Part shown: piece after piece, positions 1-49,542 of the stretch
Layout: every line of letters starts with the position of its first letter
How positions within the stretch are numbered: the stretch's first letter is position 1
Source: a virus
Reading direction: 5' to 3' (one strand)
DNA length: 49,542 bases
IMG/VR virus record: IMGVR_UViG_3300025085_000039
Location: 1-49,542 of that record
Translations under genes and position numbers: made by a program
The notes under the pieces: generated by a model
What the model was told of the DNA's origin: nothing
What the model saw: only the letters and a program-made list of their open reading frames with translations
Databases searched by the model: none

Positions 1-456
1 CCGCTAGACTATACTTTTGAGTTTAACAGTACTACCTACGGATTCATTCCAGACTTAGAGGAATTAACTCTAGGAGAGTATATAGACCTAGAGGAGTACT
101 TAACTAAGCCCTCAGAGTGGCATAAGGCCGCTGCTGTTCTATTCAGACCAGTTAACGATAAAGTAGGTAATATGTACAATATAGAGCCTTACAGAGGTTC
201 TAAAGGAGATCACGAGATTATGAAGTCTCTACCAGCTAGTCAGTTTGTAAATGCAACGCTTTTTTTTTACCGTTTAAGCAGTCACTTGTTAGTACATTCA
301 GCTATTTATTTGGAGAAGTTAAGCAAAAAGATGAAACAAGAGAACTCACTGACTTCTCTCTTGAAGGACAGTTTGGCCAAAGGTGGGGTTGGTTCGGATC
401 ATTACACTCGCTTAGCGGAGGAGATGCAACTAGATTTAGAGAGAGCACTAAAATAA
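1..456 (+). CDS. Tail assembly chaperone, unshifted (gpG-like) product, 5' partial
   Basis: The open frame enters from the left edge in frame 1 and ends at a TAA at 454-456. The visible N-terminal part (LGEYIDLEEYL, then EWHKAAAVLFRPV, then YNIEPYRG and a FFYRLSSHLL helix) looks like the G domain of siphophage tail-assembly chaperones, which coat the tape measure protein while the tail tube is built. The last 60 or so residues, downstream of a run of nine T, are charged and helical and may simply be the unshifted C terminus. ATG 172 is internal, not the start, because the frame is open and protein-like from base 1. What I see is the frame and these motifs; the chaperone role is inferred from family resemblance and the frameshift arrangement. 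Confidence 0.75.
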   Translation, partial: PLDYTFEFNSTTYGFIPDLEELTLGEYIDLEEYLTKPSEWHKAAAVLFRPVNDKVGNMYNIEPYRGSKGDHEIMKSLPASQFVNATLFFYRLSSHLLVHSAIYLEKLSKKMKQENSLTSLLKDSLAKGGVGSDHYTRLAEEMQLDLERALK

Positions 457-539
457 ACATATACGATGCCCTAACGTGGTTATCGTTCGAAAAGGATAAA
501 CAAGATACTGAGAATAAAATTTCAAAAAGAAGGAAGTAA
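1..539 (+). CDS. Tail assembly chaperone G-T fusion made by -1 frameshift, 5' partial
   Basis: Slipping back one base on the T run at 260-268 joins the upstream frame to a second open frame ending with TAA at 537-539. The added residues include QRWGWFGSLHSLSGGD and then YDALTWLSFEKDK, which resemble the T domain of chaperone fusions (Trp-rich, GGD turn, then a Leu/Trp helix ending in a Lys-rich tail). The stop overlaps the next gene's ATG by one base (TAATG), the tight coupling seen at other joints in this module and an argument that the -1 frame is real. As in lambda G/GT, a minor fusion product would recruit the tube protein to the tape measure. A single-base error in the T run would produce the same picture. 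Confidence 0.72.
260..268 (+). other. Slippery T9 run, predicted -1 frameshift site
   Basis: Nine consecutive T. In the upstream frame the codons read CTT TTT TTT TAC, which gives a perfect T-TTT-TTT heptamer. After -1 slippage the ribosome reads TTA CCG TTT AAG and stays open to 539. The +1 frame hits TAA within three codons of the run, so only -1 is productive. Confidence 0.7.
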
Positions 540-985
540 TGAAATCACTATTAAACTTGACAAACGCTATTAAGGCTGAGCTAACTAACAATAAGCTTAT
601 CAATTCCGTTACATTTGGAAACATTGACGAGGTTGAGTTATTGAAACAGGATATCTATCCTTTAGCTCACGTTGGCATATCCACTGGCTCAATATCTGAC
701 GCTACTAGCGAGATAGAGGTCTCTATATTATTTCTAGACATAGTTGACGTATCTAACGACAATGAGGAGGACTTCAATGACTCCGAGATATATAAGCTCA
801 ACAATATGCTAGCAGCAGCTACTAAGACCACACAGGAGCTTAAGAGAGGTAACTTATATGAGCAAGGTTATCAAGTTGAGGAGGACGCTGACGTAGAGTT
901 TTTCTCTGACAGATTCGAGGACAAATTAGCTGGAGTAGGACTAGATTTGAATATAACCATACAAAACAGCGTAGACTTGTGCTAA
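539..985 (+). CDS. Tail terminator / tail completion-like protein
   Basis: 148 residues, starting at the ATG that shares its A with the chaperone stop. The N terminus (LLNLTNAIKAEL, then INSVTFGNIDEVELLKQDIYPLAHV), followed by acidic strands and a long helix, fits the small alpha/beta proteins that cap siphophage tails (gpU/HK97 gp9-type), which often sit beside an HK97-gp10-like gene, as here. It may instead be another head-tail joining protein. The assignment comes from size, fold pattern and neighbourhood; there is no catalytic motif. The stop lies inside the next gene's start region (7-nt overlap). Confidence 0.5.
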   Translation: MKSLLNLTNAIKAELTNNKLINSVTFGNIDEVELLKQDIYPLAHVGISTGSISDATSEIEVSILFLDIVDVSNDNEEDFNDSEIYKLNNMLAAATKTTQELKRGNLYEQGYQVEEDADVEFFSDRFEDKLAGVGLDLNITIQNSVDLC

Positions 986-1536
986 AAATTACCTCTACAT
1001 ATCCTAGAGCCACAAAGGTGTTGGAGATCTACAAGAAATATGTAGTATCTCAGGCTAAGAAAAACCTTAAGTCTAAAGGTGATCTACATAGCTCTATAAA
1101 GGGGTACGTTACAAAGAAGTTCAATAGGTCAGTTTCTGCTAAATTCTTAGGAGGTTCGTCTATGCCTTCTGTTAGGTTCGAGCTTAACGACTATGGAGTA
1201 TTTCAAGATCAAGGTGTTAAGGGCACTAGTCCAGTTGACAATAGACACGCAGCTAAGACTGGTAACTCTATATTCGGTAGACAAGGGCGTTTTAGAAAGT
1301 CTAAAAAAGCTCTACCTATCAAAGCTATTAAAGGCTGGGCTGAGAAGCGAGGTCTCAATCCTTACGCTGTGGCCAGATCAGTACATAAAAAAGGTATCAC
1401 TAAAACTCTATTTTTCAGTAAACCCTTTATGCGTAGATATCAACCTATGCTAAAACAATATCACGAAGCTATCTCTATGGATATAGCTCACAACATAGGA
1501 AACCAAATAGTAAAACAACTAAAGAAAAAGAAATGA
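979..1536 (+). CDS. HK97 gp10-like head-tail joining protein
   Basis: 185 residues, basic. The GTG at 979 is chosen because it overlaps the preceding stop and no ATG precedes the first conserved helix (LEIYKKYVVSQAKKNLKSKGDLHSSIK is shown here only in outline: a helix from about residue 12 to 40). The pattern of a basic N-terminal helix, a strand with QDQGVKG, a glycine-rich middle, then a helix with KAIKGWAEKRGL and a C-terminal helix with a KKKK end is typical of HK97-gp10-like neck or tail-completion proteins in Bacteroidetes phages. Its ATGA overlap with the next gene suggests translational coupling. There is no enzyme motif; the role is inferred from the family. Confidence 0.55.
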   Translation: MLKITSTYPRATKVLEIYKKYVVSQAKKNLKSKGDLHSSIKGYVTKKFNRSVSAKFLGGSSMPSVRFELNDYGVFQDQGVKGTSPVDNRHAAKTGNSIFGRQGRFRKSKKALPIKAIKGWAEKRGLNPYAVARSVHKKGITKTLFFSKPFMRRYQPMLKQYHEAISMDIAHNIGNQIVKQLKKKK

Positions 1537-3191
1537 GTTTAATATACACACGCTCTCCGTTTTTTATCCAGTCAACAAGTGGAGATTCTACAATCGTATC
1601 TCTATACGTCTGGAACGGTAACTCTAGCTCAGTGCCATCTTCCGCACAATATACACTAACAAAGACTCATAATAGCTCAGGAAAGGCTACATTCGAGGTA
1701 TCTGAACTTATCAGAGACTATGTAGACCAATCATTCAACGGAGACTACGTTACAGAGGCTGTATGGGTTTATATCTCTATGTCAGTTAGTTCTGGCGGTG
1801 GCGGTGGAACTGTTTCTAGTGATAAGTATCTAGCTACAGATGGGTATATAGATGAGGACTTTGTTCAGTACTGGAGCAGTAATTCAGATAACAACCTCAA
1901 ATCAGACGAAGTCTTAATGTCTAACGACTACATCTCAGTTCCTGAGGACACTACGGCAGTTATCCCTACAAAAGACGCTGATATGGCTGTATTTTACAAA
2001 GACGGAGAAGTTAAGTACATCTCTGAGTTAGCTAATAAAAATTTAATCGATTACTCTGAAGACTTCAGCTCTTGGGACAAAACAAATGTTTCTGTGTCAG
2101 AGGAGCCAATACAACCCCCCTTGGACGGAAACAAGGCTAGCAAGATGTCTGAGAACTCAATAAGCTCTGAGCATTACGCTGAGATTCCATTTGCTATGAC
2201 GTCAGGCAGCTACTCATTTTCAGTTTTCGCTAAATCAGATGGAAATAGAGACCTACGCATTAGACCAGTTCATATAGGAGCCGACCAAGGCTCTACTACC
2301 CAAGTTAACTTTGATTTGAGTAACGGCACAATAAATAGTTCGGTTGCCTCTCACGCAACAGCACATATAAGGGATTTTGGAGGTGGCTGGTATAGGTGCG
2401 TACTGAATATAACTGTCACTGGCACTATAACAAGTTCAGCTCATAGGCTTCAACTTAGTGCTAACGGTAACTACGTATATACTGGAGACGGTTCTAGCGG
2501 AATATACCTTTGGGGAGCTCAAGTTGAGAAGTCTAACAACGCTACTGAATACAACGCTAGTGACTCTAGTTCATCTGGAGCTATCAATTACGCTACATCT
2601 GCTGGACAGTCTGCATCTACATTCTATGCTAGAGTTATTAGAACTGGAGGAACTATTATAGACGAGAACTGCTCCGATGACATTATGGAGTACGTTTCTG
2701 AGCTAGACATAGACGAAGCTCACGTTATTAAGTCTGACGGCAAAGTAGAGGTTATCTCTGTTGAGACGTTACCGTGTAATAAGTATGAGAATGTAAGGTT
2801 AACTTTCGTTAACAAATTTGGAGCTCTACAAGATATCCACTTCTCAGCTAAGACTACTGAGTCTATGTCAGCCAAAGGGAGTAGCTACAATAGTATCAAC
2901 TTTGACTATGATAACCTATCTAACAACTATGGCAGTCATTCTGTCAGGGATTTTAATAAGAACGCGACAGTTCGTCATACTTTGAATACCGACTACCTTC
3001 ACGAGAGCTATTCTGAGGTCTTTAGACAGCTTGTCGTATCTGAGGAGGTATGGATGGAGCACAAAGGTAATGTTAGGCCAGTAAATGTAACTACAAACAG
3101 CTTACAAAAGAAAACACACGCCAATAACGGTCTAGTACAGTTCACAGTATCAGTAAAAGAATCACATTCACTCATTAATAACATAAGGTAA
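1533..3191 (+). CDS. Tail-tip structural protein with inserted carbohydrate-binding-type domain
   Basis: 552 residues. The N-terminal 160 residues (beta-rich, with FFIQS, SLYVWNG and FEVSELIRDYVDQSF) and the C-terminal 190 residues resemble a structural protein that Bacteroidetes siphophages place before the large hub-like gene. Between them, at about residues 168-350, is a separate module starting NLIDYSEDFSSWDKTNV and running through GGGWYRC and GIYLWGAQVEKS..ATEY. That is the usual signature of a concanavalin/CBM-type phage module. A Gly5 stretch lies near residue 88. The insert may display a sugar-binding face at the tail tip. It starts by a 4-nt ATGA overlap and ends with a TAATG overlap. 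Confidence 0.6.
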   Translation: MSLIYTRSPFFIQSTSGDSTIVSLYVWNGNSSSVPSSAQYTLTKTHNSSGKATFEVSELIRDYVDQSFNGDYVTEAVWVYISMSVSSGGGGGTVSSDKYLATDGYIDEDFVQYWSSNSDNNLKSDEVLMSNDYISVPEDTTAVIPTKDADMAVFYKDGEVKYISELANKNLIDYSEDFSSWDKTNVSVSEEPIQPPLDGNKASKMSENSISSEHYAEIPFAMTSGSYSFSVFAKSDGNRDLRIRPVHIGADQGSTTQVNFDLSNGTINSSVASHATAHIRDFGGGWYRCVLNITVTGTITSSAHRLQLSANGNYVYTGDGSSGIYLWGAQVEKSNNATEYNASDSSSSGAINYATSAGQSASTFYARVIRTGGTIIDENCSDDIMEYVSELDIDEAHVIKSDGKVEVISVETLPCNKYENVRLTFVNKFGALQDIHFSAKTTESMSAKGSSYNSINFDYDNLSNNYGSHSVRDFNKNATVRHTLNTDYLHESYSEVFRQLVVSEEVWMEHKGNVRPVNVTTNSLQKKTHANNGLVQFTVSVKESHSLINNIR

Positions 3192-5410
3192 TGAAGTACC
3201 CTCTAGAGATATATATAAACGGAGTAGAAGTAGACCAGTTCAGTGATGAGAGTGTCACTATAAAAAAGTCAGTCAAGTCTTTTAAGGACGTTAAGAAGCT
3301 CTTTACTGAGTTCTCTAAAACTTTTAGTATACCTACATCAAAAAAGAATAATAAGCTATTTAAGCACGTCTATAGGGTTGACACTACTGCTGTAGACTCT
3401 AGGGTATTGATACCAGCCACACTCAAGCTAAATGGAGTTGACTTCAAGAGCGGAAACGTATCTGTAGAGGGTACTCAGTTCAAAGACGGTAAACCATACG
3501 CCTACAAGGTTCGCTTCTACGGTAAGTTAACTGAATTAAACAAGCTTATAGGTCAAGACGAGCTAACTGACTTAGATTTCAGCTCTCTAGATATAGATAG
3601 CCCTAACTTCTCGTCACTATTCAGCGACAGGACATCGACAAGCCCAGTTAAGTTTCCTTTAGTTTGTAGGAGTGGTAGATATATAGCTCACTCTGGAGAC
3701 TTTGACTTCGCATCTACAGAGGGGTTGACCAATACTAAAAACATAAGATACTCTAGTACGTTTAGGTCTCCTGATCACTATGGCCTAGTAGATAATGATC
3801 TCATAGGAGCTCTTAGGGTTAAGAATATACTAGATGCAATAGAGTCAAAGTACGGTCTCACTATATCTGGAGCTATGAGAGCTAACTATGTAGAGGACTT
3901 GCACCTTATATTACAGAAAACAGATCAGACTACAATAGAGGGAGCTTCTGCTAAGACTGACTACAATATACACAACCTATCTGGATCTGTAAACTCAGAG
4001 AGTACTCTTACTACTACGTCTATATCTGTTGGCTTGCCACAAGGAGACGCCTTTACGGATTATGACTTCAAATTAAGGTTTAAACTAGTCACTACAGCGT
4101 CAAATTTTGACGGAGAGCTACTGACTAACGGAAATGTGCGTGGAACGGTCAACACATCCAATGCGTATAGTACGTACGTGGGTGCTAGTAATGGCAGCGT
4201 GATTACGTTTAGGGTGTCTACAGCAGAGACAGCCACATTTACCTTAACATCACAAATTGTTGTGACAGAGACCGAGGTTGACCCTTTCGACGGTGAAACT
4301 TATGTTAGTTCGAATACTTACACTATATCTGGAAGCGTCGGAACTGTTGCTGGTGGAACTGGAGCTTACAACATCACTCCTAACCTGCCAGAGATGAAAG
4401 TTTCTGACTTTCTGGGAGATATGTTCAAGAGGTTTAACATAGTAGCTCAGGTCACTGACGACTTAACAATAAACACCTACCATTACGACTACTATATTAA
4501 TCAAGGTAATGAGTATAATGTATCTCAATATGTAGACATATCAGACTACAATATCAATAGACCTAACTACTACTCTGGGGTTAAGTTTACTGGAGCTGAA
4601 AAAAAGACTATATTGGAGCACGGATTCTCTAAAGTTAACGCTAGAAAGTTTGGAGAACTTAAGTACTTACCTCAGTCAGAAGGTAATGTTATAGACGGAA
4701 GTGTTTACTCCGTAGACATAAAGTCTCACCTTATGCCAGTTGAAAATCTAACAGATCTTAACGACGCTAGCCTCTCTGATCTTAATGTAATAACTCTAAC
4801 TGACAAGGATGGAACTGAGCAAGTGTGTAAGCCTGTATTCACATACTTAGATAGAGCTGGATTCTCTGACCCTGTAGCTTACGATATTGGAACTTCTGTA
4901 ACTTCTAAGGTTAATTACTGGATGCCTAGTGTAGTATATACAGAAAACACTATAAGTTCTACTCTAGGTATTGTAGGTGGTTATTTTGGCTCTGAATTTA
5001 ACGAGTCTGGAGAGGACACTTACTCTAATCTAGGCCTATTCAATTTGCTCTGGAAAAACACTATATCTCTCACGTTTGACGAGAATAAGCGTAGAGCTTC
5101 TTACACAGCATACCTCCCCTTAAGACTGGTAAAAGACATAGAGCCTAATGATACTTTAATTATACATAACTCTAGACACCTTATAGAGTCTATAGAGACT
5201 AATTACCTTACAGGAGAAAGTAGACTTGAGTTGATATTAATAACTGAGGAAGATAAGAGTCTATTTGATACTACTACTGTAGTTAACTCTACTGGCAGTA
5301 CTGATAGATTTGTTATACTACAACCGTCTACTGGTATACTAGATAATGTATCTATATCTAACGGAGGCTCAGATACTTCTGTAGGTGGGTTGTTAGCTCA
5401 GATAAATTAA
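3191..5410 (+). CDS. Large tail-tip / baseplate hub-like protein
   Basis: 739 residues, starting at the ATG that overlaps the previous stop by one base. The start (MKYPLEIYINGVEVDQF, then KKLFTEFSKTFSIPTSKKNN) matches a type of protein recurring in Bacteroidetes siphophages just upstream of or near the tape measure; the FSKTFSIP segment is characteristic of it. The middle is beta-rich with many Thr/Ser; the part around residues 430-620 has a Tyr-rich strand pattern. I infer a distal tail or hub role from position and size. No peptidoglycan hydrolase motif is visible. The C-terminal tail is Ser/Gly-rich. Confidence 0.5.
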   Translation: MKYPLEIYINGVEVDQFSDESVTIKKSVKSFKDVKKLFTEFSKTFSIPTSKKNNKLFKHVYRVDTTAVDSRVLIPATLKLNGVDFKSGNVSVEGTQFKDGKPYAYKVRFYGKLTELNKLIGQDELTDLDFSSLDIDSPNFSSLFSDRTSTSPVKFPLVCRSGRYIAHSGDFDFASTEGLTNTKNIRYSSTFRSPDHYGLVDNDLIGALRVKNILDAIESKYGLTISGAMRANYVEDLHLILQKTDQTTIEGASAKTDYNIHNLSGSVNSESTLTTTSISVGLPQGDAFTDYDFKLRFKLVTTASNFDGELLTNGNVRGTVNTSNAYSTYVGASNGSVITFRVSTAETATFTLTSQIVVTETEVDPFDGETYVSSNTYTISGSVGTVAGGTGAYNITPNLPEMKVSDFLGDMFKRFNIVAQVTDDLTINTYHYDYYINQGNEYNVSQYVDISDYNINRPNYYSGVKFTGAEKKTILEHGFSKVNARKFGELKYLPQSEGNVIDGSVYSVDIKSHLMPVENLTDLNDASLSDLNVITLTDKDGTEQVCKPVFTYLDRAGFSDPVAYDIGTSVTSKVNYWMPSVVYTENTISSTLGIVGGYFGSEFNESGEDTYSNLGLFNLLWKNTISLTFDENKRRASYTAYLPLRLVKDIEPNDTLIIHNSRHLIESIETNYLTGESRLELILITEEDKSLFDTTTVVNSTGSTDRFVILQPSTGILDNVSISNGGSDTSVGGLLAQIN

Positions 5411-5666
5411 TATGTATTTTGCTAGCCCTCTACCTCTGTAAATTTAAAAGAAAATTTTGTCTCACTCATAGAGTGTTTACGTAGTATCTGCTAGCTAGCT
5501 GGAGAAATTTACAAAGATTCACAGGCTATCGTAAAAGCGACAGTTATCTGTTCCAACTAACGTCCATCTTTATTAGGGTTTAGAAGTTTAGGAGGGGGTC
5601 TCCATATTAAAAACAGTTTTTAGTATGTTTTGTTTTTACACCTCTGTTGTTTTTAAATAAACGGTA
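5411..5666 (+). other. 256-nt gap without a convincing gene
   Basis: Stop codons interrupt all three + frames. It contains a short imperfect repeat of TTTTTAGTATG/TTTTGTTTTTAC type, a GGAGGGGGTCTCC stretch, and at its 3' end the 15-mer TTGTTTTTAAATAAA (5647-5661), which recurs before the XkdF gene. The position before the tape-measure unit suggests a promoter or leader, but no stable hairpin was found by eye. Confidence 0.4.
5647..5661 (+). promoter_or_regulatory. Repeated 15-mer TTGTTTTTAAATAAA, copy 1
   Basis: Exact match to 8090-8104. It lies 5 nt before the ATG of the 45-aa ORF. It contains TTTAAATA, close to the ATTAAATA late motif of block B. It could be a promoter -10 region or an A/T-rich translation-initiation element of the Bacteroidetes type. 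Confidence 0.45.
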
Positions 5667-5804
5667 ATGCTAAAGACTATCCAACTACTACTATCACTCC
5701 CTGTAAAGTATAACGAGGACGTACGCAGAGCTAAAGGTTACTACAAACTCCCAGAGAATACAAAAGACTTAAAAAAACTAATTAAGGTTCGCTGGAATGG
5801 CTAA
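5667..5804 (+). CDS. 45-residue protein coupled to the tape measure gene
   Basis: ATG at 5667, TAA at 5802-5804. The product begins MLKTIQLLLSLPVKYNEDVR and ends in a basic segment (KKLIKVRWNG). Its last 8 nt overlap the tape-measure start (ATG 5797), which suggests translational coupling. It has no recognisable domain. It sits where many siphophages keep the second chaperone ORF, but the G-T pair has been found 5 kb upstream, so a small tape-measure accessory factor is only a guess. Being short, it is easily missed by gene callers; the overlap and the upstream 15-mer favour a real gene. Confidence 0.5.
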   Translation: MLKTIQLLLSLPVKYNEDVRRAKGYYKLPENTKDLKKLIKVRWNG

Positions 5805-8085
5805 AAAGGTTACTAAAAACGTACATATTAACGTTACTTCTAACGTAAAAGGAATCACTGGTAAAGCTGGTGCTGGAGCTGACAAGCTAAAAGGTAAACT
5901 AGACGGAGCTAAGGGTTCTGCTGGTAAGTTAGGCGGAGCTATGAAGGGTCTAGGGGCTCGTTTCCTTGCGTTTGCTAAACACCCAGCCACTCTAGTAGCT
6001 GCTGCTGTCGCTGGTATAGTTACTGGCCTTAAGGCTGCTCTAAACGTTGCAGAAGGCTTCTCTAAGTCTATGAGTAGGCTATCCGCTATCTCTGGAGCTA
6101 CTGGTGATGACTTAAAGAAACTAAAAGAAAATGCTGAGGACTTAGGTAAGTCCACTCAGTTTACTGCTGCTCAGGTTGCAGACGCTCAGACAGAGCTCGC
6201 AAAGATGGGCTTTACTACTACTGGTATATTGAACGCCACTTCTGGAGCACTTGATTTAGCTGTGTCTTCTGGTATCGAGATGGCTGAGGCTGCGGAGATT
6301 ATGGCAGCAACTATGAACGGATTTGGAATGGAGACGTCTGAGGCTGGTAGAATTACTGACGTAATGGCTAAGTCATTCGTAACTAGTGCCTTAGATGCTG
6401 AGAAGTTTAGAGAGTCTATGAAGTTGGTAGCTCCAGCTGCTAAGAATATGAAGGTAAGCTTAGAGCAATCTACTGCTGCTATAGCTGTACTAGCTGACCA
6501 AGGTATCGCTGGCTCTATGGCTGGAACGTCACTTAGGAGGGTTCTAGCTGAGTTATCTGCTAAGACTGGTAAAGACTTCCGACAGTCTCTAGATATCTAC
6601 GCAGAGAGGCTAGAAAACGTCACCAGCACGTCTGGAAAAATGGCTATAGCTACTGAGGCTGTAGGTATGCGAAACAAAGATGTACTTTTGTCTCTTATCG
6701 CAAACAGAGAGAAGCTAGATGACTTAACTGTAGCTTATCAGAACGCTGGAGGCTCTGCTAAGGGAATGGTAGACACTATGGAGGAGAATCTCTCTGGTGA
6801 TAAAAAGAAAATGCGATCTGCACTTGAGGGGCTAGGAATTACCATATCAGAAACACTAGGACTGGAGAAAGCTATGAGGTTCGTAACTCAAAAATTCACT
6901 GGATTTGTTGGCTCTATAGACAAATTCTTTGGCACTATGGGTCTAAAGTCCGAAAAGACTGGTATAGCTTTTAATAAGTTTGGCCTTAATATACAGGAAG
7001 GCATACTGGAGATGCGTTTGGCTTTCATAAAACTACAGAGAAAAATAGCCGACATTCCTTTAATTGGTAGGGTTATAGACAAGAAAAACTTGGATGAGTC
7101 GGAAAAAAGTATTCAGAAAAGTCTAGATAAGATAACTGGCAAGTATGAAGCTTACGGTAAGAGACGTGAGGACATCCAGACTGAGATCGATAACTACGGC
7201 GTCACTACAGATGTAACCTCAGAAGGAGACACTGCACCGTCAACTACAGCACTCCCTACAGATGAATTTGTGGAAGGTGAAGCCGAAGGGGACGGAGATG
7301 GCTCTAAGCTAGCGGACAGGATGCGTTACTTAGAAAAACTAAGAAAAGCCGAGGAAGATTTTGAGGATGAGACTCACCTAGCTAAAATGGAGAGAGCTAG
7401 AGCTAGAGCTCTAGAGGAGGCTGAGTTACTAGGAGCTAGTCAAGAGCAGTTAGACACTATAAGACAGTCATTTCAGGGCCGCATAGATGCTGCTAGACAA
7501 AAGGATGTAGATGACCATCACAAAGCAAATCAAGAGAAGATTAACAAGGAGCTAGAGAATCTAGACTTAATGGCTAGAATATTTGGAGAGGAATCTAAAA
7601 TGGGTAAGTTAGCACTTATAGCTAAAGCTCAGATGTCTAAGATAGAGATGAAGATAGACGGAGAGGTCACTATGAGCAAGATGATCAAGGCCACTGCTGA
7701 GGCTGGGGTTGACTACTTCAAGGGTATTGGTAAGGCTGCTAGTGCTGCTCCATTCCCTTTGAACATTCCGTTAGTTGCTGGTCACATTGCTACAGCACTC
7801 CCTTTGTTTATGCAGCTAAGATCTGTGTTCAAAAAGAATAAAGCTACTGCTGGACTCAAAGGCGGAGCTGACATACAGGCCCCTACAGCGTCAATAAGTG
7901 GAGGTTCTGGAGTTACAGCACCTGAGTTTAACGTAGTAGGACAGGCTTCTGCTGGAGAGTCTATGATCGCTGACAGTATATCTAACGCTAACCAGAAACC
8001 AATAAGAACCTATGTGGTGTCTACAGATGTATCTAACTCTCAGGAACTTGAGAGAAAGGCTGAGGGCACTGCGTCAATTGGCTAA
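5797..8085 (+). CDS. Tail tape measure protein
   Basis: 762 residues. The N terminus is Lys/Gly/Ala-rich. A hydrophobic stretch follows at about 50-78 (FLAFAKHPATLVAAAVAG). The TP901/PhageMin_Tail-type core spans about 85-255, with repeated small-residue helices and the typical ADQGIAGSMAGTSLRRVL end. The region 500-640 is strongly charged and coiled-coil-like. A second hydrophobic stretch (PFPLNIPLVAGHIATALPL) lies near 650-670. The protein sets tail length and travels through the tube at ejection. At roughly 1.5 A per residue, 762 residues suggest a tail near 110 nm (inference). The gene overlaps the 45-aa ORF and is followed after 27 nt by the XkdF-type protease. Confidence 0.85.
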   Translation: MAKKVTKNVHINVTSNVKGITGKAGAGADKLKGKLDGAKGSAGKLGGAMKGLGARFLAFAKHPATLVAAAVAGIVTGLKAALNVAEGFSKSMSRLSAISGATGDDLKKLKENAEDLGKSTQFTAAQVADAQTELAKMGFTTTGILNATSGALDLAVSSGIEMAEAAEIMAATMNGFGMETSEAGRITDVMAKSFVTSALDAEKFRESMKLVAPAAKNMKVSLEQSTAAIAVLADQGIAGSMAGTSLRRVLAELSAKTGKDFRQSLDIYAERLENVTSTSGKMAIATEAVGMRNKDVLLSLIANREKLDDLTVAYQNAGGSAKGMVDTMEENLSGDKKKMRSALEGLGITISETLGLEKAMRFVTQKFTGFVGSIDKFFGTMGLKSEKTGIAFNKFGLNIQEGILEMRLAFIKLQRKIADIPLIGRVIDKKNLDESEKSIQKSLDKITGKYEAYGKRREDIQTEIDNYGVTTDVTSEGDTAPSTTALPTDEFVEGEAEGDGDGSKLADRMRYLEKLRKAEEDFEDETHLAKMERARARALEEAELLGASQEQLDTIRQSFQGRIDAARQKDVDDHHKANQEKINKELENLDLMARIFGEESKMGKLALIAKAQMSKIEMKIDGEVTMSKMIKATAEAGVDYFKGIGKAASAAPFPLNIPLVAGHIATALPLFMQLRSVFKKNKATAGLKGGADIQAPTASISGGSGVTAPEFNVVGQASAGESMIADSISNANQKPIRTYVVSTDVSNSQELERKAEGTASIG

Positions 8086-8089
8086 AAAA

Positions 8090-8104
8090 TTGTTTTTAAA
8101 TAAA
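8090..8104 (+). promoter_or_regulatory. Repeated 15-mer TTGTTTTTAAATAAA, copy 2
   Basis: Identical to 5647-5661. It occupies the 27-nt gap between the tape measure stop and the ATG at 8113, 8 nt before that ATG. Sequence conservation in two otherwise unrelated gaps supports a regulatory role. Confidence 0.45.
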
Positions 8105-8112
8105 GGGATATA

Positions 8113-9069
8113 ATGAAGTTATACGAGCTACTTATTGACGAACTAGAAGAAACTATGGGAGTTGAGGCTATCTCTATTGTAGAGAACCCAGCTATCCAGT
8201 CTGATTTCGTAGCTCTAGCTGAAAACGAACAAGTAACTTTATCTGAGGTTGACGGAGATAAGCGTCTACTTATGGGGGCTGCCTTAATCCCTGACAAGCC
8301 TATCTACAGAAATATGAACGGTGAAGAGTTTTACATCTTCTTTAGTAAAGACACCGTGAGAAAGGCTGCTGAGTTATTCTATAAGAACTCGAACCACCAA
8401 AACGCTACGTTAGAGCACAAAGACAAATTGAACGGAATGACCGTGTATGAATCTTGGATTGTAGAGGACACTCAATTCGATAAGAGCAGAAAGTATGGTC
8501 TTAACGTGCCAGTAGGGACTTGGATGGTTACAATGAAGGTAGACGATGAGGAAGTGTGGCAAAACTACGTTAAAGACGACAAGGTTTTTGGCTTCTCAAT
8601 AGAGGGCCAGTTTGCCAACGCCCTTAGACGTGAAGTAGAGACTCCACTCCCTGAGATGCTATCAGACCAAAGACTAGACAGTCTACTAGTCGAGCTCAGA
8701 GAGCTTGTATCTGAACACTACGAAAAAAAAAAGACTGAGCTAAAAACTTATAACGACTATCCGCAGTCTGCTGTCAATAACGCTAAGAAGGTTCTAGCGT
8801 GGAGAGAGAAGTACGGAGATGAGGTTACAGGAATGACTAGAGTAGGCTGGACTAGAGCCTCTCAGTTGTCACGTAGAGCTAATCTAAGCCGCTCAACAAT
8901 CGCTAGGATGGCTAGCTTTAAGCGTCACCAAAAGAACGCCGCTATAGACCCCAAATATAAGTCAACCCCTTGGAAAGATAAAGGATATGTAGCTTGGCTC
9001 GGATGGGGTGGAGCTTCTGGTGTTAACTGGGCTATCCGCAAACTAGAATCAATCGATAAAAAGAAATAA
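8113..9069 (+). CDS. XkdF-type phage protease with C-terminal head-morphogenesis-like module
   Basis: 318 residues. Residues about 50-180 (ALIPDKPIYRN, then FFSKDTVRKAAELFYKN, HQNATLEHKDKLNGMTVYES, VPVGTWMVTMKV, KVFGFSIEGQF) match the XkdF putative serine protease family, which processes or assembles phage heads. After a Lys4 break near 212, residues 220-318 (VLAWREKYGDEVTGMTRVGW, SRRANLSRSTIARMASFKRH, WLGWGGASGVNWAIRKL) form a module that recurs at the ends of phage head proteins. A head protease gene downstream of the tape measure is unusual compared with lambda or HK97 order, where head genes come first. Confidence 0.7.
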   Translation: MKLYELLIDELEETMGVEAISIVENPAIQSDFVALAENEQVTLSEVDGDKRLLMGAALIPDKPIYRNMNGEEFYIFFSKDTVRKAAELFYKNSNHQNATLEHKDKLNGMTVYESWIVEDTQFDKSRKYGLNVPVGTWMVTMKVDDEEVWQNYVKDDKVFGFSIEGQFANALRREVETPLPEMLSDQRLDSLLVELRELVSEHYEKKKTELKTYNDYPQSAVNNAKKVLAWREKYGDEVTGMTRVGWTRASQLSRRANLSRSTIARMASFKRHQKNAAIDPKYKSTPWKDKGYVAWLGWGGASGVNWAIRKLESIDKKK

Positions 9070-9071
9070 TT

Positions 9072-9869
9072 ATGCCTATAACTAGAACAGTTACTGGAAG
9101 TAACGATGGCTCTCCGTTATTTGACGACCAGTCACAAGGTACGCTGGTAAACAACAGAGCAACCTCAACGGTAATAAACTCAAGTAGAGACGTTTCTGAG
9201 GGTGGTAAACAAGGGGAGACAGGATACTCACACACTGGAGCGTTTGCAGACAAGCCAACGTCAAATGACTTCGTTTGGCAAGCGGGAACTGGTGTATCTT
9301 ACAACCAATCTGATGTAGATAACGAAACTTACAAAGTACTATCACTTAGTAGAGATGTTCACGAAGCTGTGGATAACCCATACTGGAGTACACCTACGCC
9401 AACAGGATCTCAGGGAGTTGGTTTATTTCAAGGAGCTAACTTACCAGAAGGAATTGACACTCTAGTCGATTATGATTTTGACTTCAACTCTGTTTATGGT
9501 TCTACTGGTAACACTGGATTCGAGGGCTCTACTGGTAGAATAGACTTATCTAACTGTGTTTACGGAGACCAGTTAAGAGTTCGTTTTGACTTTAACGTAA
9601 TACCTCAAATAGCAAACACTACAGTGGAGCCTGCTTTATGGTATTCTAACAGAAACGACGAAAACGATATTACTTTCACATTCCCACTGACCACGTCACC
9701 TATATTCTACGGAACAGGAACTGTAGGAAATACTTACTTGAATAGGGTTGAGATTTCAGCTTGGATAACATCTAACGAGGACGTAAATGCACTTACTTTA
9801 CCAGCTATAAAATCAGACAACCCAGTACTTATCCAACCTTTAGGTCTATTAATAACAATTTTAAGATAA
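9072..9869 (+). CDS. Structural protein of unknown role
   Basis: 265 residues, starting 3 nt after the XkdF stop. The sequence is Thr/Asn/Ser-rich and beta-like throughout (for example DYDFDFNSVYGSTGNTGFEG and LRVRFDFNVIPQI), with no long helix, signal peptide or catalytic motif. This looks like a virion surface or fibre-associated protein. It is followed after 3 nt by the large fibre gene, so it may act with that protein. I do not recognise the family. Confidence 0.45.
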   Translation: MPITRTVTGSNDGSPLFDDQSQGTLVNNRATSTVINSSRDVSEGGKQGETGYSHTGAFADKPTSNDFVWQAGTGVSYNQSDVDNETYKVLSLSRDVHEAVDNPYWSTPTPTGSQGVGLFQGANLPEGIDTLVDYDFDFNSVYGSTGNTGFEGSTGRIDLSNCVYGDQLRVRFDFNVIPQIANTTVEPALWYSNRNDENDITFTFPLTTSPIFYGTGTVGNTYLNRVEISAWITSNEDVNALTLPAIKSDNPVLIQPLGLLITILR

Positions 9870-9872
9870 AAA

Positions 9873-12638
9873 ATGGCAATTAGAATACAAAGAAACGAAC
9901 AAGGTAACTGTATAAACTTTCACGGAGCTACCAACCCGACATACTGGAACGCTTGCCTTAGAGCTGAAGTTGACTCAACAGATACAAACACGGTTAACGT
10001 AATTAATGACATAATAACTGCCCAGACGGGAACTACTCAATATGAGTTTTTCAGAATACCTTACACGGAATTCACTGACGCTGACGGTAACTCATTCAGT
10101 ACACCTCAAGAAACGGCTAGCTACATAACCGAAAAAGCTAACGTTGTTGGTTTGGGTGGCGGTGGCACTGAGTTAACAGGTGAGACTGTGTGTTTTAAGT
10201 TAGATGAAACATCAACATCTATTATGTTAGATAACGGTCATTCTTACGGAGTTAACACTATAAAGGCTGTAAACACTGGAGACGGATTGATTACAATAAA
10301 CTCAGAGATTGGAGATGTAACTCACTTTACTAAGTTAGACCACGCAAATGTATGTGACGGAGACGGAGCTTCAATAAGCGGAGGACTTAATGATGTTATA
10401 AACTACCTAAATGAATTATTTACTGTAGGAGCTTTCCAATCTGTAGTTATATCTGACCCTTATAGCACAATGATTGCAGATGTTGACGGAGTTGCTACCA
10501 CTGAAGCAGGTGGGGCTCAAGGTACTGCTATTGAGACAGGTGCTGACGAATACGGGGCCACTACCTCAGGATATAATGCAGGGGGGTACAAGACGCCTGA
10601 GACTATTAATCAGGCAGGTGAATACTTTACATTTGATATAAGAAATGAAGGTGTTATAGGATTTGGTTTAGTTCCTAGTGATGCTGATTACGCTAACGGA
10701 GACTATAACGGGAACTCTAGTTATGCAGACCCTTCTAGCTTCTGCAATGGGCCTAATAGTGGTAACTATGGCTACCAATTCTCTCACTGGTTCCACCCTT
10801 CTCCTAACGGGCCTTGGACTAACTACGGAGCTAATACATCTTACTCTATGCGGGAAGGATGGAGTAATGCAAACTTTGCTTTTAGCTTAAGCCCTGAAGG
10901 TGCTAAATGGCTAGCAGGAGACTTAGTTAAAATTAAAGTAGGTATTGATGAGAACAACTTTATTGTTATCTCTTATTTTGATGAATCCACTTCTTTGTTT
11001 GTGCCTATTGCTAGAACTAGCTACCCTGTCCCTAATGGATTAGAGTATCACTTAGGCGTCAAGTTTGGAGACACTACAGTTAGAATGGTAGGTCTACCTA
11101 AAATTCACGAACTAGAGGACTTAGCTCCTACTATGAACTTTAGATATATAGAAAGTCCTGACGGAGTATTCCATTATCCTTTATTCACTACAGCAGAAGA
11201 GGCTGAGTATTACGATAAAATAACAAACGGCGGAGACGGGTTCTCTCACACACATACCTACGCAGATGACCCTACTAACACCACTTGGTATATGCCTGAG
11301 GCAACTCACGACGTATCCACATACCAACACAGCTCAGCACCTGATGGAACTGAGACCTTTAGTGGCAATGTTATTAACTGGACAGAAATAACTAGCTTAA
11401 CAGATGCAGACTTAACACCTAGCGCCTTTAGTGCTAGTGACATAACTCAGGAAGAGGGTACTAATGTTAATATTCAGGTAACACCTGCAGGGGCATCTTG
11501 GACTACAAGTGTATCTATTACACCTTCAGGTAGTGGATTAGTATATGATGGGTATAGTGTTATTCAAGGAACTTTATCTGACGTTGGAGCAGATACTACT
11601 TACACGATTACAGTAACAAGAGCTAACTCTTATGGTAGTACTGTAGGTACATTTACAATTACCGCTACCGATGTAGCGCCTGTTCAGACTAACGATACAC
11701 CTTGGACTAAGGCTTTAGACTTTAGTGGTTCTAATGAACACTTGAAGCAAGTATCTAACTCATCAATTACTAATCCTCTTAGTATGGGCTTTACAGGAAC
11801 TACAGTACCTGCTCACAATTCATTCTCAGGTAAAACTTCTAACAATACTTATTCAAGACCTTGGGCTACAGCAATTGTATTTAAAGCTGATAGACATAAT
11901 AGTAATCAACACATTTGGAACTATGGAGAAGGCGCAGGTACTAATGATGATAATATCTATTTAAGATTGGCTTCTAATGGTTATCTATACTTTGGATGGG
12001 GTCGTGAAGGAGTTGGATATAATGAATGCCTTGTAACTGTGGTTAGTCAGCCTTATTGGTATGGTGTTTATATAGCACACAAGGGAGCTCGATATAATTC
12101 TAGTAATGCTACAGCTGCTAACTTAGCTGATGCTTTTGATATTAGAGTTATGTATAGTGGCTCAAGCTTTGGTTCTGTAACTTCTAACATTTCCTTAACT
12201 AATTGGACCTCTACAGGTGTTAGAATGGATAGGTCTTTTGGTGGTCACTTAACTATTGGTGGTAGAGGTTCTAACAGAAACTTTCACGGAAAAGTGGCTA
12301 GTATGGTTGTCACTACTCTTCTTGGTAATGCTGATATGCCTACTGATGCTGAGATTAAACTTATGCTTACAGACCCTATCAAATGGAGAGATGATTATAA
12401 GATAGGTACATCATACAGATTCCCTCATCAACAATATGCTCAGTATATTTTTACAGCTAATGGTGGTAATGAAAATAAAGCTACTCAAATTTGGTTAATG
12501 GGTGATGGTACTTCTGACTCTTATTCTAATGGTATAAGAAGTCAAGTTCAACCAGCAGACCAAAACTATACTAAGCTACAATTTAACAGTATGTCATCTA
12601 ATGATATTGAAACTGTAAATATCCTAGGTCTTACATAA
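9873..12638 (+). CDS. Chimeric tail fibre with Ig-like and LamG-like domains
   Basis: 921 residues. About 1-190 look like a phage-specific anchoring part with block A codon choice. About 195-420 is a carbohydrate-binding-like beta domain (EYFTFDIRNEGVIGFGLV, later FRYIESPDGVFHYPLF). About 522-602 is an Ig-like fold ending TYTITVTRANSYGSTVGTFT. About 605-860 is a LamG-like domain (TKALDFSGSNEHLKQ, RPWATAIVFKADRHNSNQHIWNYGEG), a combination I associate with marine phage fibres. Presumably it contacts the host surface. Codon choice drifts from GGA/CTA-rich to GGT/TTA-rich from about 10.45 kb, inside the gene. It is the last gene before a strong terminator. Confidence 0.65.
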   Translation: MAIRIQRNEQGNCINFHGATNPTYWNACLRAEVDSTDTNTVNVINDIITAQTGTTQYEFFRIPYTEFTDADGNSFSTPQETASYITEKANVVGLGGGGTELTGETVCFKLDETSTSIMLDNGHSYGVNTIKAVNTGDGLITINSEIGDVTHFTKLDHANVCDGDGASISGGLNDVINYLNELFTVGAFQSVVISDPYSTMIADVDGVATTEAGGAQGTAIETGADEYGATTSGYNAGGYKTPETINQAGEYFTFDIRNEGVIGFGLVPSDADYANGDYNGNSSYADPSSFCNGPNSGNYGYQFSHWFHPSPNGPWTNYGANTSYSMREGWSNANFAFSLSPEGAKWLAGDLVKIKVGIDENNFIVISYFDESTSLFVPIARTSYPVPNGLEYHLGVKFGDTTVRMVGLPKIHELEDLAPTMNFRYIESPDGVFHYPLFTTAEEAEYYDKITNGGDGFSHTHTYADDPTNTTWYMPEATHDVSTYQHSSAPDGTETFSGNVINWTEITSLTDADLTPSAFSASDITQEEGTNVNIQVTPAGASWTTSVSITPSGSGLVYDGYSVIQGTLSDVGADTTYTITVTRANSYGSTVGTFTITATDVAPVQTNDTPWTKALDFSGSNEHLKQVSNSSITNPLSMGFTGTTVPAHNSFSGKTSNNTYSRPWATAIVFKADRHNSNQHIWNYGEGAGTNDDNIYLRLASNGYLYFGWGREGVGYNECLVTVVSQPYWYGVYIAHKGARYNSSNATAANLADAFDIRVMYSGSSFGSVTSNISLTNWTSTGVRMDRSFGGHLTIGGRGSNRNFHGKVASMVVTTLLGNADMPTDAEIKLMLTDPIKWRDDYKIGTSYRFPHQQYAQYIFTANGGNENKATQIWLMGDGTSDSYSNGIRSQVQPADQNYTKLQFNSMSSNDIETVNILGLT

Positions 12639-12663
12639 GAGACCTTTAACCCTTAACAAAAGG

Positions 12664-12687
12664 AAAGCCGCTCTTCGGAGCGGCTTT
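12664..12687. terminator. Bidirectional intrinsic terminator with TTCG tetraloop
   Basis: AAAGCCGCTC, loop TTCG, GAGCGGCTTT: a perfect 10-bp stem. It is followed by TTTTCTGTT on the + side and by TTTCCTTTTG on the - side. It lies between convergent genes ending at 12638 (+) and 12692 (-). Confidence 0.9.
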
Positions 12688-12691
12688 TCTG

Positions 12692-13003
12692 TTATTTCTT
12701 TTTGGCTTTTTTAACTGCTTTCTTACGAGGCTTTTTTCTATCCTCTATAAGAACAACCTTCTTTTCAGGTTTTCGTTTAGCAGCTTTTTTTGTAGTCTTC
12801 TTTGTAGCTCTTTTAACTACTTTCTTGGGTGATTTAGCCTTCTCTACCTCTTTCTTATTTTTGTAATATTCAATAAGAAACTTAGGCAAATCCTTTAGAG
12901 GATCACCGAGCTCTTTTACACAGTGACCACATCTAAAGGCTTTAAATCGATTGGCACTACTGAAGCATCCACATTCAGGGCACCATTTATCTTCTTTAGG
13001 CAT
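12692..13003 (-). CDS. Zinc ribbon protein with lysine-rich, histone-like tail
   Basis: 103 residues. The N terminus holds a zinc ribbon (C8-P-E-C11 and C25-G-H-C28). After a short helix (LPKFLIEYYKNKK) the last 50 residues are a Lys/Arg/Ala tail with a SPKK motif and repeated KKV/KKT units, resembling histone H1-type minor-groove-binding tails. I infer nucleic-acid binding, perhaps DNA packaging or transcription, but there is no direct evidence. It starts with a TAATG overlap with the upstream gene at 13003, so the two are probably co-translated from the late promoter at 13527-13534. The tail resembles that of the protein at 47470. Confidence 0.55.
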   Translation of the reverse strand: MPKEDKWCPECGCFSSANRFKAFRCGHCVKELGDPLKDLPKFLIEYYKNKKEVEKAKSPKKVVKRATKKTTKKAAKRKPEKKVVLIEDRKKPRKKAVKKAKKK

Positions 13004-13521
13004 TAAAGATACTGTTGAGTGTAAGAAGTATCCTCTTTAGCAGACTCTTCTACAACCTCTTCATCTTCTTCGTCAATAGGGTGTGTAGTATTACCACCTT
13101 CATGAGGTACTTGAGTAGGAGCATCGGTAGGGTTCTCAGGAAGTTCAGGAACTTCAACTGGCTTAATGTCTACTTTAGTCTCGTGACGCTGTACTTCTGG
13201 AATAGGAGCAAGATTGTCACCGAAATCAACAGGTGCACCAAGGCAGCAAGGAATAGTTACTTTACCTACAAAACGACCACCACCATGATCTTGTGCAACA
13301 ACCATCTCACCAGAACCGTCAACAGAAGTAACACGAATGTGAAGACCAGAGTCGATATAAGAGTCGAGAACTTCCTTTACATTATCTGGAAGATCTTTGT
13401 AAGATTCGTGAGACTTGAAGTTATCATCGAACTTGATTACGTCACCAACTAGGAAACCCTTTTGTTCAAAACGTGATTGATACTTCTCAAGAAGGGAGAG
13501 AAATTTATTGTTTTTAGCCAT
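13003..13521 (-). CDS. Hypothetical late protein with acidic C-terminal tail
   Basis: 172 residues from ATG 13521; I prefer this start over an in-frame one 18 nt upstream because a TAAATA box lies 5 nt before it. The N-terminal 100 residues are a mixed fold (LLEKYQSRFEQKGFLVGDVI, then MVVAQDHGGGRFVGKVTIP, reminiscent of a small beta-barrel). The rest is Pro-rich and then acidic (EEDEEVVEESAKEDT), probably disordered. I do not recognise the family. Its late-type promoter suggests a virion or morphogenesis role. Confidence 0.55.
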   Translation of the reverse strand: MAKNNKFLSLLEKYQSRFEQKGFLVGDVIKFDDNFKSHESYKDLPDNVKEVLDSYIDSGLHIRVTSVDGSGEMVVAQDHGGGRFVGKVTIPCCLGAPVDFGDNLAPIPEVQRHETKVDIKPVEVPELPENPTDAPTQVPHEGGNTTHPIDEEDEEVVEESAKEDTSYTQQYL

Positions 13522-13526
13522 ACTAT

Positions 13527-13534
13527 TATTTAGT
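13527..13534 (-). promoter_or_regulatory. Late promoter motif ACTAAATA for gene ending 13003
   Basis: On the minus strand ACTAAATA ends 5 nt before ATG 13521. It forms the left half of an inverted repeat with the + strand motif at 13541-13548. Confidence 0.6.
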
Positions 13535-13540
13535 CTCAAG

Positions 13541-13548
13541 ACTAAATA
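13541..13548 (+). promoter_or_regulatory. Late promoter motif ACTAAATA for gp25
   Basis: T4-like late -10 variant (T4: TATAAATA) lying 12 nt upstream of the gp25 ATG at 13561. It is the right half of the 22-bp palindrome 13527-13548. Confidence 0.55.
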
Positions 13549-13560
13549 TTTATACTAAAA

Positions 13561-14046
13561 ATGGCAGTAAGATTAGATAACCTTAAATTGACCTCTATTG
13601 AGGAGAAGTCCCTCGAGAGTGGTTACTTGTATAAAGATGTTAAGTTCGATCTCGGAATGACACGATTTGGTAAATCTGCTCTCTATGCTGAACAGACTCT
13701 TAAAGATCTTGATGAATTGCAAGATGGTCAAGCTGTTATTAATAGTGTAAAGAATATACTCACAACTACACCAGGTCAGAAGCTTCTCAACCCTACACTT
13801 GGTCTCGACTTTAGAAGCTATCTATTTGAGCCGATTAATACTACTACATCATTCTTCTTGGCTCAGTTTATCTATAGCAACTTAGGAGTACAAGAGCCTC
13901 GCATTACATTAGAAGGTGTAACTATTGAGAGTCTACAAGATCAAAATCAATACAATATTGAGATAACATTTAGTATACCTAAACTTGATATCTATGATCT
14001 ATCTCTAAATGCTTCTTTGAATAAAGATGGCTACGTTTTGGTTTGA
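13561..14046 (+). CDS. 25: Baseplate wedge protein gp25 (GPW/gp25 family)
   Basis: 161 residues. The core GQKLLNPTLGLDFRSYLFEP, followed by a helix and the VQEPRITLEGVTIESL strand, is the GPW/gp25 signature found in contractile-tail baseplates, where gp25 joins the wedge and sheath. Length fits (T4 gp25 is about 132 aa; marine relatives are often longer at the N terminus). gp6 follows at 14077, the usual pairing. The upstream TAAATA motif marks it as late. Its presence is direct evidence that block B belongs to a myovirus. Confidence 0.85.
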   Translation: MAVRLDNLKLTSIEEKSLESGYLYKDVKFDLGMTRFGKSALYAEQTLKDLDELQDGQAVINSVKNILTTTPGQKLLNPTLGLDFRSYLFEPINTTTSFFLAQFIYSNLGVQEPRITLEGVTIESLQDQNQYNIEITFSIPKLDIYDLSLNASLNKDGYVLV

Positions 14047-14062
14047 TAACTAAGGCTTATAG

Positions 14063-14070
14063 ATTAAATA
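14063..14070 (+). promoter_or_regulatory. Late promoter motif ATTAAATA for gp6
   Basis: It lies 6 nt before ATG 14077 in the 30-nt gap after gp25. Confidence 0.65.
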
Positions 14071-14076
14071 TCTATA

Positions 14077-15918
14077 ATGAGCTTAGAAGATTTCACAGAC
14101 TACAAACTTCCTAAGAACGCATACCTTACGTTCGATGCAGATTCTCTTAAGAATCTCATTATTGAGCGTTTGAATGAAAATGAAACGTTTACTGATCAGA
14201 ACTTCGAAGGTTCTAACTTCAGTGCTTTCATTGATGTTGTAGCTTATATGTATCACGTTCTTCTCTTCCAGCTCAATACTACCTCTAACGAGTCTACATT
14301 TGATACAGCTACAATTTACGAGAACATGAATAAGCTTGTATCTAACATTGGTTATAAGCCTCTTGGTGATCAAACTTCACTCGCTAATATTTCTCTTTCT
14401 GCTACTAACCTAGCATCTAACGTTTATACAATTCCTCGCTACTCTACTATTGCTGCTGATGGTAACACTTTTGTAGCCACTAAAGATATCACATTTGAAA
14501 AGGTTGCAGATAATATTATTGAAGAGGTTACTCCTTCTAATACTACTCTCTACCAAGGTACTCTTACAGAAGCTACTTTCAATGCTACTGGTGAGCCATA
14601 TGAGAATATCATTCTTGTTGATAGCTTTACTTCAAAGCAGTTTACTCAAAGTGCAAAGAACCTTAACAATACAAAGTTTATTAGTGATAATACCTTTAGT
14701 GTATTTGTACAGAATAATGTTACTAGTGTTTGGGATGAGTATACTGAGACAGCTTCTCTATTCCTTGAGAGTGCTGATGCTAAGAAGTTCGAAAAGCGTC
14801 TTAATGCTTCAGGTAACTACGAGTTTAAGTTCGGTAACAACCTTAATGGTAAGCAGCTTAATGGTAATGATACTGTATTAATATATTACGTTGTATCTGA
14901 TAATGATGCTGGTGATATTGGTCCAGGTGCTTTTGTTGGTTCTTCATTCACCCTTTATAACTCTAAAAACTTCGGCGAAGTTAAAGACATTCTCTTTGAT
15001 AGTGATCAGACAATCATAACAGCTGCTCAACTTGCTAACCTTACAGTTAATAATCCAACAGCTTCTTCACCAACAAAGAAGGCAGAGACAGTAGAAGATA
15101 TTAGAACAAATGCTCCTAAAGTATTTGCTTCTCAGAACCGTCTTGTTACAAAGGATGATTACAGATATCAGATTAATAGAAACTTCAATAACATTACTCG
15201 CGATGTTAAGGTTCTTTCTAACGAAGATTATACATCAAAAGTACTTGCTTACTATAATGATTTAGGTCTCGCTAATGGTAATGATGATGCTCGTGTTCTT
15301 TACTCACAAGTTCTCTTCTCTACTTCAACTAGCTTTAACAACGTTTATGTTTATACAGTACCAAACGGTAATCCAACATTAGATGGTACAATTCCAAACT
15401 TCCTTAATGCAGCTCAAAAGCAGCTTATCTCAGACTTCTGTGATAATAAGAAAGACATTACTCAGAACGTAGTTGTTGCTGATCCAATCTTCAAAGCATT
15501 TGCATTCGGTGCTACAAGCCTTGGAAGTTCATTTGCTACAAATGATACAATCGATGATATTGTTAATAACTCTAAGCTTCGTATTACATTAGATAGAAAC
15601 CAAGCTATCAATGATGGTGCTGTTAAGACAGCTGTCTTTAATACATTTAACAACTACTTTAACAATGTACAGTTGGGTGATGTTATTGATGTAGCTGCTC
15701 TTACTAATGATGTTCTTAATATTCCAGGTGTTACAGCTCTTCACACTGTTAACGGTGATGCTGAAGTTGCTAACCTTAGCTTTGCTGTATGGAATCCTGA
15801 CTATAAAGACGAAGATCGTGTTATTCAGTCTCTCAACTATCAGCTTGAAGACTTCCAGTTCGCTTATTTCTACAATCCAAAGGATATAGCTAATAAGATT
15901 GAACTTCGTCGCTTGTAA
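14077..15918 (+). CDS. 6: Baseplate wedge protein gp6 (baseplate J-like)
   Basis: 613 residues, close to T4 gp6 (660). The N-terminal segment FIDVVAYMYHVLLFQLNTTSNESTF followed by NMNKLVSNIGYKPL (quoted in pieces) is typical of gp6/gpJ-like wedge proteins; the VEDIRTNAPKVFASQNRLVTKDDY stretch in the middle is the other hallmark. gp6 dimers form the continuous ring of the baseplate and clamp gp7/gp53. It is preceded by its own late motif. No anomalies seen. Confidence 0.85.
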   Translation: MSLEDFTDYKLPKNAYLTFDADSLKNLIIERLNENETFTDQNFEGSNFSAFIDVVAYMYHVLLFQLNTTSNESTFDTATIYENMNKLVSNIGYKPLGDQTSLANISLSATNLASNVYTIPRYSTIAADGNTFVATKDITFEKVADNIIEEVTPSNTTLYQGTLTEATFNATGEPYENIILVDSFTSKQFTQSAKNLNNTKFISDNTFSVFVQNNVTSVWDEYTETASLFLESADAKKFEKRLNASGNYEFKFGNNLNGKQLNGNDTVLIYYVVSDNDAGDIGPGAFVGSSFTLYNSKNFGEVKDILFDSDQTIITAAQLANLTVNNPTASSPTKKAETVEDIRTNAPKVFASQNRLVTKDDYRYQINRNFNNITRDVKVLSNEDYTSKVLAYYNDLGLANGNDDARVLYSQVLFSTSTSFNNVYVYTVPNGNPTLDGTIPNFLNAAQKQLISDFCDNKKDITQNVVVADPIFKAFAFGATSLGSSFATNDTIDDIVNNSKLRITLDRNQAINDGAVKTAVFNTFNNYFNNVQLGDVIDVAALTNDVLNIPGVTALHTVNGDAEVANLSFAVWNPDYKDEDRVIQSLNYQLEDFQFAYFYNPKDIANKIELRRL

Positions 15919-15932
15919 ACACTTGCTCGGCG

Positions 15933-15940
15933 ATTAAATA
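15933..15940 (+). promoter_or_regulatory. Late promoter motif ATTAAATA
   Basis: CGATTAAATAAGTGTATG: the motif ends 5 nt before ATG 15946. The same 18-nt string precedes ATG 30004. Confidence 0.7.
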
Positions 15941-15945
15941 AGTGT

Positions 15946-18159
15946 ATGTCGCTAAGCTCTCTACAACTTGATCAATCCGGTGAGTTTGATCTCTTGTATA
16001 ATTTCTTCTATGTCAGGGATTACACTGGTGCGGAAACCTATGAGTCTTATGCACTACCTTTCACTCCTTTAACCTTTGCTCCTAACTTGGAGGATGGTAT
16101 TGATGATTTCGTTTCTAATAAGCGCGTAGTATGGGACTTCGGTGATGGTAGTTCTACAGTTGAGACAGTAACTGCTCAACACGCTTATGATAAGCCTGGT
16201 AGATATAAGGTTTCTTGTTATCTTTATAATGAGGATGGTACAGGATATTATGACACTTTCCATTCCAAAGTTGAGATTAAAGACTTTATTGAGGATAAGC
16301 TTGTAATTGATTCTCCTACTGATATTGTGCACAATACAGGTGAAATTACTAATCCTATCACTATTGAGAGATACAATTCTTTTAGAGTTGGTACTCCTAC
16401 TATTGTAGCCTACACTTCTGGTGCTACAGATACAGATTTCTTTAGTCGTGGTTATGCTGATGAAACATATGGTCATCTCAAACCTTCATCTTCTTTTGTA
16501 CAAATATTAACAACTAACAATATTGTTGAGGCTCTAGATACAAACGTTGTAACAACTCTCAATACTGAGATTTATGTTAAGTTGGATGAGAACAATGAGA
16601 TCGTTTATACAGATAAAAATGATACTGATGCTTTCTTTGCTGGATTAACCGGTACAGAAGAAGTCTACTTCAGAAGCGATATGGTTGGTAACTATAACCT
16701 ATTTTTTGGCTTCGAGCAGGGTAGTATATTTGATGAGACAAATACTACAACTTACGGTGCTAAAGCATCAATTAATGAAAACAATACCTATAGTGACTTA
16801 ACCATTACTTCTAACGGTATTGATGGTAATACGATTTTCGATATTGGTAAGACGAAGTTTGCAGGCTCTAAAATTGCTTTTGTTGTTAAGGTGAAGGATG
16901 AATCTAACTATTCACAAAAGAACATGCCATTGCTTAGCACAGCTGATGCTTCTCTAGATTTATATCTTACAGATGGTACAAATGTATATGATGCTGTATT
17001 CTCTTCTAACTTCCAAGATCTTTCAACTCTTGATAGTGGAGGTTTCTATAAAGGTTACTTTACTACAGATAATCAAACAACATTAGAGAATGTATACTTG
17101 AGTGCTTACTCAGAGATTACAGACTCTTCAGATCCATCACATACAGGAGTTAGTAATACATTTACTATTTACCCTTCTTCTTTCTATACTGTATCAAAGC
17201 AGAATGAGCAAATTGACATGAAGGATGCTTTTAAGGAGATTGCAATCCAGCCTCTATTTGATGATGCGAAGATTCTAATGAGCGACTTTATTGGTTCTAT
17301 ATTTGGCGATCTTTCAGCTACACAAGATTCTATTGGTAAGAGTACATATGAGAAGATTCAAAACTTCTTTGAGAATAACTCTACAATTGATGAGTCGAAT
17401 ATTGAGCAACTTGATGGTATTCTTCAATTGCTTGATCTACCAGAACTCAACAAATACTCTCTTCCACCCAAGCTTATGAGAGTTATGGATCTCCTTAGTA
17501 TCTCCAAGTCTAAGCTGTTTGGACGAAGAAATAGAGATAATACACACTATCAAACATACGGCTATCGTTTAAATAACTTCTATGGTGAAAACTTAGGTGA
17601 TGCTCTTACTTCTGGTAGTAAGATTATTGTCGGTGAAAATATTGTAGCTCATGAAAAGTATAGTGGTAATTATATCACACTAAATACTAACCTTCCTCTT
17701 AACGCTGCTATTACACCAGCAGTTCAAACTACAACAGGCTTTATTTATGTTACAACTTCAGGTAGTCTTCTTTCTGCTGAGGCTGTTGAGTTAGATGAGG
17801 GTACTGAGATTGAGCAAGAGCAACTTCCTAACTGTGACATTATTACAGAGAATGGATTGCAAATTCTTACTGATGCTCTTTCATCAGATTCCTCTTTCTA
17901 TTCATTAAGTGATTATAACTCTACTTGGGGTTGGCCATTACTTTCCGGTGGTGGTAGAGACATTACAGATATCTACAACTTCTACTATCAGAGAGAGACA
18001 GAAGGTGAGATTACAGACTCTATCATTGATTGGACAGATCCAAATACAACCATTTCTTATACTATGACCTCTTATGAAGATTGGTCTAAGAATAATGGTA
18101 CAATGTCAAACATTTTTGCACAAAGCCTATATGAAGGTTTAGAACTCTTCGAAGATTAA
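15946..18159 (+). CDS. Large baseplate/virion protein with PKD domain
   Basis: 737 residues. Residues about 55-115 (VVWDFGDGSSTVETVT, then AQHAYDKPGRYKVSCYLYNE) are a clear PKD fold: WDFGDG followed by H.Y..PG.Y.V. The central part is beta-rich. The region near 430-520 is helical (DAKILMSDFIGSIFGDL, then LDGILQLLDLPEL, LMRVMDLLSISKSKLFG), and the C terminus has WGWPL and a Trp/Tyr-rich end. It sits where T4 has gp7-gp8, so I infer a wedge component with an added surface Ig-like domain. The exact T4 equivalent is unknown. Confidence 0.6.
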   Translation: MSLSSLQLDQSGEFDLLYNFFYVRDYTGAETYESYALPFTPLTFAPNLEDGIDDFVSNKRVVWDFGDGSSTVETVTAQHAYDKPGRYKVSCYLYNEDGTGYYDTFHSKVEIKDFIEDKLVIDSPTDIVHNTGEITNPITIERYNSFRVGTPTIVAYTSGATDTDFFSRGYADETYGHLKPSSSFVQILTTNNIVEALDTNVVTTLNTEIYVKLDENNEIVYTDKNDTDAFFAGLTGTEEVYFRSDMVGNYNLFFGFEQGSIFDETNTTTYGAKASINENNTYSDLTITSNGIDGNTIFDIGKTKFAGSKIAFVVKVKDESNYSQKNMPLLSTADASLDLYLTDGTNVYDAVFSSNFQDLSTLDSGGFYKGYFTTDNQTTLENVYLSAYSEITDSSDPSHTGVSNTFTIYPSSFYTVSKQNEQIDMKDAFKEIAIQPLFDDAKILMSDFIGSIFGDLSATQDSIGKSTYEKIQNFFENNSTIDESNIEQLDGILQLLDLPELNKYSLPPKLMRVMDLLSISKSKLFGRRNRDNTHYQTYGYRLNNFYGENLGDALTSGSKIIVGENIVAHEKYSGNYITLNTNLPLNAAITPAVQTTTGFIYVTTSGSLLSAEAVELDEGTEIEQEQLPNCDIITENGLQILTDALSSDSSFYSLSDYNSTWGWPLLSGGGRDITDIYNFYYQRETEGEITDSIIDWTDPNTTISYTMTSYEDWSKNNGTMSNIFAQSLYEGLELFED

Positions 18160-18163
18160 TACT

Positions 18164-20962
18164 ATGTCAGATACATCATTAAGAACAGTACTTGTTAAAT
18201 ATTCTATAACTAACCCAAATGAGGTTGATTATAAGGATACTGTTGCTCCTTTCTCATTCTTGGACTTCATTAACAATACTCAGGCAGATTATTCTCCTGA
18301 AGAGTATAGTTCCTTTTACTCTTCTTATCTTCAGTTGTGGCATGCAGATCAAGGTGGCTCTGAAGAAGAACAAAAGACGCAGTTTAAGGATTACTACAGA
18401 CAGTTTATTAAAGAGATTGTAGTTAACTATACTACAGAGACAGAGAAGAGATTCCTCGAAAAGATTAACTTCAATGATCCTGCTGACCTTGATGTAGCTA
18501 TTCCTTTCTTTGCTAACAGACTTAAAGACATTGCTCTCTTCTATAAGAAGAAGCGTGATGAAGGTAAGTATGTTATTGATAGAAATAAGATGAAGGGTTC
18601 ACAAACTGGACTTGAAAAAGCTATCTTCGACAACATCTATAACTTTATCTTTAACTCTGAAGATGCTCTTGATACTGAGAATGATGAAGTGTTTAAGGCA
18701 GTTCAAGGTCTTGGTGTTGAGATCGAAGAGTTTGTAGATGTATATGGTGACTACTTTGATGTACCTGATACAGCTGATGGTAACAACATTAACGAAATCG
18801 ATCCTAAGTATTGGTTAGATCCAGATGGTATTGAAGCCATTACAGGTGAGTTGAATTGGATTGGTGCTATTAGAACTTTCACCATTAACCCACCAGCTAT
18901 TACTCCAGAAGAGTATGATGCTATTTGTAATCCTGATAATGAACTTGTACAGCTCTACAATCAATACAAAAAGGGCGGTATTCCTCTTAACGAGTTTTAT
19001 GCTTTAAAGAGAGCGCTTGTACAAAAGTATATTGGTACAGATGTATACTATATCGATACAACATCTTCTCCTGCTGTATCTGGTGTAATGTTTACTGCTG
19101 ACAATCCAGCTGCTAATGCACTTAACTTACAAGGTGCTGATACTGCTACTGTTCCAAGTGGTCAGCAAAAGCTTTTACGTGATGTTGGTCTTAACTTCCA
19201 GCCTGATGATATTGGTCTCTTTAAGCTTCAAGCTGAAACTTATAACTACGAGATTGATCGTTCTGCTTTAGAAGAAGATAAAGTTTACATCTTCCCAGAT
19301 CCTGCTAAGTTTGGTAATGTATCAACTAACCCACAAGCTGACTATCCTGTATATTACAAATTTGATCATCGTGGTAATACAAGAAACGTTTCAAGTGGTT
19401 TTACTGCTGGTGATCCAAAGACCACAAATAAGGTAACTACTTTCGAATCTTTTACTACTAAAGAACGTAACACTACACAGCTTAAAGATCTTAATGATAT
19501 CAGTTATAAGCTTAACTTTACTGATCTCTATAATGAGGGTCTCGTTTCAAAGCATCAGACAGATGTATATGGTAATGAGTATGCCTTATTTAAGGCTGAG
19601 CCTCTTAAACCACGAGCAGAAGATATCTCCAATACAGTTAAGAACTTACTTTTAAATGGTCACGTATTCTTTGATCAATTTGAAGGTGCATCTTTCAACT
19701 ATAGCTTAACTGGTCAAAATGGTAATACATTTAGATCTGGTTTAAGTACAAATACTAATGGATTTGATGAATTAGACAATCCTATGTATTTCTACATGAG
19801 AGAGTTTTACCCATATCAAGATCTTATTCAAGATTCAAGAAATATTGTACCATTGTATAGAGATGGTGGTGCTCTTACTTTCCTTGATGGTAAAGAGCTT
19901 CCTGACAATGCTAATGGTAACTCACACTACACGATTCGTGCTGATGCTACTGTAGATCAGAATGATGAGTTCTTCCCAGATGTTAAATACTACCTTTCTG
20001 CTGGTATTGGCTATAAAGATTATGATGGTGGCTTCTTTTCAGATGATGTGCAGCTTCCAAACGACTTTGTATATGGTGATAACCTACTATTTGTTGACTC
20101 TGTTGATGAAAGAGCTAGCTCAGTTCTCTCTAACCTCTCTTCAAGTACTACTTCACTTACTAATGAAGAGAAGGCTACTTTAGATGGTACACTATACATT
20201 AAGAATGGTACTTATTCTACATCAGAGAAACTTTCAGCTGCTCTTGCACCACTAATTAGCAAATACTCTACAGCTGTTCAATCTCAAATTAATAATGAGC
20301 TTGTAGACTTTGACATTATTCAGAATACAATCTTCCTCGAGACTAAGTCAGGTCTCCTTGTAGATAAGATCAAGTATGATGATGGTGAGTTTGTAAATCC
20401 AAGAACTGTTAATACTTACTACTCTGCAAGTAGTGCTGATAACACTGATACATTTACTAATAGGTTCTATGTAGAAAAGACAGGTAAGATTTACTTTGGT
20501 AAGTTTAGACAAGATGGTGAGTGTACTAATGATGCTGATAACTATAAAGCTTACTACCCAGAGATTTACGAATACTCTATTGATACTAATAAGTCACGTT
20601 TGATCTATCCTCGTAAGGATGTTGGTAACTCAGTTACTGACTTTGAACTTAATGATGCTCTTGATACATATCGTAACTACGTTCCTACATCTATTCATAC
20701 CCCTACTATTGCTTACAATAGCAGAAATGACCTCTTCAAGTTGACATACATTGCTAATGATATGAACGACTTTACTCACCTTGTTGATGTTTCATTCAAG
20801 CTTGTTGACAATTCCTTGAGTGCTATCGATTCAAATAGATATGAGACAATAAATAATATTGCACGTACAACTACATTTGGCGATAAGTCAAACTTCGGTT
20901 CTATCTCTGCTAATGGTGGTACATTTACAAGAGATGAAGATAACTTTACCCTTACAATCTAA
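18164..20962 (+). CDS. Large baseplate protein, possible gp7-like wedge
   Basis: 932 residues, 4 nt after the PKD protein and without its own promoter motif, so probably co-transcribed. The N-terminal 160 residues are helical, with IPFFANRLKDIALFYKKKRDE and a KGSQTGLEKAIFDNIYN segment that I associate with large baseplate wedge proteins of marine T4-like phages. The rest is long beta-rich sequence. Size and position next to gp6 fit gp7 (1032 aa in T4), but I see no firm match. Its stop overlaps the next ATG (CTAATG). Confidence 0.5.
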   Translation: MSDTSLRTVLVKYSITNPNEVDYKDTVAPFSFLDFINNTQADYSPEEYSSFYSSYLQLWHADQGGSEEEQKTQFKDYYRQFIKEIVVNYTTETEKRFLEKINFNDPADLDVAIPFFANRLKDIALFYKKKRDEGKYVIDRNKMKGSQTGLEKAIFDNIYNFIFNSEDALDTENDEVFKAVQGLGVEIEEFVDVYGDYFDVPDTADGNNINEIDPKYWLDPDGIEAITGELNWIGAIRTFTINPPAITPEEYDAICNPDNELVQLYNQYKKGGIPLNEFYALKRALVQKYIGTDVYYIDTTSSPAVSGVMFTADNPAANALNLQGADTATVPSGQQKLLRDVGLNFQPDDIGLFKLQAETYNYEIDRSALEEDKVYIFPDPAKFGNVSTNPQADYPVYYKFDHRGNTRNVSSGFTAGDPKTTNKVTTFESFTTKERNTTQLKDLNDISYKLNFTDLYNEGLVSKHQTDVYGNEYALFKAEPLKPRAEDISNTVKNLLLNGHVFFDQFEGASFNYSLTGQNGNTFRSGLSTNTNGFDELDNPMYFYMREFYPYQDLIQDSRNIVPLYRDGGALTFLDGKELPDNANGNSHYTIRADATVDQNDEFFPDVKYYLSAGIGYKDYDGGFFSDDVQLPNDFVYGDNLLFVDSVDERASSVLSNLSSSTTSLTNEEKATLDGTLYIKNGTYSTSEKLSAALAPLISKYSTAVQSQINNELVDFDIIQNTIFLETKSGLLVDKIKYDDGEFVNPRTVNTYYSASSADNTDTFTNRFYVEKTGKIYFGKFRQDGECTNDADNYKAYYPEIYEYSIDTNKSRLIYPRKDVGNSVTDFELNDALDTYRNYVPTSIHTPTIAYNSRNDLFKLTYIANDMNDFTHLVDVSFKLVDNSLSAIDSNRYETINNIARTTTFGDKSNFGSISANGGTFTRDEDNFTLTI

Positions 20963-21483
20963 TGAGTACCATTTATATTAACCTTTCTGCTACTACTGAG
21001 AATACTGATGTTCTTAAAGAGGAAATTGCCTTTAAAGGTGACCCTACTATTACATTCATCTTAACTGGTATTGAGGAAGAAGCTAATCAGGCACTTACTC
21101 TTGACATTAACTGGGGTGATGGATCTGATGTAAACTTCAATCAGAAAGATCTCGTCTTTAACTATAAGAAAGAGTCTATCTTTAATGAAATGCTCTATGG
21201 TAAAGTTGGTGGTACTATTCTTGATAGTTATGAGCATACTTATGATACCTTTACAAGCTCTTTTGCTACTTCTCTAACAGCACAGTTCCTTGTACATTAC
21301 AATAATGGGTTCTATGCTAATATCTTCCAGCCAATCAAGCTTGTAAGAGAAAGTTACTATGACAATATTCAAAAGCTTGGTATTCAGTCTACTCAAATGA
21401 CTGGTGCTTCAGGTTCTAATACAGTAGCTAACCTTGAGTCTAAATTTGACGGTCGTACATACGTAACTTATCTAAATAACTGA
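20962..21483 (+). CDS. Small PKD-like virion protein
   Basis: 173 residues, starting within the TAATG overlap. DINWGDGSDVNFNQ followed by YEHTYDTF and LTAQFLVHYNNGF gives a diverged PKD pattern (W-G-D-G ... H-Y/T-Y). It probably interacts with the neighbouring baseplate proteins with which it is co-translated. No other motif. Confidence 0.5.
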   Translation: MSTIYINLSATTENTDVLKEEIAFKGDPTITFILTGIEEEANQALTLDINWGDGSDVNFNQKDLVFNYKKESIFNEMLYGKVGGTILDSYEHTYDTFTSSFATSLTAQFLVHYNNGFYANIFQPIKLVRESYYDNIQKLGIQSTQMTGASGSNTVANLESKFDGRTYVTYLNN

Positions 21484-21503
21484 TTGTATAAGCAGACTTT
21501 GCC

Positions 21504-21511
21504 ATTAAATA
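21504..21511 (+). promoter_or_regulatory. Late promoter motif ATTAAATA
   Basis: It ends 6 nt before ATG 21518, in the 34-nt gap after the small PKD gene. Confidence 0.68.
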
Positions 21512-21517
21512 AGTATA

Positions 21518-24500
21518 ATGGCCAACATCTTTACTCATTCTACTTCAGCAGTATCCTTTCCTCAGGCTGAATATCAGGATAGGTATATCTCTGTAAAACA
21601 GGCAAAATCTACTTTGGAGCAAGGTTTTACTGTTAATAAGATTGATGCCTTTACCAATGCTAAAGATAGTAGCATTAACAACTATAGCTCCTACTACCTT
21701 ACAAATAGAGATAAGCTTACGAACTTTATATCTGTTTCATCATTAGAACAAGATCAGTCTACATCATTAGTAACAACCCTTGGCTTTGAGCGACCTGCTA
21801 ATGCTCCAGATGAATACTTCTACATTTTCAAGAGTACACAAGATTTTACAGATTCACAAAAAGCTATTGGCATTCAGCCACTCGGTAAAACAGGATTTTT
21901 TGAGAATAACTACTTCTTCGAGATTGAAGCTCTCAACAATAACCTTTGCCGTATTAAGCATAACAATGGTGTTTTTGATTACTATCTTAACTACAATACA
22001 GATGTTGATAAGTTTGTATTCTACCAAAATACAGATGAGTATAAGAATATTGAACGAGAGCGTGCAGATGTATTTCGCTATGTTCTTGATGATGACGGTT
22101 ATCTCCAACTTTATAAGTTTTACGAATCCAAGCTTCAAGTTGTTACCTTAAGTGCTGGTGAACTTACCCTTCAGCCATTTTTATCCGGTGATCTTAACCG
22201 TAGTATTAATAACCTTATTCATGTTAACTACAACTTAGATCAAAACAAAGAGTTTATTAATAAGAGCTTTGCAAGTTACAATAACTTCAAAACTACTAAC
22301 CTTATACTTGATGGTGAGAATAGTAATACTGATGAAGAAGGTCAGTACATGTTTACTACAAACTACAATACTATCTCTTCTGACAGTTTTCCTGTTAACT
22401 ACTTTGCTCTTGATACTAACCGCTCAGAGTTTAACTTTGTTAAGCGTGGTTCTAGCATGGTTGATAGTAAGGTTGGTCTTGGTGTTGATCCTAGAGAGTA
22501 TTACAATATTGAAACTGGTGTAGATCAAGAAAAAGGTCTTAATAAGATTAATCTTAACTATAGTTTCTATGATAAAGATGTATTTGTAACAAATGGTTCT
22601 GATACACACTTTACTGCTCCATCATCTATGTATCCATATGACAAGCTTAATGTGAATGATTCACAGTTTGTCTTTAATGGTGCTTTTGCTGGTCCTACTC
22701 CTAAGCTTTCTGATAAGGTTTTAGTTAAGCGTAAGAATACAACTCAATATGATAATGGTCGTTATCTCTGCACATGGTTAAGTGGTGGTACTCTTGGTGA
22801 AAAGGGACTTTGGGTTGATCGTTATTACTACCCAGATAAGATCTCTAAAGAAGCTGCTCTTTCTGCTACTTCTTACTTTAGCCCTTCCTTCTTGGATAGT
22901 GTTGATGGTATTGATTTTGATGTATCTGACCTTGTTCTTGGTAAAGAGAAGTTCTTTGATAAGAAGAGTGATGCTGCTATTACACCAAATACTAAAGTTA
23001 AGTATGAGCGTATTGGTAATGCTGATGTTCGTAATATTGTAGAAAGCTCTACACCATTAGTATCTAGCTTTGATAGTTATACAACATCTAAAACAGTTAG
23101 AGGTGAGACAGAAAACATTTGTAACGACTATAGAGGCTCTGAATTTACCTTTGATGGAACTAACTTCACATGCTTTGATGTATCTAAGAAGGTAGATGAA
23201 ACTAAGAACTTTACTATTAGTTTTAACATGTATCTTGACCCTAACCATAAGTATGGTTTCTCTCTTCTTGGTAATAATACTAATAGAGGTTTTGGTATAT
23301 TCCAAGATCAGACAGTTACACCATTTGTACATGTTGTTAGTGAGAATACTCTTTACATTTACAATACTGACTTTACTCTTCTTAATAAGGTAGACTTCAA
23401 GACAAAGATTAAGAATGTATTTAAGAGAAGTGCTCTTGATGATTATGTTGTAACTACAGCTGGTAACTTATTTTATAAGGTTAACTCACAAGGTAATAAG
23501 ATTAAGCTTGAGTGTGGTTCAGAGATTCTTGATTACTATGGCTTCTATGAGAATCATGAACACATTGACTTTATCTCTTCTGATCAACAGGTAAGGCGCT
23601 TCGATCTAGATACCTTTGAAGTTACTGATGTTACTGCAGAAGAGTTTGATGTATATAAGAACGAGTTTTGTCTTTATGATAATGTTCTAGAGTATAATGA
23701 TAATACATATAAGCTTGTAGGTAAGAATAAGAACTGGGAGAATGACAATACAGTATTCTATCAAGTATCTTCTTATGTTGTTAAGCATAACCTTGATGAT
23801 GCTCCAGAAGCTTTCCTTAAGGGTGGTGTTAAGGACTTTGTTGTAGCAGAAGATAAGATCTATACTATTAAATCTGATGAATATTATATATTCAATACAA
23901 GTGGTGTGTTTGAACTTTCAGGTTCTATTGATGAAGTATTAGTATCAGAACAATTAACTGATATTACAACTCTTTCAGGTGGTCAATTCATTTCAGTGGA
24001 TTGGGTTAATGAGTATGTTAATGGGGAGCAGGTAACTTATCCAATCTTCCTTGCTGAAGGTCCTGATAACAACTTGTATGGTGTTAAGGGTACAGCTCCA
24101 GTACTAGATGCTTTTGGTATTGAAGGTACTCTTGCAAGTAATACTGCTGGTAAGAAGCTCACTAACTATAATACACTTACACATAACTATGATGCCAAGT
24201 CTATTGACTTTAAGCTTACCTTAAGGAACTATCTCAATACAGAAGATATTCTTACACAGAATATTGTATTTGATCCGACTGTATTCGAAGCTGGCTTCTA
24301 CAACTTTACTTATAGACTTGATACTAAACAAGGTAATGCTTCACTCTATGTAAATGGTGTACTTTATGAGAACCAAACCTTCTCTCCTGGTAAGTATCTC
24401 ATTCAAGATGTCTTTAGTGATGAGTTCTTTATGGGTACTGCTGGTTTCCAGAGTAATATGGATCTTTCAACATACTTGAAACAACCTGGTTATTACTATT

Positions 24501-24826
24501 GCAAAGATCTTACAATTGCTAACCCATATATCTATAATGAAGCAATTAGCACTGAGTTGGTTTATGCCCTATTCTTGCTTGAGAAGAAGATTGATGATAT
24601 TGTACTTTCTATACCTGCAGGTCAAAGAACTTCAAAGACAGAGATTCAGCAGTTCTTCAAGTTTAACAGAACTAACTCTTCTAAGAACATTGACATTGTA
24701 GTTCGCAATCTCAAGATTACAGATGAAGCTGTTAGGGAACAGATTAAGACATCTATACTTGCTGAAGCTAATAGCTTTGCACCAGTTGGTGTTAAGATCA
24801 ATGATGTAATTTTTAAAACGTATTAA
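21518..24826 (+). CDS. Very large baseplate/fibre protein with propeller-like and LamG-like parts
   Basis: 1102 residues. The middle (about 520-800) has repeated short strands with ID/YK turns (FDLDTFEVTDVTAEEFDVY, DNVLEYNDNTYKLVGKN, KGGVKDFVVAEDKIYTIKS), suggesting a beta-propeller. Residues about 880-1020 (SIDFKLTLRNYLNTED, GFYNFTYRLDTKQGNASLYVNG) look like a LamG-like jelly roll. The C-terminal 80 residues are an alpha/beta cap (KTEIQQFFKFNRTN, NIDIVVRNLKITD). It occupies the position of the T4 gp8-gp10 region. I infer an outer baseplate or short fibre role. The next gene starts 1 nt later, implying coupling. Confidence 0.5.
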   Translation: MANIFTHSTSAVSFPQAEYQDRYISVKQAKSTLEQGFTVNKIDAFTNAKDSSINNYSSYYLTNRDKLTNFISVSSLEQDQSTSLVTTLGFERPANAPDEYFYIFKSTQDFTDSQKAIGIQPLGKTGFFENNYFFEIEALNNNLCRIKHNNGVFDYYLNYNTDVDKFVFYQNTDEYKNIERERADVFRYVLDDDGYLQLYKFYESKLQVVTLSAGELTLQPFLSGDLNRSINNLIHVNYNLDQNKEFINKSFASYNNFKTTNLILDGENSNTDEEGQYMFTTNYNTISSDSFPVNYFALDTNRSEFNFVKRGSSMVDSKVGLGVDPREYYNIETGVDQEKGLNKINLNYSFYDKDVFVTNGSDTHFTAPSSMYPYDKLNVNDSQFVFNGAFAGPTPKLSDKVLVKRKNTTQYDNGRYLCTWLSGGTLGEKGLWVDRYYYPDKISKEAALSATSYFSPSFLDSVDGIDFDVSDLVLGKEKFFDKKSDAAITPNTKVKYERIGNADVRNIVESSTPLVSSFDSYTTSKTVRGETENICNDYRGSEFTFDGTNFTCFDVSKKVDETKNFTISFNMYLDPNHKYGFSLLGNNTNRGFGIFQDQTVTPFVHVVSENTLYIYNTDFTLLNKVDFKTKIKNVFKRSALDDYVVTTAGNLFYKVNSQGNKIKLECGSEILDYYGFYENHEHIDFISSDQQVRRFDLDTFEVTDVTAEEFDVYKNEFCLYDNVLEYNDNTYKLVGKNKNWENDNTVFYQVSSYVVKHNLDDAPEAFLKGGVKDFVVAEDKIYTIKSDEYYIFNTSGVFELSGSIDEVLVSEQLTDITTLSGGQFISVDWVNEYVNGEQVTYPIFLAEGPDNNLYGVKGTAPVLDAFGIEGTLASNTAGKKLTNYNTLTHNYDAKSIDFKLTLRNYLNTEDILTQNIVFDPTVFEAGFYNFTYRLDTKQGNASLYVNGVLYENQTFSPGKYLIQDVFSDEFFMGTAGFQSNMDLSTYLKQPGYYYCKDLTIANPYIYNEAISTELVYALFLLEKKIDDIVLSIPAGQRTSKTEIQQFFKFNRTNSSKNIDIVVRNLKITDEAVREQIKTSILAEANSFAPVGVKINDVIFKTY

Positions 24827-24827
24827 G

Positions 24828-26750
24828 ATGATTGATTATACAACATACAAAAAGATCTATACAGATGGTAGCTTGTTCACTTTAACAGGAGCCGACTTTA
24901 GCGGTTATGCTCAGTTAAAGGATGGTGTTGCTACCGAAGTAAGTACTGGTAAGACTCTTTCACCGAAGTCTACATATGCTACTGATCTCTTCTATACAAC
25001 ATACTTTCAGGATAGAGTAATTGCAGATAGTCCAAACATTCTTCCAAATAAAGAGAGTGATTGTCTTTTCAGTCTTAATGATAACTTTAATTTTGATCTA
25101 TTTAAGTTTAAGTTAGATAAGCTTAGAGAGAATAATACATTTGCCTACTCTCGTATGTTTATTTCTTCTAATAAACTACCTGCTACTGATACCATTACAT
25201 ATGCATCAGCACCAAATACCTATTCAACGGGTTTTGAGATTAATGTTAGTGATCAAAATAATCCAAGATTTAAGTCTAATGTAAAGTTCGCTGATAACAA
25301 CTTCTTAAGTGCTTTTGGTTATATTGTTGATGCTACTGCTCAGGTAGATTATGATGATTCAAATAACTTCTCTTTATTCTGTTGTACATCTTCTAACCTT
25401 ATATCTTTAACAGGTTCAAGTACATCTATTAAGATTATTGAAGATTCTACAGGTTATGAAACTGAAGAAAACGACTTAGCATTTGCTGAACTTGGTGGTC
25501 TTGCTTCAACCAATAAGTTTCTATATGTTTCTGATACTGGTAATAATACAGTACTTAAGTATGATATTGAAGGTTATCAAAACAACGACTCTGCTCTTAA
25601 GAATAAGAGAAACTATATTGAGCTAGTTGGTGGTTTTGGTGATGGTAAGCGTCAGACAAAGTTCTTGCGTCCTACAAAGCTTGCTGCTTACGATGATAAG
25701 GTTGCTGTGCTTGATTCTGGTAACTTCTGCGTTAAGTTGTTTGATAGTGACTTTAACTTTACCTCACGTATTACTTCTATTGATCTTAGAACTGAGACAT
25801 TTGGTGGTATGGCATTTGATCCTGACTTTGGTACTTTCTATGTTGTAACTTATAAAGATGTAACAACTGATAACATTACAAATAGAACAGCCTTCTTATA
25901 TCGCTTTAGTGGAGATAGTTTTAAAGATAAAGAGAAAGTAACTCTTAAAGATAAGCTTGGTGATGAAGAGGTAGTTAATGATGTTACATTCTCAGGTACA
26001 GATAGTAACTTCTGGTATTTCTCAACCAACTTGACTGTTTATAAAAAGTTCAAGACTCGACCTGAAGAGGTTATCGGTAAGTTTAGAAGTGAGAGACTTT
26101 ACCTTCTACGACCAAGTGAAGACGCCTTTACTAATAACAGGTGGAACTTTACTAATGCTAACTTTGCTGATGCTAACTTCTTCTGGAATCTTAACTCTTC
26201 AGGTAGCTCTACTACAGTTGATGGTCTTCTTGATTATAACATTAACAACTTTAACATCTTCCCAACCCAAGATGGTACAGATAGAGCTATCATGCTTACT
26301 GATGGTAGATTGTACTTCTTTAATGAACCTACCCATACTGCTTATCAGAGAGTTCTTAAAGATGAAAACTATGCTAACTACGGTAGTGCTGCTTTCTCTT
26401 TGAATACAGATTCATTCATTCAACAGTCTGTTGTTAATACTGAACTCTTTAAAGTAGTTAACGATACATTAACTCTTAAGAATAACATTATTGGTAGATT
26501 TACCGGTAAGTATGTAGATGATGTTCTTGAGCTTGATGATTACGACTATAATGTTGAGTTTGATAAGTTCTTAATTCAAGAGCTTGAGAATCTATATGTT
26601 CATGGTAATGAAGAGAACCTTACAGGTGTTCTTAATCGTTGCTTTGCTCTCGTATATGAACTACAAGATAGGTTAATGAATTTTGTACAACCTGGTGTTG
26701 GATCTAAAGTTCAACCTTCTTATACTTCTGCTGGAATTATAGAAATTTAA
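24828..26750 (+). CDS. Virion protein with NHL-type beta-propeller
   Basis: 640 residues. About 215-330 carry NHL-like repeats (LASTNKFLYVSDTGNNTVLKYD, LVGGFGDGKRQTKFLRPTKLAAYDDKVAVLDSGN; quoted in parts), with the FLRPTKLAA..DKVAVLDSGNFCVKLFD pattern typical of this fold. NHL propellers bind proteins or glycans. The C-terminal helix (LNRCFALVYELQDRLMNFVQPG) may anchor it to the baseplate. It starts 1 nt after the previous stop with no promoter motif, so it shares a transcript with the 1102-aa protein. Confidence 0.55.
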   Translation: MIDYTTYKKIYTDGSLFTLTGADFSGYAQLKDGVATEVSTGKTLSPKSTYATDLFYTTYFQDRVIADSPNILPNKESDCLFSLNDNFNFDLFKFKLDKLRENNTFAYSRMFISSNKLPATDTITYASAPNTYSTGFEINVSDQNNPRFKSNVKFADNNFLSAFGYIVDATAQVDYDDSNNFSLFCCTSSNLISLTGSSTSIKIIEDSTGYETEENDLAFAELGGLASTNKFLYVSDTGNNTVLKYDIEGYQNNDSALKNKRNYIELVGGFGDGKRQTKFLRPTKLAAYDDKVAVLDSGNFCVKLFDSDFNFTSRITSIDLRTETFGGMAFDPDFGTFYVVTYKDVTTDNITNRTAFLYRFSGDSFKDKEKVTLKDKLGDEEVVNDVTFSGTDSNFWYFSTNLTVYKKFKTRPEEVIGKFRSERLYLLRPSEDAFTNNRWNFTNANFADANFFWNLNSSGSSTTVDGLLDYNINNFNIFPTQDGTDRAIMLTDGRLYFFNEPTHTAYQRVLKDENYANYGSAAFSLNTDSFIQQSVVNTELFKVVNDTLTLKNNIIGRFTGKYVDDVLELDDYDYNVEFDKFLIQELENLYVHGNEENLTGVLNRCFALVYELQDRLMNFVQPGVGSKVQPSYTSAGIIEI

Positions 26751-26770
26751 TTGCTTATCCATCTTGCTGT

Positions 26771-26778
26771 ATTAAATA
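26771..26778 (+). promoter_or_regulatory. Late promoter motif ATTAAATA
   Basis: It ends 5 nt before ATG 26784 and decides that start over an in-frame TTG at 26751. Confidence 0.7.
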
Positions 26779-26783
26779 TAAGT

Positions 26784-27401
26784 ATGGCAAGTCAATCACT
26801 AACTAATACCAACATCTCTGAGACTTACGTTGGTGTTCTTCATGCAGAAGGTGCTCCTCTCCCAGCTTCTGGTAAAGCCGACATCTATGATGGTTTCGGT
26901 AATAAAAGTGCTTTATCTGTTGGTCGTGAAGGAGAAGGTATTGAGGTGAGTGGTACGCTTGGTGCTAACTTTGCTTCTGCCATTGCTGATGTTATCTACC
27001 CTGTTGGTTCGTTATTCTTCTCTAAAGACAATAACAACCCTGGATCTCGTATGGCTGGTACATCTTGGACTCAAGTTGCAGAAGGTCAATTTATTGCTGG
27101 TGTTGGTACTGGTACTGACATTAATGGTGCAACTCATACAGTAACATCAGGTGATACAGACACAGCTGGTGAATATGAGCATACCTTAACAGTAAATGAA
27201 CTTGCAGCTCACACTCACGAGACGGTAGTAGATCATAAAGACTATACAGGCATTCCAAACCCTACAGGAGGCCAGAGAGTTGGTAGTCATAAGAATGCTG
27301 ATTATGCCATTTCACTAGAATCTACAACTGCCGGTGGTGGTCAATCTCATAACAATCTTCCTCCAGCATTCGGTATGTATGTCTGGGAACGAACAGCTTA
27401 A
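26784..27401 (+). CDS. Short fibre / collar-type tail protein
   Basis: 205 residues from ATG 26784. The segment ADVIYPVGSLFFSKDNNNPGSR, then GTSWTQVAEGQFIAGVG, and the C-terminal SHNNLPPAFGMYVWERTA form a well-known phage fibre-tip module (collar-like, ending in a VW.RTA motif), found on short fibres and baseplate needles. His-containing segments (ELAAHTHETVVDH) may bind metal, as in other fibre tips. It has its own late promoter and is followed by two more fibre genes without one. Confidence 0.65.
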   Translation: MASQSLTNTNISETYVGVLHAEGAPLPASGKADIYDGFGNKSALSVGREGEGIEVSGTLGANFASAIADVIYPVGSLFFSKDNNNPGSRMAGTSWTQVAEGQFIAGVGTGTDINGATHTVTSGDTDTAGEYEHTLTVNELAAHTHETVVDHKDYTGIPNPTGGQRVGSHKNADYAISLESTTAGGGQSHNNLPPAFGMYVWERTA

Positions 27402-27413
27402 CATTTTAGAAAA

Positions 27414-28421
27414 ATGCCAGATATCGAAATCGTAAAACTTAAATTAAGAAGAGGTACAGACGCTCAACGTGAGAGTGTAGTCCTTGAACAGGGTGAACTT
27501 GGTTACACAACAGACTCAAAGAGAGTATTTGTTGGTGATGGATTCCTCTCAGGTGGTAATGTAGTAGGTGCTAAGAATCACCCACCAATGTATATTGGTA
27601 CAAGAACAGACCTTACTGAGGCTGTTACTGGTGATATGGTATATGAAGATAACCTTCTATATCAGCTTTCTGGTACAGATGCTGCTCAACTTAGTGCATG
27701 GGCATTTATTGGTACAAGGGTCGATGGTACTACTCTTGAATATGATGCTGGTGTACTTGAGCTTAAGGATAATGGTATTACAATCGATAAGGTTGCTTCC
27801 GATTTCGTAGTACCTAATGGTGGTATTGAGATTACATCAACTGGTCTCTCTGCAGCAGTTGATGGTTCAACTATTTTTGTTAATGGTTCAGGTCAACTTG
27901 AATCATCTAGACTCTATCTCAGCTCAGGTGATATTAGTTTAGGTCTCAGCGGTGCTGGTGGTGATCCAATTGGTGTTGATGTTACTGAAGCATTTACATT
28001 TGATGGCAATAAGCTTGACTTTGCTTATGCTGGTGATGATACAGTTGGTGCTGATGCTATTGCTTTGTCTGCTCTTGGTAATGGTCTTCAAAAGACACCA
28101 GGTACAGGAGAGCTTAGACTTGAAATTATTGGTGGTGCCGTAATGCATCCATTTAATACTTCAGAGTATGATTCTACCGGTCGTGTTATTTCAACAAGTA
28201 GTTCAATTGAACAAAACCTTTCCGGTACTGACACATCTGGCGGTGGTGAGATCTTCTTCGGTTCTATGGATGCTGAAGCTCCAGGTAGTGAAGCAATTGT
28301 AAATGTACTCTCTGGTAACGCTGATGGCGATAGTGTTGCTGTTGCTCTTTCATCTGCTGGCTTTATTCAGATTGCTTCTGGTAATAAAGGTAATTTTGCA
28401 ATTCCAGTCTTTAAATTCTAA
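27414..28421 (+). CDS. Tail fibre with Mtd-N-type N-terminal domain
   Basis: 335 residues. The N terminus VKLKLRRGTDAQRESVVLEQ, then GELGYTTDSKRVFVGDG, is the phage fibre N-terminal domain (Mtd_N/hyaluronidase-type: RRGT..., GELG...D..R.F.GDG) that mounts fibres on the baseplate. The rest is Gly/Ser/Asp-rich beta repeats without a recognised receptor domain. It is paralogous at the N terminus to the following gene (28427), so the two fibres may compete for, or share, one attachment site. No promoter or Shine-Dalgarno is visible in the 12-nt gap. Confidence 0.65.
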   Translation: MPDIEIVKLKLRRGTDAQRESVVLEQGELGYTTDSKRVFVGDGFLSGGNVVGAKNHPPMYIGTRTDLTEAVTGDMVYEDNLLYQLSGTDAAQLSAWAFIGTRVDGTTLEYDAGVLELKDNGITIDKVASDFVVPNGGIEITSTGLSAAVDGSTIFVNGSGQLESSRLYLSSGDISLGLSGAGGDPIGVDVTEAFTFDGNKLDFAYAGDDTVGADAIALSALGNGLQKTPGTGELRLEIIGGAVMHPFNTSEYDSTGRVISTSSSIEQNLSGTDTSGGGEIFFGSMDAEAPGSEAIVNVLSGNADGDSVAVALSSAGFIQIASGNKGNFAIPVFKF

Positions 28422-28426
28422 AAATC

Positions 28427-29962
28427 ATGTCAAAGAAAATCGAAATTCTCGAAAACACTCTTCTTAAGCTTCTTGTACGTCGCGGTACAGATGTAGATCG
28501 TCAACTTATTACACTTGATCAAGGTGAACTTGGTTTTACTACAGATAGTAAAAGACTATTTGTTGGGGATGGTTCAACTCTTGGTGGTCTAATTACCGGT
28601 AATAAGTTTCTCGGTTCATCTGCTAACCATGAAACAATAACAGAAGGAGCTGATGGTGACTTTGCTTTTAATACTGTAACCAATACACTATATTCTAAGA
28701 ATGGTAATAGTTGGGATCGTGTTGCTGTTCTCTTTGAAGCTGCTGATGGTTCTATTATCGTTAATGATGTAGAAGGTACACTTGCTGTTGGTACTCTTTC
28801 ATCACAACACTTGAGTGGTGCAGTAGATATTACTGGTAACTCAATTGAACTTATTGATGGTAAGATTTCTTTGAGTGGTACACAGATTAAGACTAATCGA
28901 ATTACCCCTAATTCTACTTCACACCTTTATTTGCCTCAGAACTTGAATATCAATGCTGTTGATTATCAATTTCCAACTGGTGGTCTTGGTGGTGCTAATA
29001 GCTACCTTCAAGTTGATACAGCAGGTAATCTTAAATGGGCTGCTCCTCAATCTAACGCTACTGTCTTTTTTAACTCTTCTGCAGGTACAGTTCCAGTTGG
29101 TGGTATGGTTGAGTCTGCTGCTCTTACTGCAATGCCTACTGGTTGGTTGCTAGCAGATGGTCAGACAGTTGCTGGAGCTGATTATCCTGATCTCTCTGCT
29201 GTTATTGGTGATACATATGGTGCTAATGCTGGTCATACTACTTTTAATCTTCCGGATGAAAGTGCTAATGGCTTTGTATTTATTAAAGCTCTTCCAGACA
29301 ATACTGCTACTCCAACCTTCAAGGTTGAAAATGGTCTTAAGGCTACAGTAGATGGTACTCCAGTTGCTGAAGGTGATTCTTTCTCACCTCTAGCTGATGA
29401 GGTTATTATTGCTGCTCCAGTTCCTGGTTTTGTAGCTTATGATACAGCTGGTGCTGGGTCATTTACAACTCAAGCAACTTACACAAAGTTCTGGGTAACA
29501 GGATCTGGTTCTACTGGTGGTAGTAGAGCAGGTGGTGCAGCTGCTACTGTATACGGTATTCTTTCAGCTCCTATTGGAACAACAATCGATTACTTTGTTG
29601 GTGACGGTGTTACAACATCAATGACACCAGGTAATGACTCTTATATTTCTTACTTGTCAAGTGGTTTGACTGTTGAACTTGCTCGTTCATTCGGAGCTTC
29701 AATGCCAGACTATTGGACTTGGATTGAAACACTTACTGCAAATGGTGGTTCTTCTGACCCAACTGACGATCACATTCTCGCAGTACATATGCTCTCTGGC
29801 GCCTTTGGTGGTCAAGATACAAACGACGGTGGTGATGAAGAGGTTAATGGTAATGCTTCATTCTGGGGTGGTGCTGGCGCGCCTGGTGCTTCAAATCACG
29901 CTCATGGTGGATCTTTTGGTCACACAGCTCCAGGAATGGTCAAGTTTGAGTGGGGAATGTAA
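28427..29962 (+). CDS. Tail fibre with Mtd-N-type mount, collar domain and Gly-rich tip
   Basis: 511 residues. The N terminus (LLVRRGTDVDRQLITLDQ, then GELGFTTDSKRLFVGDG) repeats the mount domain of 27414. Residues about 219-280 (VPVGGMVESAALTAMPTGW, LLADGQTVAGADYPDLSAVIG, TTFNLPDES) are a phage tail collar domain. The C-terminal 130 residues are Gly-rich (GGSRAGGAAATVYG, then GGQDTNDGGDEEVNGNASFW), resembling T4-type Gly-rich adhesin tips that bind host outer-membrane proteins or sugars. It is probably a receptor-binding protein. Confidence 0.7.
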   Translation: MSKKIEILENTLLKLLVRRGTDVDRQLITLDQGELGFTTDSKRLFVGDGSTLGGLITGNKFLGSSANHETITEGADGDFAFNTVTNTLYSKNGNSWDRVAVLFEAADGSIIVNDVEGTLAVGTLSSQHLSGAVDITGNSIELIDGKISLSGTQIKTNRITPNSTSHLYLPQNLNINAVDYQFPTGGLGGANSYLQVDTAGNLKWAAPQSNATVFFNSSAGTVPVGGMVESAALTAMPTGWLLADGQTVAGADYPDLSAVIGDTYGANAGHTTFNLPDESANGFVFIKALPDNTATPTFKVENGLKATVDGTPVAEGDSFSPLADEVIIAAPVPGFVAYDTAGAGSFTTQATYTKFWVTGSGSTGGSRAGGAAATVYGILSAPIGTTIDYFVGDGVTTSMTPGNDSYISYLSSGLTVELARSFGASMPDYWTWIETLTANGGSSDPTDDHILAVHMLSGAFGGQDTNDGGDEEVNGNASFWGGAGAPGASNHAHGGSFGHTAPGMVKFEWGM

Positions 29963-29990
29963 TTTATCTCTTGTAAAGCCCATACACACG

Positions 29991-29998
29991 ATTAAATA
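29991..29998 (+). promoter_or_regulatory. Late promoter motif ATTAAATA
   Basis: CGATTAAATAAGTGTATG, identical to the string before 15946. The motif ends 5 nt before ATG 30004. Confidence 0.7.
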
Positions 29999-30003
29999 AG
30001 TGT

Positions 30004-31329
30004 ATGGTATATCCAACTGGTCTCCCTACCGATGCAGCTGCTGTAGCTGTTTTCGAAGAAGGTATGTCTCCTGAGTATGATATTATTTGGTCATTTACAT
30101 ATGAACTATCTAATGCTGCACCAGGAGATGAGATTGGTTTTTGTATGTTTCTTCAAGATGCTCTTTCAGCAGTAGCTGGTGGTGGTGTTGGTCCTGATTT
30201 AGGTTTTACAGGTACATATGACCTTACTTCTAAAGCAGAACCTTTAAGTGGTAAGATTCTTGGTGTAGGTTTTGATACTTTAGGAGCATTTGGCGAACCT
30301 ATTGATGATTATGGTAGTGGTGATACTAGAGATGGTTTATCTGCTGTAGTGCCAAATGGTGTTCATGTTAGAGATGCTGATGGTAATATTGTTTCTACTG
30401 AGTCATTATCAGCTTTTGAACTTATCGAAGAAGGTAAGAAGACAGTTAGAGCAAGACTTGGTAACTATGGTAGAACATTAACTGTTGACTATAAGAAACA
30501 AGGTGAAGAGTTTTTTACTCCTATCCTTAAGCAAGATGTTAACCTCACCTTTGATAGTGGTACAAGATACAGACCAGGTGTTTCCTTTGTTAAGCCAGTT
30601 AATGCAGCTACTGTAACTGGTGAGATTGTTATTGATGGCTTCCACGTTGAAGGTAATCAGAATAGCATCCAAGAGAGTGCATTAGAATTTACACCAATAA
30701 CACCTTTTACTAATAATTTATCTGCTCTCGGACCAGATCCTCAAGGTGTACCAGCACGAGAAGATAGACCTATACTTCCATTCTTAGGAATGGAGCCTCA
30801 TGTTGGTTGTGCTGATGGTGCATGTGGTGTACCAGTAAGTTCACCAGAAGGCTTTTATCCTAGTACTTTCTTATACCAAATGTCAGCATTTATTGGTGAC
30901 GTAAATGTAGATTACTCTACTACAGGTGATCCTTATCGCTTTATTATTACATTAGATAATGAAGTTAAACACGATTCAGGCTTTATCGGTAATGAATCAT
31001 TTAACTATGGTGGTGCATCAAGATCTACATTCATTACAGGTTTACTCTCATCTGCTAATCATGGCAGTTACCCAGCAACTGACCTTGCACCAGATGGTTA
31101 CCCATATGTTAGTAATACATTAACAGTTGAAACATCAATCTATAAAGATACTGATACATCTAGAGCACTTGTTGAAGTGTTCGAGCCCCTTTCCTCATCT
31201 AACTGGAATATAACAGTTGGTTGCCCGTTCTATACTCTTTCATGTGGTGTAGAAGATGAATACCTTTGCGGTCTTACACAGCAACATGAAACACTTCGTA
31301 AAATCGTATTCACAAACTTAGACATCTAA
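30004..31329 (+). CDS. Lectin-like fibre protein with shared C-terminal module
   Basis: 441 residues. About 20-215 resemble an L-type (legume-like) lectin jelly roll: WSFTYELSNAAPGDEIGFCMF, GGGVGPDLGFTGTYD, GKILGVGFDTLGAF. About 294-412 (DPYRFIITLDNEVKHDSGFIGN, NYGGASRSTFITGL, LAPDGYPYV, ending NITVGCP) is a module found again in the next protein at residues 821-936. Several Cys (CADGACG; CGVEDEYLCG) lie between and after these. I infer glycan binding at the virion surface. It starts at its own late promoter; the protease-containing giant fibre follows 7 nt later. Confidence 0.55.
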   Translation: MVYPTGLPTDAAAVAVFEEGMSPEYDIIWSFTYELSNAAPGDEIGFCMFLQDALSAVAGGGVGPDLGFTGTYDLTSKAEPLSGKILGVGFDTLGAFGEPIDDYGSGDTRDGLSAVVPNGVHVRDADGNIVSTESLSAFELIEEGKKTVRARLGNYGRTLTVDYKKQGEEFFTPILKQDVNLTFDSGTRYRPGVSFVKPVNAATVTGEIVIDGFHVEGNQNSIQESALEFTPITPFTNNLSALGPDPQGVPAREDRPILPFLGMEPHVGCADGACGVPVSSPEGFYPSTFLYQMSAFIGDVNVDYSTTGDPYRFIITLDNEVKHDSGFIGNESFNYGGASRSTFITGLLSSANHGSYPATDLAPDGYPYVSNTLTVETSIYKDTDTSRALVEVFEPLSSSNWNITVGCPFYTLSCGVEDEYLCGLTQQHETLRKIVFTNLDI

Positions 31330-31336
31330 TAATAAA

Positions 31337-34300
31337 ATGGCCAGAGACTTAAAAACCGTAGTTAACGAATCTGTATTTACAGCAATTAACGGATATGATG
31401 CATCGACTGATAAGCCGATGTTCAATAATTTGGGTAATGCAGCAACAATGACCAGAACAACTGATAACTGGATGCATGCTCTTGTTGGTTCTACAGGTAT
31501 TTCTCCTTTAAACAATAACGATGTTGGTGGTGTTGCTGGTACAAGAATGGGTGGTGCTCTTATTACACCAAGACACATGGTTTTTGCAAGGCACTATGTA
31601 TTACCTGTTAATAAGATTGTTTATTTTTACGATAGAAATAACGTTAGATACGATCGAGTAATTACAGCAAATGCTTATCACGGAATGGGCTCTGCTAACG
31701 GTGATTATTATGTAGCTGTTCTTGATAGTGATCTTCCTTCAGAGATTGAACCACTTAAAGTGTTTCCACCAGACTTCTACAAGTATCTTGATCCAAGTCA
31801 AATTACTCTACCTGCATACCTACCTGGACGCTTTTCTTTTACTGACGACTTCCCTATTATACATACTGACCAAGAAGAGAAGTCTCTTATTTCACGTGCA
31901 ACTTCTATTGATGTTGGTGAAGAGGGTATTGCTGGTTTTGATGCTTCTCCAAATAGTTACCAAACAGGTGATCTTGGTAAGATGATGTATGGTAATCCAA
32001 TTGATACTGACTTACAAGCTTGGAGAGAAGGTTTAATTGCCGGTGATTCAGGCACACCTCACTTCGCTCTCATTGATGACGAGCTTATTTTCCTTGGACC
32101 AACTTATACGACTAATAGAGTTGATAGTATTGTTAACCTCCGTACTCACAACGACATTAATAAGTTAATTGAGGATGCAGATACTGCTGCTGGCTTTAAT
32201 ACTGGTTATGAGCTTACTTCCTACGACATGACAGGATTTAAGCAGTACAATATTCCTGATAGAGAGTATACCTTTATTGGTAATGATATCAGTAACGGTA
32301 CATTGATTCAGTTCCGTGGTAGTGTAACAGACCATAACAGCTACCACTACTCAATTCCTTATGCTGCTACTGATGTTGTAAGAACAGATCCACGTGACGA
32401 TTCGCAAACCCTTTATAGTGTAACTGGCATATCTACAAGTAACCAGAAATGGGTAGGAGCTGTATATGCTTCTAATAAGCGCATTTATGCTGCTCCTCAC
32501 GCTGCATACGGTCCACTTATTGTTAATACAGAAGACCCTTCTAACGTTACTGTAGATTATATTAATGTTGGCTACGGTCTTCAAACAAGAGGTATTGCTC
32601 TTCAAGATAACGGTAACGGTGCTGGTGCTGCTTATATGACATCTTATAGTGGATCTGAGTCTACTAAGAAGTTCACATTCGATGCAAATGGTAATGAGTC
32701 AGCTGTTACTTCTCTCACTTATACAGTACCGACAGACCCATTCGAAACAGCTCGTGGAACTTCACTAGCTGCTGCTGATGAAGCTGTATTTCCTTTTATC
32801 TATCGTTCTTACTGGGGCGCTGTTAATGGTGGTAATGATAAGATCTATGGTATCCCATACGGTGCGAGTCAAGTTCAAGTTATTGATCTTAACGACGACT
32901 CTATTTCCTTTATTGGTACAGCTCTTACTGGTAATGCTGATTACGATACTACAACATCTGCTAATACTGATTACTTCTACTTGCGCTGTCCTCAGTGGAA
33001 CAAGTATAAGGGTGGTGTTCTTGCTTCTAATGGCTGCATTTACTCTCACGGTACTCACGCTCGTAGTGTTCTTAAGATTGATACATCAGATGATAGTGTA
33101 ACTGAGATTCCTTACCCATATACCATCTACAGTGCAATGACTGCTGGTTATACTGGTTCAGATGTTGACAGACACAATACATGGGGTAGACAGCCTGCTA
33201 GTATGTTCTCTGTTGAAGGTCCTGATGGTAAGATTTATAACACTCCATGGAACCTTCCTTATCAGATTGCTATTGATCCAGCAGATGATTCTATTTCCTT
33301 TAATCCACTTAGTGCTATTCTTGATGAGGATTCATCTGGTGCTGACTTGGCTTGGTATACAGATGGCTCACTCTTGAATCAGCAAGTCTTTATGGCTCCT
33401 GGTGAAGCAGATCGTGTTCTTGAGATTGGCTTTGATGGATATACTCCAGCTGCTTGGTCTACTGTTACACCATTTAGTCAAGCTTCATCTTCATCTTCAC
33501 CTTCCCCATCACCATCAACGAGCTCACAAAGCTCGTCTCCATCTCCATCAGTTACTCCAAGTAGCTCTGAAGTTCTTACTCCAACACCGACACAAACCGG
33601 TACCCCAACAGGTACCCCAACAGGTACTCCAACTGGTACTCCAACAGGAACACCAACTGTGACTCCTACCTCGAGTACGTCTATTGGAGTAACTCCTTCA
33701 CAGTCACCTTCACATACACCTACACCTACTGGTACAGGTACACCGACACCTACTCAGACCCAGACTCCATCTGTTACTCCTACTAATAACAATAATCGTT
33801 GTGTTATGCTTGAGTATGATGTTGAGGATGGTCCGGATCGTTTCATTGTAACTTACAAAGGTAGTGTTATTATTGATACAGGCTTTGTTGGTAATGCTGC
33901 TTATGTATATGGTGGCTATAAGAGACAAGTATTTATTGATGCGTTAATTAAAGAGGATATTGATTTTTCTGGTACCACTCTTGCTGATGATGGTTACCCT
34001 GTTGTTGATACAACTACAGAAGGAATGATAGAGTCTGTTGAATCACTCTTTAATGAGAAAGAAGCGCTTGTTACAATTCAATCTCCTGTTCATGATAAAC
34101 CAGGCTGGAGATATACTCTCAACTGTCCTATGGTATGTTTAGATCCTACACCGACTGGAACACCAACACCAACACAGACACCTACACAGACACAAACGTC
34201 AACACCAACTCCGACTGGTACTCCTAACCCTACCCCTACTGCGAGCTCTACGCCTTGTGGTACTCCTACTCCTACACAAACACCAACATCGAGTAGCACT

Positions 34301-36046
34301 CCTGCCGCATCGTATCCTACCCCTACCCCGACTCCTACTTTGACCAGTACTCCAACTGGAACACCGACAGGGACACCACCAAGTACTGTTACGGCTACTC
34401 CTACCGGGACTCCTACCGAAACTCCAACTGGAACACCGACTAGTACACCACCTTCGACTATTACAGCTACCCCAAGTAATACTCCTAACGCACCGACTAG
34501 TACACCACCTTCGACTATTACAGCTACCCCAAGTAATACTCCTAACCCATCGCAATCGGCTCTCCCAAGCCCATCTGCAACACCAAATCCAATTTATGCT
34601 CTTGTTCCATACTTTAATGAAGTTAATGAGGGTGATGATTTGTTAGTTGGTCTCTTTACTACACACGTTGCTAACGGTACAGTTATTCCTTATACAATTA
34701 CAGGTATTGGTTCAGGAGATCTTCATGAGCCATTAACAGGTGACTTTACCATTAATAATGATCAAGATGTAATCTCACTCTCTGCTTATGCTGATAATAT
34801 AACTGAAGGTAATGAGACAATGACCATTACTCTTGACGGTCTCGGTATTTCATCAGATGTAACAATTAACGATACATCAATAAATCCAACACCAACACCA
34901 AGTAATACACCAGCTCCATCCGTTTCAGTCACCCCATCAAATAGCAGCTCACCGAGTCCGATTTATGCTCTTGTTCCATACTTTAATGAAGTTAATGAGG
35001 GTAGTGATTTAACAGTTGGTCTCTTTACAACTAACGTTGCTGACGGTACAACTGTACCTTATACAATTACCGGTATTGATTCAAGTGATCTTCATGAGCC
35101 ATTAACAGGTGACTTTACTGTTAATAGTGGTATCGGCACCATTTCTCTTTCTGCTTATGCTGATCTTGTAACAGAAGGTAGTGAGACAATGACTATTACT
35201 CTCGACGGTCTTGGTATTTCATCAGATGTAACAATTAATGATACATCTATTAACCCATCTCCTACACCAAGTAATACACCAGCTCCTTCTCCAAGTAGCT
35301 CACCAAGCCCATCACCGACACCGAATCCAATTTATGGTCTCGTACCTTTCAGTAATCAAATGGATGAAGGGGATACGTTAACAATTGGTCTCTATACTAC
35401 AAACGTTGCTGAAGGTACTGTTATACCATATACAATTACTGGTATTCAGTCTGCTGATATTAATGAATCCTTAACAGGTACCTTTACTATTAGTAATGAG
35501 CAAGATACAATTACTATTACGGCTGTAGAGGACGGTTCAACAGAAGGTTCACAGGTAATGACTATTACTCTTGATGGTCTCAGCGTTTCATCTAATGTAA
35601 CAATTAATGATACGTCAACAACACCAACGTTCTCACTTGTTGCAAGTAATACAGAAATTGAAGAAGGTGATGATGTTCTCATTACTCTCTACACAACTGG
35701 TATTGATGACGGTACTGATATATCTTACACCATTACCGGTATTGATGAAGATGATATTGATCAAGATTTAACAGGTGACTTTACTATTAATAGTAATGAA
35801 GCTAGCGTTCTTATCGGTGCTCTTGAAGATAGCATTACAGAAGGTCCAGAGACAATGACTCTTACATTGGATGGTATACTTACAAGTATCGATGTTGATA
35901 TTCTCGATACATCATTAGACCCATCTCCAACACCATCAGTAACAGCTTCACCAACTCCTACCCCGACAATGACACCAACTAATCCTAATGGTGGGGGAGG
36001 TGGTGGTGTACCTACTCCAAGCGCTTCGACACCTACCCCAACATAA
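31337..36046 (+). CDS. Giant fibre: trypsin-like protease, propeller, Pro/Thr linkers and Calx-beta-like repeats
   Basis: 1569 residues. About 60-275 is a trypsin-fold domain with all three catalytic positions: H86 (TPRHMVFARHY), D123 (GDYYVAVLD) and S238 (AGDSGTP). About 300-710 has propeller-like repeats (KRIYAAPHAAYGP, DKIYGIPYGASQVQVIDLN, GKIYNTPWNLPYQIAID). About 714-819 is Ser/Pro/Thr-rich. About 821-936 is the module shared with the previous gene. About 937-1084 is a second Pro/Thr linker. Four Calx-beta-like repeats follow (about 1085-1184, 1208-1308, 1332-1429, 1431-1530; ITG...TEG.E.MTITLDG...NDTS), then a Gly6 and Pro/Thr end. It probably forms a long surface fibre that may cleave host surface proteins. 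The alternative is an inactive protease fold used for binding. Confidence 0.7.
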   Translation: MARDLKTVVNESVFTAINGYDASTDKPMFNNLGNAATMTRTTDNWMHALVGSTGISPLNNNDVGGVAGTRMGGALITPRHMVFARHYVLPVNKIVYFYDRNNVRYDRVITANAYHGMGSANGDYYVAVLDSDLPSEIEPLKVFPPDFYKYLDPSQITLPAYLPGRFSFTDDFPIIHTDQEEKSLISRATSIDVGEEGIAGFDASPNSYQTGDLGKMMYGNPIDTDLQAWREGLIAGDSGTPHFALIDDELIFLGPTYTTNRVDSIVNLRTHNDINKLIEDADTAAGFNTGYELTSYDMTGFKQYNIPDREYTFIGNDISNGTLIQFRGSVTDHNSYHYSIPYAATDVVRTDPRDDSQTLYSVTGISTSNQKWVGAVYASNKRIYAAPHAAYGPLIVNTEDPSNVTVDYINVGYGLQTRGIALQDNGNGAGAAYMTSYSGSESTKKFTFDANGNESAVTSLTYTVPTDPFETARGTSLAAADEAVFPFIYRSYWGAVNGGNDKIYGIPYGASQVQVIDLNDDSISFIGTALTGNADYDTTTSANTDYFYLRCPQWNKYKGGVLASNGCIYSHGTHARSVLKIDTSDDSVTEIPYPYTIYSAMTAGYTGSDVDRHNTWGRQPASMFSVEGPDGKIYNTPWNLPYQIAIDPADDSISFNPLSAILDEDSSGADLAWYTDGSLLNQQVFMAPGEADRVLEIGFDGYTPAAWSTVTPFSQASSSSSPSPSPSTSSQSSSPSPSVTPSSSEVLTPTPTQTGTPTGTPTGTPTGTPTGTPTVTPTSSTSIGVTPSQSPSHTPTPTGTGTPTPTQTQTPSVTPTNNNNRCVMLEYDVEDGPDRFIVTYKGSVIIDTGFVGNAAYVYGGYKRQVFIDALIKEDIDFSGTTLADDGYPVVDTTTEGMIESVESLFNEKEALVTIQSPVHDKPGWRYTLNCPMVCLDPTPTGTPTPTQTPTQTQTSTPTPTGTPNPTPTASSTPCGTPTPTQTPTSSSTPAASYPTPTPTPTLTSTPTGTPTGTPPSTVTATPTGTPTETPTGTPTSTPPSTITATPSNTPNAPTSTPPSTITATPSNTPNPSQSALPSPSATPNPIYALVPYFNEVNEGDDLLVGLFTTHVANGTVIPYTITGIGSGDLHEPLTGDFTINNDQDVISLSAYADNITEGNETMTITLDGLGISSDVTINDTSINPTPTPSNTPAPSVSVTPSNSSSPSPIYALVPYFNEVNEGSDLTVGLFTTNVADGTTVPYTITGIDSSDLHEPLTGDFTVNSGIGTISLSAYADLVTEGSETMTITLDGLGISSDVTINDTSINPSPTPSNTPAPSPSSSPSPSPTPNPIYGLVPFSNQMDEGDTLTIGLYTTNVAEGTVIPYTITGIQSADINESLTGTFTISNEQDTITITAVEDGSTEGSQVMTITLDGLSVSSNVTINDTSTTPTFSLVASNTEIEEGDDVLITLYTTGIDDGTDISYTITGIDEDDIDQDLTGDFTINSNEASVLIGALEDSITEGPETMTLTLDGILTSIDVDILDTSLDPSPTPSVTASPTPTPTMTPTNPNGGGGGGVPTPSASTPTPT
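33600..33659 (+). repeat. 12-bp tandem repeats encoding Thr-Gly-Thr-Pro
   Basis: About five tandem 12-bp units of the form CCNACNGGNACN within the giant fibre gene, encoding the repeated tetrapeptide TPTG. Third positions differ between copies. The unit is a multiple of three, so copy-number change would alter linker length without a frameshift. Confidence 0.75.
34434..34546 (+). repeat. 57-bp tandem duplication in the fibre linker
   Basis: 34434-34489 and 34491-34546 are identical over 56 nt (period 57 nt, 19 codons), encoding TSTPPSTITATPSNTPN-type linker twice. Near-perfect identity suggests a recent duplication or ongoing length change. Confidence 0.85.
34592..35925 (+). repeat. Four Calx-beta-like protein repeats
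   Basis: Repeat 1 (from 34592) and repeat 2 (from 34961, offset 369 nt) begin with an identical stretch of about 40 nt encoding IYALVPYFNEVNEG. Repeats 3 and 4 (from about 35333 and 35630) are more diverged, giving an age gradient. Confidence 0.75.
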
Positions 36047-36048
36047 AA

Positions 36049-36070
36049 AGAGCCGGCGTAAGCCGGCTCT
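36049..36070. terminator. Bidirectional intrinsic terminator
   Basis: AGAGCCGGC, loop GTAA, GCCGGCTCT: a 9-bp stem immediately after the giant fibre stop. The better U-tract (TTTTT) is on the minus side, serving the minus-strand operon ending at 36096. Confidence 0.85.
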
Positions 36071-36095
36071 CTTAATATGAACAACGAGGAAAGTT

Positions 36096-36350
36096 TTAGA
36101 TATTACCAATGCGATGCTCTACTTCAGTATCACGTAGCATCGAGTGAAAGCGTTCTTGAATATACTTCTCAAAAGCTAGAGGCTTGATCCATTTATTGTC
36201 GGTATCCGGTACATTAGCATCTTGAAGCTTCTGATCTACCGTCTGGATACCCTCAATAAGAGAAGCCCAACGAGCAAACGTTTGATGATCCCAGTACTCA
36301 GTAGTACCGTCTTTAAGTTGCATTTCGATTTTATTATTATTATCAGTCAT
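36096..36350 (-). CDS. Hypothetical small protein
   Basis: 84 residues from ATG 36350. I choose this over an in-frame start 36 nt upstream because the repeated promoter-like element ends just before it. The sequence (MQLKDGTTEYWDHQTFARWA, then EKYIQERFHSMLRDTEVEHR) is mixed alpha/beta with no motif I recognise. It is the last of five small minus-strand genes, before a terminator. Confidence 0.55.
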   Translation of the reverse strand: MTDNNNKIEMQLKDGTTEYWDHQTFARWASLIEGIQTVDQKLQDANVPDTDNKWIKPLAFEKYIQERFHSMLRDTEVEHRIGNI

Positions 36351-36374
36351 ATTATTTATTATATTAGAGTTCCT
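36351..36374 (-). promoter_or_regulatory. AGGAACT/TATAAT element, variant copy
   Basis: Minus strand: AGGAACTCTAATATAAT followed by AAATAAT and ATG. It has the same AGGAACT-N4-TATAAT core as the other copies but a longer A/T spacer, which also contains TAAATA. Confidence 0.6.
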
Positions 36375-36375
36375 A

Positions 36376-36555
36376 TTAAGCGACACGCCTTACACTGATA
36401 ACTTTTGAGGATTTAGCATTCCAGTAATCAAACTTCTCCATAACTTGCTTTACTGTCATCTCTTCAGTTGGGTAGTAATCCATAGTAACTGTATCGTTAA
36501 TATCATTACCGGTTATCTCAACCTTTACCGTGTATCGTCCGTGTTTCATTGTCAT
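36376..36555 (-). CDS. Hypothetical 59-residue protein
   Basis: ATG 36555 to TAA 36376. The product begins MTMKHGRYTVKVEITGNDIN, continues with DYYPTEEMTVKQVMEKFDYW and ends SVRRVA. It looks like a small beta-beta-alpha protein. No family recognised. Support comes from the AGGAACT...TATAATTAGGT element directly before its ATG, the tight packing with both neighbours, and a codon pattern like theirs. Its shortness makes it easy to miss. Confidence 0.6.
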   Translation of the reverse strand: MTMKHGRYTVKVEITGNDINDTVTMDYYPTEEMTVKQVMEKFDYWNAKSSKVISVRRVA

Positions 36556-36577
36556 ACCTAATTATATCAGAGTTCCT
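36556..36577 (-). promoter_or_regulatory. AGGAACT/TATAAT element
   Basis: Minus strand: AGGAACTCTG then ATATAATTAGGT directly abutting ATG 36555. The TATAAT ends 5 nt before the ATG. Confidence 0.65.
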
Positions 36578-36578
36578 T

Positions 36579-36761
36579 TTAGAGTAGCTTCCTCAACCGT
36601 GCAGTTTTAAGTGCATCAAGCTTCTTAGTCAAGTGCACAATGTATGCATTAGACTCTTCATTAACGAGAGCATTTGCAATCTTAGTTGCAAGCTCAATCT
36701 CTTCAGCTTCTACGAAGCTCTTTATCTCTGTCTTTTTGGTATAGCCTTTATTGTTGCTCAT
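36579..36761 (-). CDS. Hypothetical 60-residue helical protein
   Basis: The product begins MSNNKGYTKKTEIKSFVEAE and continues as two amphipathic helices (ATKIANALVNEESNAYIVHL, then KKLDALKTARLRKLL). No motif. It could be a small regulatory or scaffolding protein. The ATG abuts a copy of the AGGAACT/TATAAT element, and its stop lies next to the following copy. Confidence 0.55.
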   Translation of the reverse strand: MSNNKGYTKKTEIKSFVEAEEIELATKIANALVNEESNAYIVHLTKKLDALKTARLRKLL

Positions 36762-36783
36762 ACCTAATTATATCGGAGTTCCT
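36762..36783 (-). promoter_or_regulatory. AGGAACT/TATAAT element
   Basis: Minus strand: AGGAACTCCG then ATATAATTAGGT abutting ATG 36761. It differs from the copy at 36556-36577 at a single base. Its first A is the last base of the upstream stop codon. Confidence 0.65.
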
Positions 36784-37157
36784 TATAAGGAATCCGTAAC
36801 CTCACCTGGATCAGTGAGGAGAACTGCACGGACAGGGCAGTCTAGCTTGATTTTATTCTTACATTTAGGGCATCTATGGGTATTATCACCATTTACAAAG
36901 ATTTCCTCTTCGAATACGTGATTATTGCATGGACAATCTACAGCCATACGTGACATATTGAGAACACCTTCAATACTCTCATCAAACTCAGCATAGAGCT
37001 TATCTTTATCTACCTGAAAACGTGTATTAATGATCCAAAACACAACGAACTGAATACCAGTAACAAGAGAGAAGCATTTCCAGAACTCTACCCATTGAGA
37101 GAGGCCATAAGCAATGAGTCCTGATACTGCAGCTGTTGTAATGAGTGATCTTAACAT
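36783..37157 (-). CDS. Membrane-anchored zinc-ribbon protein
   Basis: 124 residues. Two hydrophobic segments at about 3-20 (SLITTAAVSGLIAYGL) and 27-44 (KCFSLVTGIQFVVFWII) form a probable helical hairpin in the inner membrane. A soluble part follows with C75-P-C77..H80 and C96-P-K-C99, likely a zinc ribbon, possibly with C107. The combination of membrane hairpin and cytoplasmic zinc ribbon suggests docking of a host or phage protein at the membrane; the function is unknown. TATACT lies 9 nt upstream of the ATG. Confidence 0.6.
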   Translation of the reverse strand: MLRSLITTAAVSGLIAYGLSQWVEFWKCFSLVTGIQFVVFWIINTRFQVDKDKLYAEFDESIEGVLNMSRMAVDCPCNNHVFEEEIFVNGDNTHRCPKCKNKIKLDCPVRAVLLTDPGEVTDSL

Positions 37158-37197
37158 TATACCTATAGTATAAATGCTAAATAACTATAATCAACTA

Positions 37198-37524
37198 CTA
37201 AAGTGAAAGTTTGCCAAGGTCTTCATCAAGACCCAATACAAGATTGTTGATTTGGTCAATCTTATCTTGCATCGCCTTAACGTCTTCATCATCTACAGAA
37301 GCGTTATGACTAACATTATCTAGCATACGACGAATCTCCGTAAGACTGATGAATGTATCACCAATTTTAGATAAAATGTGTTCTAACTCAAATGGGAGAG
37401 TAGGTGGAGCCTTCTGTTCTTTTTCTTCATCCTTATATTTTTTCTGCTGGTTGGTCGTATCCATCAGCTGATTGATAGGATTATCATTAAACCTTGTAGA
37501 AATTCGATTATTTGCCCCATTCAT
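37198..37524 (-). CDS. Hypothetical late protein, coiled-coil C terminus
   Basis: 108 residues from ATG 37524. An in-frame start 36 nt upstream (37560) is rejected because a perfect T4 late motif TATAAATA lies between the two, 7 nt before 37524. The N terminus is polar (MNGANNRISTRFNDNPINQL), then Lys/Glu-rich. The C-terminal half is heptad-like (LEHILSKIGDTFISLTEIRR, KAMQDKIDQINNLVLGLDED). It is probably a small virion or assembly protein. Confidence 0.6.
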   Translation of the reverse strand: MNGANNRISTRFNDNPINQLMDTTNQQKKYKDEEKEQKAPPTLPFELEHILSKIGDTFISLTEIRRMLDNVSHNASVDDEDVKAMQDKIDQINNLVLGLDEDLGKLSL

Positions 37525-37531
37525 ATAGTAA

Positions 37532-37539
37532 TATTTATA
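37532..37539 (-). promoter_or_regulatory. Late promoter TATAAATA
   Basis: Minus strand: perfect T4 late consensus, 7 nt before ATG 37524. It is part of a divergent TATTTA-N10-TAAATA pair. Confidence 0.8.
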
Positions 37540-37545
37540 CCAGAG

Positions 37546-37553
37546 ACTAAATA
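37546..37553 (+). promoter_or_regulatory. Late promoter motif ACTAAATA
   Basis: It ends 5 nt before ATG 37559 and is divergent with TATAAATA at 37532-37539. Confidence 0.65.
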
Positions 37554-37558
37554 TTGAC

Positions 37559-38005
37559 ATGAAGAACTTCGGTAAAAGATTCGCACAGGTTATTAAGGAA
37601 AATACAGCTGAGCAAGAAGCGTTTGAAGACGCACTTGAAGCTGATACAGCTCCAGATGAGTTTGATGTAGATGTTGAAGCTGATCCAGAGGCTACTGCTG
37701 ATGTAGTTGAGGAAGATCCAGCTATTAAGGCTGCTGCAGCTCAAGGTGAGATCAATGCAAAGATGGTTGCTACACTTCAAGGCTGGATTGCTGATGGAGA
37801 TGCTTTCCTTGCTAAGCTTAATGATGCTTCTAACCCAGATTCAATTGCATACGCTCTTGGTAATGCTGAGCCAGATTCACTTTTCGACAAAATGGCTGCC
37901 GAACAACGTCGTGTTTCTAAAGTAGCTACTGACCTTGCTGCTCTTAACGAGACAATGCGTGGTTACCTTGCTCAGTCTGGTGATGCTTCTCTCCGAGGCG
38001 TTTAA
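37559..38005 (+). CDS. Small acidic late protein
   Basis: 148 residues. The basic start MKNFGKRFAQVIKENTAEQE is followed by a strongly acidic stretch (about 25-60) and a helical C-terminal half (AKMVATLQGWIADGDAFLAK, EQRRVSKVATDLAALNETMR). A lone + strand late gene among minus genes, with its own promoter and terminator, suggests a structural or prohead-core-type protein needed in quantity. This is inference; no family is recognised. Its stop overlaps the primase stop on the other strand by 3 nt. Confidence 0.6.
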   Translation: MKNFGKRFAQVIKENTAEQEAFEDALEADTAPDEFDVDVEADPEATADVVEEDPAIKAAAAQGEINAKMVATLQGWIADGDAFLAKLNDASNPDSIAYALGNAEPDSLFDKMAAEQRRVSKVATDLAALNETMRGYLAQSGDASLRGV

Positions 38006-39036
38006 AGATTATTGAAACGTTTTACCTCAGACATCTTAACAATACCTTCGAGTCCTTCGAAGGTATTTTTTTGTATCCATTCCCAGCTAATCTCATCTTT
38101 ATTAGCTGCAATAGCAAGGTCATTGAAGTCTTTATACTTCCTACCTAACGTTTCAGGCCATATAAACACGGTCTCTCCTTGGTTAAGTAAAGCCTCTGAC
38201 TTTATCATGGATGCTCTATCACCCCACTGAGAATCGAGTATCCACACCTTATCATACCATTTAAGAGTACCATTTAACTGCTCTTCTTGCCTCTTAGTAA
38301 ATGATCTTCCTCGTTCAGTAATACCAGCAACAGCTACTGAGTTACGTACAAAGAATGCATCAATAGGACCTTCGAAGATATACACCTTATCATGATCACT
38401 AGATACTTTATCAATGTTAAATAAGGTCTTCTCAGCTCCTACTTTACCAAGATACTTAGGCTTAGTTCTTAAGTCTGATGTCTTTACTGTTCTCGTCTGG
38501 TAGAACTCTATCTCCCCTCTTTCATTAACAAAAGGTATAACGATTCTATTCTTATGAACCATATCCTTAAGGGATACATAAAGGTTATCTGGTCTATTGA
38601 CAGCTGTATCTAACCTTCTAGACTTTATGATATGCTTACAAGCTCTAATAATGTGATTATCTTTATAAAACTCAAGCTGATGTTCATCACTGAAGTTAAT
38701 ACTATCTTCTGGCAAAGTAGATACTTGTACCTTCTCTCTAACCTCTTCTACCTTCCCAATATCTACAGATACATCATAATCTTTTACTTCGTTGATTATG
38801 TCTTGATTAGTACAACCACTTACTTCAATGATCCACTTCCACGGCTTACTTGACCAACCACAATTGTGGCAGTAGATGTTATCGTTTTCAGGTATGTAGT
38901 AACACCTCTTCTTCTTTAGTGATTCACGACACACAGGACAAGAGCACTGATACACATTATTGAACCTATTGTGTATAGGGCTCCTGCCGAATTCGTAGAA
39001 CTTAGCTACGACATACTCTTGCGGAAGTGAGATCAC
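38002..39036 (-). CDS. 61: DNA primase, gp61-like
   Basis: 344 residues. The N terminus has a zinc site (C33-P-V-C36 and C56-H-N-C59). A TOPRIM-like core follows: KVYIFEGPIDAFFV (catalytic Glu in FEGPID) and VWILDSQWGD (second acidic motif). It makes RNA primers for lagging-strand synthesis with the helicase at 44760. T4 gp61 is 342 aa. The GTG at 39036 is the start: TATAAT lies 5 nt upstream, directly after the exonuclease stop. Its 3' end contains a terminator for the opposite strand. Confidence 0.85.
   Translation of the reverse strand: MISLPQEYVVAKFYEFGRSPIHNRFNNVYQCSCPVCRESLKKKRCYYIPENDNIYCHNCGWSSKPWKWIIEVSGCTNQDIINEVKDYDVSVDIGKVEEVREKVQVSTLPEDSINFSDEHQLEFYKDNHIIRACKHIIKSRRLDTAVNRPDNLYVSLKDMVHKNRIVIPFVNERGEIEFYQTRTVKTSDLRTKPKYLGKVGAEKTLFNIDKVSSDHDKVYIFEGPIDAFFVRNSVAVAGITERGRSFTKRQEEQLNGTLKWYDKVWILDSQWGDRASMIKSEALLNQGETVFIWPETLGRKYKDFNDLAIAANKDEISWEWIQKNTFEGLEGIVKMSEVKRFNNL
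38041..38072 (+). terminator. Intrinsic terminator inside the primase gene
   Basis: AATACCTTCGA, loop GTCCT, TCGAAGGTATT then TTTTT: an 11-bp stem with a T7 tail overlapping the stem end. It terminates the + strand late gene 37559-38005, 36 nt after its stop, while coding for the primase C terminus on the minus strand. Confidence 0.85.
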
Positions 39037-39041
39037 GACTT

Positions 39042-39047
39042 ATTATA
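39042..39047 (-). promoter_or_regulatory. TATAAT box abutting primase start
   Basis: Minus strand TATAATAAGTC-GTG: TATAAT ends 5 nt before the GTG at 39036. Confidence 0.5.
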
Positions 39048-39048
39048 A

Positions 39049-39918
39049 CTAACCGAACATAGAAAGCAACTTGTTGCTCATAATGAAGAGTGTATGCCAT
39101 GCTTCCTTCTTCTTAAGAATATTCTCCATCTTATACTCTTCGCAAAGACAGACAAACTCTGACCAACGAGCTTCGATATCTACATCGAGCTGCTCTTGAT
39201 AGTAGTTAGCTTCTGATTCGTGAGACATAACCTCATTAAGGTCAAACACTTTCATGTTCTTCTCGAAGATAGCTTCTTGCTCTTCGTTAAGCTCAAGCTC
39301 ACCATCAAGCCACTTACGTACTTTAGCCTTACCAAAGCGAGGAATACCAGGAACGTTATCTGACTTATCACCTAAGAGGCACTTAGCACGAAGCCATTCG
39401 TTCTTAGTATAGTCAGTATCTTCTTTGAAGGTATCTAAAGTAAACTCACGCTTACGAATAGCATCGTAAAGTACAGTCTTGTCATCTACAAGCTGAAGGA
39501 AGTCACGATCTACTGATACAATAACCTTCTCACCTTCGAATGTCTTACAAATATAAGCTACAATATCATCTGCTTCTCTCTCACGAGGAAAGATAGAAGG
39601 AATACCTAAACAAGAAAGCATTTCCTTGATCTGCTCGTTCTGATGATGAGGAGTACTATCCTTACTACGAGTACCCTTATAACCATCTAACTGCTCCTTA
39701 CGAATATTAGGCTGATAGTCTTCCTTCTCATCCCATACACAAATGGTCTTAGTAGGCTTAAACTTATTAGCGTAAGAGTAAATAGCATTCAAGGTAAAGT
39801 ATACATGCATATTAGCAATCAACTCAGTATCTTCTATACCTTGTCTTTTACCTTGATTCTTGGCAGTCCACCATGTTCGGTGGATAAGGTTATTGCCATC
39901 AATTATTAGAGTTTTCAT
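39049..39918 (-). CDS. rnh: 5'-3' exonuclease / RNase H, T4 Rnh-like
   Basis: 289 residues from ATG 39918, so that the protein begins MKTLIIDGNNLIHRTWW, the usual FEN-family start; an in-frame ATG 36 nt upstream would add a non-conserved leader. Metal-binding acids are visible: D7, D63, E115/D117/D118 (REREADD), D137/D139 (SVDRDF) and D184/D187 (LGDKSDNVPG), the last leading into a helix-3-turn-helix (GIPRFGKAKV). It removes RNA primers on the lagging strand. T4 Rnh has 305 aa. A TATAAC box lies 4 nt before the start. Confidence 0.85.
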   Translation of the reverse strand: MKTLIIDGNNLIHRTWWTAKNQGKRQGIEDTELIANMHVYFTLNAIYSYANKFKPTKTICVWDEKEDYQPNIRKEQLDGYKGTRSKDSTPHHQNEQIKEMLSCLGIPSIFPREREADDIVAYICKTFEGEKVIVSVDRDFLQLVDDKTVLYDAIRKREFTLDTFKEDTDYTKNEWLRAKCLLGDKSDNVPGIPRFGKAKVRKWLDGELELNEEQEAIFEKNMKVFDLNEVMSHESEANYYQEQLDVDIEARWSEFVCLCEEYKMENILKKKEAWHTLFIMSNKLLSMFG

Positions 39919-40171
39919 TAGCGTTATATTGTGCAGAGCAGACCTTAAAGACATCCTTAGGAGTCTCCTCTACATGTTCAATTATATCAGAGTTCCTTCC
40001 GATAGTCCACTTATCTGTAGGAACTTTGACATTTTTCATGTCTGGTACTGATAAGCAACCAATCTCTTTATCAGTTACTTCACATACAATAAACATCTGA
40101 CCTACATAGTCACCATGATGTACTGCGTAACAATCTCTTCTTTTAGTGGAATTTTGATCCATTGTCTCCAT
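39899..40171 (-). CDS. Hypothetical protein, preceded by the window's clearest Shine-Dalgarno
   Basis: 90 residues (METMDQNSTKRRDCYAVHHG, then GQMFIVCEVTDKEIGCLSVP; small beta-rich domain). Minus strand AGGAGG lies 5 nt before ATG 40171, an exception in a region where such sites are missing. Its end overlaps the exonuclease start by 20 nt, and the coding sequence contains an exact AGGAACTCTG-ATATAATT string (39980-39997), possibly an internal promoter for the exonuclease/primase pair. Function unknown. Confidence 0.55.
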   Translation of the reverse strand: METMDQNSTKRRDCYAVHHGDYVGQMFIVCEVTDKEIGCLSVPDMKNVKVPTDKWTIGRNSDIIEHVEETPKDVFKVCSAQYNANENSNN

Positions 40172-40451
40172 ATGTACCTCCTAAATTACCTGCAACAAAT
40201 AATCTCATTGCTAAGGTATCTAATGCATCTAATTGCATATCGGAATTGGCACCTTTTATTAATATTGTTTTACCGTCAATATCATAACCGAAGATGTAGA
40301 ATGTATCTAGATACTCAGCTACGATACTCTTTAATTTCTCTCGTAGTTGTTTCTCGTTCTTAAAGCCTTTAAGATCTTCAGCATGCAAGTTTAGAGCGCT
40401 ATTGATTAGATCATCAATATCGTTATTTTGCTCCTCCGGCTTCTCGTCCAT
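40143..40451 (-). CDS. Hypothetical protein
   Basis: 102 residues (begins MDEKPEEQNNDIDDLINSAL; LREKLKSIVAEYLDTFYIFG; then DGKTILIKGANSDMQLDALD and a Gly-rich end). It has an acidic N terminus and an alpha/beta core. It overlaps the previous and next genes by 29 nt on each side, with TATAATAAGA directly before its ATG. Its location in the clamp-exonuclease cluster suggests a replication accessory role, but I do not recognise it. Confidence 0.5.
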   Translation of the reverse strand: MDEKPEEQNNDIDDLINSALNLHAEDLKGFKNEKQLREKLKSIVAEYLDTFYIFGYDIDGKTILIKGANSDMQLDALDTLAMRLFVAGNLGGTYGDNGSKFH

Positions 40452-40797
40452 TCTTATTATACTTATTCAAGAACTCTGAATCTTCAACTTGTAGTACCTG
40501 ATGATCAATTAATCTTTGTACTACAACATCAATAGAGCTCGTCTTAAGGACGTAACCTCGAGGAAATCTCTGGTTACCATCCTCAAAACTAAACAAGTAT
40601 TCATCTTTGAATGGTCTATTCTCAAAGCAAGTAATGTATACTGAAGCACCTCCTGGGTCAACAAGTACCGTCCACTTACGAGAATCGTGATCGCCGTACT
40701 TATCAAACATCCTAAAGGTCACGTACTTATGATCTTTAAGACGCTTGATGAAGTAACCAGCTGTCTTTAGTTTGTTCTTTTGGTTGTTAGATAGCAT
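40423..40797 (-). CDS. Hypothetical protein downstream of the sliding clamp
   Basis: 124 residues from ATG 40797, one base after the clamp stop (TAA-G-ATG); an earlier in-frame start at 40863 would lie deep inside the clamp gene and is rejected. The product (MLSNNQKNKLKTAGYFIKRL, FRMFDKYGDHDSRKWTVLVD, PGGASVYITCF) is a compact alpha/beta protein. T4 has the clamp loader gp44 here, but there is no Walker motif, so it is not a loader subunit. Confidence 0.55.
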   Translation of the reverse strand: MLSNNQKNKLKTAGYFIKRLKDHKYVTFRMFDKYGDHDSRKWTVLVDPGGASVYITCFENRPFKDEYLFSFEDGNQRFPRGYVLKTSSIDVVVQRLIDHQVLQVEDSEFLNKYNKNGREAGGAK

Positions 40798-40798
40798 C

Positions 40799-41551
40799 TT
40801 ACTGGGTAAGTGATGAAACAATATACTTAAGCTTAATCTCTTCTGCTTCTTGCTCAAATACAACTACACCGTACTCTTTATTAACCCTAACAGTAAACGA
40901 ACCACTAATATTATTAAGTAGACGAATATTATCGAAGTTAACTGGAATAGGATCAAGTTCTACCTTAACCAAGCCAATGCACATAGTAAAGTTATCAGTA
41001 TTATGACGAGCCCTATCAGTAAGCTCAGCCATAAGTCTAAATCCTTCACCACCTTTATTCTCTTCAGTATAAAAGTAAAGCTTATTAGTCTCAGAAGCAA
41101 ATACAGAACCCTTGAAGATCTGATTGAGAATATTACTATCAATGACAAAGCCCATATCGAACTCAAATGCATTAATCTTCTCAACATTAAGGCCTGGCTT
41201 ACTCAAGAAACCCTCGTCAAATAGATGGTACTTAAACTTAACACCATTGCCCTTATACTCTAAGTTATTTGAGTTAACCTTAAGGTCAATCTCATCATCA
41301 AAGCCTACTGTCTTGAGGACATTAGTTAACTTCTTTACATCTGGAATATTCAGAGTAGAAGAGAAGTCAGTACCAGCAGCATATTCTGCATGGAGGATAA
41401 GAGTATTGTCAGTAGAAGCAACAAGACTAGAAGTCTTATCACTATCTAACTGAACAATAGCACTCTCACTTATCTTTGATAAAGAGTCTAAAAAAGCTAC
41501 GAACTTTTCAGGCGACTTTAGACTTAGCTTTCTTTCTTGTTGGTTTGACAT
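40799..41551 (-). CDS. 45: DNA polymerase sliding clamp, gp45-like
   Basis: 250 residues (T4 gp45 has 228). It matches the gp45 two-domain pattern: KLSLKSPEKFVAFLDSLSKI at the start, then DNTLILHAEY, SSTLNIPDVKKLTNVLKTVG, DMGFVIDSNILNQIFKGSVF, and an acidic/hydrophobic end with SGSFTVRVNKEYGVVVFEQE. It forms the trimeric ring that tethers the polymerase and, in T4, activates late promoters together with gp33/gp55. Its 5' end overlaps the Pro/Ala-linker gene by 44 nt. The clamp loader genes are not in this window. Confidence 0.88.
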   Translation of the reverse strand: MSNQQERKLSLKSPEKFVAFLDSLSKISESAIVQLDSDKTSSLVASTDNTLILHAEYAAGTDFSSTLNIPDVKKLTNVLKTVGFDDEIDLKVNSNNLEYKGNGVKFKYHLFDEGFLSKPGLNVEKINAFEFDMGFVIDSNILNQIFKGSVFASETNKLYFYTEENKGGEGFRLMAELTDRARHNTDNFTMCIGLVKVELDPIPVNFDNIRLLNNISGSFTVRVNKEYGVVVFEQEAEEIKLKYIVSSLTQ

Positions 41552-42014
41552 TTGTACTCTCTAATTGTAGCTTAATATCTTTCAATAGCAAGTTGCTTTC
41601 TTTAACAGCAGCAAGCAACTGATCCATCTGGCTTGGCTCACTAAAGTCCAAACCAAGTTGCTCTTCTACAACTGGAGCAGGAGCTACTGGTGCAGGTGCT
41701 ACAGGAGCAGCAGCTTGAAGTTCTAACTGAGCTTGCTCAGGTGTAACAGGAGCAGGAGCTACAGGAGCTGGAGCAGCTTGAGGTTGTGGAGCAGGAGCTT
41801 GAGGTGCTGGAGCTGGCTGAGGTGGTTGTTGACTGGATGCAACAGTAGGTGTTGCCACCAACTGCTCAACCATATTCTTCATCTCATTAGACTTAGCTTG
41901 AAGCTGTGCTGATGCACCAACGATCATATCGTCTTGCTTCTTCATCTGCCCATAAGTCTGACCCATAAGCTGCATTACCGCAGCCTTGGCTTCGGGTGTC
42001 ATTGGATCACTCAT
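41508..42014 (-). CDS. Pro/Ala-linker protein with a QLGLDF motif
   Basis: 168 residues in three parts: an N-terminal helix (about 1-55, AKAAVMQLMGQTYGQMKKQD), a Pro/Ala/Gln linker (about 56-116), and a C-terminal helical part ending in a basic tail (KPTRKKAKSKVA). QLGLDF at 119-124 fits the bacterial clamp-binding consensus QxxLxF. Its place between gp32 and the clamp, both replication core genes, is suggestive. The function is not known. It starts 5 nt after the gp32 stop. Confidence 0.55.
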   Translation of the reverse strand: MSDPMTPEAKAAVMQLMGQTYGQMKKQDDMIVGASAQLQAKSNEMKNMVEQLVATPTVASSQQPPQPAPAPQAPAPQPQAAPAPVAPAPVTPEQAQLELQAAAPVAPAPVAPAPVVEEQLGLDFSEPSQMDQLLAAVKESNLLLKDIKLQLESTNVKPTRKKAKSKVA

Positions 42015-42019
42015 AACTC

Positions 42020-42874
42020 TTAGAGGTCGGCAAGAAGGTCATCGATGTCATCTTCAACAGAGGAAGTAGTCTCTGCTGGAGCCGGTGCTGGAGCTGGAGC
42101 TGCTTCTGCTGGAGCGGACCAAGGAGGTGTATCACCAGCGGCAGGAGTCTCAACAGTAGGCTCATCAGCCTTACAATGGAAGTGCTCATTAAGCATAGTA
42201 ACAAGCTCGTCATTACTCTTAACAGGGAAGGTCTCCTTGAGAGTGTGAGTTTGACTATAGATATCCTTCTGCTGATCTTCAGAAAGATTCAACTTACCAG
42301 CAGCAGTAAAGCGAGAGGAAACATAGGTAGGATAGTCGCCTTGCTGCTCACACTTAATCTTGAAGTTAACACCTTCTTCACCGAGGTCAAAGATCTTAGC
42401 ACCGAACTCAGCGGCGTCTTCACCTTCGATAGCTTCAGTAATGATCTTGTGAAGCTGCTTACCATAGCGAAGCATCTTGACTTTACCATTGTTATCAGGG
42501 TTAGTAGGATCGTCTACAACATAGACGTTAACAAGCCACTTCTCGGAACGACGGAGTTGAGAAGCTTTCTCTTTCTCAGCATCAGAACCCATACGGCTAA
42601 GCTTGAAGCGCTCCTCGTTAATAGGGCAACGCTCACCAAAGGTCTGAGGACTAAGAGCTTGGACATACTGACCGGTAGCAAAGCTATTCCAACCCATATT
42701 GTAGTAGTGGAAGAAGGTATCTGCTGGAGACTTACCATCTGGAAGCAAGCGAACGGTATAGGTATTACCTGGCTTGGTTTGCATGATTTCGGAGAACTTA
42801 CTCTTACCGGACTCATTGCTGGAGGCTAAAGCACCTTTGATGCTTTCGAACATACTCATATTAAATGCACTCAT
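42020..42874 (-). CDS. 32: Single-stranded DNA-binding protein, gp32-like
   Basis: 284 residues (T4: 301). The core matches gp32: FFHYYNMGWNSF, then ERCPINEERFKLSRMG, KWLVNVYVVDDPTNPDNNGK, LRYGKQLHKIITEA. The acidic C terminus DDIDDLLADL matches T4's DLDDLLNDL tail, which binds gp59, primase and polymerase. The zinc site is degraded: T4 has CPVC, here C83-P-I-N86, so the second Cys is missing. A Pro/Ala linker precedes the tail. It is coupled to gp59 by a 1-nt gap. Confidence 0.88.
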   Translation of the reverse strand: MSAFNMSMFESIKGALASSNESGKSKFSEIMQTKPGNTYTVRLLPDGKSPADTFFHYYNMGWNSFATGQYVQALSPQTFGERCPINEERFKLSRMGSDAEKEKASQLRRSEKWLVNVYVVDDPTNPDNNGKVKMLRYGKQLHKIITEAIEGEDAAEFGAKIFDLGEEGVNFKIKCEQQGDYPTYVSSRFTAAGKLNLSEDQQKDIYSQTHTLKETFPVKSNDELVTMLNEHFHCKADEPTVETPAAGDTPPWSAPAEAAPAPAPAPAETTSSVEDDIDDLLADL

Positions 42875-42875
42875 A

Positions 42876-43526
42876 TTACTTTTGTTTTTCTGTTATTATT
42901 TTAGTTACTTTGTCTTTTGTTTCTCTGGCCTTTGATTTAAGTATCTTAGAGCCAAGATATTTTGTGCGCGTAAGCGCGAAAAGGGATTTAAAGTCCTTGA
43001 CGATGAAGTCCAATACGTCTCGTTCGACGGTCTTAATGATGGGTTCAACTTCAAGGGCATGTAATGTATAAAAGTTTAGCCTATGTTCTTGTAAATGCAA
43101 CAGGCAAGTAGGCATATTGTTAGTAAAATGTTTTTGGTACTCTTCAAGTGTAAGAGAGTTCCTTATACAGAACTTGGCTACATACCTGAAGCCATCTTTC
43201 ATTACCTCAATATTGTCATCACTATCAGGATTTGAGACTTCCTTCTCTTTCATGTAGATGGAATAGCATTTAAGTGCCTTCCTACTATTAAAGAACTTAA
43301 GGTCAAACCATTCATCCTTATTATACACACTGAATGGAGCAGCAAACCAATCTCTATAGTTAATATGGTTATGCTTAACAAAGAAGGCAGATAGCTTCTT
43401 AAGAGCTACAAAGTCAGCATCTTTCAACTTACTAAAGTCTTTTCTGAAGCGAGTAGGCTTACCCTGAGCAGTTCGGGTAGCATACAGATAGCTATTGTAG
43501 ATATCTTTTTCTCTTTCAGTTACCAT
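42876..43526 (-). CDS. 59: gp59-like helicase loader
   Basis: 216 residues (T4 gp59: 217), highly basic and all-helical: EREKDIYNSYLYATRTAQGK, KLSAFFVKHNHINYRDWFAA, then FRYVAKFCIRNSLTLEEY and a Lys-rich end. It lies directly upstream of gp32 in the same transcript, as in T4 (59-32). gp59 loads the gp41 helicase onto gp32-coated DNA. The call rests on size, charge, helical pattern and synteny; sequence similarity is weak by eye. TATAAT lies 8 nt before the ATG. Confidence 0.65.
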   Translation of the reverse strand: MVTEREKDIYNSYLYATRTAQGKPTRFRKDFSKLKDADFVALKKLSAFFVKHNHINYRDWFAAPFSVYNKDEWFDLKFFNSRKALKCYSIYMKEKEVSNPDSDDNIEVMKDGFRYVAKFCIRNSLTLEEYQKHFTNNMPTCLLHLQEHRLNFYTLHALEVEPIIKTVERDVLDFIVKDFKSLFALTRTKYLGSKILKSKARETKDKVTKIITEKQK

Positions 43527-43558
43527 TCACAATGATTATAACTGATTCTAAAGTGAAA

Positions 43559-43855
43559 TCAACTCTTTAGTGCACCCTTATTCTGATTGAGGTACTTAGT
43601 AATGTACTTTGACTCTGCAATCTGTGGTTCAAACTCAATAAACAACTTCACCAACTCAAAGTCATTGTCTACAGTTAAGAGAGTCTTGAGCATATTACGA
43701 AGCTTCTCTTCTTTTAGTACCAATACGAAAATGTTTTGTAAGGAGAGTCTCTTACCTTTAATCTGACAACAAAATGTGCAAAAGCATAACATCAAATGCT
43801 CAAGCTCTCTTTTGGTAATATCGCCTGAAGGTAGGGGTACGTTGGGTTGTTTCAT
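43559..43855 (-). CDS. Hypothetical protein in the gp33 position
   Basis: 98 residues (begins MKQPNVPLPSGDITKRELEH; LMLCFCTFCCQIKGKRLSLQ; then two helices KLRNMLKTLLTVDNDFELVK). It is all-helical with a CFCTFCC cluster. In T4 the gene upstream of 59-32 is 33, the late-transcription coactivator, and the size is similar (112 aa). The gp33 C-terminal LDFLL clamp-binding end is not present here, so I do not assign it. Its ATG overlaps the DHH gene stop (TAATG). Confidence 0.5.
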   Translation of the reverse strand: MKQPNVPLPSGDITKRELEHLMLCFCTFCCQIKGKRLSLQNIFVLVLKEEKLRNMLKTLLTVDNDFELVKLFIEFEPQIAESKYITKYLNQNKGALKS

Positions 43856-44730
43856 TATTGAATTGGGGTAAGGGTTTTAGTCCAGTTAGCAAACGTTTCT
43901 GTTAGTTTACCTCCTGCTAAGTTATGTGCACCACCACCTTCGCATAGCTTCTCTGCCAACTTACCTAAGTTAAGTTGTACACCTCTCTGCTTTCTAAAGG
44001 ATACAACTTTAGCTTCAAGGTTAACCATAATGGCTACATCAGCATCGTACTTATCAAGCATGTAGTTTGCTACTTCATTAACTTGTTTAGTCACAAATGT
44101 AGATACAACCTTATAGTCTTTGATCATACCAGCAAATTTTGGATTCTCTAACTGCTCAACAAAGGCTTTAAAGTGAAGCTTAATAGCTCCTCGTTCATGT
44201 GCAGTAAAGTCTCTTAAACCATCCTTGAATGACTCAATAAACTTCTCTGCTTTAGGTTTGTTATAACCATAATAGATAGCATTTAGTTTGGCTGGTTCCA
44301 TCTCACGTGGAAAGTCAAATGACCAGCTATCATATTGATCAATTAGATCTACTAATGCTTCCTTTTCAGGTGTTACATTAATCTTTGACTTAAACTTATC
44401 AAAAATCAATTGTGTGCAAGAAGAGTAAGGTGTTACAACAGCTTTAGCTTTAGTATACTGCTCAACAAACTTGGCATGTGTTTCGTGATGATCAACTACT
44501 ACAACATTGCTGCGGTTAATTGCAATGGCTTGCTCTTCATTAAGGGATAAGTCACATACAAAGATCTTGTCGAAGTGATCAAGAGTGTTCCAACGATTTT
44601 TAAACTCATTAAGGATACGATACTCGGACGTTTCAACAATAATTACTTCATGACCAGCAAAGACCTCTTTTAAGAGTAAGGCTGAGCCTGCTCCATCAAG
44701 GTCTGAATCAGTAAAGATAAGTATGTGCAC
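43855..44730 (-). CDS. DHH-family phosphoesterase
   Basis: 291 residues with the complete DHH set: D8-S-D10-L-D12-G (motif I), VCD60 (II), VVD80-H81-H82 (III), DLIDQYDSW near 128-136 (IV), and C-terminal GGGAHNLAGG (DHHA1 substrate loop). The family includes RecJ and NrnA-type nano-RNases that cut short oligonucleotides to mononucleotides. Between helicase and loader genes it may recycle nucleotides or degrade primer fragments. I choose the GTG at 44730 because motif I starts at residue 5; a TATATAC run lies directly upstream. Confidence 0.8.
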   Translation of the reverse strand: MHILIFTDSDLDGAGSALLLKEVFAGHEVIIVETSEYRILNEFKNRWNTLDHFDKIFVCDLSLNEEQAIAINRSNVVVVDHHETHAKFVEQYTKAKAVVTPYSSCTQLIFDKFKSKINVTPEKEALVDLIDQYDSWSFDFPREMEPAKLNAIYYGYNKPKAEKFIESFKDGLRDFTAHERGAIKLHFKAFVEQLENPKFAGMIKDYKVVSTFVTKQVNEVANYMLDKYDADVAIMVNLEAKVVSFRKQRGVQLNLGKLAEKLCEGGGAHNLAGGKLTETFANWTKTLTPIQ

Positions 44731-44759
44731 GTATATACTTAATACCTCTCAGGGATAAA

Positions 44760-46067
44760 TCAACTCTGGGCAAATGCTGCAAGGGATGATAAAGTATTAT
44801 CATCTTCTAGATCATCTACATCATCAGCTTGCTCAATAGACAAAGTAGAGTAGTCAATTCTCATAGCTTGAGTCATACCTCGAGGACCATAACGGTTCTT
44901 CATCATACCCAATCTAATAATACCTAAGTCTCTATCTTCATCATTCTGGAAGATCGACATAATAACATCAGCAGTAGCAGCCAAGCCAATCGATTCAGAG
45001 ATAGTAGCTAGATCAGGATTATCTTGATCGAAGCCAGCTCGGTTCAACTGAGTAGCACTAATAATAGGGCAGTTAAACACGTAACTAATGGCTCTTACCT
45101 GTTCAGTAACATTCTTAATACGCTCATAGGAATTATTACCAATAGGGCTATGAATGAGGTTAAGGTAGTCAATAACAATCGCATCTAAGTGAATACCTTG
45201 ATCGGTAAACTTCTTAGCAAAAGCTTTAATAGTATTAGGAGTAATAGTCGAAGGAGGAAATTCTTTGATATAGACATTACCATCACCTTCAGTCATAGCA
45301 GCTCTCAATGAAGGTCCATTAACAGCCATCTCCTTCATAGGAATCTTAGATACATGAGTACAAATACGACGAGCATAAAGTAACTCGGACATCTCAAGAG
45401 TAATTAGCAGGACATTCTTACCTTGCTCTGCAATATTAGCAGCAACGTTACCTAAGAAGATAGACTTACCAATATTAGTCTCACCTGCGAAGACATATAG
45501 TGACTTACCATCTTTAAGAAAGCCACCATCAAGAGAGTCATCAAGCCATTCCCAGTTAGAAGGGATCTTATCTTCTACTGTAGTAAGATCTTCAATAATA
45601 GTATCAATGTTATCTTTAACACTAAGACCTAAGTCAGTAACAAGACTAATATTACAACTCTTCTCAAACTTATCTAGGATAACAGAAGTATCAACCTCAC
45701 CAGCTGAGATAGCCTCAGCAGATTCCATCATAGTACAGTATACAGCCTTCTCCTTAAGGAACTGCTCAGTATTCTGCAGTAACTCATCCTTATCAATACC
45801 CTTATCAATATCAGCAAAGCTACCTACTAACCTTCTAAAGGTCTCCTTGAGCTGATCAGTAACTAAGTACTGCTTAATCTCAGTCGTAGTAGGAAGTTTG
45901 TTACGAGTCTCATTGAACTCTTTGATGATAGTAAAGATGTCAGATATATCTTTACTCTTGAAGAACTCCGGCTGAACATTATCAGCAATGGTACTAAGAT
46001 AACCGCTATCAGTTAGCGCGTTATACATAAGTACGTTTTCGAAGTAATCTAAATCAAGCTTAGCCAT
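44760..46067 (-). CDS. 41: Replicative DNA helicase, gp41/DnaB-like
   Basis: 435 residues (T4: 475). The N-terminal helical domain spans about 1-150. The RecA-type core has Walker A G195-ETNIGKS202, a Walker B strand DAIVID (about 295-300) followed by YLNLIHSP, and the motif ISATQLNRAG near 335. It is the hexameric 5'-3' helicase that acts with the primase at 38002 and the loader at 42876. The C terminus is acidic (DDVDDLEDDN). It is first in the minus-strand replication run; TATACT lies 7 nt upstream of the ATG. Confidence 0.9.
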   Translation of the reverse strand: MAKLDLDYFENVLMYNALTDSGYLSTIADNVQPEFFKSKDISDIFTIIKEFNETRNKLPTTTEIKQYLVTDQLKETFRRLVGSFADIDKGIDKDELLQNTEQFLKEKAVYCTMMESAEAISAGEVDTSVILDKFEKSCNISLVTDLGLSVKDNIDTIIEDLTTVEDKIPSNWEWLDDSLDGGFLKDGKSLYVFAGETNIGKSIFLGNVAANIAEQGKNVLLITLEMSELLYARRICTHVSKIPMKEMAVNGPSLRAAMTEGDGNVYIKEFPPSTITPNTIKAFAKKFTDQGIHLDAIVIDYLNLIHSPIGNNSYERIKNVTEQVRAISYVFNCPIISATQLNRAGFDQDNPDLATISESIGLAATADVIMSIFQNDEDRDLGIIRLGMMKNRYGPRGMTQAMRIDYSTLSIEQADDVDDLEDDNTLSSLAAFAQS

Positions 46068-46102
46068 CGTAATCAGTATAATAGATTAGTTTTAATAATC
46101 AA

Positions 46103-46780
46103 CTAGATCTTTACAGTCTTACCAACGTACTTTTTGTACTTCTTAAGGAACCACTTCTGACCATTTGTCCAGTCTTCAGTAAATTCTCTAAGGCCAGGTG
46201 AAGCATGAGTGATGTATGCATCAATCACACCACATTTGAACCCCTTTAGTGAGGCATCAAGGGTATAAGCAAGGTCGTAGAAGTGGAAACCAGCAGGACA
46301 TGACTCATCAAATCGAATCTTCTTAAAGACCTTCCTCGAGATGGCCAAGAATACACCATCCATAATAAGAGCTTGGTGTGGGTAAGGACCAAATGCTGTC
46401 ATTGACTTCTTACCTTTGTTCAAATGAGCTACTGCACCATGTAGATTACCTCCTTGGAAGCCTCCACCCATAAGATGCCATAGAGCTGGTTCTTGAATCT
46501 TAATTTGTGAAGCTCCTGCTACACCTAAGACATCATATGTCTCAAAATGCTTCTTTAGCTTCTCATAATCAAAGTTCTCAAGTACAATATCATCATGACA
46601 TAGAACAATATGATCAATGTTCTCCTTAATGGCAAAGTCAATCGCCTTGTTGTATACAGATTGAAGGGAGTCAGTGTTGTGTTCTTTGAAGAAGACTTCA
46701 AGATCTCCTTTTGTGTGGTGTAGAAGGGTATCTTCACGCTTACCCTTTGTAGCAGCACATATAAATAGATTGTTGTTCAT
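46103..46780 (-). CDS. Family-2-type glycosyltransferase
   Basis: 225 residues. The GT-A fold pattern is MNNNLFICAATKGKRE, then IDHIVLCHDDIVLENFDYEK (HDD as the DxD-type nucleotide-sugar site), FGPYPHQALIMDGVFLAISR and FDESCPAGFHFYDLAYTLDA, like StrF-related glycosyltransferases. It presumably transfers a sugar to a phage or host surface target, or to modified DNA. Coupled by TAATG to the amidotransferase upstream, so the two enzymes may belong to one pathway. Confidence 0.75.
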   Translation of the reverse strand: MNNNLFICAATKGKREDTLLHHTKGDLEVFFKEHNTDSLQSVYNKAIDFAIKENIDHIVLCHDDIVLENFDYEKLKKHFETYDVLGVAGASQIKIQEPALWHLMGGGFQGGNLHGAVAHLNKGKKSMTAFGPYPHQALIMDGVFLAISRKVFKKIRFDESCPAGFHFYDLAYTLDASLKGFKCGVIDAYITHASPGLREFTEDWTNGQKWFLKKYKKYVGKTVKI

Positions 46781-47448
46781 TATAGGAATAGGAAAGGTGA
46801 TTCATGCTTAAACTCACCTACTTTATTAAAGCGAAGAGTCTTTTTATTAAGGCGTCTAATCTCACCTTCCTTTAGTTCTTTGTAATTCTTACCAGGTAAT
46901 GTAGAGTAGCAGCCTTTATCATTGTAGTGTAAGATGGATCCAACACGAGCGATGTATAGTTCATTGGTATCACAATCAACAATGGATACAGCAAATGAGC
47001 CTTGACACTCTTCTAGTGCTTTACGAATATAGGTAACTGGATTAGTTCCTTTTGTTCTATCGTCCTCCATAAACTTCTGAATCAAGTTCACGATTAAGGA
47101 ACTATCAACAGGATTTTCTAGGTATGGAAGAAATCTATTACGAATAGCAGCCTCATTAGTCAATACACCATTATGGAATACCATAAATGACATTGTATCG
47201 AATGGATGTGATGTTTCATAAGCCCAATCACGCATTGCTGAAGTTGGAGCTTGTACATGACCGCAGTTGTAGTTAGATTGTTTAGAGCCTTTAACATTAT
47301 CCCAATCAATCTCACCTTCTTTCTTCATGACAAATTGATCATCATAAGTAAGTTGGACGAAACTACTTGCAAACGTACCCCTACTCTGGTTAGCGGTATA
47401 TAACACCTCTAACATAGACTTATCGGGAGCTCCAAAGATAGCACACAT
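46780..47448 (-). CDS. Stand-alone class II glutamine amidotransferase
   Basis: 222 residues. It has the N-terminal nucleophile Cys2 (MCAIFGA), CGHVQAPTSA (equivalent to GHTRWAT), FHNGVLTNEAAIRNR, DSSLIVNLIQKF and GSFAVSIVD. These are the N-terminal glutaminase motifs of GFAT and asparagine synthetase; no synthetase domain is attached. It releases ammonia from glutamine for another enzyme. Co-translation with a glycosyltransferase suggests amino-sugar chemistry, but no acceptor enzyme is visible here. Confidence 0.8.
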   Translation of the reverse strand: MCAIFGAPDKSMLEVLYTANQSRGTFASSFVQLTYDDQFVMKKEGEIDWDNVKGSKQSNYNCGHVQAPTSAMRDWAYETSHPFDTMSFMVFHNGVLTNEAAIRNRFLPYLENPVDSSLIVNLIQKFMEDDRTKGTNPVTYIRKALEECQGSFAVSIVDCDTNELYIARVGSILHYNDKGCYSTLPGKNYKELKEGEIRRLNKKTLRFNKVGEFKHESPFLFL

Positions 47449-47469
47449 ACAATATAATTTAATCTATTT

Positions 47470-47997
47470 CTAGAGCTTTGCAAGCTTAATGTTTTGTTCC
47501 TTACGATACTTAGCGGTGAGTTCCTTACTCTCCTCTTCACGACCATAATAGAGACGAAACTCTTTAGGAATGCGCCAGAAGAAGTCCATAGCACCAGTCT
47601 CTTCATGGAAGGCGAAGGTATAGTGAGGGTACATGATACCATCAACTTCGATCCACTTCTTACGCTTCTTTTTAGTCTTCTCAATACCAACCTTAGCAAG
47701 AGTATTCTTACCCAAGCCTTTTACCTTGAATAGATCATCACTACTGCGGAAGGGGCGCATGCCAACAATATTTTTAGCAGTATTCTTACCTACGCCAGGT
47801 AAAGCACGTAACTCCTTATCGTTCATCTTATTGAAGTCTCTAAAGGATAGCTTCAAATCACCAGTTTCTTCAGCTTTCTCAACTACTTTCTTAGTAGTCT
47901 TCTTAGAAGTCTTCTTAGAAGTCTTCTTAACTACCTTCCTCGCAGTCTTCTTAACTACCTTTTTAGGAGTCTTTTTTGCAGGTTGTTTCTTTGCCAT
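47470..47997 (-). CDS. Helix-hairpin-helix protein with lysine-rich, histone-like N terminus
   Basis: 175 residues. The first 45 are a Lys/Thr/Val repeat (KKVVKKTARKVVKKTSKK). At about 58-110 there are two helix-hairpin-helix motifs (LRALPGVGKNTAKNIVGM and LFKVKGLGKNTLAKVGI), as in ComEA/RuvA-type DNA binding. The rest has WIEVDGIMYPHYTFAF and FRLYYGREEESKEL. It probably binds DNA without sequence preference. Its ATG abuts an AGGAACT/TATAAT element. The tail resembles that of the zinc ribbon protein at 12692. Confidence 0.7.
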   Translation of the reverse strand: MAKKQPAKKTPKKVVKKTARKVVKKTSKKTSKKTTKKVVEKAEETGDLKLSFRDFNKMNDKELRALPGVGKNTAKNIVGMRPFRSSDDLFKVKGLGKNTLAKVGIEKTKKKRKKWIEVDGIMYPHYTFAFHEETGAMDFFWRIPKEFRLYYGREEESKELTAKYRKEQNIKLAKL

Positions 47998-48019
47998 ACC
48001 TTATTATAGGATAGTTCCT
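47998..48019 (-). promoter_or_regulatory. AGGAACT/TATAAT element
   Basis: Minus strand: AGGAACTATCC then TATAATAAGGT abutting ATG 47997. Same length (22 nt) as the copies near 36.6-36.8 kb, 11 kb away. Confidence 0.65.
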
Positions 48020-48058
48020 TTTAATTTGCAACTTTTTAAGGTAATCCATAAGCTATGG

Positions 48059-48066
48059 TATAAATA
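48059..48066 (+). promoter_or_regulatory. Late promoter TATAAATA
   Basis: Perfect T4 late consensus, ending 5 nt before ATG 48072. An ATG at 48067 is out, since it meets TGA after one codon. Confidence 0.8.
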
Positions 48067-48071
48067 ATGGT

Positions 48072-49542
48072 ATGAGTTCCTTCACCGACCTATTCAAAAG
48101 GGTACAAGTTCTTAGCGAAGCAAAAGTTTCTCCAGTAGGAAAACAAGCGCCGGTTTTTGCTAATGTACCTAAGCAGATGAAAGCCGCTGGTATGGCGTCT
48201 TCTTCACGTGATGCAATGATTTTCATCACTCAAGTTTTATCTCGTCTTGATATCATTACTCCAGAAGTATATGAGATGACAGTTAAGGGTCAACATAGGG
48301 AACGTATGGAAAAGCTCATGACAATCTTGAAATCCAAGGAAGACGAGATCAATGCTAAGTCGGACGAGATTGCTGAGTACATTAATCAGAATTTAGATAA
48401 CTATACATCCGGTGCTGGTGTAGATCGTGGTCGTACTGAAAAGTATAAAGAAGTAGCCAAGGCTATGTCACAGGAAGTTCAGAACATTAAGGCCGGTAAG
48501 GAAGCTGATGATGCTCTTCGTGATATTGTTAAGACAGCTGATAAAGATACAGTTGAGACTCTCGAGTTTAGTGCTGAAGATACTACAACCATTATTGAGA
48601 TTAATACCGGTAACGTAGCTAATGTTGAGAAAGTAAAAGCTGCTGTTGAGGAATTTGCTAATGAGTTGGGTGTTGAAGTAACTGGTAATACAGTTGAGTT
48701 CTCCGTCGATGAGGGTTCACAAATCGATCAGATGGTTAAGAAGAATGGTGTTGCTGAAACAGAAGCTTTCTTTACAAGAGCATTTGAAGGTGATTATCCA
48801 ATCAGTGTTTCTATTATTCCACCTGCAGGTGCTGAAGAGAAGGAAAAGGTAAAAGCTGTAACAGATGCTATTTCAAGTAAGCCAGAAGGAATCGAAGGTC
48901 GTGAGCATATTGCAAGTGTTGGTGCTGCAGCAGATAGGTTTTTGAAGAAGCGTGGTTTAGAAGATGCTGAAGATGCTGAAGGTAAGTATGATGACAACGA
49001 TGGTGAAGAAGAGCGTTGTGATTATGTTCCTTGTGAGGATGGTGAGCTTGGCTGTAAGTGTGGTGAGTGTCCAGATTGCACTCCTAAAGAAGATGCTGAA
49101 GTTACTCAACTTGATCCTCGTGTTATGGAGACAATTGATGTAATGATTGGTGCTGCCTTGGAAATGGAAGATACTGAATACCCTGAGGTTAAGGGTATGG
49201 TCGAGGCTGGAATTGGTCGTGAGCTTACTGATGAAGAGCGTGCATACCTTATGGATGAGCTTGGTGTTGAGCCAGACGATTTTGAAGACGAAGAGGAAGT
49301 TGTTTCTGAAAGTAAGTATACTACTGCTGACTACCTTACAGACATTTACGCTGACGTTAAGCCAATCGTAGAAACACTTGAAGAGTCAGTAACCGTTAAT
49401 GAAAATGGTCAAACAACTCACACACAACAATATCTCGTTGAGAAGCGTGAAGAAGCAATTGAACAGGTTTATACAAACCAATATCTTACAGAACAGAAAG
49501 CATCGGACTCATTGCTTGTTCCTAAAGAAGAAAAACGTCAAT
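48072..49542 (+). CDS. Large acidic late protein with Cys cluster, 3' partial
   Basis: The frame is open for 490 codons to the window edge. It begins MSSFTDLFKRVQVLSEAKVS. Helical segments follow (KLMTILKSKEDEINAKSDEI), then two alpha/beta parts (EFSAEDTTTIIEINTGNVAN; EVTGNTVEFSVDEGSQIDQM), an acidic stretch, and six cysteines at 316, 321, 328, 330, 333 and 336 that could bind zinc. Very acidic after that (EPDDFEDEEEVVSESKY). The late promoter and composition suggest a prohead core, scaffold or injected protein. I do not recognise the family. Confidence 0.65.
   Translation, partial: MSSFTDLFKRVQVLSEAKVSPVGKQAPVFANVPKQMKAAGMASSSRDAMIFITQVLSRLDIITPEVYEMTVKGQHRERMEKLMTILKSKEDEINAKSDEIAEYINQNLDNYTSGAGVDRGRTEKYKEVAKAMSQEVQNIKAGKEADDALRDIVKTADKDTVETLEFSAEDTTTIIEINTGNVANVEKVKAAVEEFANELGVEVTGNTVEFSVDEGSQIDQMVKKNGVAETEAFFTRAFEGDYPISVSIIPPAGAEEKEKVKAVTDAISSKPEGIEGREHIASVGAAADRFLKKRGLEDAEDAEGKYDDNDGEEERCDYVPCEDGELGCKCGECPDCTPKEDAEVTQLDPRVMETIDVMIGAALEMEDTEYPEVKGMVEAGIGRELTDEERAYLMDELGVEPDDFEDEEEVVSESKYTTADYLTDIYADVKPIVETLEESVTVNENGQTTHTQQYLVEKREEAIEQVYTNQYLTEQKASDSLLVPKEEKRQ

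Follow-up and report, generated by a model that had tools for sequence, protein, structure and literature searches.

We analyzed a viral record of 49,542 nt (hereafter the window), whose T4-like phage part runs from about 11.7 kb onward. Positions 1-11701 come from an unrelated siphovirus, so that the record contains a chimeric join. A megablast search of the window against phage records gave no match, and we take the T4-like part to be a piece of the genome of an uncultured phage in the T4 superfamily. Many gene starts in the window are mechanical ORF calls. Boxes with the TAAATA core of T4-type late promoters were found close to start codons on both strands, as follows; the spacer is the number of nt between the final A of TAAATA and the ATG.

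13527..13532, minus strand: late box TAAATA, 5 nt from the ATG of gene 13521(-)
13543..13548, plus strand: late box TAAATA, 12 nt from the ATG of the gp25-like gene 13561; predicted 7-nt leader
13527..13548, both strands: divergent module TATTTA-N10-TAAATA, 22 bp, back-to-back late boxes of divergent genes
14065..14070, plus strand: late box, 6 nt from the ATG of the gp6-like baseplate wedge gene 14077
15935..15940, plus strand: late box, 5 nt from the ATG of 15946
21506..21511, plus strand: late box, 6 nt from the ATG of 21518
26773..26778, plus strand: late box, 5 nt from the ATG of the tail-protein gene 26784
29993..29998, plus strand: late box, 5 nt from the ATG of 30004
37532..37537, minus strand: late box, 7 nt from the ATG of 37524(-)
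37548..37553, plus strand: late box, 5 nt from the ATG of 37559
37532..37553, both strands: second divergent module TATTTA-N10-TAAATA, 22 bp
48061..48066, plus strand: late box TATAAATA, 5 nt from the ATG of 48072

The second divergent module and its 7- and 5-nt spacers make up the entire 34-bp intergenic region. The box before the gp6-like gene 14077 is conserved in close relatives. In the 47-59% relatives, boxes 17-25 nt upstream of gp6 were weighed as possible leadered promoters and rejected; most lie over the conserved end of the gp25 coding sequence (LNxDGY) and were for that reason excluded from the counts.

Position of late boxes in the window

A TAAATA box at 5-7 nt was found at 9 of the 32 starts in the T4-like part, six of them at exactly 5 nt. 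Dinucleotide-shuffled upstream regions gave a mean of 0.18 starts boxed at this distance (maximum 3 in 5,000 trials), and permuted hexamers in the same test gave a mean of 1.3 and at most 3. TAAATA itself was not enriched in the window (39 occurrences on both strands), and matches to TATAAATA with up to 1 mismatch occurred across the whole window at the shuffled level. Since the latter count is at chance, box counts alone are uninformative and only the position is non-random.

A preliminary description of the window had reported boxes at these spacings, and every one of them was present. The spacing control against shuffled sequence, which it had proposed as a check, upheld the enrichment (9/32 versus 0.18). 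It had also stated that genes 18164, 20962, 24828, 27414, 28427, and 31337 have no box, mostly touch the gene upstream, and lack a Shine-Dalgarno (SD) sequence, and this held as well. These unboxed genes lie 0-12 nt from the upstream gene or overlap it, while boxed genes are preceded by gaps of 27-41 nt; among genes of at least 120 aa, an SD was found before 1 of 22 unboxed and 0 of 7 boxed genes. The sole correction to the observation is that the leaderless claim cannot apply to positions 1-11701, which are siphovirus DNA.

Early promoters in the window

Promoters of the sigma70 type were found at a similarly short distance from start codons on the minus strand, where a replication cluster is located.

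48003..48031, minus strand: TTGCAA-N17-TATAAT, 5 nt from the ATG of 47997(-)
46075..46102, minus strand: TTGATT-N16-TATACT, 7 nt from the ATG of the gp41-like helicase gene 46067(-)
43535..43562, minus strand: TTGATT-N16-TATAAT, 8 nt from the ATG of 43526(-)
37167..37194, minus strand: TTGATT-N16-TATACT, 9 nt from the ATG of 37157(-)
38002..47997, minus strand: replication cluster (primase, exonuclease, SSB, gp41-like helicase, RecJ-like)

None of the starts in this cluster carries a late box.

Late and early boxes across the clade

We extended the search to 11 contigs of uncultured T4-like phages (about 0.8 Mb); these contigs are related and thus not statistically independent. An 8-bp box resembling TATAAATA with a TAAATA core is present in the clade and matches T4-type late promoters in sequence. 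The distance from TAAATA to the ATG was 5, 6, and 7 nt at 165, 65, and 25 sites, respectively, with about 3-15 sites at each other spacer, and the peak was at 5 nt in every long contig. The base before the core was A in 59%, T in 21%, C in 16%, and G in 3%. A pyrimidine lies directly 5' of the ATG in 97-98% of the 5-nt sites (98%, n=182), compared with 58% in 398 control ORFs, which fits the expectation for an initiator. Positions +5 and +6 from the box, where T4-type late transcription would be expected to begin about one helical turn downstream, form a pyrimidine-purine step in 98% of the 5-nt sites, although no transcript ends have been mapped.

The boxes were attached to late genes, 34 of 67 of which were boxed compared with 3 of 66 others, all three being phoH (Fisher p ~1e-9). 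Boxed genes include sheath, tube, endolysin, and tail genes, with a box in 8/8 genomes for gp18 (tail sheath), 3/3 for gp13, and 4/4 for gp54. Replication genes were almost never late-boxed, and no adjacent box was found at gp22, gp23, and most gp14 and gp17 starts. Late genes without an adjacent box are likely operon-internal.

The distance from TATAAT to the ATG peaked at 6 nt (67 sites). A coding artefact (Tyr-Asn-x-x-Met in frame) was rejected as the source of this peak, as the other in-frame spacers (0, 3, 9, and 12 nt) gave only 9-15 sites each. A -35 TTG was present at a spacing of 16 or 17 in 11 and 5 cases (16 of the 67 TATAAT sites), compared with a background of about 1 per spacing, and the base before the ATG was T in 87%. 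The genes uvsX, gp43, and gp55 carry TATAAT and not the late box.

The start codons could be fixed by homology, because conserved N-termini adjoin the box-adjacent ATGs. The conserved SPGVEI begins 6-8 residues past this ATG in 8/8 sheaths, and the conserved N-termini of uvsX and gp55 also begin a few residues past it.

gp55, initiation signals, and host

Like the T4 late system, the clade encodes gp55. A single-sequence search missed the clade copies, but a profile search found them in five contigs (G010, G018, G019, G022, and G024), adjoining UvsW/gp47/gp46; the same contigs also carry gp6. No gp55 was found in the window or in 6 of the long contigs searched, which are fragments, and no gp33 co-activator was recovered in the clade by phmmer. 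SD sequences precede 4-13% of clade genes, equal to the control region and without enrichment, compared with 48-76% in T4, KVP40, HTVC008M, and CP220. Phage ribosomal protein S21, considered as a helper of SD-free initiation, was not found in the clade; it is encoded by HTVC008M, Mosig, and Melnitz. A Pfam search for Gp23 found no match in the clade and is uninformative, because the controls gave none either.

A flavobacterial host had been suggested by the Nonlabens-like left end of the record and the absence of SD. This was rejected, since the left end belongs to a different phage; moreover, Bacteroidota-type TAnnTTTG boxes showed no clear peak and the early promoters are of the TTG/TATAAT type. 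No host-linked copies of gp6 and gp17 were found in the bacterial genomes scanned.

Comparison with known systems

The T4 late promoters, which depend on gp55, the gp33 co-activator, and the gp45 clamp (PMC2988020), share the box sequence and the attachment to head and tail genes with the clade. The T4 box is numbered from -13 (PMC2988020) and ends at -6; with a spacer of 5 nt, +1 is then the A of the ATG. T4 boxes, however, peak 21-40 nt from the ATG with SD-containing leaders in 19/27, whereas those of the clade peak at 5 nt with, we infer, no leader. Late promoters of marine cyanomyoviruses, NATAAATA, are nearly identical with a free first position (PMC2984593, PMC3037559), and the sections of these papers bearing on them contain no leaderless proposal. 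In T4, cyanophages, and CP220, the TAAATA-to-ATG distance peaks at 16-40 nt, and the cyanophages S-SM2, Syn9, and P-SSM2 differ from the clade in this respect. Purine-rich SD-like leaders precede the sheath genes of T4, HTVC008M, and S-SM2.

The Pelagibacter phages HTVC008M and Mosig have 12 and 6 boxes at exactly 5 nt, as in the clade, and all 12 of those in HTVC008M match GenBank CDS starts. In these phages, however, such boxes are a minority; most genes keep an SD (56%) and many boxes lie 16-40 nt away. As HTVC008M is cultured and has 12 such late genes, the leaderless arrangement is testable.

In leaderless bacterial genes, a TA-like signal precedes the start by about 10-12 bp (PMC3160421), and in Deinococcus-Thermus a -10 motif adjoins ORFs (PMC12340547). 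The signature is the same, in that a -10-like box located 6-7 bp ahead of the ORF indicates coincident starts, but these cases are confined to cellular sigma70 genes, without a T4-type late promoter or a phage clade. Lambda cI, Thermus phage P23-45, and phiKZ reportedly have leaderless mRNAs, but these are not of the T4 type, and a genome-wide design with two promoter classes is not known to have been shown there.

Proposed mechanism and alternatives

We propose that transcription and translation very likely start at the same position in late and early genes of the clade, which is inferred from sequence without mapped 5' ends. Late genes would be transcribed by host RNA polymerase guided by phage gp55 to the T4-type box (consensus ATAAATA), starting 6 nt past the box; with a 5-nt spacer this position falls on the A of the ATG, and with a spacer of 6-7 nt it precedes that A by 1-2 nt. 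A host sigma70-type holoenzyme would transcribe early genes from TTG-N16/17-TATAAT, starting about 7 nt past TATAAT, again the A of the ATG. Ribosomes, probably as 70S particles, may bind the 5'-terminal AUG (sometimes GUG) directly, and downstream operon genes 0-12 nt behind the previous gene may rely on coupling or re-initiation for their SD-free translation. The box positions, the two class-specific offsets, the initiator-like base, the late/early partition, the clade gp55, the lack of SD, and the homology-fixed starts are shown at the sequence level; the transcript ends, the use of the boxes by gp55, 70S initiation, and coupling are all inferred. Both TAAATA at 5 nt and TATAAT at 6 nt provide the -10-like signal expected of leaderless genes, with +1 placed on the start codon by inference and without RNA data. 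The box-to-start distances are borrowed from T4 and E. coli sigma70, and the clade polymerase could start 1-2 nt away. The model also assumes that the unidentified host can translate leaderless mRNA.

The preliminary claim of leaderless late mRNAs is supported because the 5-nt spacing is found clade-wide, on late genes, with a pyrimidine before the ATG, and is absent in leadered T4-like phages; without mapped 5' ends it is still an inference. The claim was too narrow, as early genes with sigma70-type boxes are arranged alike at their own 6-nt offset, so that the strategy would extend genome-wide beyond the late regulon. It was also too broad, since a spacer of 6, 7, or 12 nt would imply a leader of roughly 1, 2, or 7 nt, respectively, and an adjacent box is missing from about half of the recognizable late genes.

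The A/T-rich box could instead be a translation-initiation element, such as a Kozak-like or AU-rich enhancer (compare SD-less Bacteroidota), with the promoters farther upstream. The clade does lack SD, and SD-less bacteria prefer other upstream bases (PMC6847099). However, such an element predicts one optimal distance, whereas TAAATA peaks at 5 nt and TATAAT at 6 nt, distances that match where each promoter class canonically starts transcription. TATAAT sites also have a -35 TTG at 16/17, the box type tracks the early or late class of the gene, and TAAATA sits 16-40 nt away in leadered relatives. Two boxes, each at a promoter-specific distance, therefore favor coincident starts, and we consider a translational motif very unlikely.

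Another possibility is that the annotated starts are wrong and translation begins at a downstream in-frame ATG behind an ordinary leader, which may or may not contain an SD. The mechanical calling of many window starts leaves room for this, but it is all but excluded by the sheath, uvsX, and gp55 N-termini and by the independent GenBank starts in HTVC008M, which are the same ATGs. Polymerase could also start 2-10 nt upstream and produce very short SD-free leaders. Sites at 6, 7, and 8-12 nt do exist and polymerases often vary in their start site by 1-2 nt, but the dominant class is at exactly 5 nt (6 nt for TATAAT), with the pyrimidine-purine step exactly at the ATG, making this explanation very improbable as well.

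Significance

In textbook T4 late transcription, the promoter and the ribosome-binding leader are separate elements. Under the coincident-start reading, the same sigma-factor family is apparently leader-free in a large, widespread, uncultured aquatic clade and partly in cultured HTVC008M. The gradient from fully leadered T4 through mixed HTVC008M to the leaderless clade would be a natural series in which to study how initiation is rewired inside one conserved regulon. In phage genomes without SD, the pattern can also serve as a practical guide to where promoters, operon heads, and true start codons lie, and it offers a lead on the unidentified host. A bolder reading, toward which we lean only slightly, is that an entire T4-superfamily clade has an essentially leaderless, SD-free transcriptome, with host sigma70 and phage gp55 promoters each joined to the start codon at a distance of its own. 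If true, an abundant group of aquatic phages, and probably its host as well, would use leaderless translation by default, and divergent late genes would be about 32 bp apart from start to start. If confirmed, classic T4 gene control would run with a quite different mode of translation initiation.

Late promoter boxes adjoin start codons

The preliminary description placed T4-type late promoter cores (TAAATA, the late box) 5-7 nt from start codons and proposed leaderless late mRNAs without Shine-Dalgarno (SD) sequences. Its nine close boxes and one 12-nt box were all confirmed in position. Spacers, counted between the final A of TAAATA and the ATG, were 5 nt for six genes, 6 nt for two, 7 nt for one and 12 nt for one. 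The TAAATA-type motif as such was not over-represented in the window; what is non-random is its placement, 5-7 nt before 9 of the 32 starts in the T4-like part; when these upstream regions were dinucleotide-shuffled 5,000 times, the mean was 0.18 and the maximum 3. Gaps before the boxed genes were 27-41 nt, and the unboxed genes it had listed lie 0-12 nt from the upstream gene or overlap it.

We retrieved 80 relatives carrying gp6 and put long contigs together from pieces. In the clade of uncultured T4-like phages related to the right part of the window (11 contigs, about 0.8 Mb), we scored how far each TAAATA lies from every downstream ATG that begins an ORF of 60 aa or more. The distance peaked at 5 nt in every long clade contig; pooled, 165 sites lay at 5 nt, 65 at 6 and 25 at 7, with about 3-15 at other close spacers. 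This peak was absent in T4, KVP40, Syn9, S-SM2, P-SSM2, CP220, phiM12, Cr30, DLP6, OC, PhiW-14 and RM378, in most of which TAAATA boxes instead lie 16-40 nt from the ATG. The Pelagibacter phages HTVC008M and Mosig have 12 and 6 sites at 5 nt, and Melnitz has 3; in HTVC008M, all 12 are GenBank CDS starts.

The contig is an apparent chimera

The finding above applies only to the right part of the window. Rightwards of about 11.7 kb, the window, an IMG/VR contig, is a T4-like myovirus with baseplate wedge gp25- and gp6-like genes, a gp41-like helicase, a primase and an SSB. Positions 1-11701 are siphovirus-like, with relatives of the Nonlabens phage P12024 type and SD-like sequences in 4 of 7 genes. 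Three near-identical contigs (L001-L003) align from 11.7-12.4 kb onward and not to the left, where L002 carries a different fibre gene, a 2,160-aa frame. Because the left part is missing from these contigs, the window is probably a chimera joined at about 11702-11800, within a shared fibre domain. Separately, the protein at 46780-47448(-), MCAIFGAPDKS..., has the kind of N-terminus seen in class II glutamine amidotransferases, with Cys as its second residue; its PHROGs matches are of unknown function only.

Late boxes mark late genes

With gene classes assigned by homology to HTVC008M proteins, a late box at 5-7 nt preceded 34/67 late genes vs 3/66 others (Fisher p about 1e-9, uncorrected for relatedness). 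Boxed genes of a 138-kb contig include the sheath, two tube genes, endolysin and tail proteins. gp55 is encoded in the clade between UvsW and gp47/gp46, on contigs also carrying gp6. The three boxed non-late genes are all phoH, with homologues on three contigs (G018, G019, G024) and the box at 6-7 nt. This was the sole non-structural class found with a late box, and it may be expressed late. The 138-kb relative (L081, contig G002) also has 25 tRNA genes (2757-2830 and surroundings), among them a tRNA of amber suppressor type (anticodon CTA). TAG still ends 21 of the 179 ORFs that reach 100 aa, and recoding is not evident.

The window has two divergent gene pairs, each separated by two late boxes back to back:

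13527-13548, TATTTA-N10-TAAATA divergent module
37532-37553, TATTTA-N10-TAAATA divergent module

Such boxes cluster at N9-N10 in the clade (19 cases, 16 between divergent ORFs), other spacings being nearly absent, and the N10 arrangement occurred 22 times among 80 gp6 loci. Between HTVC008M gp2 and gp4 (18917-18942) the boxes are closer still, at N4, and the spacer to the gene is 5 nt on either side. These intergenic regions of about 26-34 bp are almost wholly filled by what we infer to be two promoters.

Early genes carry a second type of box at its own offset

Four minus-strand genes in the window have TTG-N16/17-TATA(A/C)T 5-9 nt from the ATG. Across the clade, TATAAT peaks exactly 6 nt from the ATG (67 sites vs 9-15 at other in-frame spacers). 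TTG occurs at the -35 position with a spacing of 16/17, and the base preceding the ATG is T in 87%; uvsX, gp43 and gp55 directly show this arrangement. Six nucleotides is the distance that would place a sigma70 +1 on the start codon. TTG also stands at sigma70 -35 distance (spacer 16/17) in 12 and 7 of the 165 late-box sites at 5 nt, a hint that some promoters might be dual early/late.

SD-like 4-mers precede only 4-13% of unboxed clade genes, the same as a control region, compared with 48-76% in T4, KVP40, HTVC008M, Mosig, Melnitz and CP220. The median gap to the upstream gene was 5 nt for unboxed genes, compared with 23 nt for genes with a late box and 79 nt for those with TATAAT; the short gaps are consistent with operon-internal translation, by coupling as we infer.

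Transcription start or translational signal

The true starts could lie downstream of the box-adjacent ATGs. For the tail sheath gene, whose late box stands 5 nt from the ATG in 8/8 genomes, this is impossible because the conserved SPGVEI begins 6-8 residues past that ATG. Unlike those of the clade, sheath genes of T4, HTVC008M and S-SM2 have purine-rich SD-like leaders. The boxes could also be a translational motif. The strongest argument against that reading, and for a constraint on the transcription start, is that the two box types are unrelated and that each keeps the transcriptional offset of its own class.

In T4, the numbering of the late box begins at -13, a helical turn before the start (PMC2988020), and the box ends at -6; under the transcription-start reading, a 5-nt spacer would thus put +1 on the A of the ATG. 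The base before the ATG at the 182 sites with 5-nt spacing is T in 84% and C in 14%, whereas 398 unboxed control ORFs have a pyrimidine there in 58%. This likely represents a pyrimidine-purine initiator and fits +1 on that A, in the absence of mapped transcript ends. At 7-nt sites the step mostly remains at box+5/+6 (58%) rather than shifting with the ATG; 6-nt sites are mixed (46% vs 35%).

T4-type late promoters are textbook knowledge. The same signature serves to identify leaderless genes in bacteria (PMC3160421; PMC12340547), and leaderless phage mRNAs are already known (remark in the AR9 paper). In the literature searched, mostly without subscription papers, we found no account in which T4-type late promoters are fused to start codons, or in which a phage clade has both promoter classes so fused; prior mention is not excluded.

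Box positions, gene classes and their conservation are observed; the mechanism that we consider most likely rests on inference as to where transcripts begin, whether gp55 binds the boxes and how translation is initiated. gp55-RNA polymerase would start late genes, and host sigma70-type polymerase early genes, on the first coding base. The resulting mRNAs would carry a 5'-terminal AUG, or in some cases GUG (as for the 138-kb contig's gp6 orthologue), and would be engaged by ribosomes without an SD.

Follow-up and report, generated by a model that had tools for sequence, protein, structure and literature searches.

Four genes on the minus strand of the window, the whole 49.5 kb stretch of DNA analysed here, begin directly behind a short shared element in which AGGAACT and TATAAT are separated by four nucleotides, raising the question of whether this element acts in transcription, in translation or in both, and of what reads it. 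The window is a fragment of an uncultured T4-like phage, given its T4-type core genes, which match gp32 (PF08804), a DnaB-like helicase, a primase, an RNase H/exonuclease and baseplate wedge proteins; the lineage also has hits to gp55. We found no DNA-level match to it in an annotated phage collection, where the nearest relatives of its gp32 are ~30% identical; IMG/VR holds close relatives. The 197-kb contig G009 has many proteins in common with the other contigs used, at ~41-63% median identity, and G015 and G025 fall outside its protein-sharing group. Gene calls are mechanical, and the sites come from related contigs, so that they are incompletely independent.

The exact pattern AGGAACTNNNNTATAAT (AGGAACT-N4-TATAAT) occurs five times in the window, always on the minus strand, against 0.02 expected, and none of 100 dinucleotide shuffles of the window reached five matches. 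Read backwards, the pattern is absent from the window and from 30 related records. Our coordinates (Table 1) agree with the initial annotation, which had placed three 22-nt copies and one variant before minus-strand ATGs, two of them (36556-36577 and 36762-36783) differing by one base, and a further copy of the core inside a gene. Two of the genes concerned keep the element elsewhere: relatives of the small gene starting at 36350 have it in 14 sources, and orthologues of the helix-hairpin-helix gene have it in 4 further loci. As a separate observation, the copy before the latter gene also has a -35-like TTGCAA 17 nt upstream of its TATAAT (first base 48031).

Table 1 Predicted promoters in the window and genes associated with them (box, AGGAACT; -10, TATAAT)
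Feature	Position	Strand	Details
Late-type promoter TTAAATA-N5-ATG	15934..15945	+	structural gene 15946
Variant promoter AGGAACT-ctaa-TATAAT-aaataat	36351..36374	-	box 36368-36374, -10 36358-36363; 7 nt to ATG 36350, start of conserved small gene
Promoter AGGAACT-ctga-TATAAT-taggt	36556..36577	-	box 36571-36577, -10 36561-36566; adjoins ATG 36555 of 59-aa ORF 36376-36555
Promoter AGGAACT-ccga-TATAAT-taggt	36762..36783	-	box 36777-36783, -10 36767-36772; adjoins ATG 36761 of 60-aa ORF 36579-36761
Sigma-70 type promoter TTGATT-N16-TATACT-N9-ATG	37158..37194	-	gene 36783-37157
RNase H/5'-3' exonuclease (FEN)-like gene	39049..39918	-	phrog_107 exonuclease, E 9e-38
Intragenic copy AGGAACTctgaTATAAT	39981..39997	-	inside 90-aa ORF 39899-40171; box 39991-39997, -10 39981-39986
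Early-like sigma-70 type promoter TTGATT-N16-TATAAT-N8-ATG	43532..43562	-	gene 42876-43526
Sigma-70 type promoter TTGATT-N16-TATACT-N7-ATG	46068..46102	-	DnaB-like helicase gene 44760-46067
175-aa helix-hairpin-helix protein gene	47470..47997	-	behind 48019 copy
Promoter AGGAACT-atcc-TATAAT-aaggt	47998..48019	-	box 48013-48019, -10 48003-48008; ATG 47997

The initial annotation had proposed searching related phages for the element, and that search turned up many further copies at gene starts of related genomes; the lack of such copies that would have refuted its reading was thus not observed. A pattern scan of IMG/VR with a spacer of 4 returned at least 120 stretches, many of them multi-copy, whereas a control scan with a 5-nt spacer returned 55 stretches, each single-copy. 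Across the 30 related records there are up to 19 copies per record, nearly always on one strand. The distance between AGGAACT and TATAAT is 4 in 123 cases in 11 contigs (723 kb), with 0-2 cases at each other distance; in an extended set of 1.4 Mb the corresponding counts are 146 and at most 3. The sites yield the logo wAAGGAACTctgaTATAATaarrt, without conserved positions further upstream. The first ATG lies 5, 6 or 7 nt past TATAAT in 21, 48 and 6.5% of sites (~76% in total, mode 6), while a few other sites lack any start codon over the next 20 nt. In an unbiased count of the hexamers before gene starts, made without reference to the element, GGAACT came out on top (11-fold, peak at -22), and TAAATA (-11), TATAAT (-12) and AGTTGA (-37) were enriched as well. 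The box drifts across lineages, to RGGAACA in G016 and ACGAACT in G002, and some relatives hold few exact copies. Within the annotated collection, the T4-like phages HTVC008M, Mosig, S-CAM1, S-B68, ACP17 and RM378 and two AG-345 marine viruses contain no copies; T4 itself has one, within vs.1, which appears to be a chance match. No relevant publication on the motif came up in literature searches.

We then compared starts with and without the box. Among the 203 starts of the form TATAAT-N5-7-ATG, 137 have the box (at most one mismatch) at exactly spacer 4. A -35-like TTGN is present at 9 of these 137 and at 25 of the 66 starts without the box, which shows the box in the place of the -35; beside AGGAACT stands the hexamer TATAAT in 91/98. 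The enriched hexamers match three promoter classes in these phages: AGGAACT-N4-TATAAT, a sigma-70 type TTGA-N16/17-TATAAT and a late-type TTAAATA, the last seen at structural genes, with other members in the window at 14064, 21505 and 29992. ECF promoters have a GGAACTT -35 and a 16-17 bp spacer, and sigma-54 promoters have GG/GC at -24/-12. Both types are ruled out by the spacer fixed at 4 and the TATAAT hexamer, and 16-17 nt downstream of the box no -10 of the ECF type is conserved.

Sigma-70 transcription starts ~7 nt past the -10. Since 5-7 nt separate TATAAT from ATG, +1 is expected to fall on the A of the ATG. In the TTGA class the -10 to ATG mode is likewise N6, and in the late TTAAATA class it is N5, which also gives A at +1 for a gp55-type -10. 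Shine-Dalgarno-like sequences occur at 5.8% of operon-internal starts, compared to 3.9% in shuffles. From the -10-to-ATG spacing and the near-absence of Shine-Dalgarno sequences, and without transcript data, we infer that the mRNAs of all three promoter classes are leaderless.

The hosts are probably Akkermansiaceae-like Verrucomicrobiota. A PII protein encoded by the phage contig G001 is 87% identical to the PII of an Akkermansiaceae metagenome-assembled genome (MAG), whereas identities reach no more than 74% among the other members sampled from that MAG's phylum and no more than 64% in a sample of the phylum of a Flavobacteriales MAG. A host assignment from MAG binning alone, by a Flavobacteriaceae bin for L250, was set aside on this comparison. 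A 28-nt exact copy of window positions 36759-36786 lies in a chromosome contig (54% GC) of the same Akkermansiaceae MAG, and in another genome of the family element-bearing DNA of the phage lineage is joined to a 54%-GC chromosome at the 3' end of tRNA-SeC. Errors of binning or chimaeric contigs could still be involved. The Akkermansiaceae MAG has no Shine-Dalgarno signal (4.1% versus 4.3%), TANNNT peaks in it at exactly -12 (11 versus 2.7), and Akkermansia is listed as Shine-Dalgarno-scarce (PMC10783764). For marine Far-T4 viruses, published work suggests Bacteroidetes instead (PMC7198788); the lineage studied here has not been shown to be Far-T4. In 145 genomes of the host family the element occurs at background (3 hits, versus 4 for the reversed control), which indicates that it is not a host promoter type.

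The element precedes 291 non-redundant ORFs with a median length of 86 aa. They include a B-family-like DNA polymerase (11 sources), gp32 (8 sources), a helicase-like protein (5 sources), as well as a RecA-like and a QueE-like protein and numerous small genes of unknown identity; the identities beyond gp32 are our own reading of the sequences.

Of all the copies, the intragenic one is the most informative. It sits within the gene preceding the RNase H-like gene, whose start at ~39918 (MKTLIIDGNN) lies ~62 nt downstream. All of the 32 loci that have the RNase H-like gene show the copy upstream of it, mostly at 62 nt and within a range of 56-69 nt, and the copy is followed by ATG-TAG or by no ATG at all, leaving no productive start codon adjoining. 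In an alignment of 36 non-identical genes, synonymous positions do not vary in the site's codons AGG, AAC, GAT and ATA (35/35, 36/36, 32/32 and 36/36), nor in GGA, whereas most other conserved residues of these genes use several codons. Judged by this codon alignment, the intragenic copy is an internal promoter under DNA-level selection and not a ribosome-binding site. Because synonymous sites are frozen without an adjoining productive start codon, it is most improbable that the copy acts in translation alone.

Taken by itself, the window offers only five copies, which might be put down to chance similarity or to a functionless dispersed repeat. With the 0.02 copies expected, the fixed spacing, the coupling to start codons and the conservation over divergent relatives, we regard that explanation as practically untenable. 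A reading in which AGGAACT works at the mRNA level, as a displaced Shine-Dalgarno sequence, an enhancer, a processing site or part of a mixed signal, draws on the resemblance of AGGA to the Shine-Dalgarno core and on the position of the element just before start codons. The distance is wrong for it: AGGA lies ~19 nt from the ATG rather than ~5-10 nt, as the initial annotation had pointed out. That annotation had also allowed for a mixed transcription/translation signal, which finds no support in these Shine-Dalgarno-poor phages, as the box is tied rigidly to TATAAT and variably to ATG, and the copy before RNase H is kept at synonymous sites 56-69 nt from a start, with no productive start next to it. 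The box is moreover coupled to loss of the -35, and we consider any translational or mixed role highly improbable.

Explanations that treat the element as a promoter differ in the reader they propose. Besides gp55 (phrog_234), the lineage encodes a full-length RpoD-like sigma-70 whose regions 1.2, 2, 3 and 4 all pass the Pfam cut-offs; it is present in G004, G005 and G009, among other contigs. The element stands directly before the sigma-70 ATG in 7/8 IMG/VR loci, and every sigma-70 locus has 4-22 same-strand copies and none at spacers 3 or 5. This sigma could itself read the whole of AGGAACT-N4-TATAAT, activate its own gene and displace the host sigma. Its region 4.2 helix is canonical, however (TLEEVG..F.VTRERIRQIEAK), and a helix of this kind is known from sigma-70 structure to read TTGACA at -35, which does not fit a box at -20. 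In addition, large clusters of the element span the syntenic stretch in G014 and G007 with no sigma gene detectable, although both are fragments. On these two grounds we do not claim the phage sigma as the reader of AGGAACT, and we think this role unlikely while keeping it in view. Less likely still is a host factor or host sigma that reads the element as an early promoter mimicking a host promoter type. In favour of such mimicry, the -10 matches a host-type TATAAT perfectly, and many of the genes downstream are small ORFs located in a variable region, which is characteristic of early genes. Against it stand the background frequency of the element in the candidate host family, where one of the three hits is in phage-derived DNA, and the separate TTGA-N16/17-TATAAT class, by which the ordinary sigma-70 type is already represented. 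Two small conserved early proteins were considered as candidate readers: a C4 zinc-ribbon-like protein gave a poor predicted model, and a 58-aa protein gave a confident model without a PDB match.

We therefore favour, as the likely explanation, a phage promoter class wAAGGAACTctgaTATAAT-N5-7-ATG of an uncultured T4-like lineage that is middle-like, leaderless and read by a phage factor. The class, its architecture, its conservation and the DNA-level selection on it can be read from the compared genomes; its activity, start site, timing and phage-encoded reader are inferences. In such a promoter, TATAAT would be a sigma-70 type -10 bound by RNA polymerase with a sigma-70 factor, and AGGAACT, at ~-23 to -17 and one helical turn upstream of the -10, would be a second recognition element held by the rigid 4-bp spacer in place of a -35 hexamer. 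A lineage-specific factor, most likely phage-encoded and as yet unidentified, would contact AGGAACT and activate the promoter, and transcription would begin at or within ~1 base of the A of the ATG, yielding a leaderless mRNA. The genes served (DNA polymerase, gp32, helicase, recombinase, RNase H, the phage sigma-70 and many small genes) would make this a middle counterpart. The suggestion in the initial annotation of an extended -10, taken here as a -10 with an additional element upstream, read by a phage or host factor and with leaderless products, is supported by the copies at related gene starts, with the leaderless part inferred from spacing and the phage-encoded reader from absence in host-family genomes, and no transcript data for either.

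MotA/AsiA is, to our knowledge, the one understood instance of host RNA polymerase being redirected to middle promoters of the T4 type. Tentatively, and as no more than a real possibility, we propose that the element reflects an undescribed form of redirection, in which a phage factor unrelated to MotA/AsiA would bind the 7-bp box and bypass the -35, a host-derived full-length sigma-70 would be switched on by that promoter, and a wholly leaderless prereplicative and late programme would be matched to Shine-Dalgarno-poor Verrucomicrobiota. The element class apparently does the T4-middle job with another box at another position, and so offers a clean comparison of -35 bypass. The three promoter classes provide a transcription map for uncultured T4-like phages, the element can serve as a promoter-based marker for finding contigs of the lineage, and its reader can be sought among a short list of conserved early-region proteins. 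The lineage may also be a natural system in which leaderless translation is the default.

The proposed architecture has parts in common with several known promoter types. Like extended -10 (TGn) sigma-70 promoters, the element is -35-independent with its specificity just upstream of the -10, but that specificity lies in a 7-bp box 4 bp further upstream, and the TG is only partial (T 57%, G 50%). Bacterial leaderless-gene promoters (TANNNT ~10 nt before ATG) likewise have a -10 that ends 5-7 nt before the start and lack a Shine-Dalgarno sequence; unlike them, the element has an extra invariant upstream box, is used by a phage and occurs alongside two further promoter classes that abut start codons. 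T4-type late promoters (gp55 sigma, TATAAATA) have their equivalent in the same phages, which encode gp55 and have the TTAAATA class abutting ATG; that class is separate from the element, being without AGGAACT, with a different -10 and at structural genes. For the cyanophage Ma-LMM01, likewise T4-like, three promoter groups were predicted from sequence and expression, all of them SigA-like (PMC5780444), compared to three distinct architectures here.

T4 middle promoters have a stringent -10 and a phage element that substitutes for the -35, and the middle genes of T4 are replication, recombination and nucleotide genes (PMC2988021). They and the element both pair a phage box that replaces the -35 with a near-perfect TATAAT, and both drive replication genes together with small prereplicative genes. 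The boxes differ, AGGAACT here versus the MotA box (a/t)3TGCTTtA in T4, as do their positions, exactly 4 bp from the -10 and centred at ~-20 here versus 12+/-1 bp and -30 in T4. Pfam models of MotA (PF09114) and AsiA (PF09010) had no match at E<=1 in any of 10 records, including the 197-kb G009; the records are fragmentary and distant homologues could be missed. As far as comparative evidence reaches, the element is a genuine conserved phage-specific promoter class of unfamiliar architecture, nearest in function to T4 middle promoters, that does not meet their definition in box, position or MotA/AsiA. With timing judged from gene content only, it seems to fill in this lineage the role that middle (prereplicative) promoters have in T4, set apart from them by its rigid spacing and by a start codon at the expected +1.

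Besides gp55, the T4-type late sigma, the T4-like phages encode a full-length RpoD-like sigma-70, and in most cases a predicted AGGAACT promoter lies directly before its gene. Such promoters also precede several of the HREDGPAxEW-repeat genes in L250 / L353 and in a related contig (G007). In two other relatives, G016 and G002, the box has drifted in a lineage-specific manner with its spacing unchanged, which offers a handle for co-variation searches after the unidentified factor that reads AGGAACT.

Within the window, structural-gene start codons are adjoined by late-type promoters, a separate class. The 1569-aa repeat protein is probably virion-surface or fibre-like. The 250-aa protein, which had no PHROG or Pfam matches, is possibly a very divergent clamp.

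Features in the window and in related phage and candidate-host records
Feature	Location	Strand	Remark
Late-type promoters, TTAAATA-N4/6-ATG	window 14064, 15934, 21505, 29992	+	
1569-aa protein	window 31337-36046	+	long Ser/Thr/Pro-rich repeats (SPSPSPS, TPTGTPTGT)
250-aa protein	window 40799-41551	-	sliding-clamp position
Arrays of HREDGPAxEW-repeat genes	L250 / L353, G007 5'-region		
Box RGGAACA	G016 1-14177		drifted
Box ACGAACT	G002 1862-25768		alongside AGGAACT
RpoD-like sigma-70	G004 77823-78725	+	L228
RpoD-like sigma-70	G005 9940-11088	-	L231
RpoD-like sigma-70	G009 30743-31906	-	L204
RpoD-like sigma-70	L386-L391		further loci
PII (GlnB/GlnK) nitrogen regulator	G001 67270-67647	+	phage-encoded
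tmRNA	L203:15777-16193 (G009)	-	phage-encoded; Rfam RF00023, 132.5 bits
Phage-lineage DNA/chromosome junction	L364:1-5054 (G248:C36)		

The tmRNA of the 197-kb phage record G009 carries the tag AANKVVDFVLPQAEPQFALAA. The gene immediately downstream of it has a homologue in L364 that comes after the 3' end of tRNA-SeC; there, this 3' end is the joint between low-GC phage-lineage DNA and a 54%-GC Akkermansiaceae-family chromosome. It is possible that a T4-like phage has integrated at this junction, or else that the contig is chimaeric. The phage PII protein is 87% identical to an Akkermansiaceae homologue.
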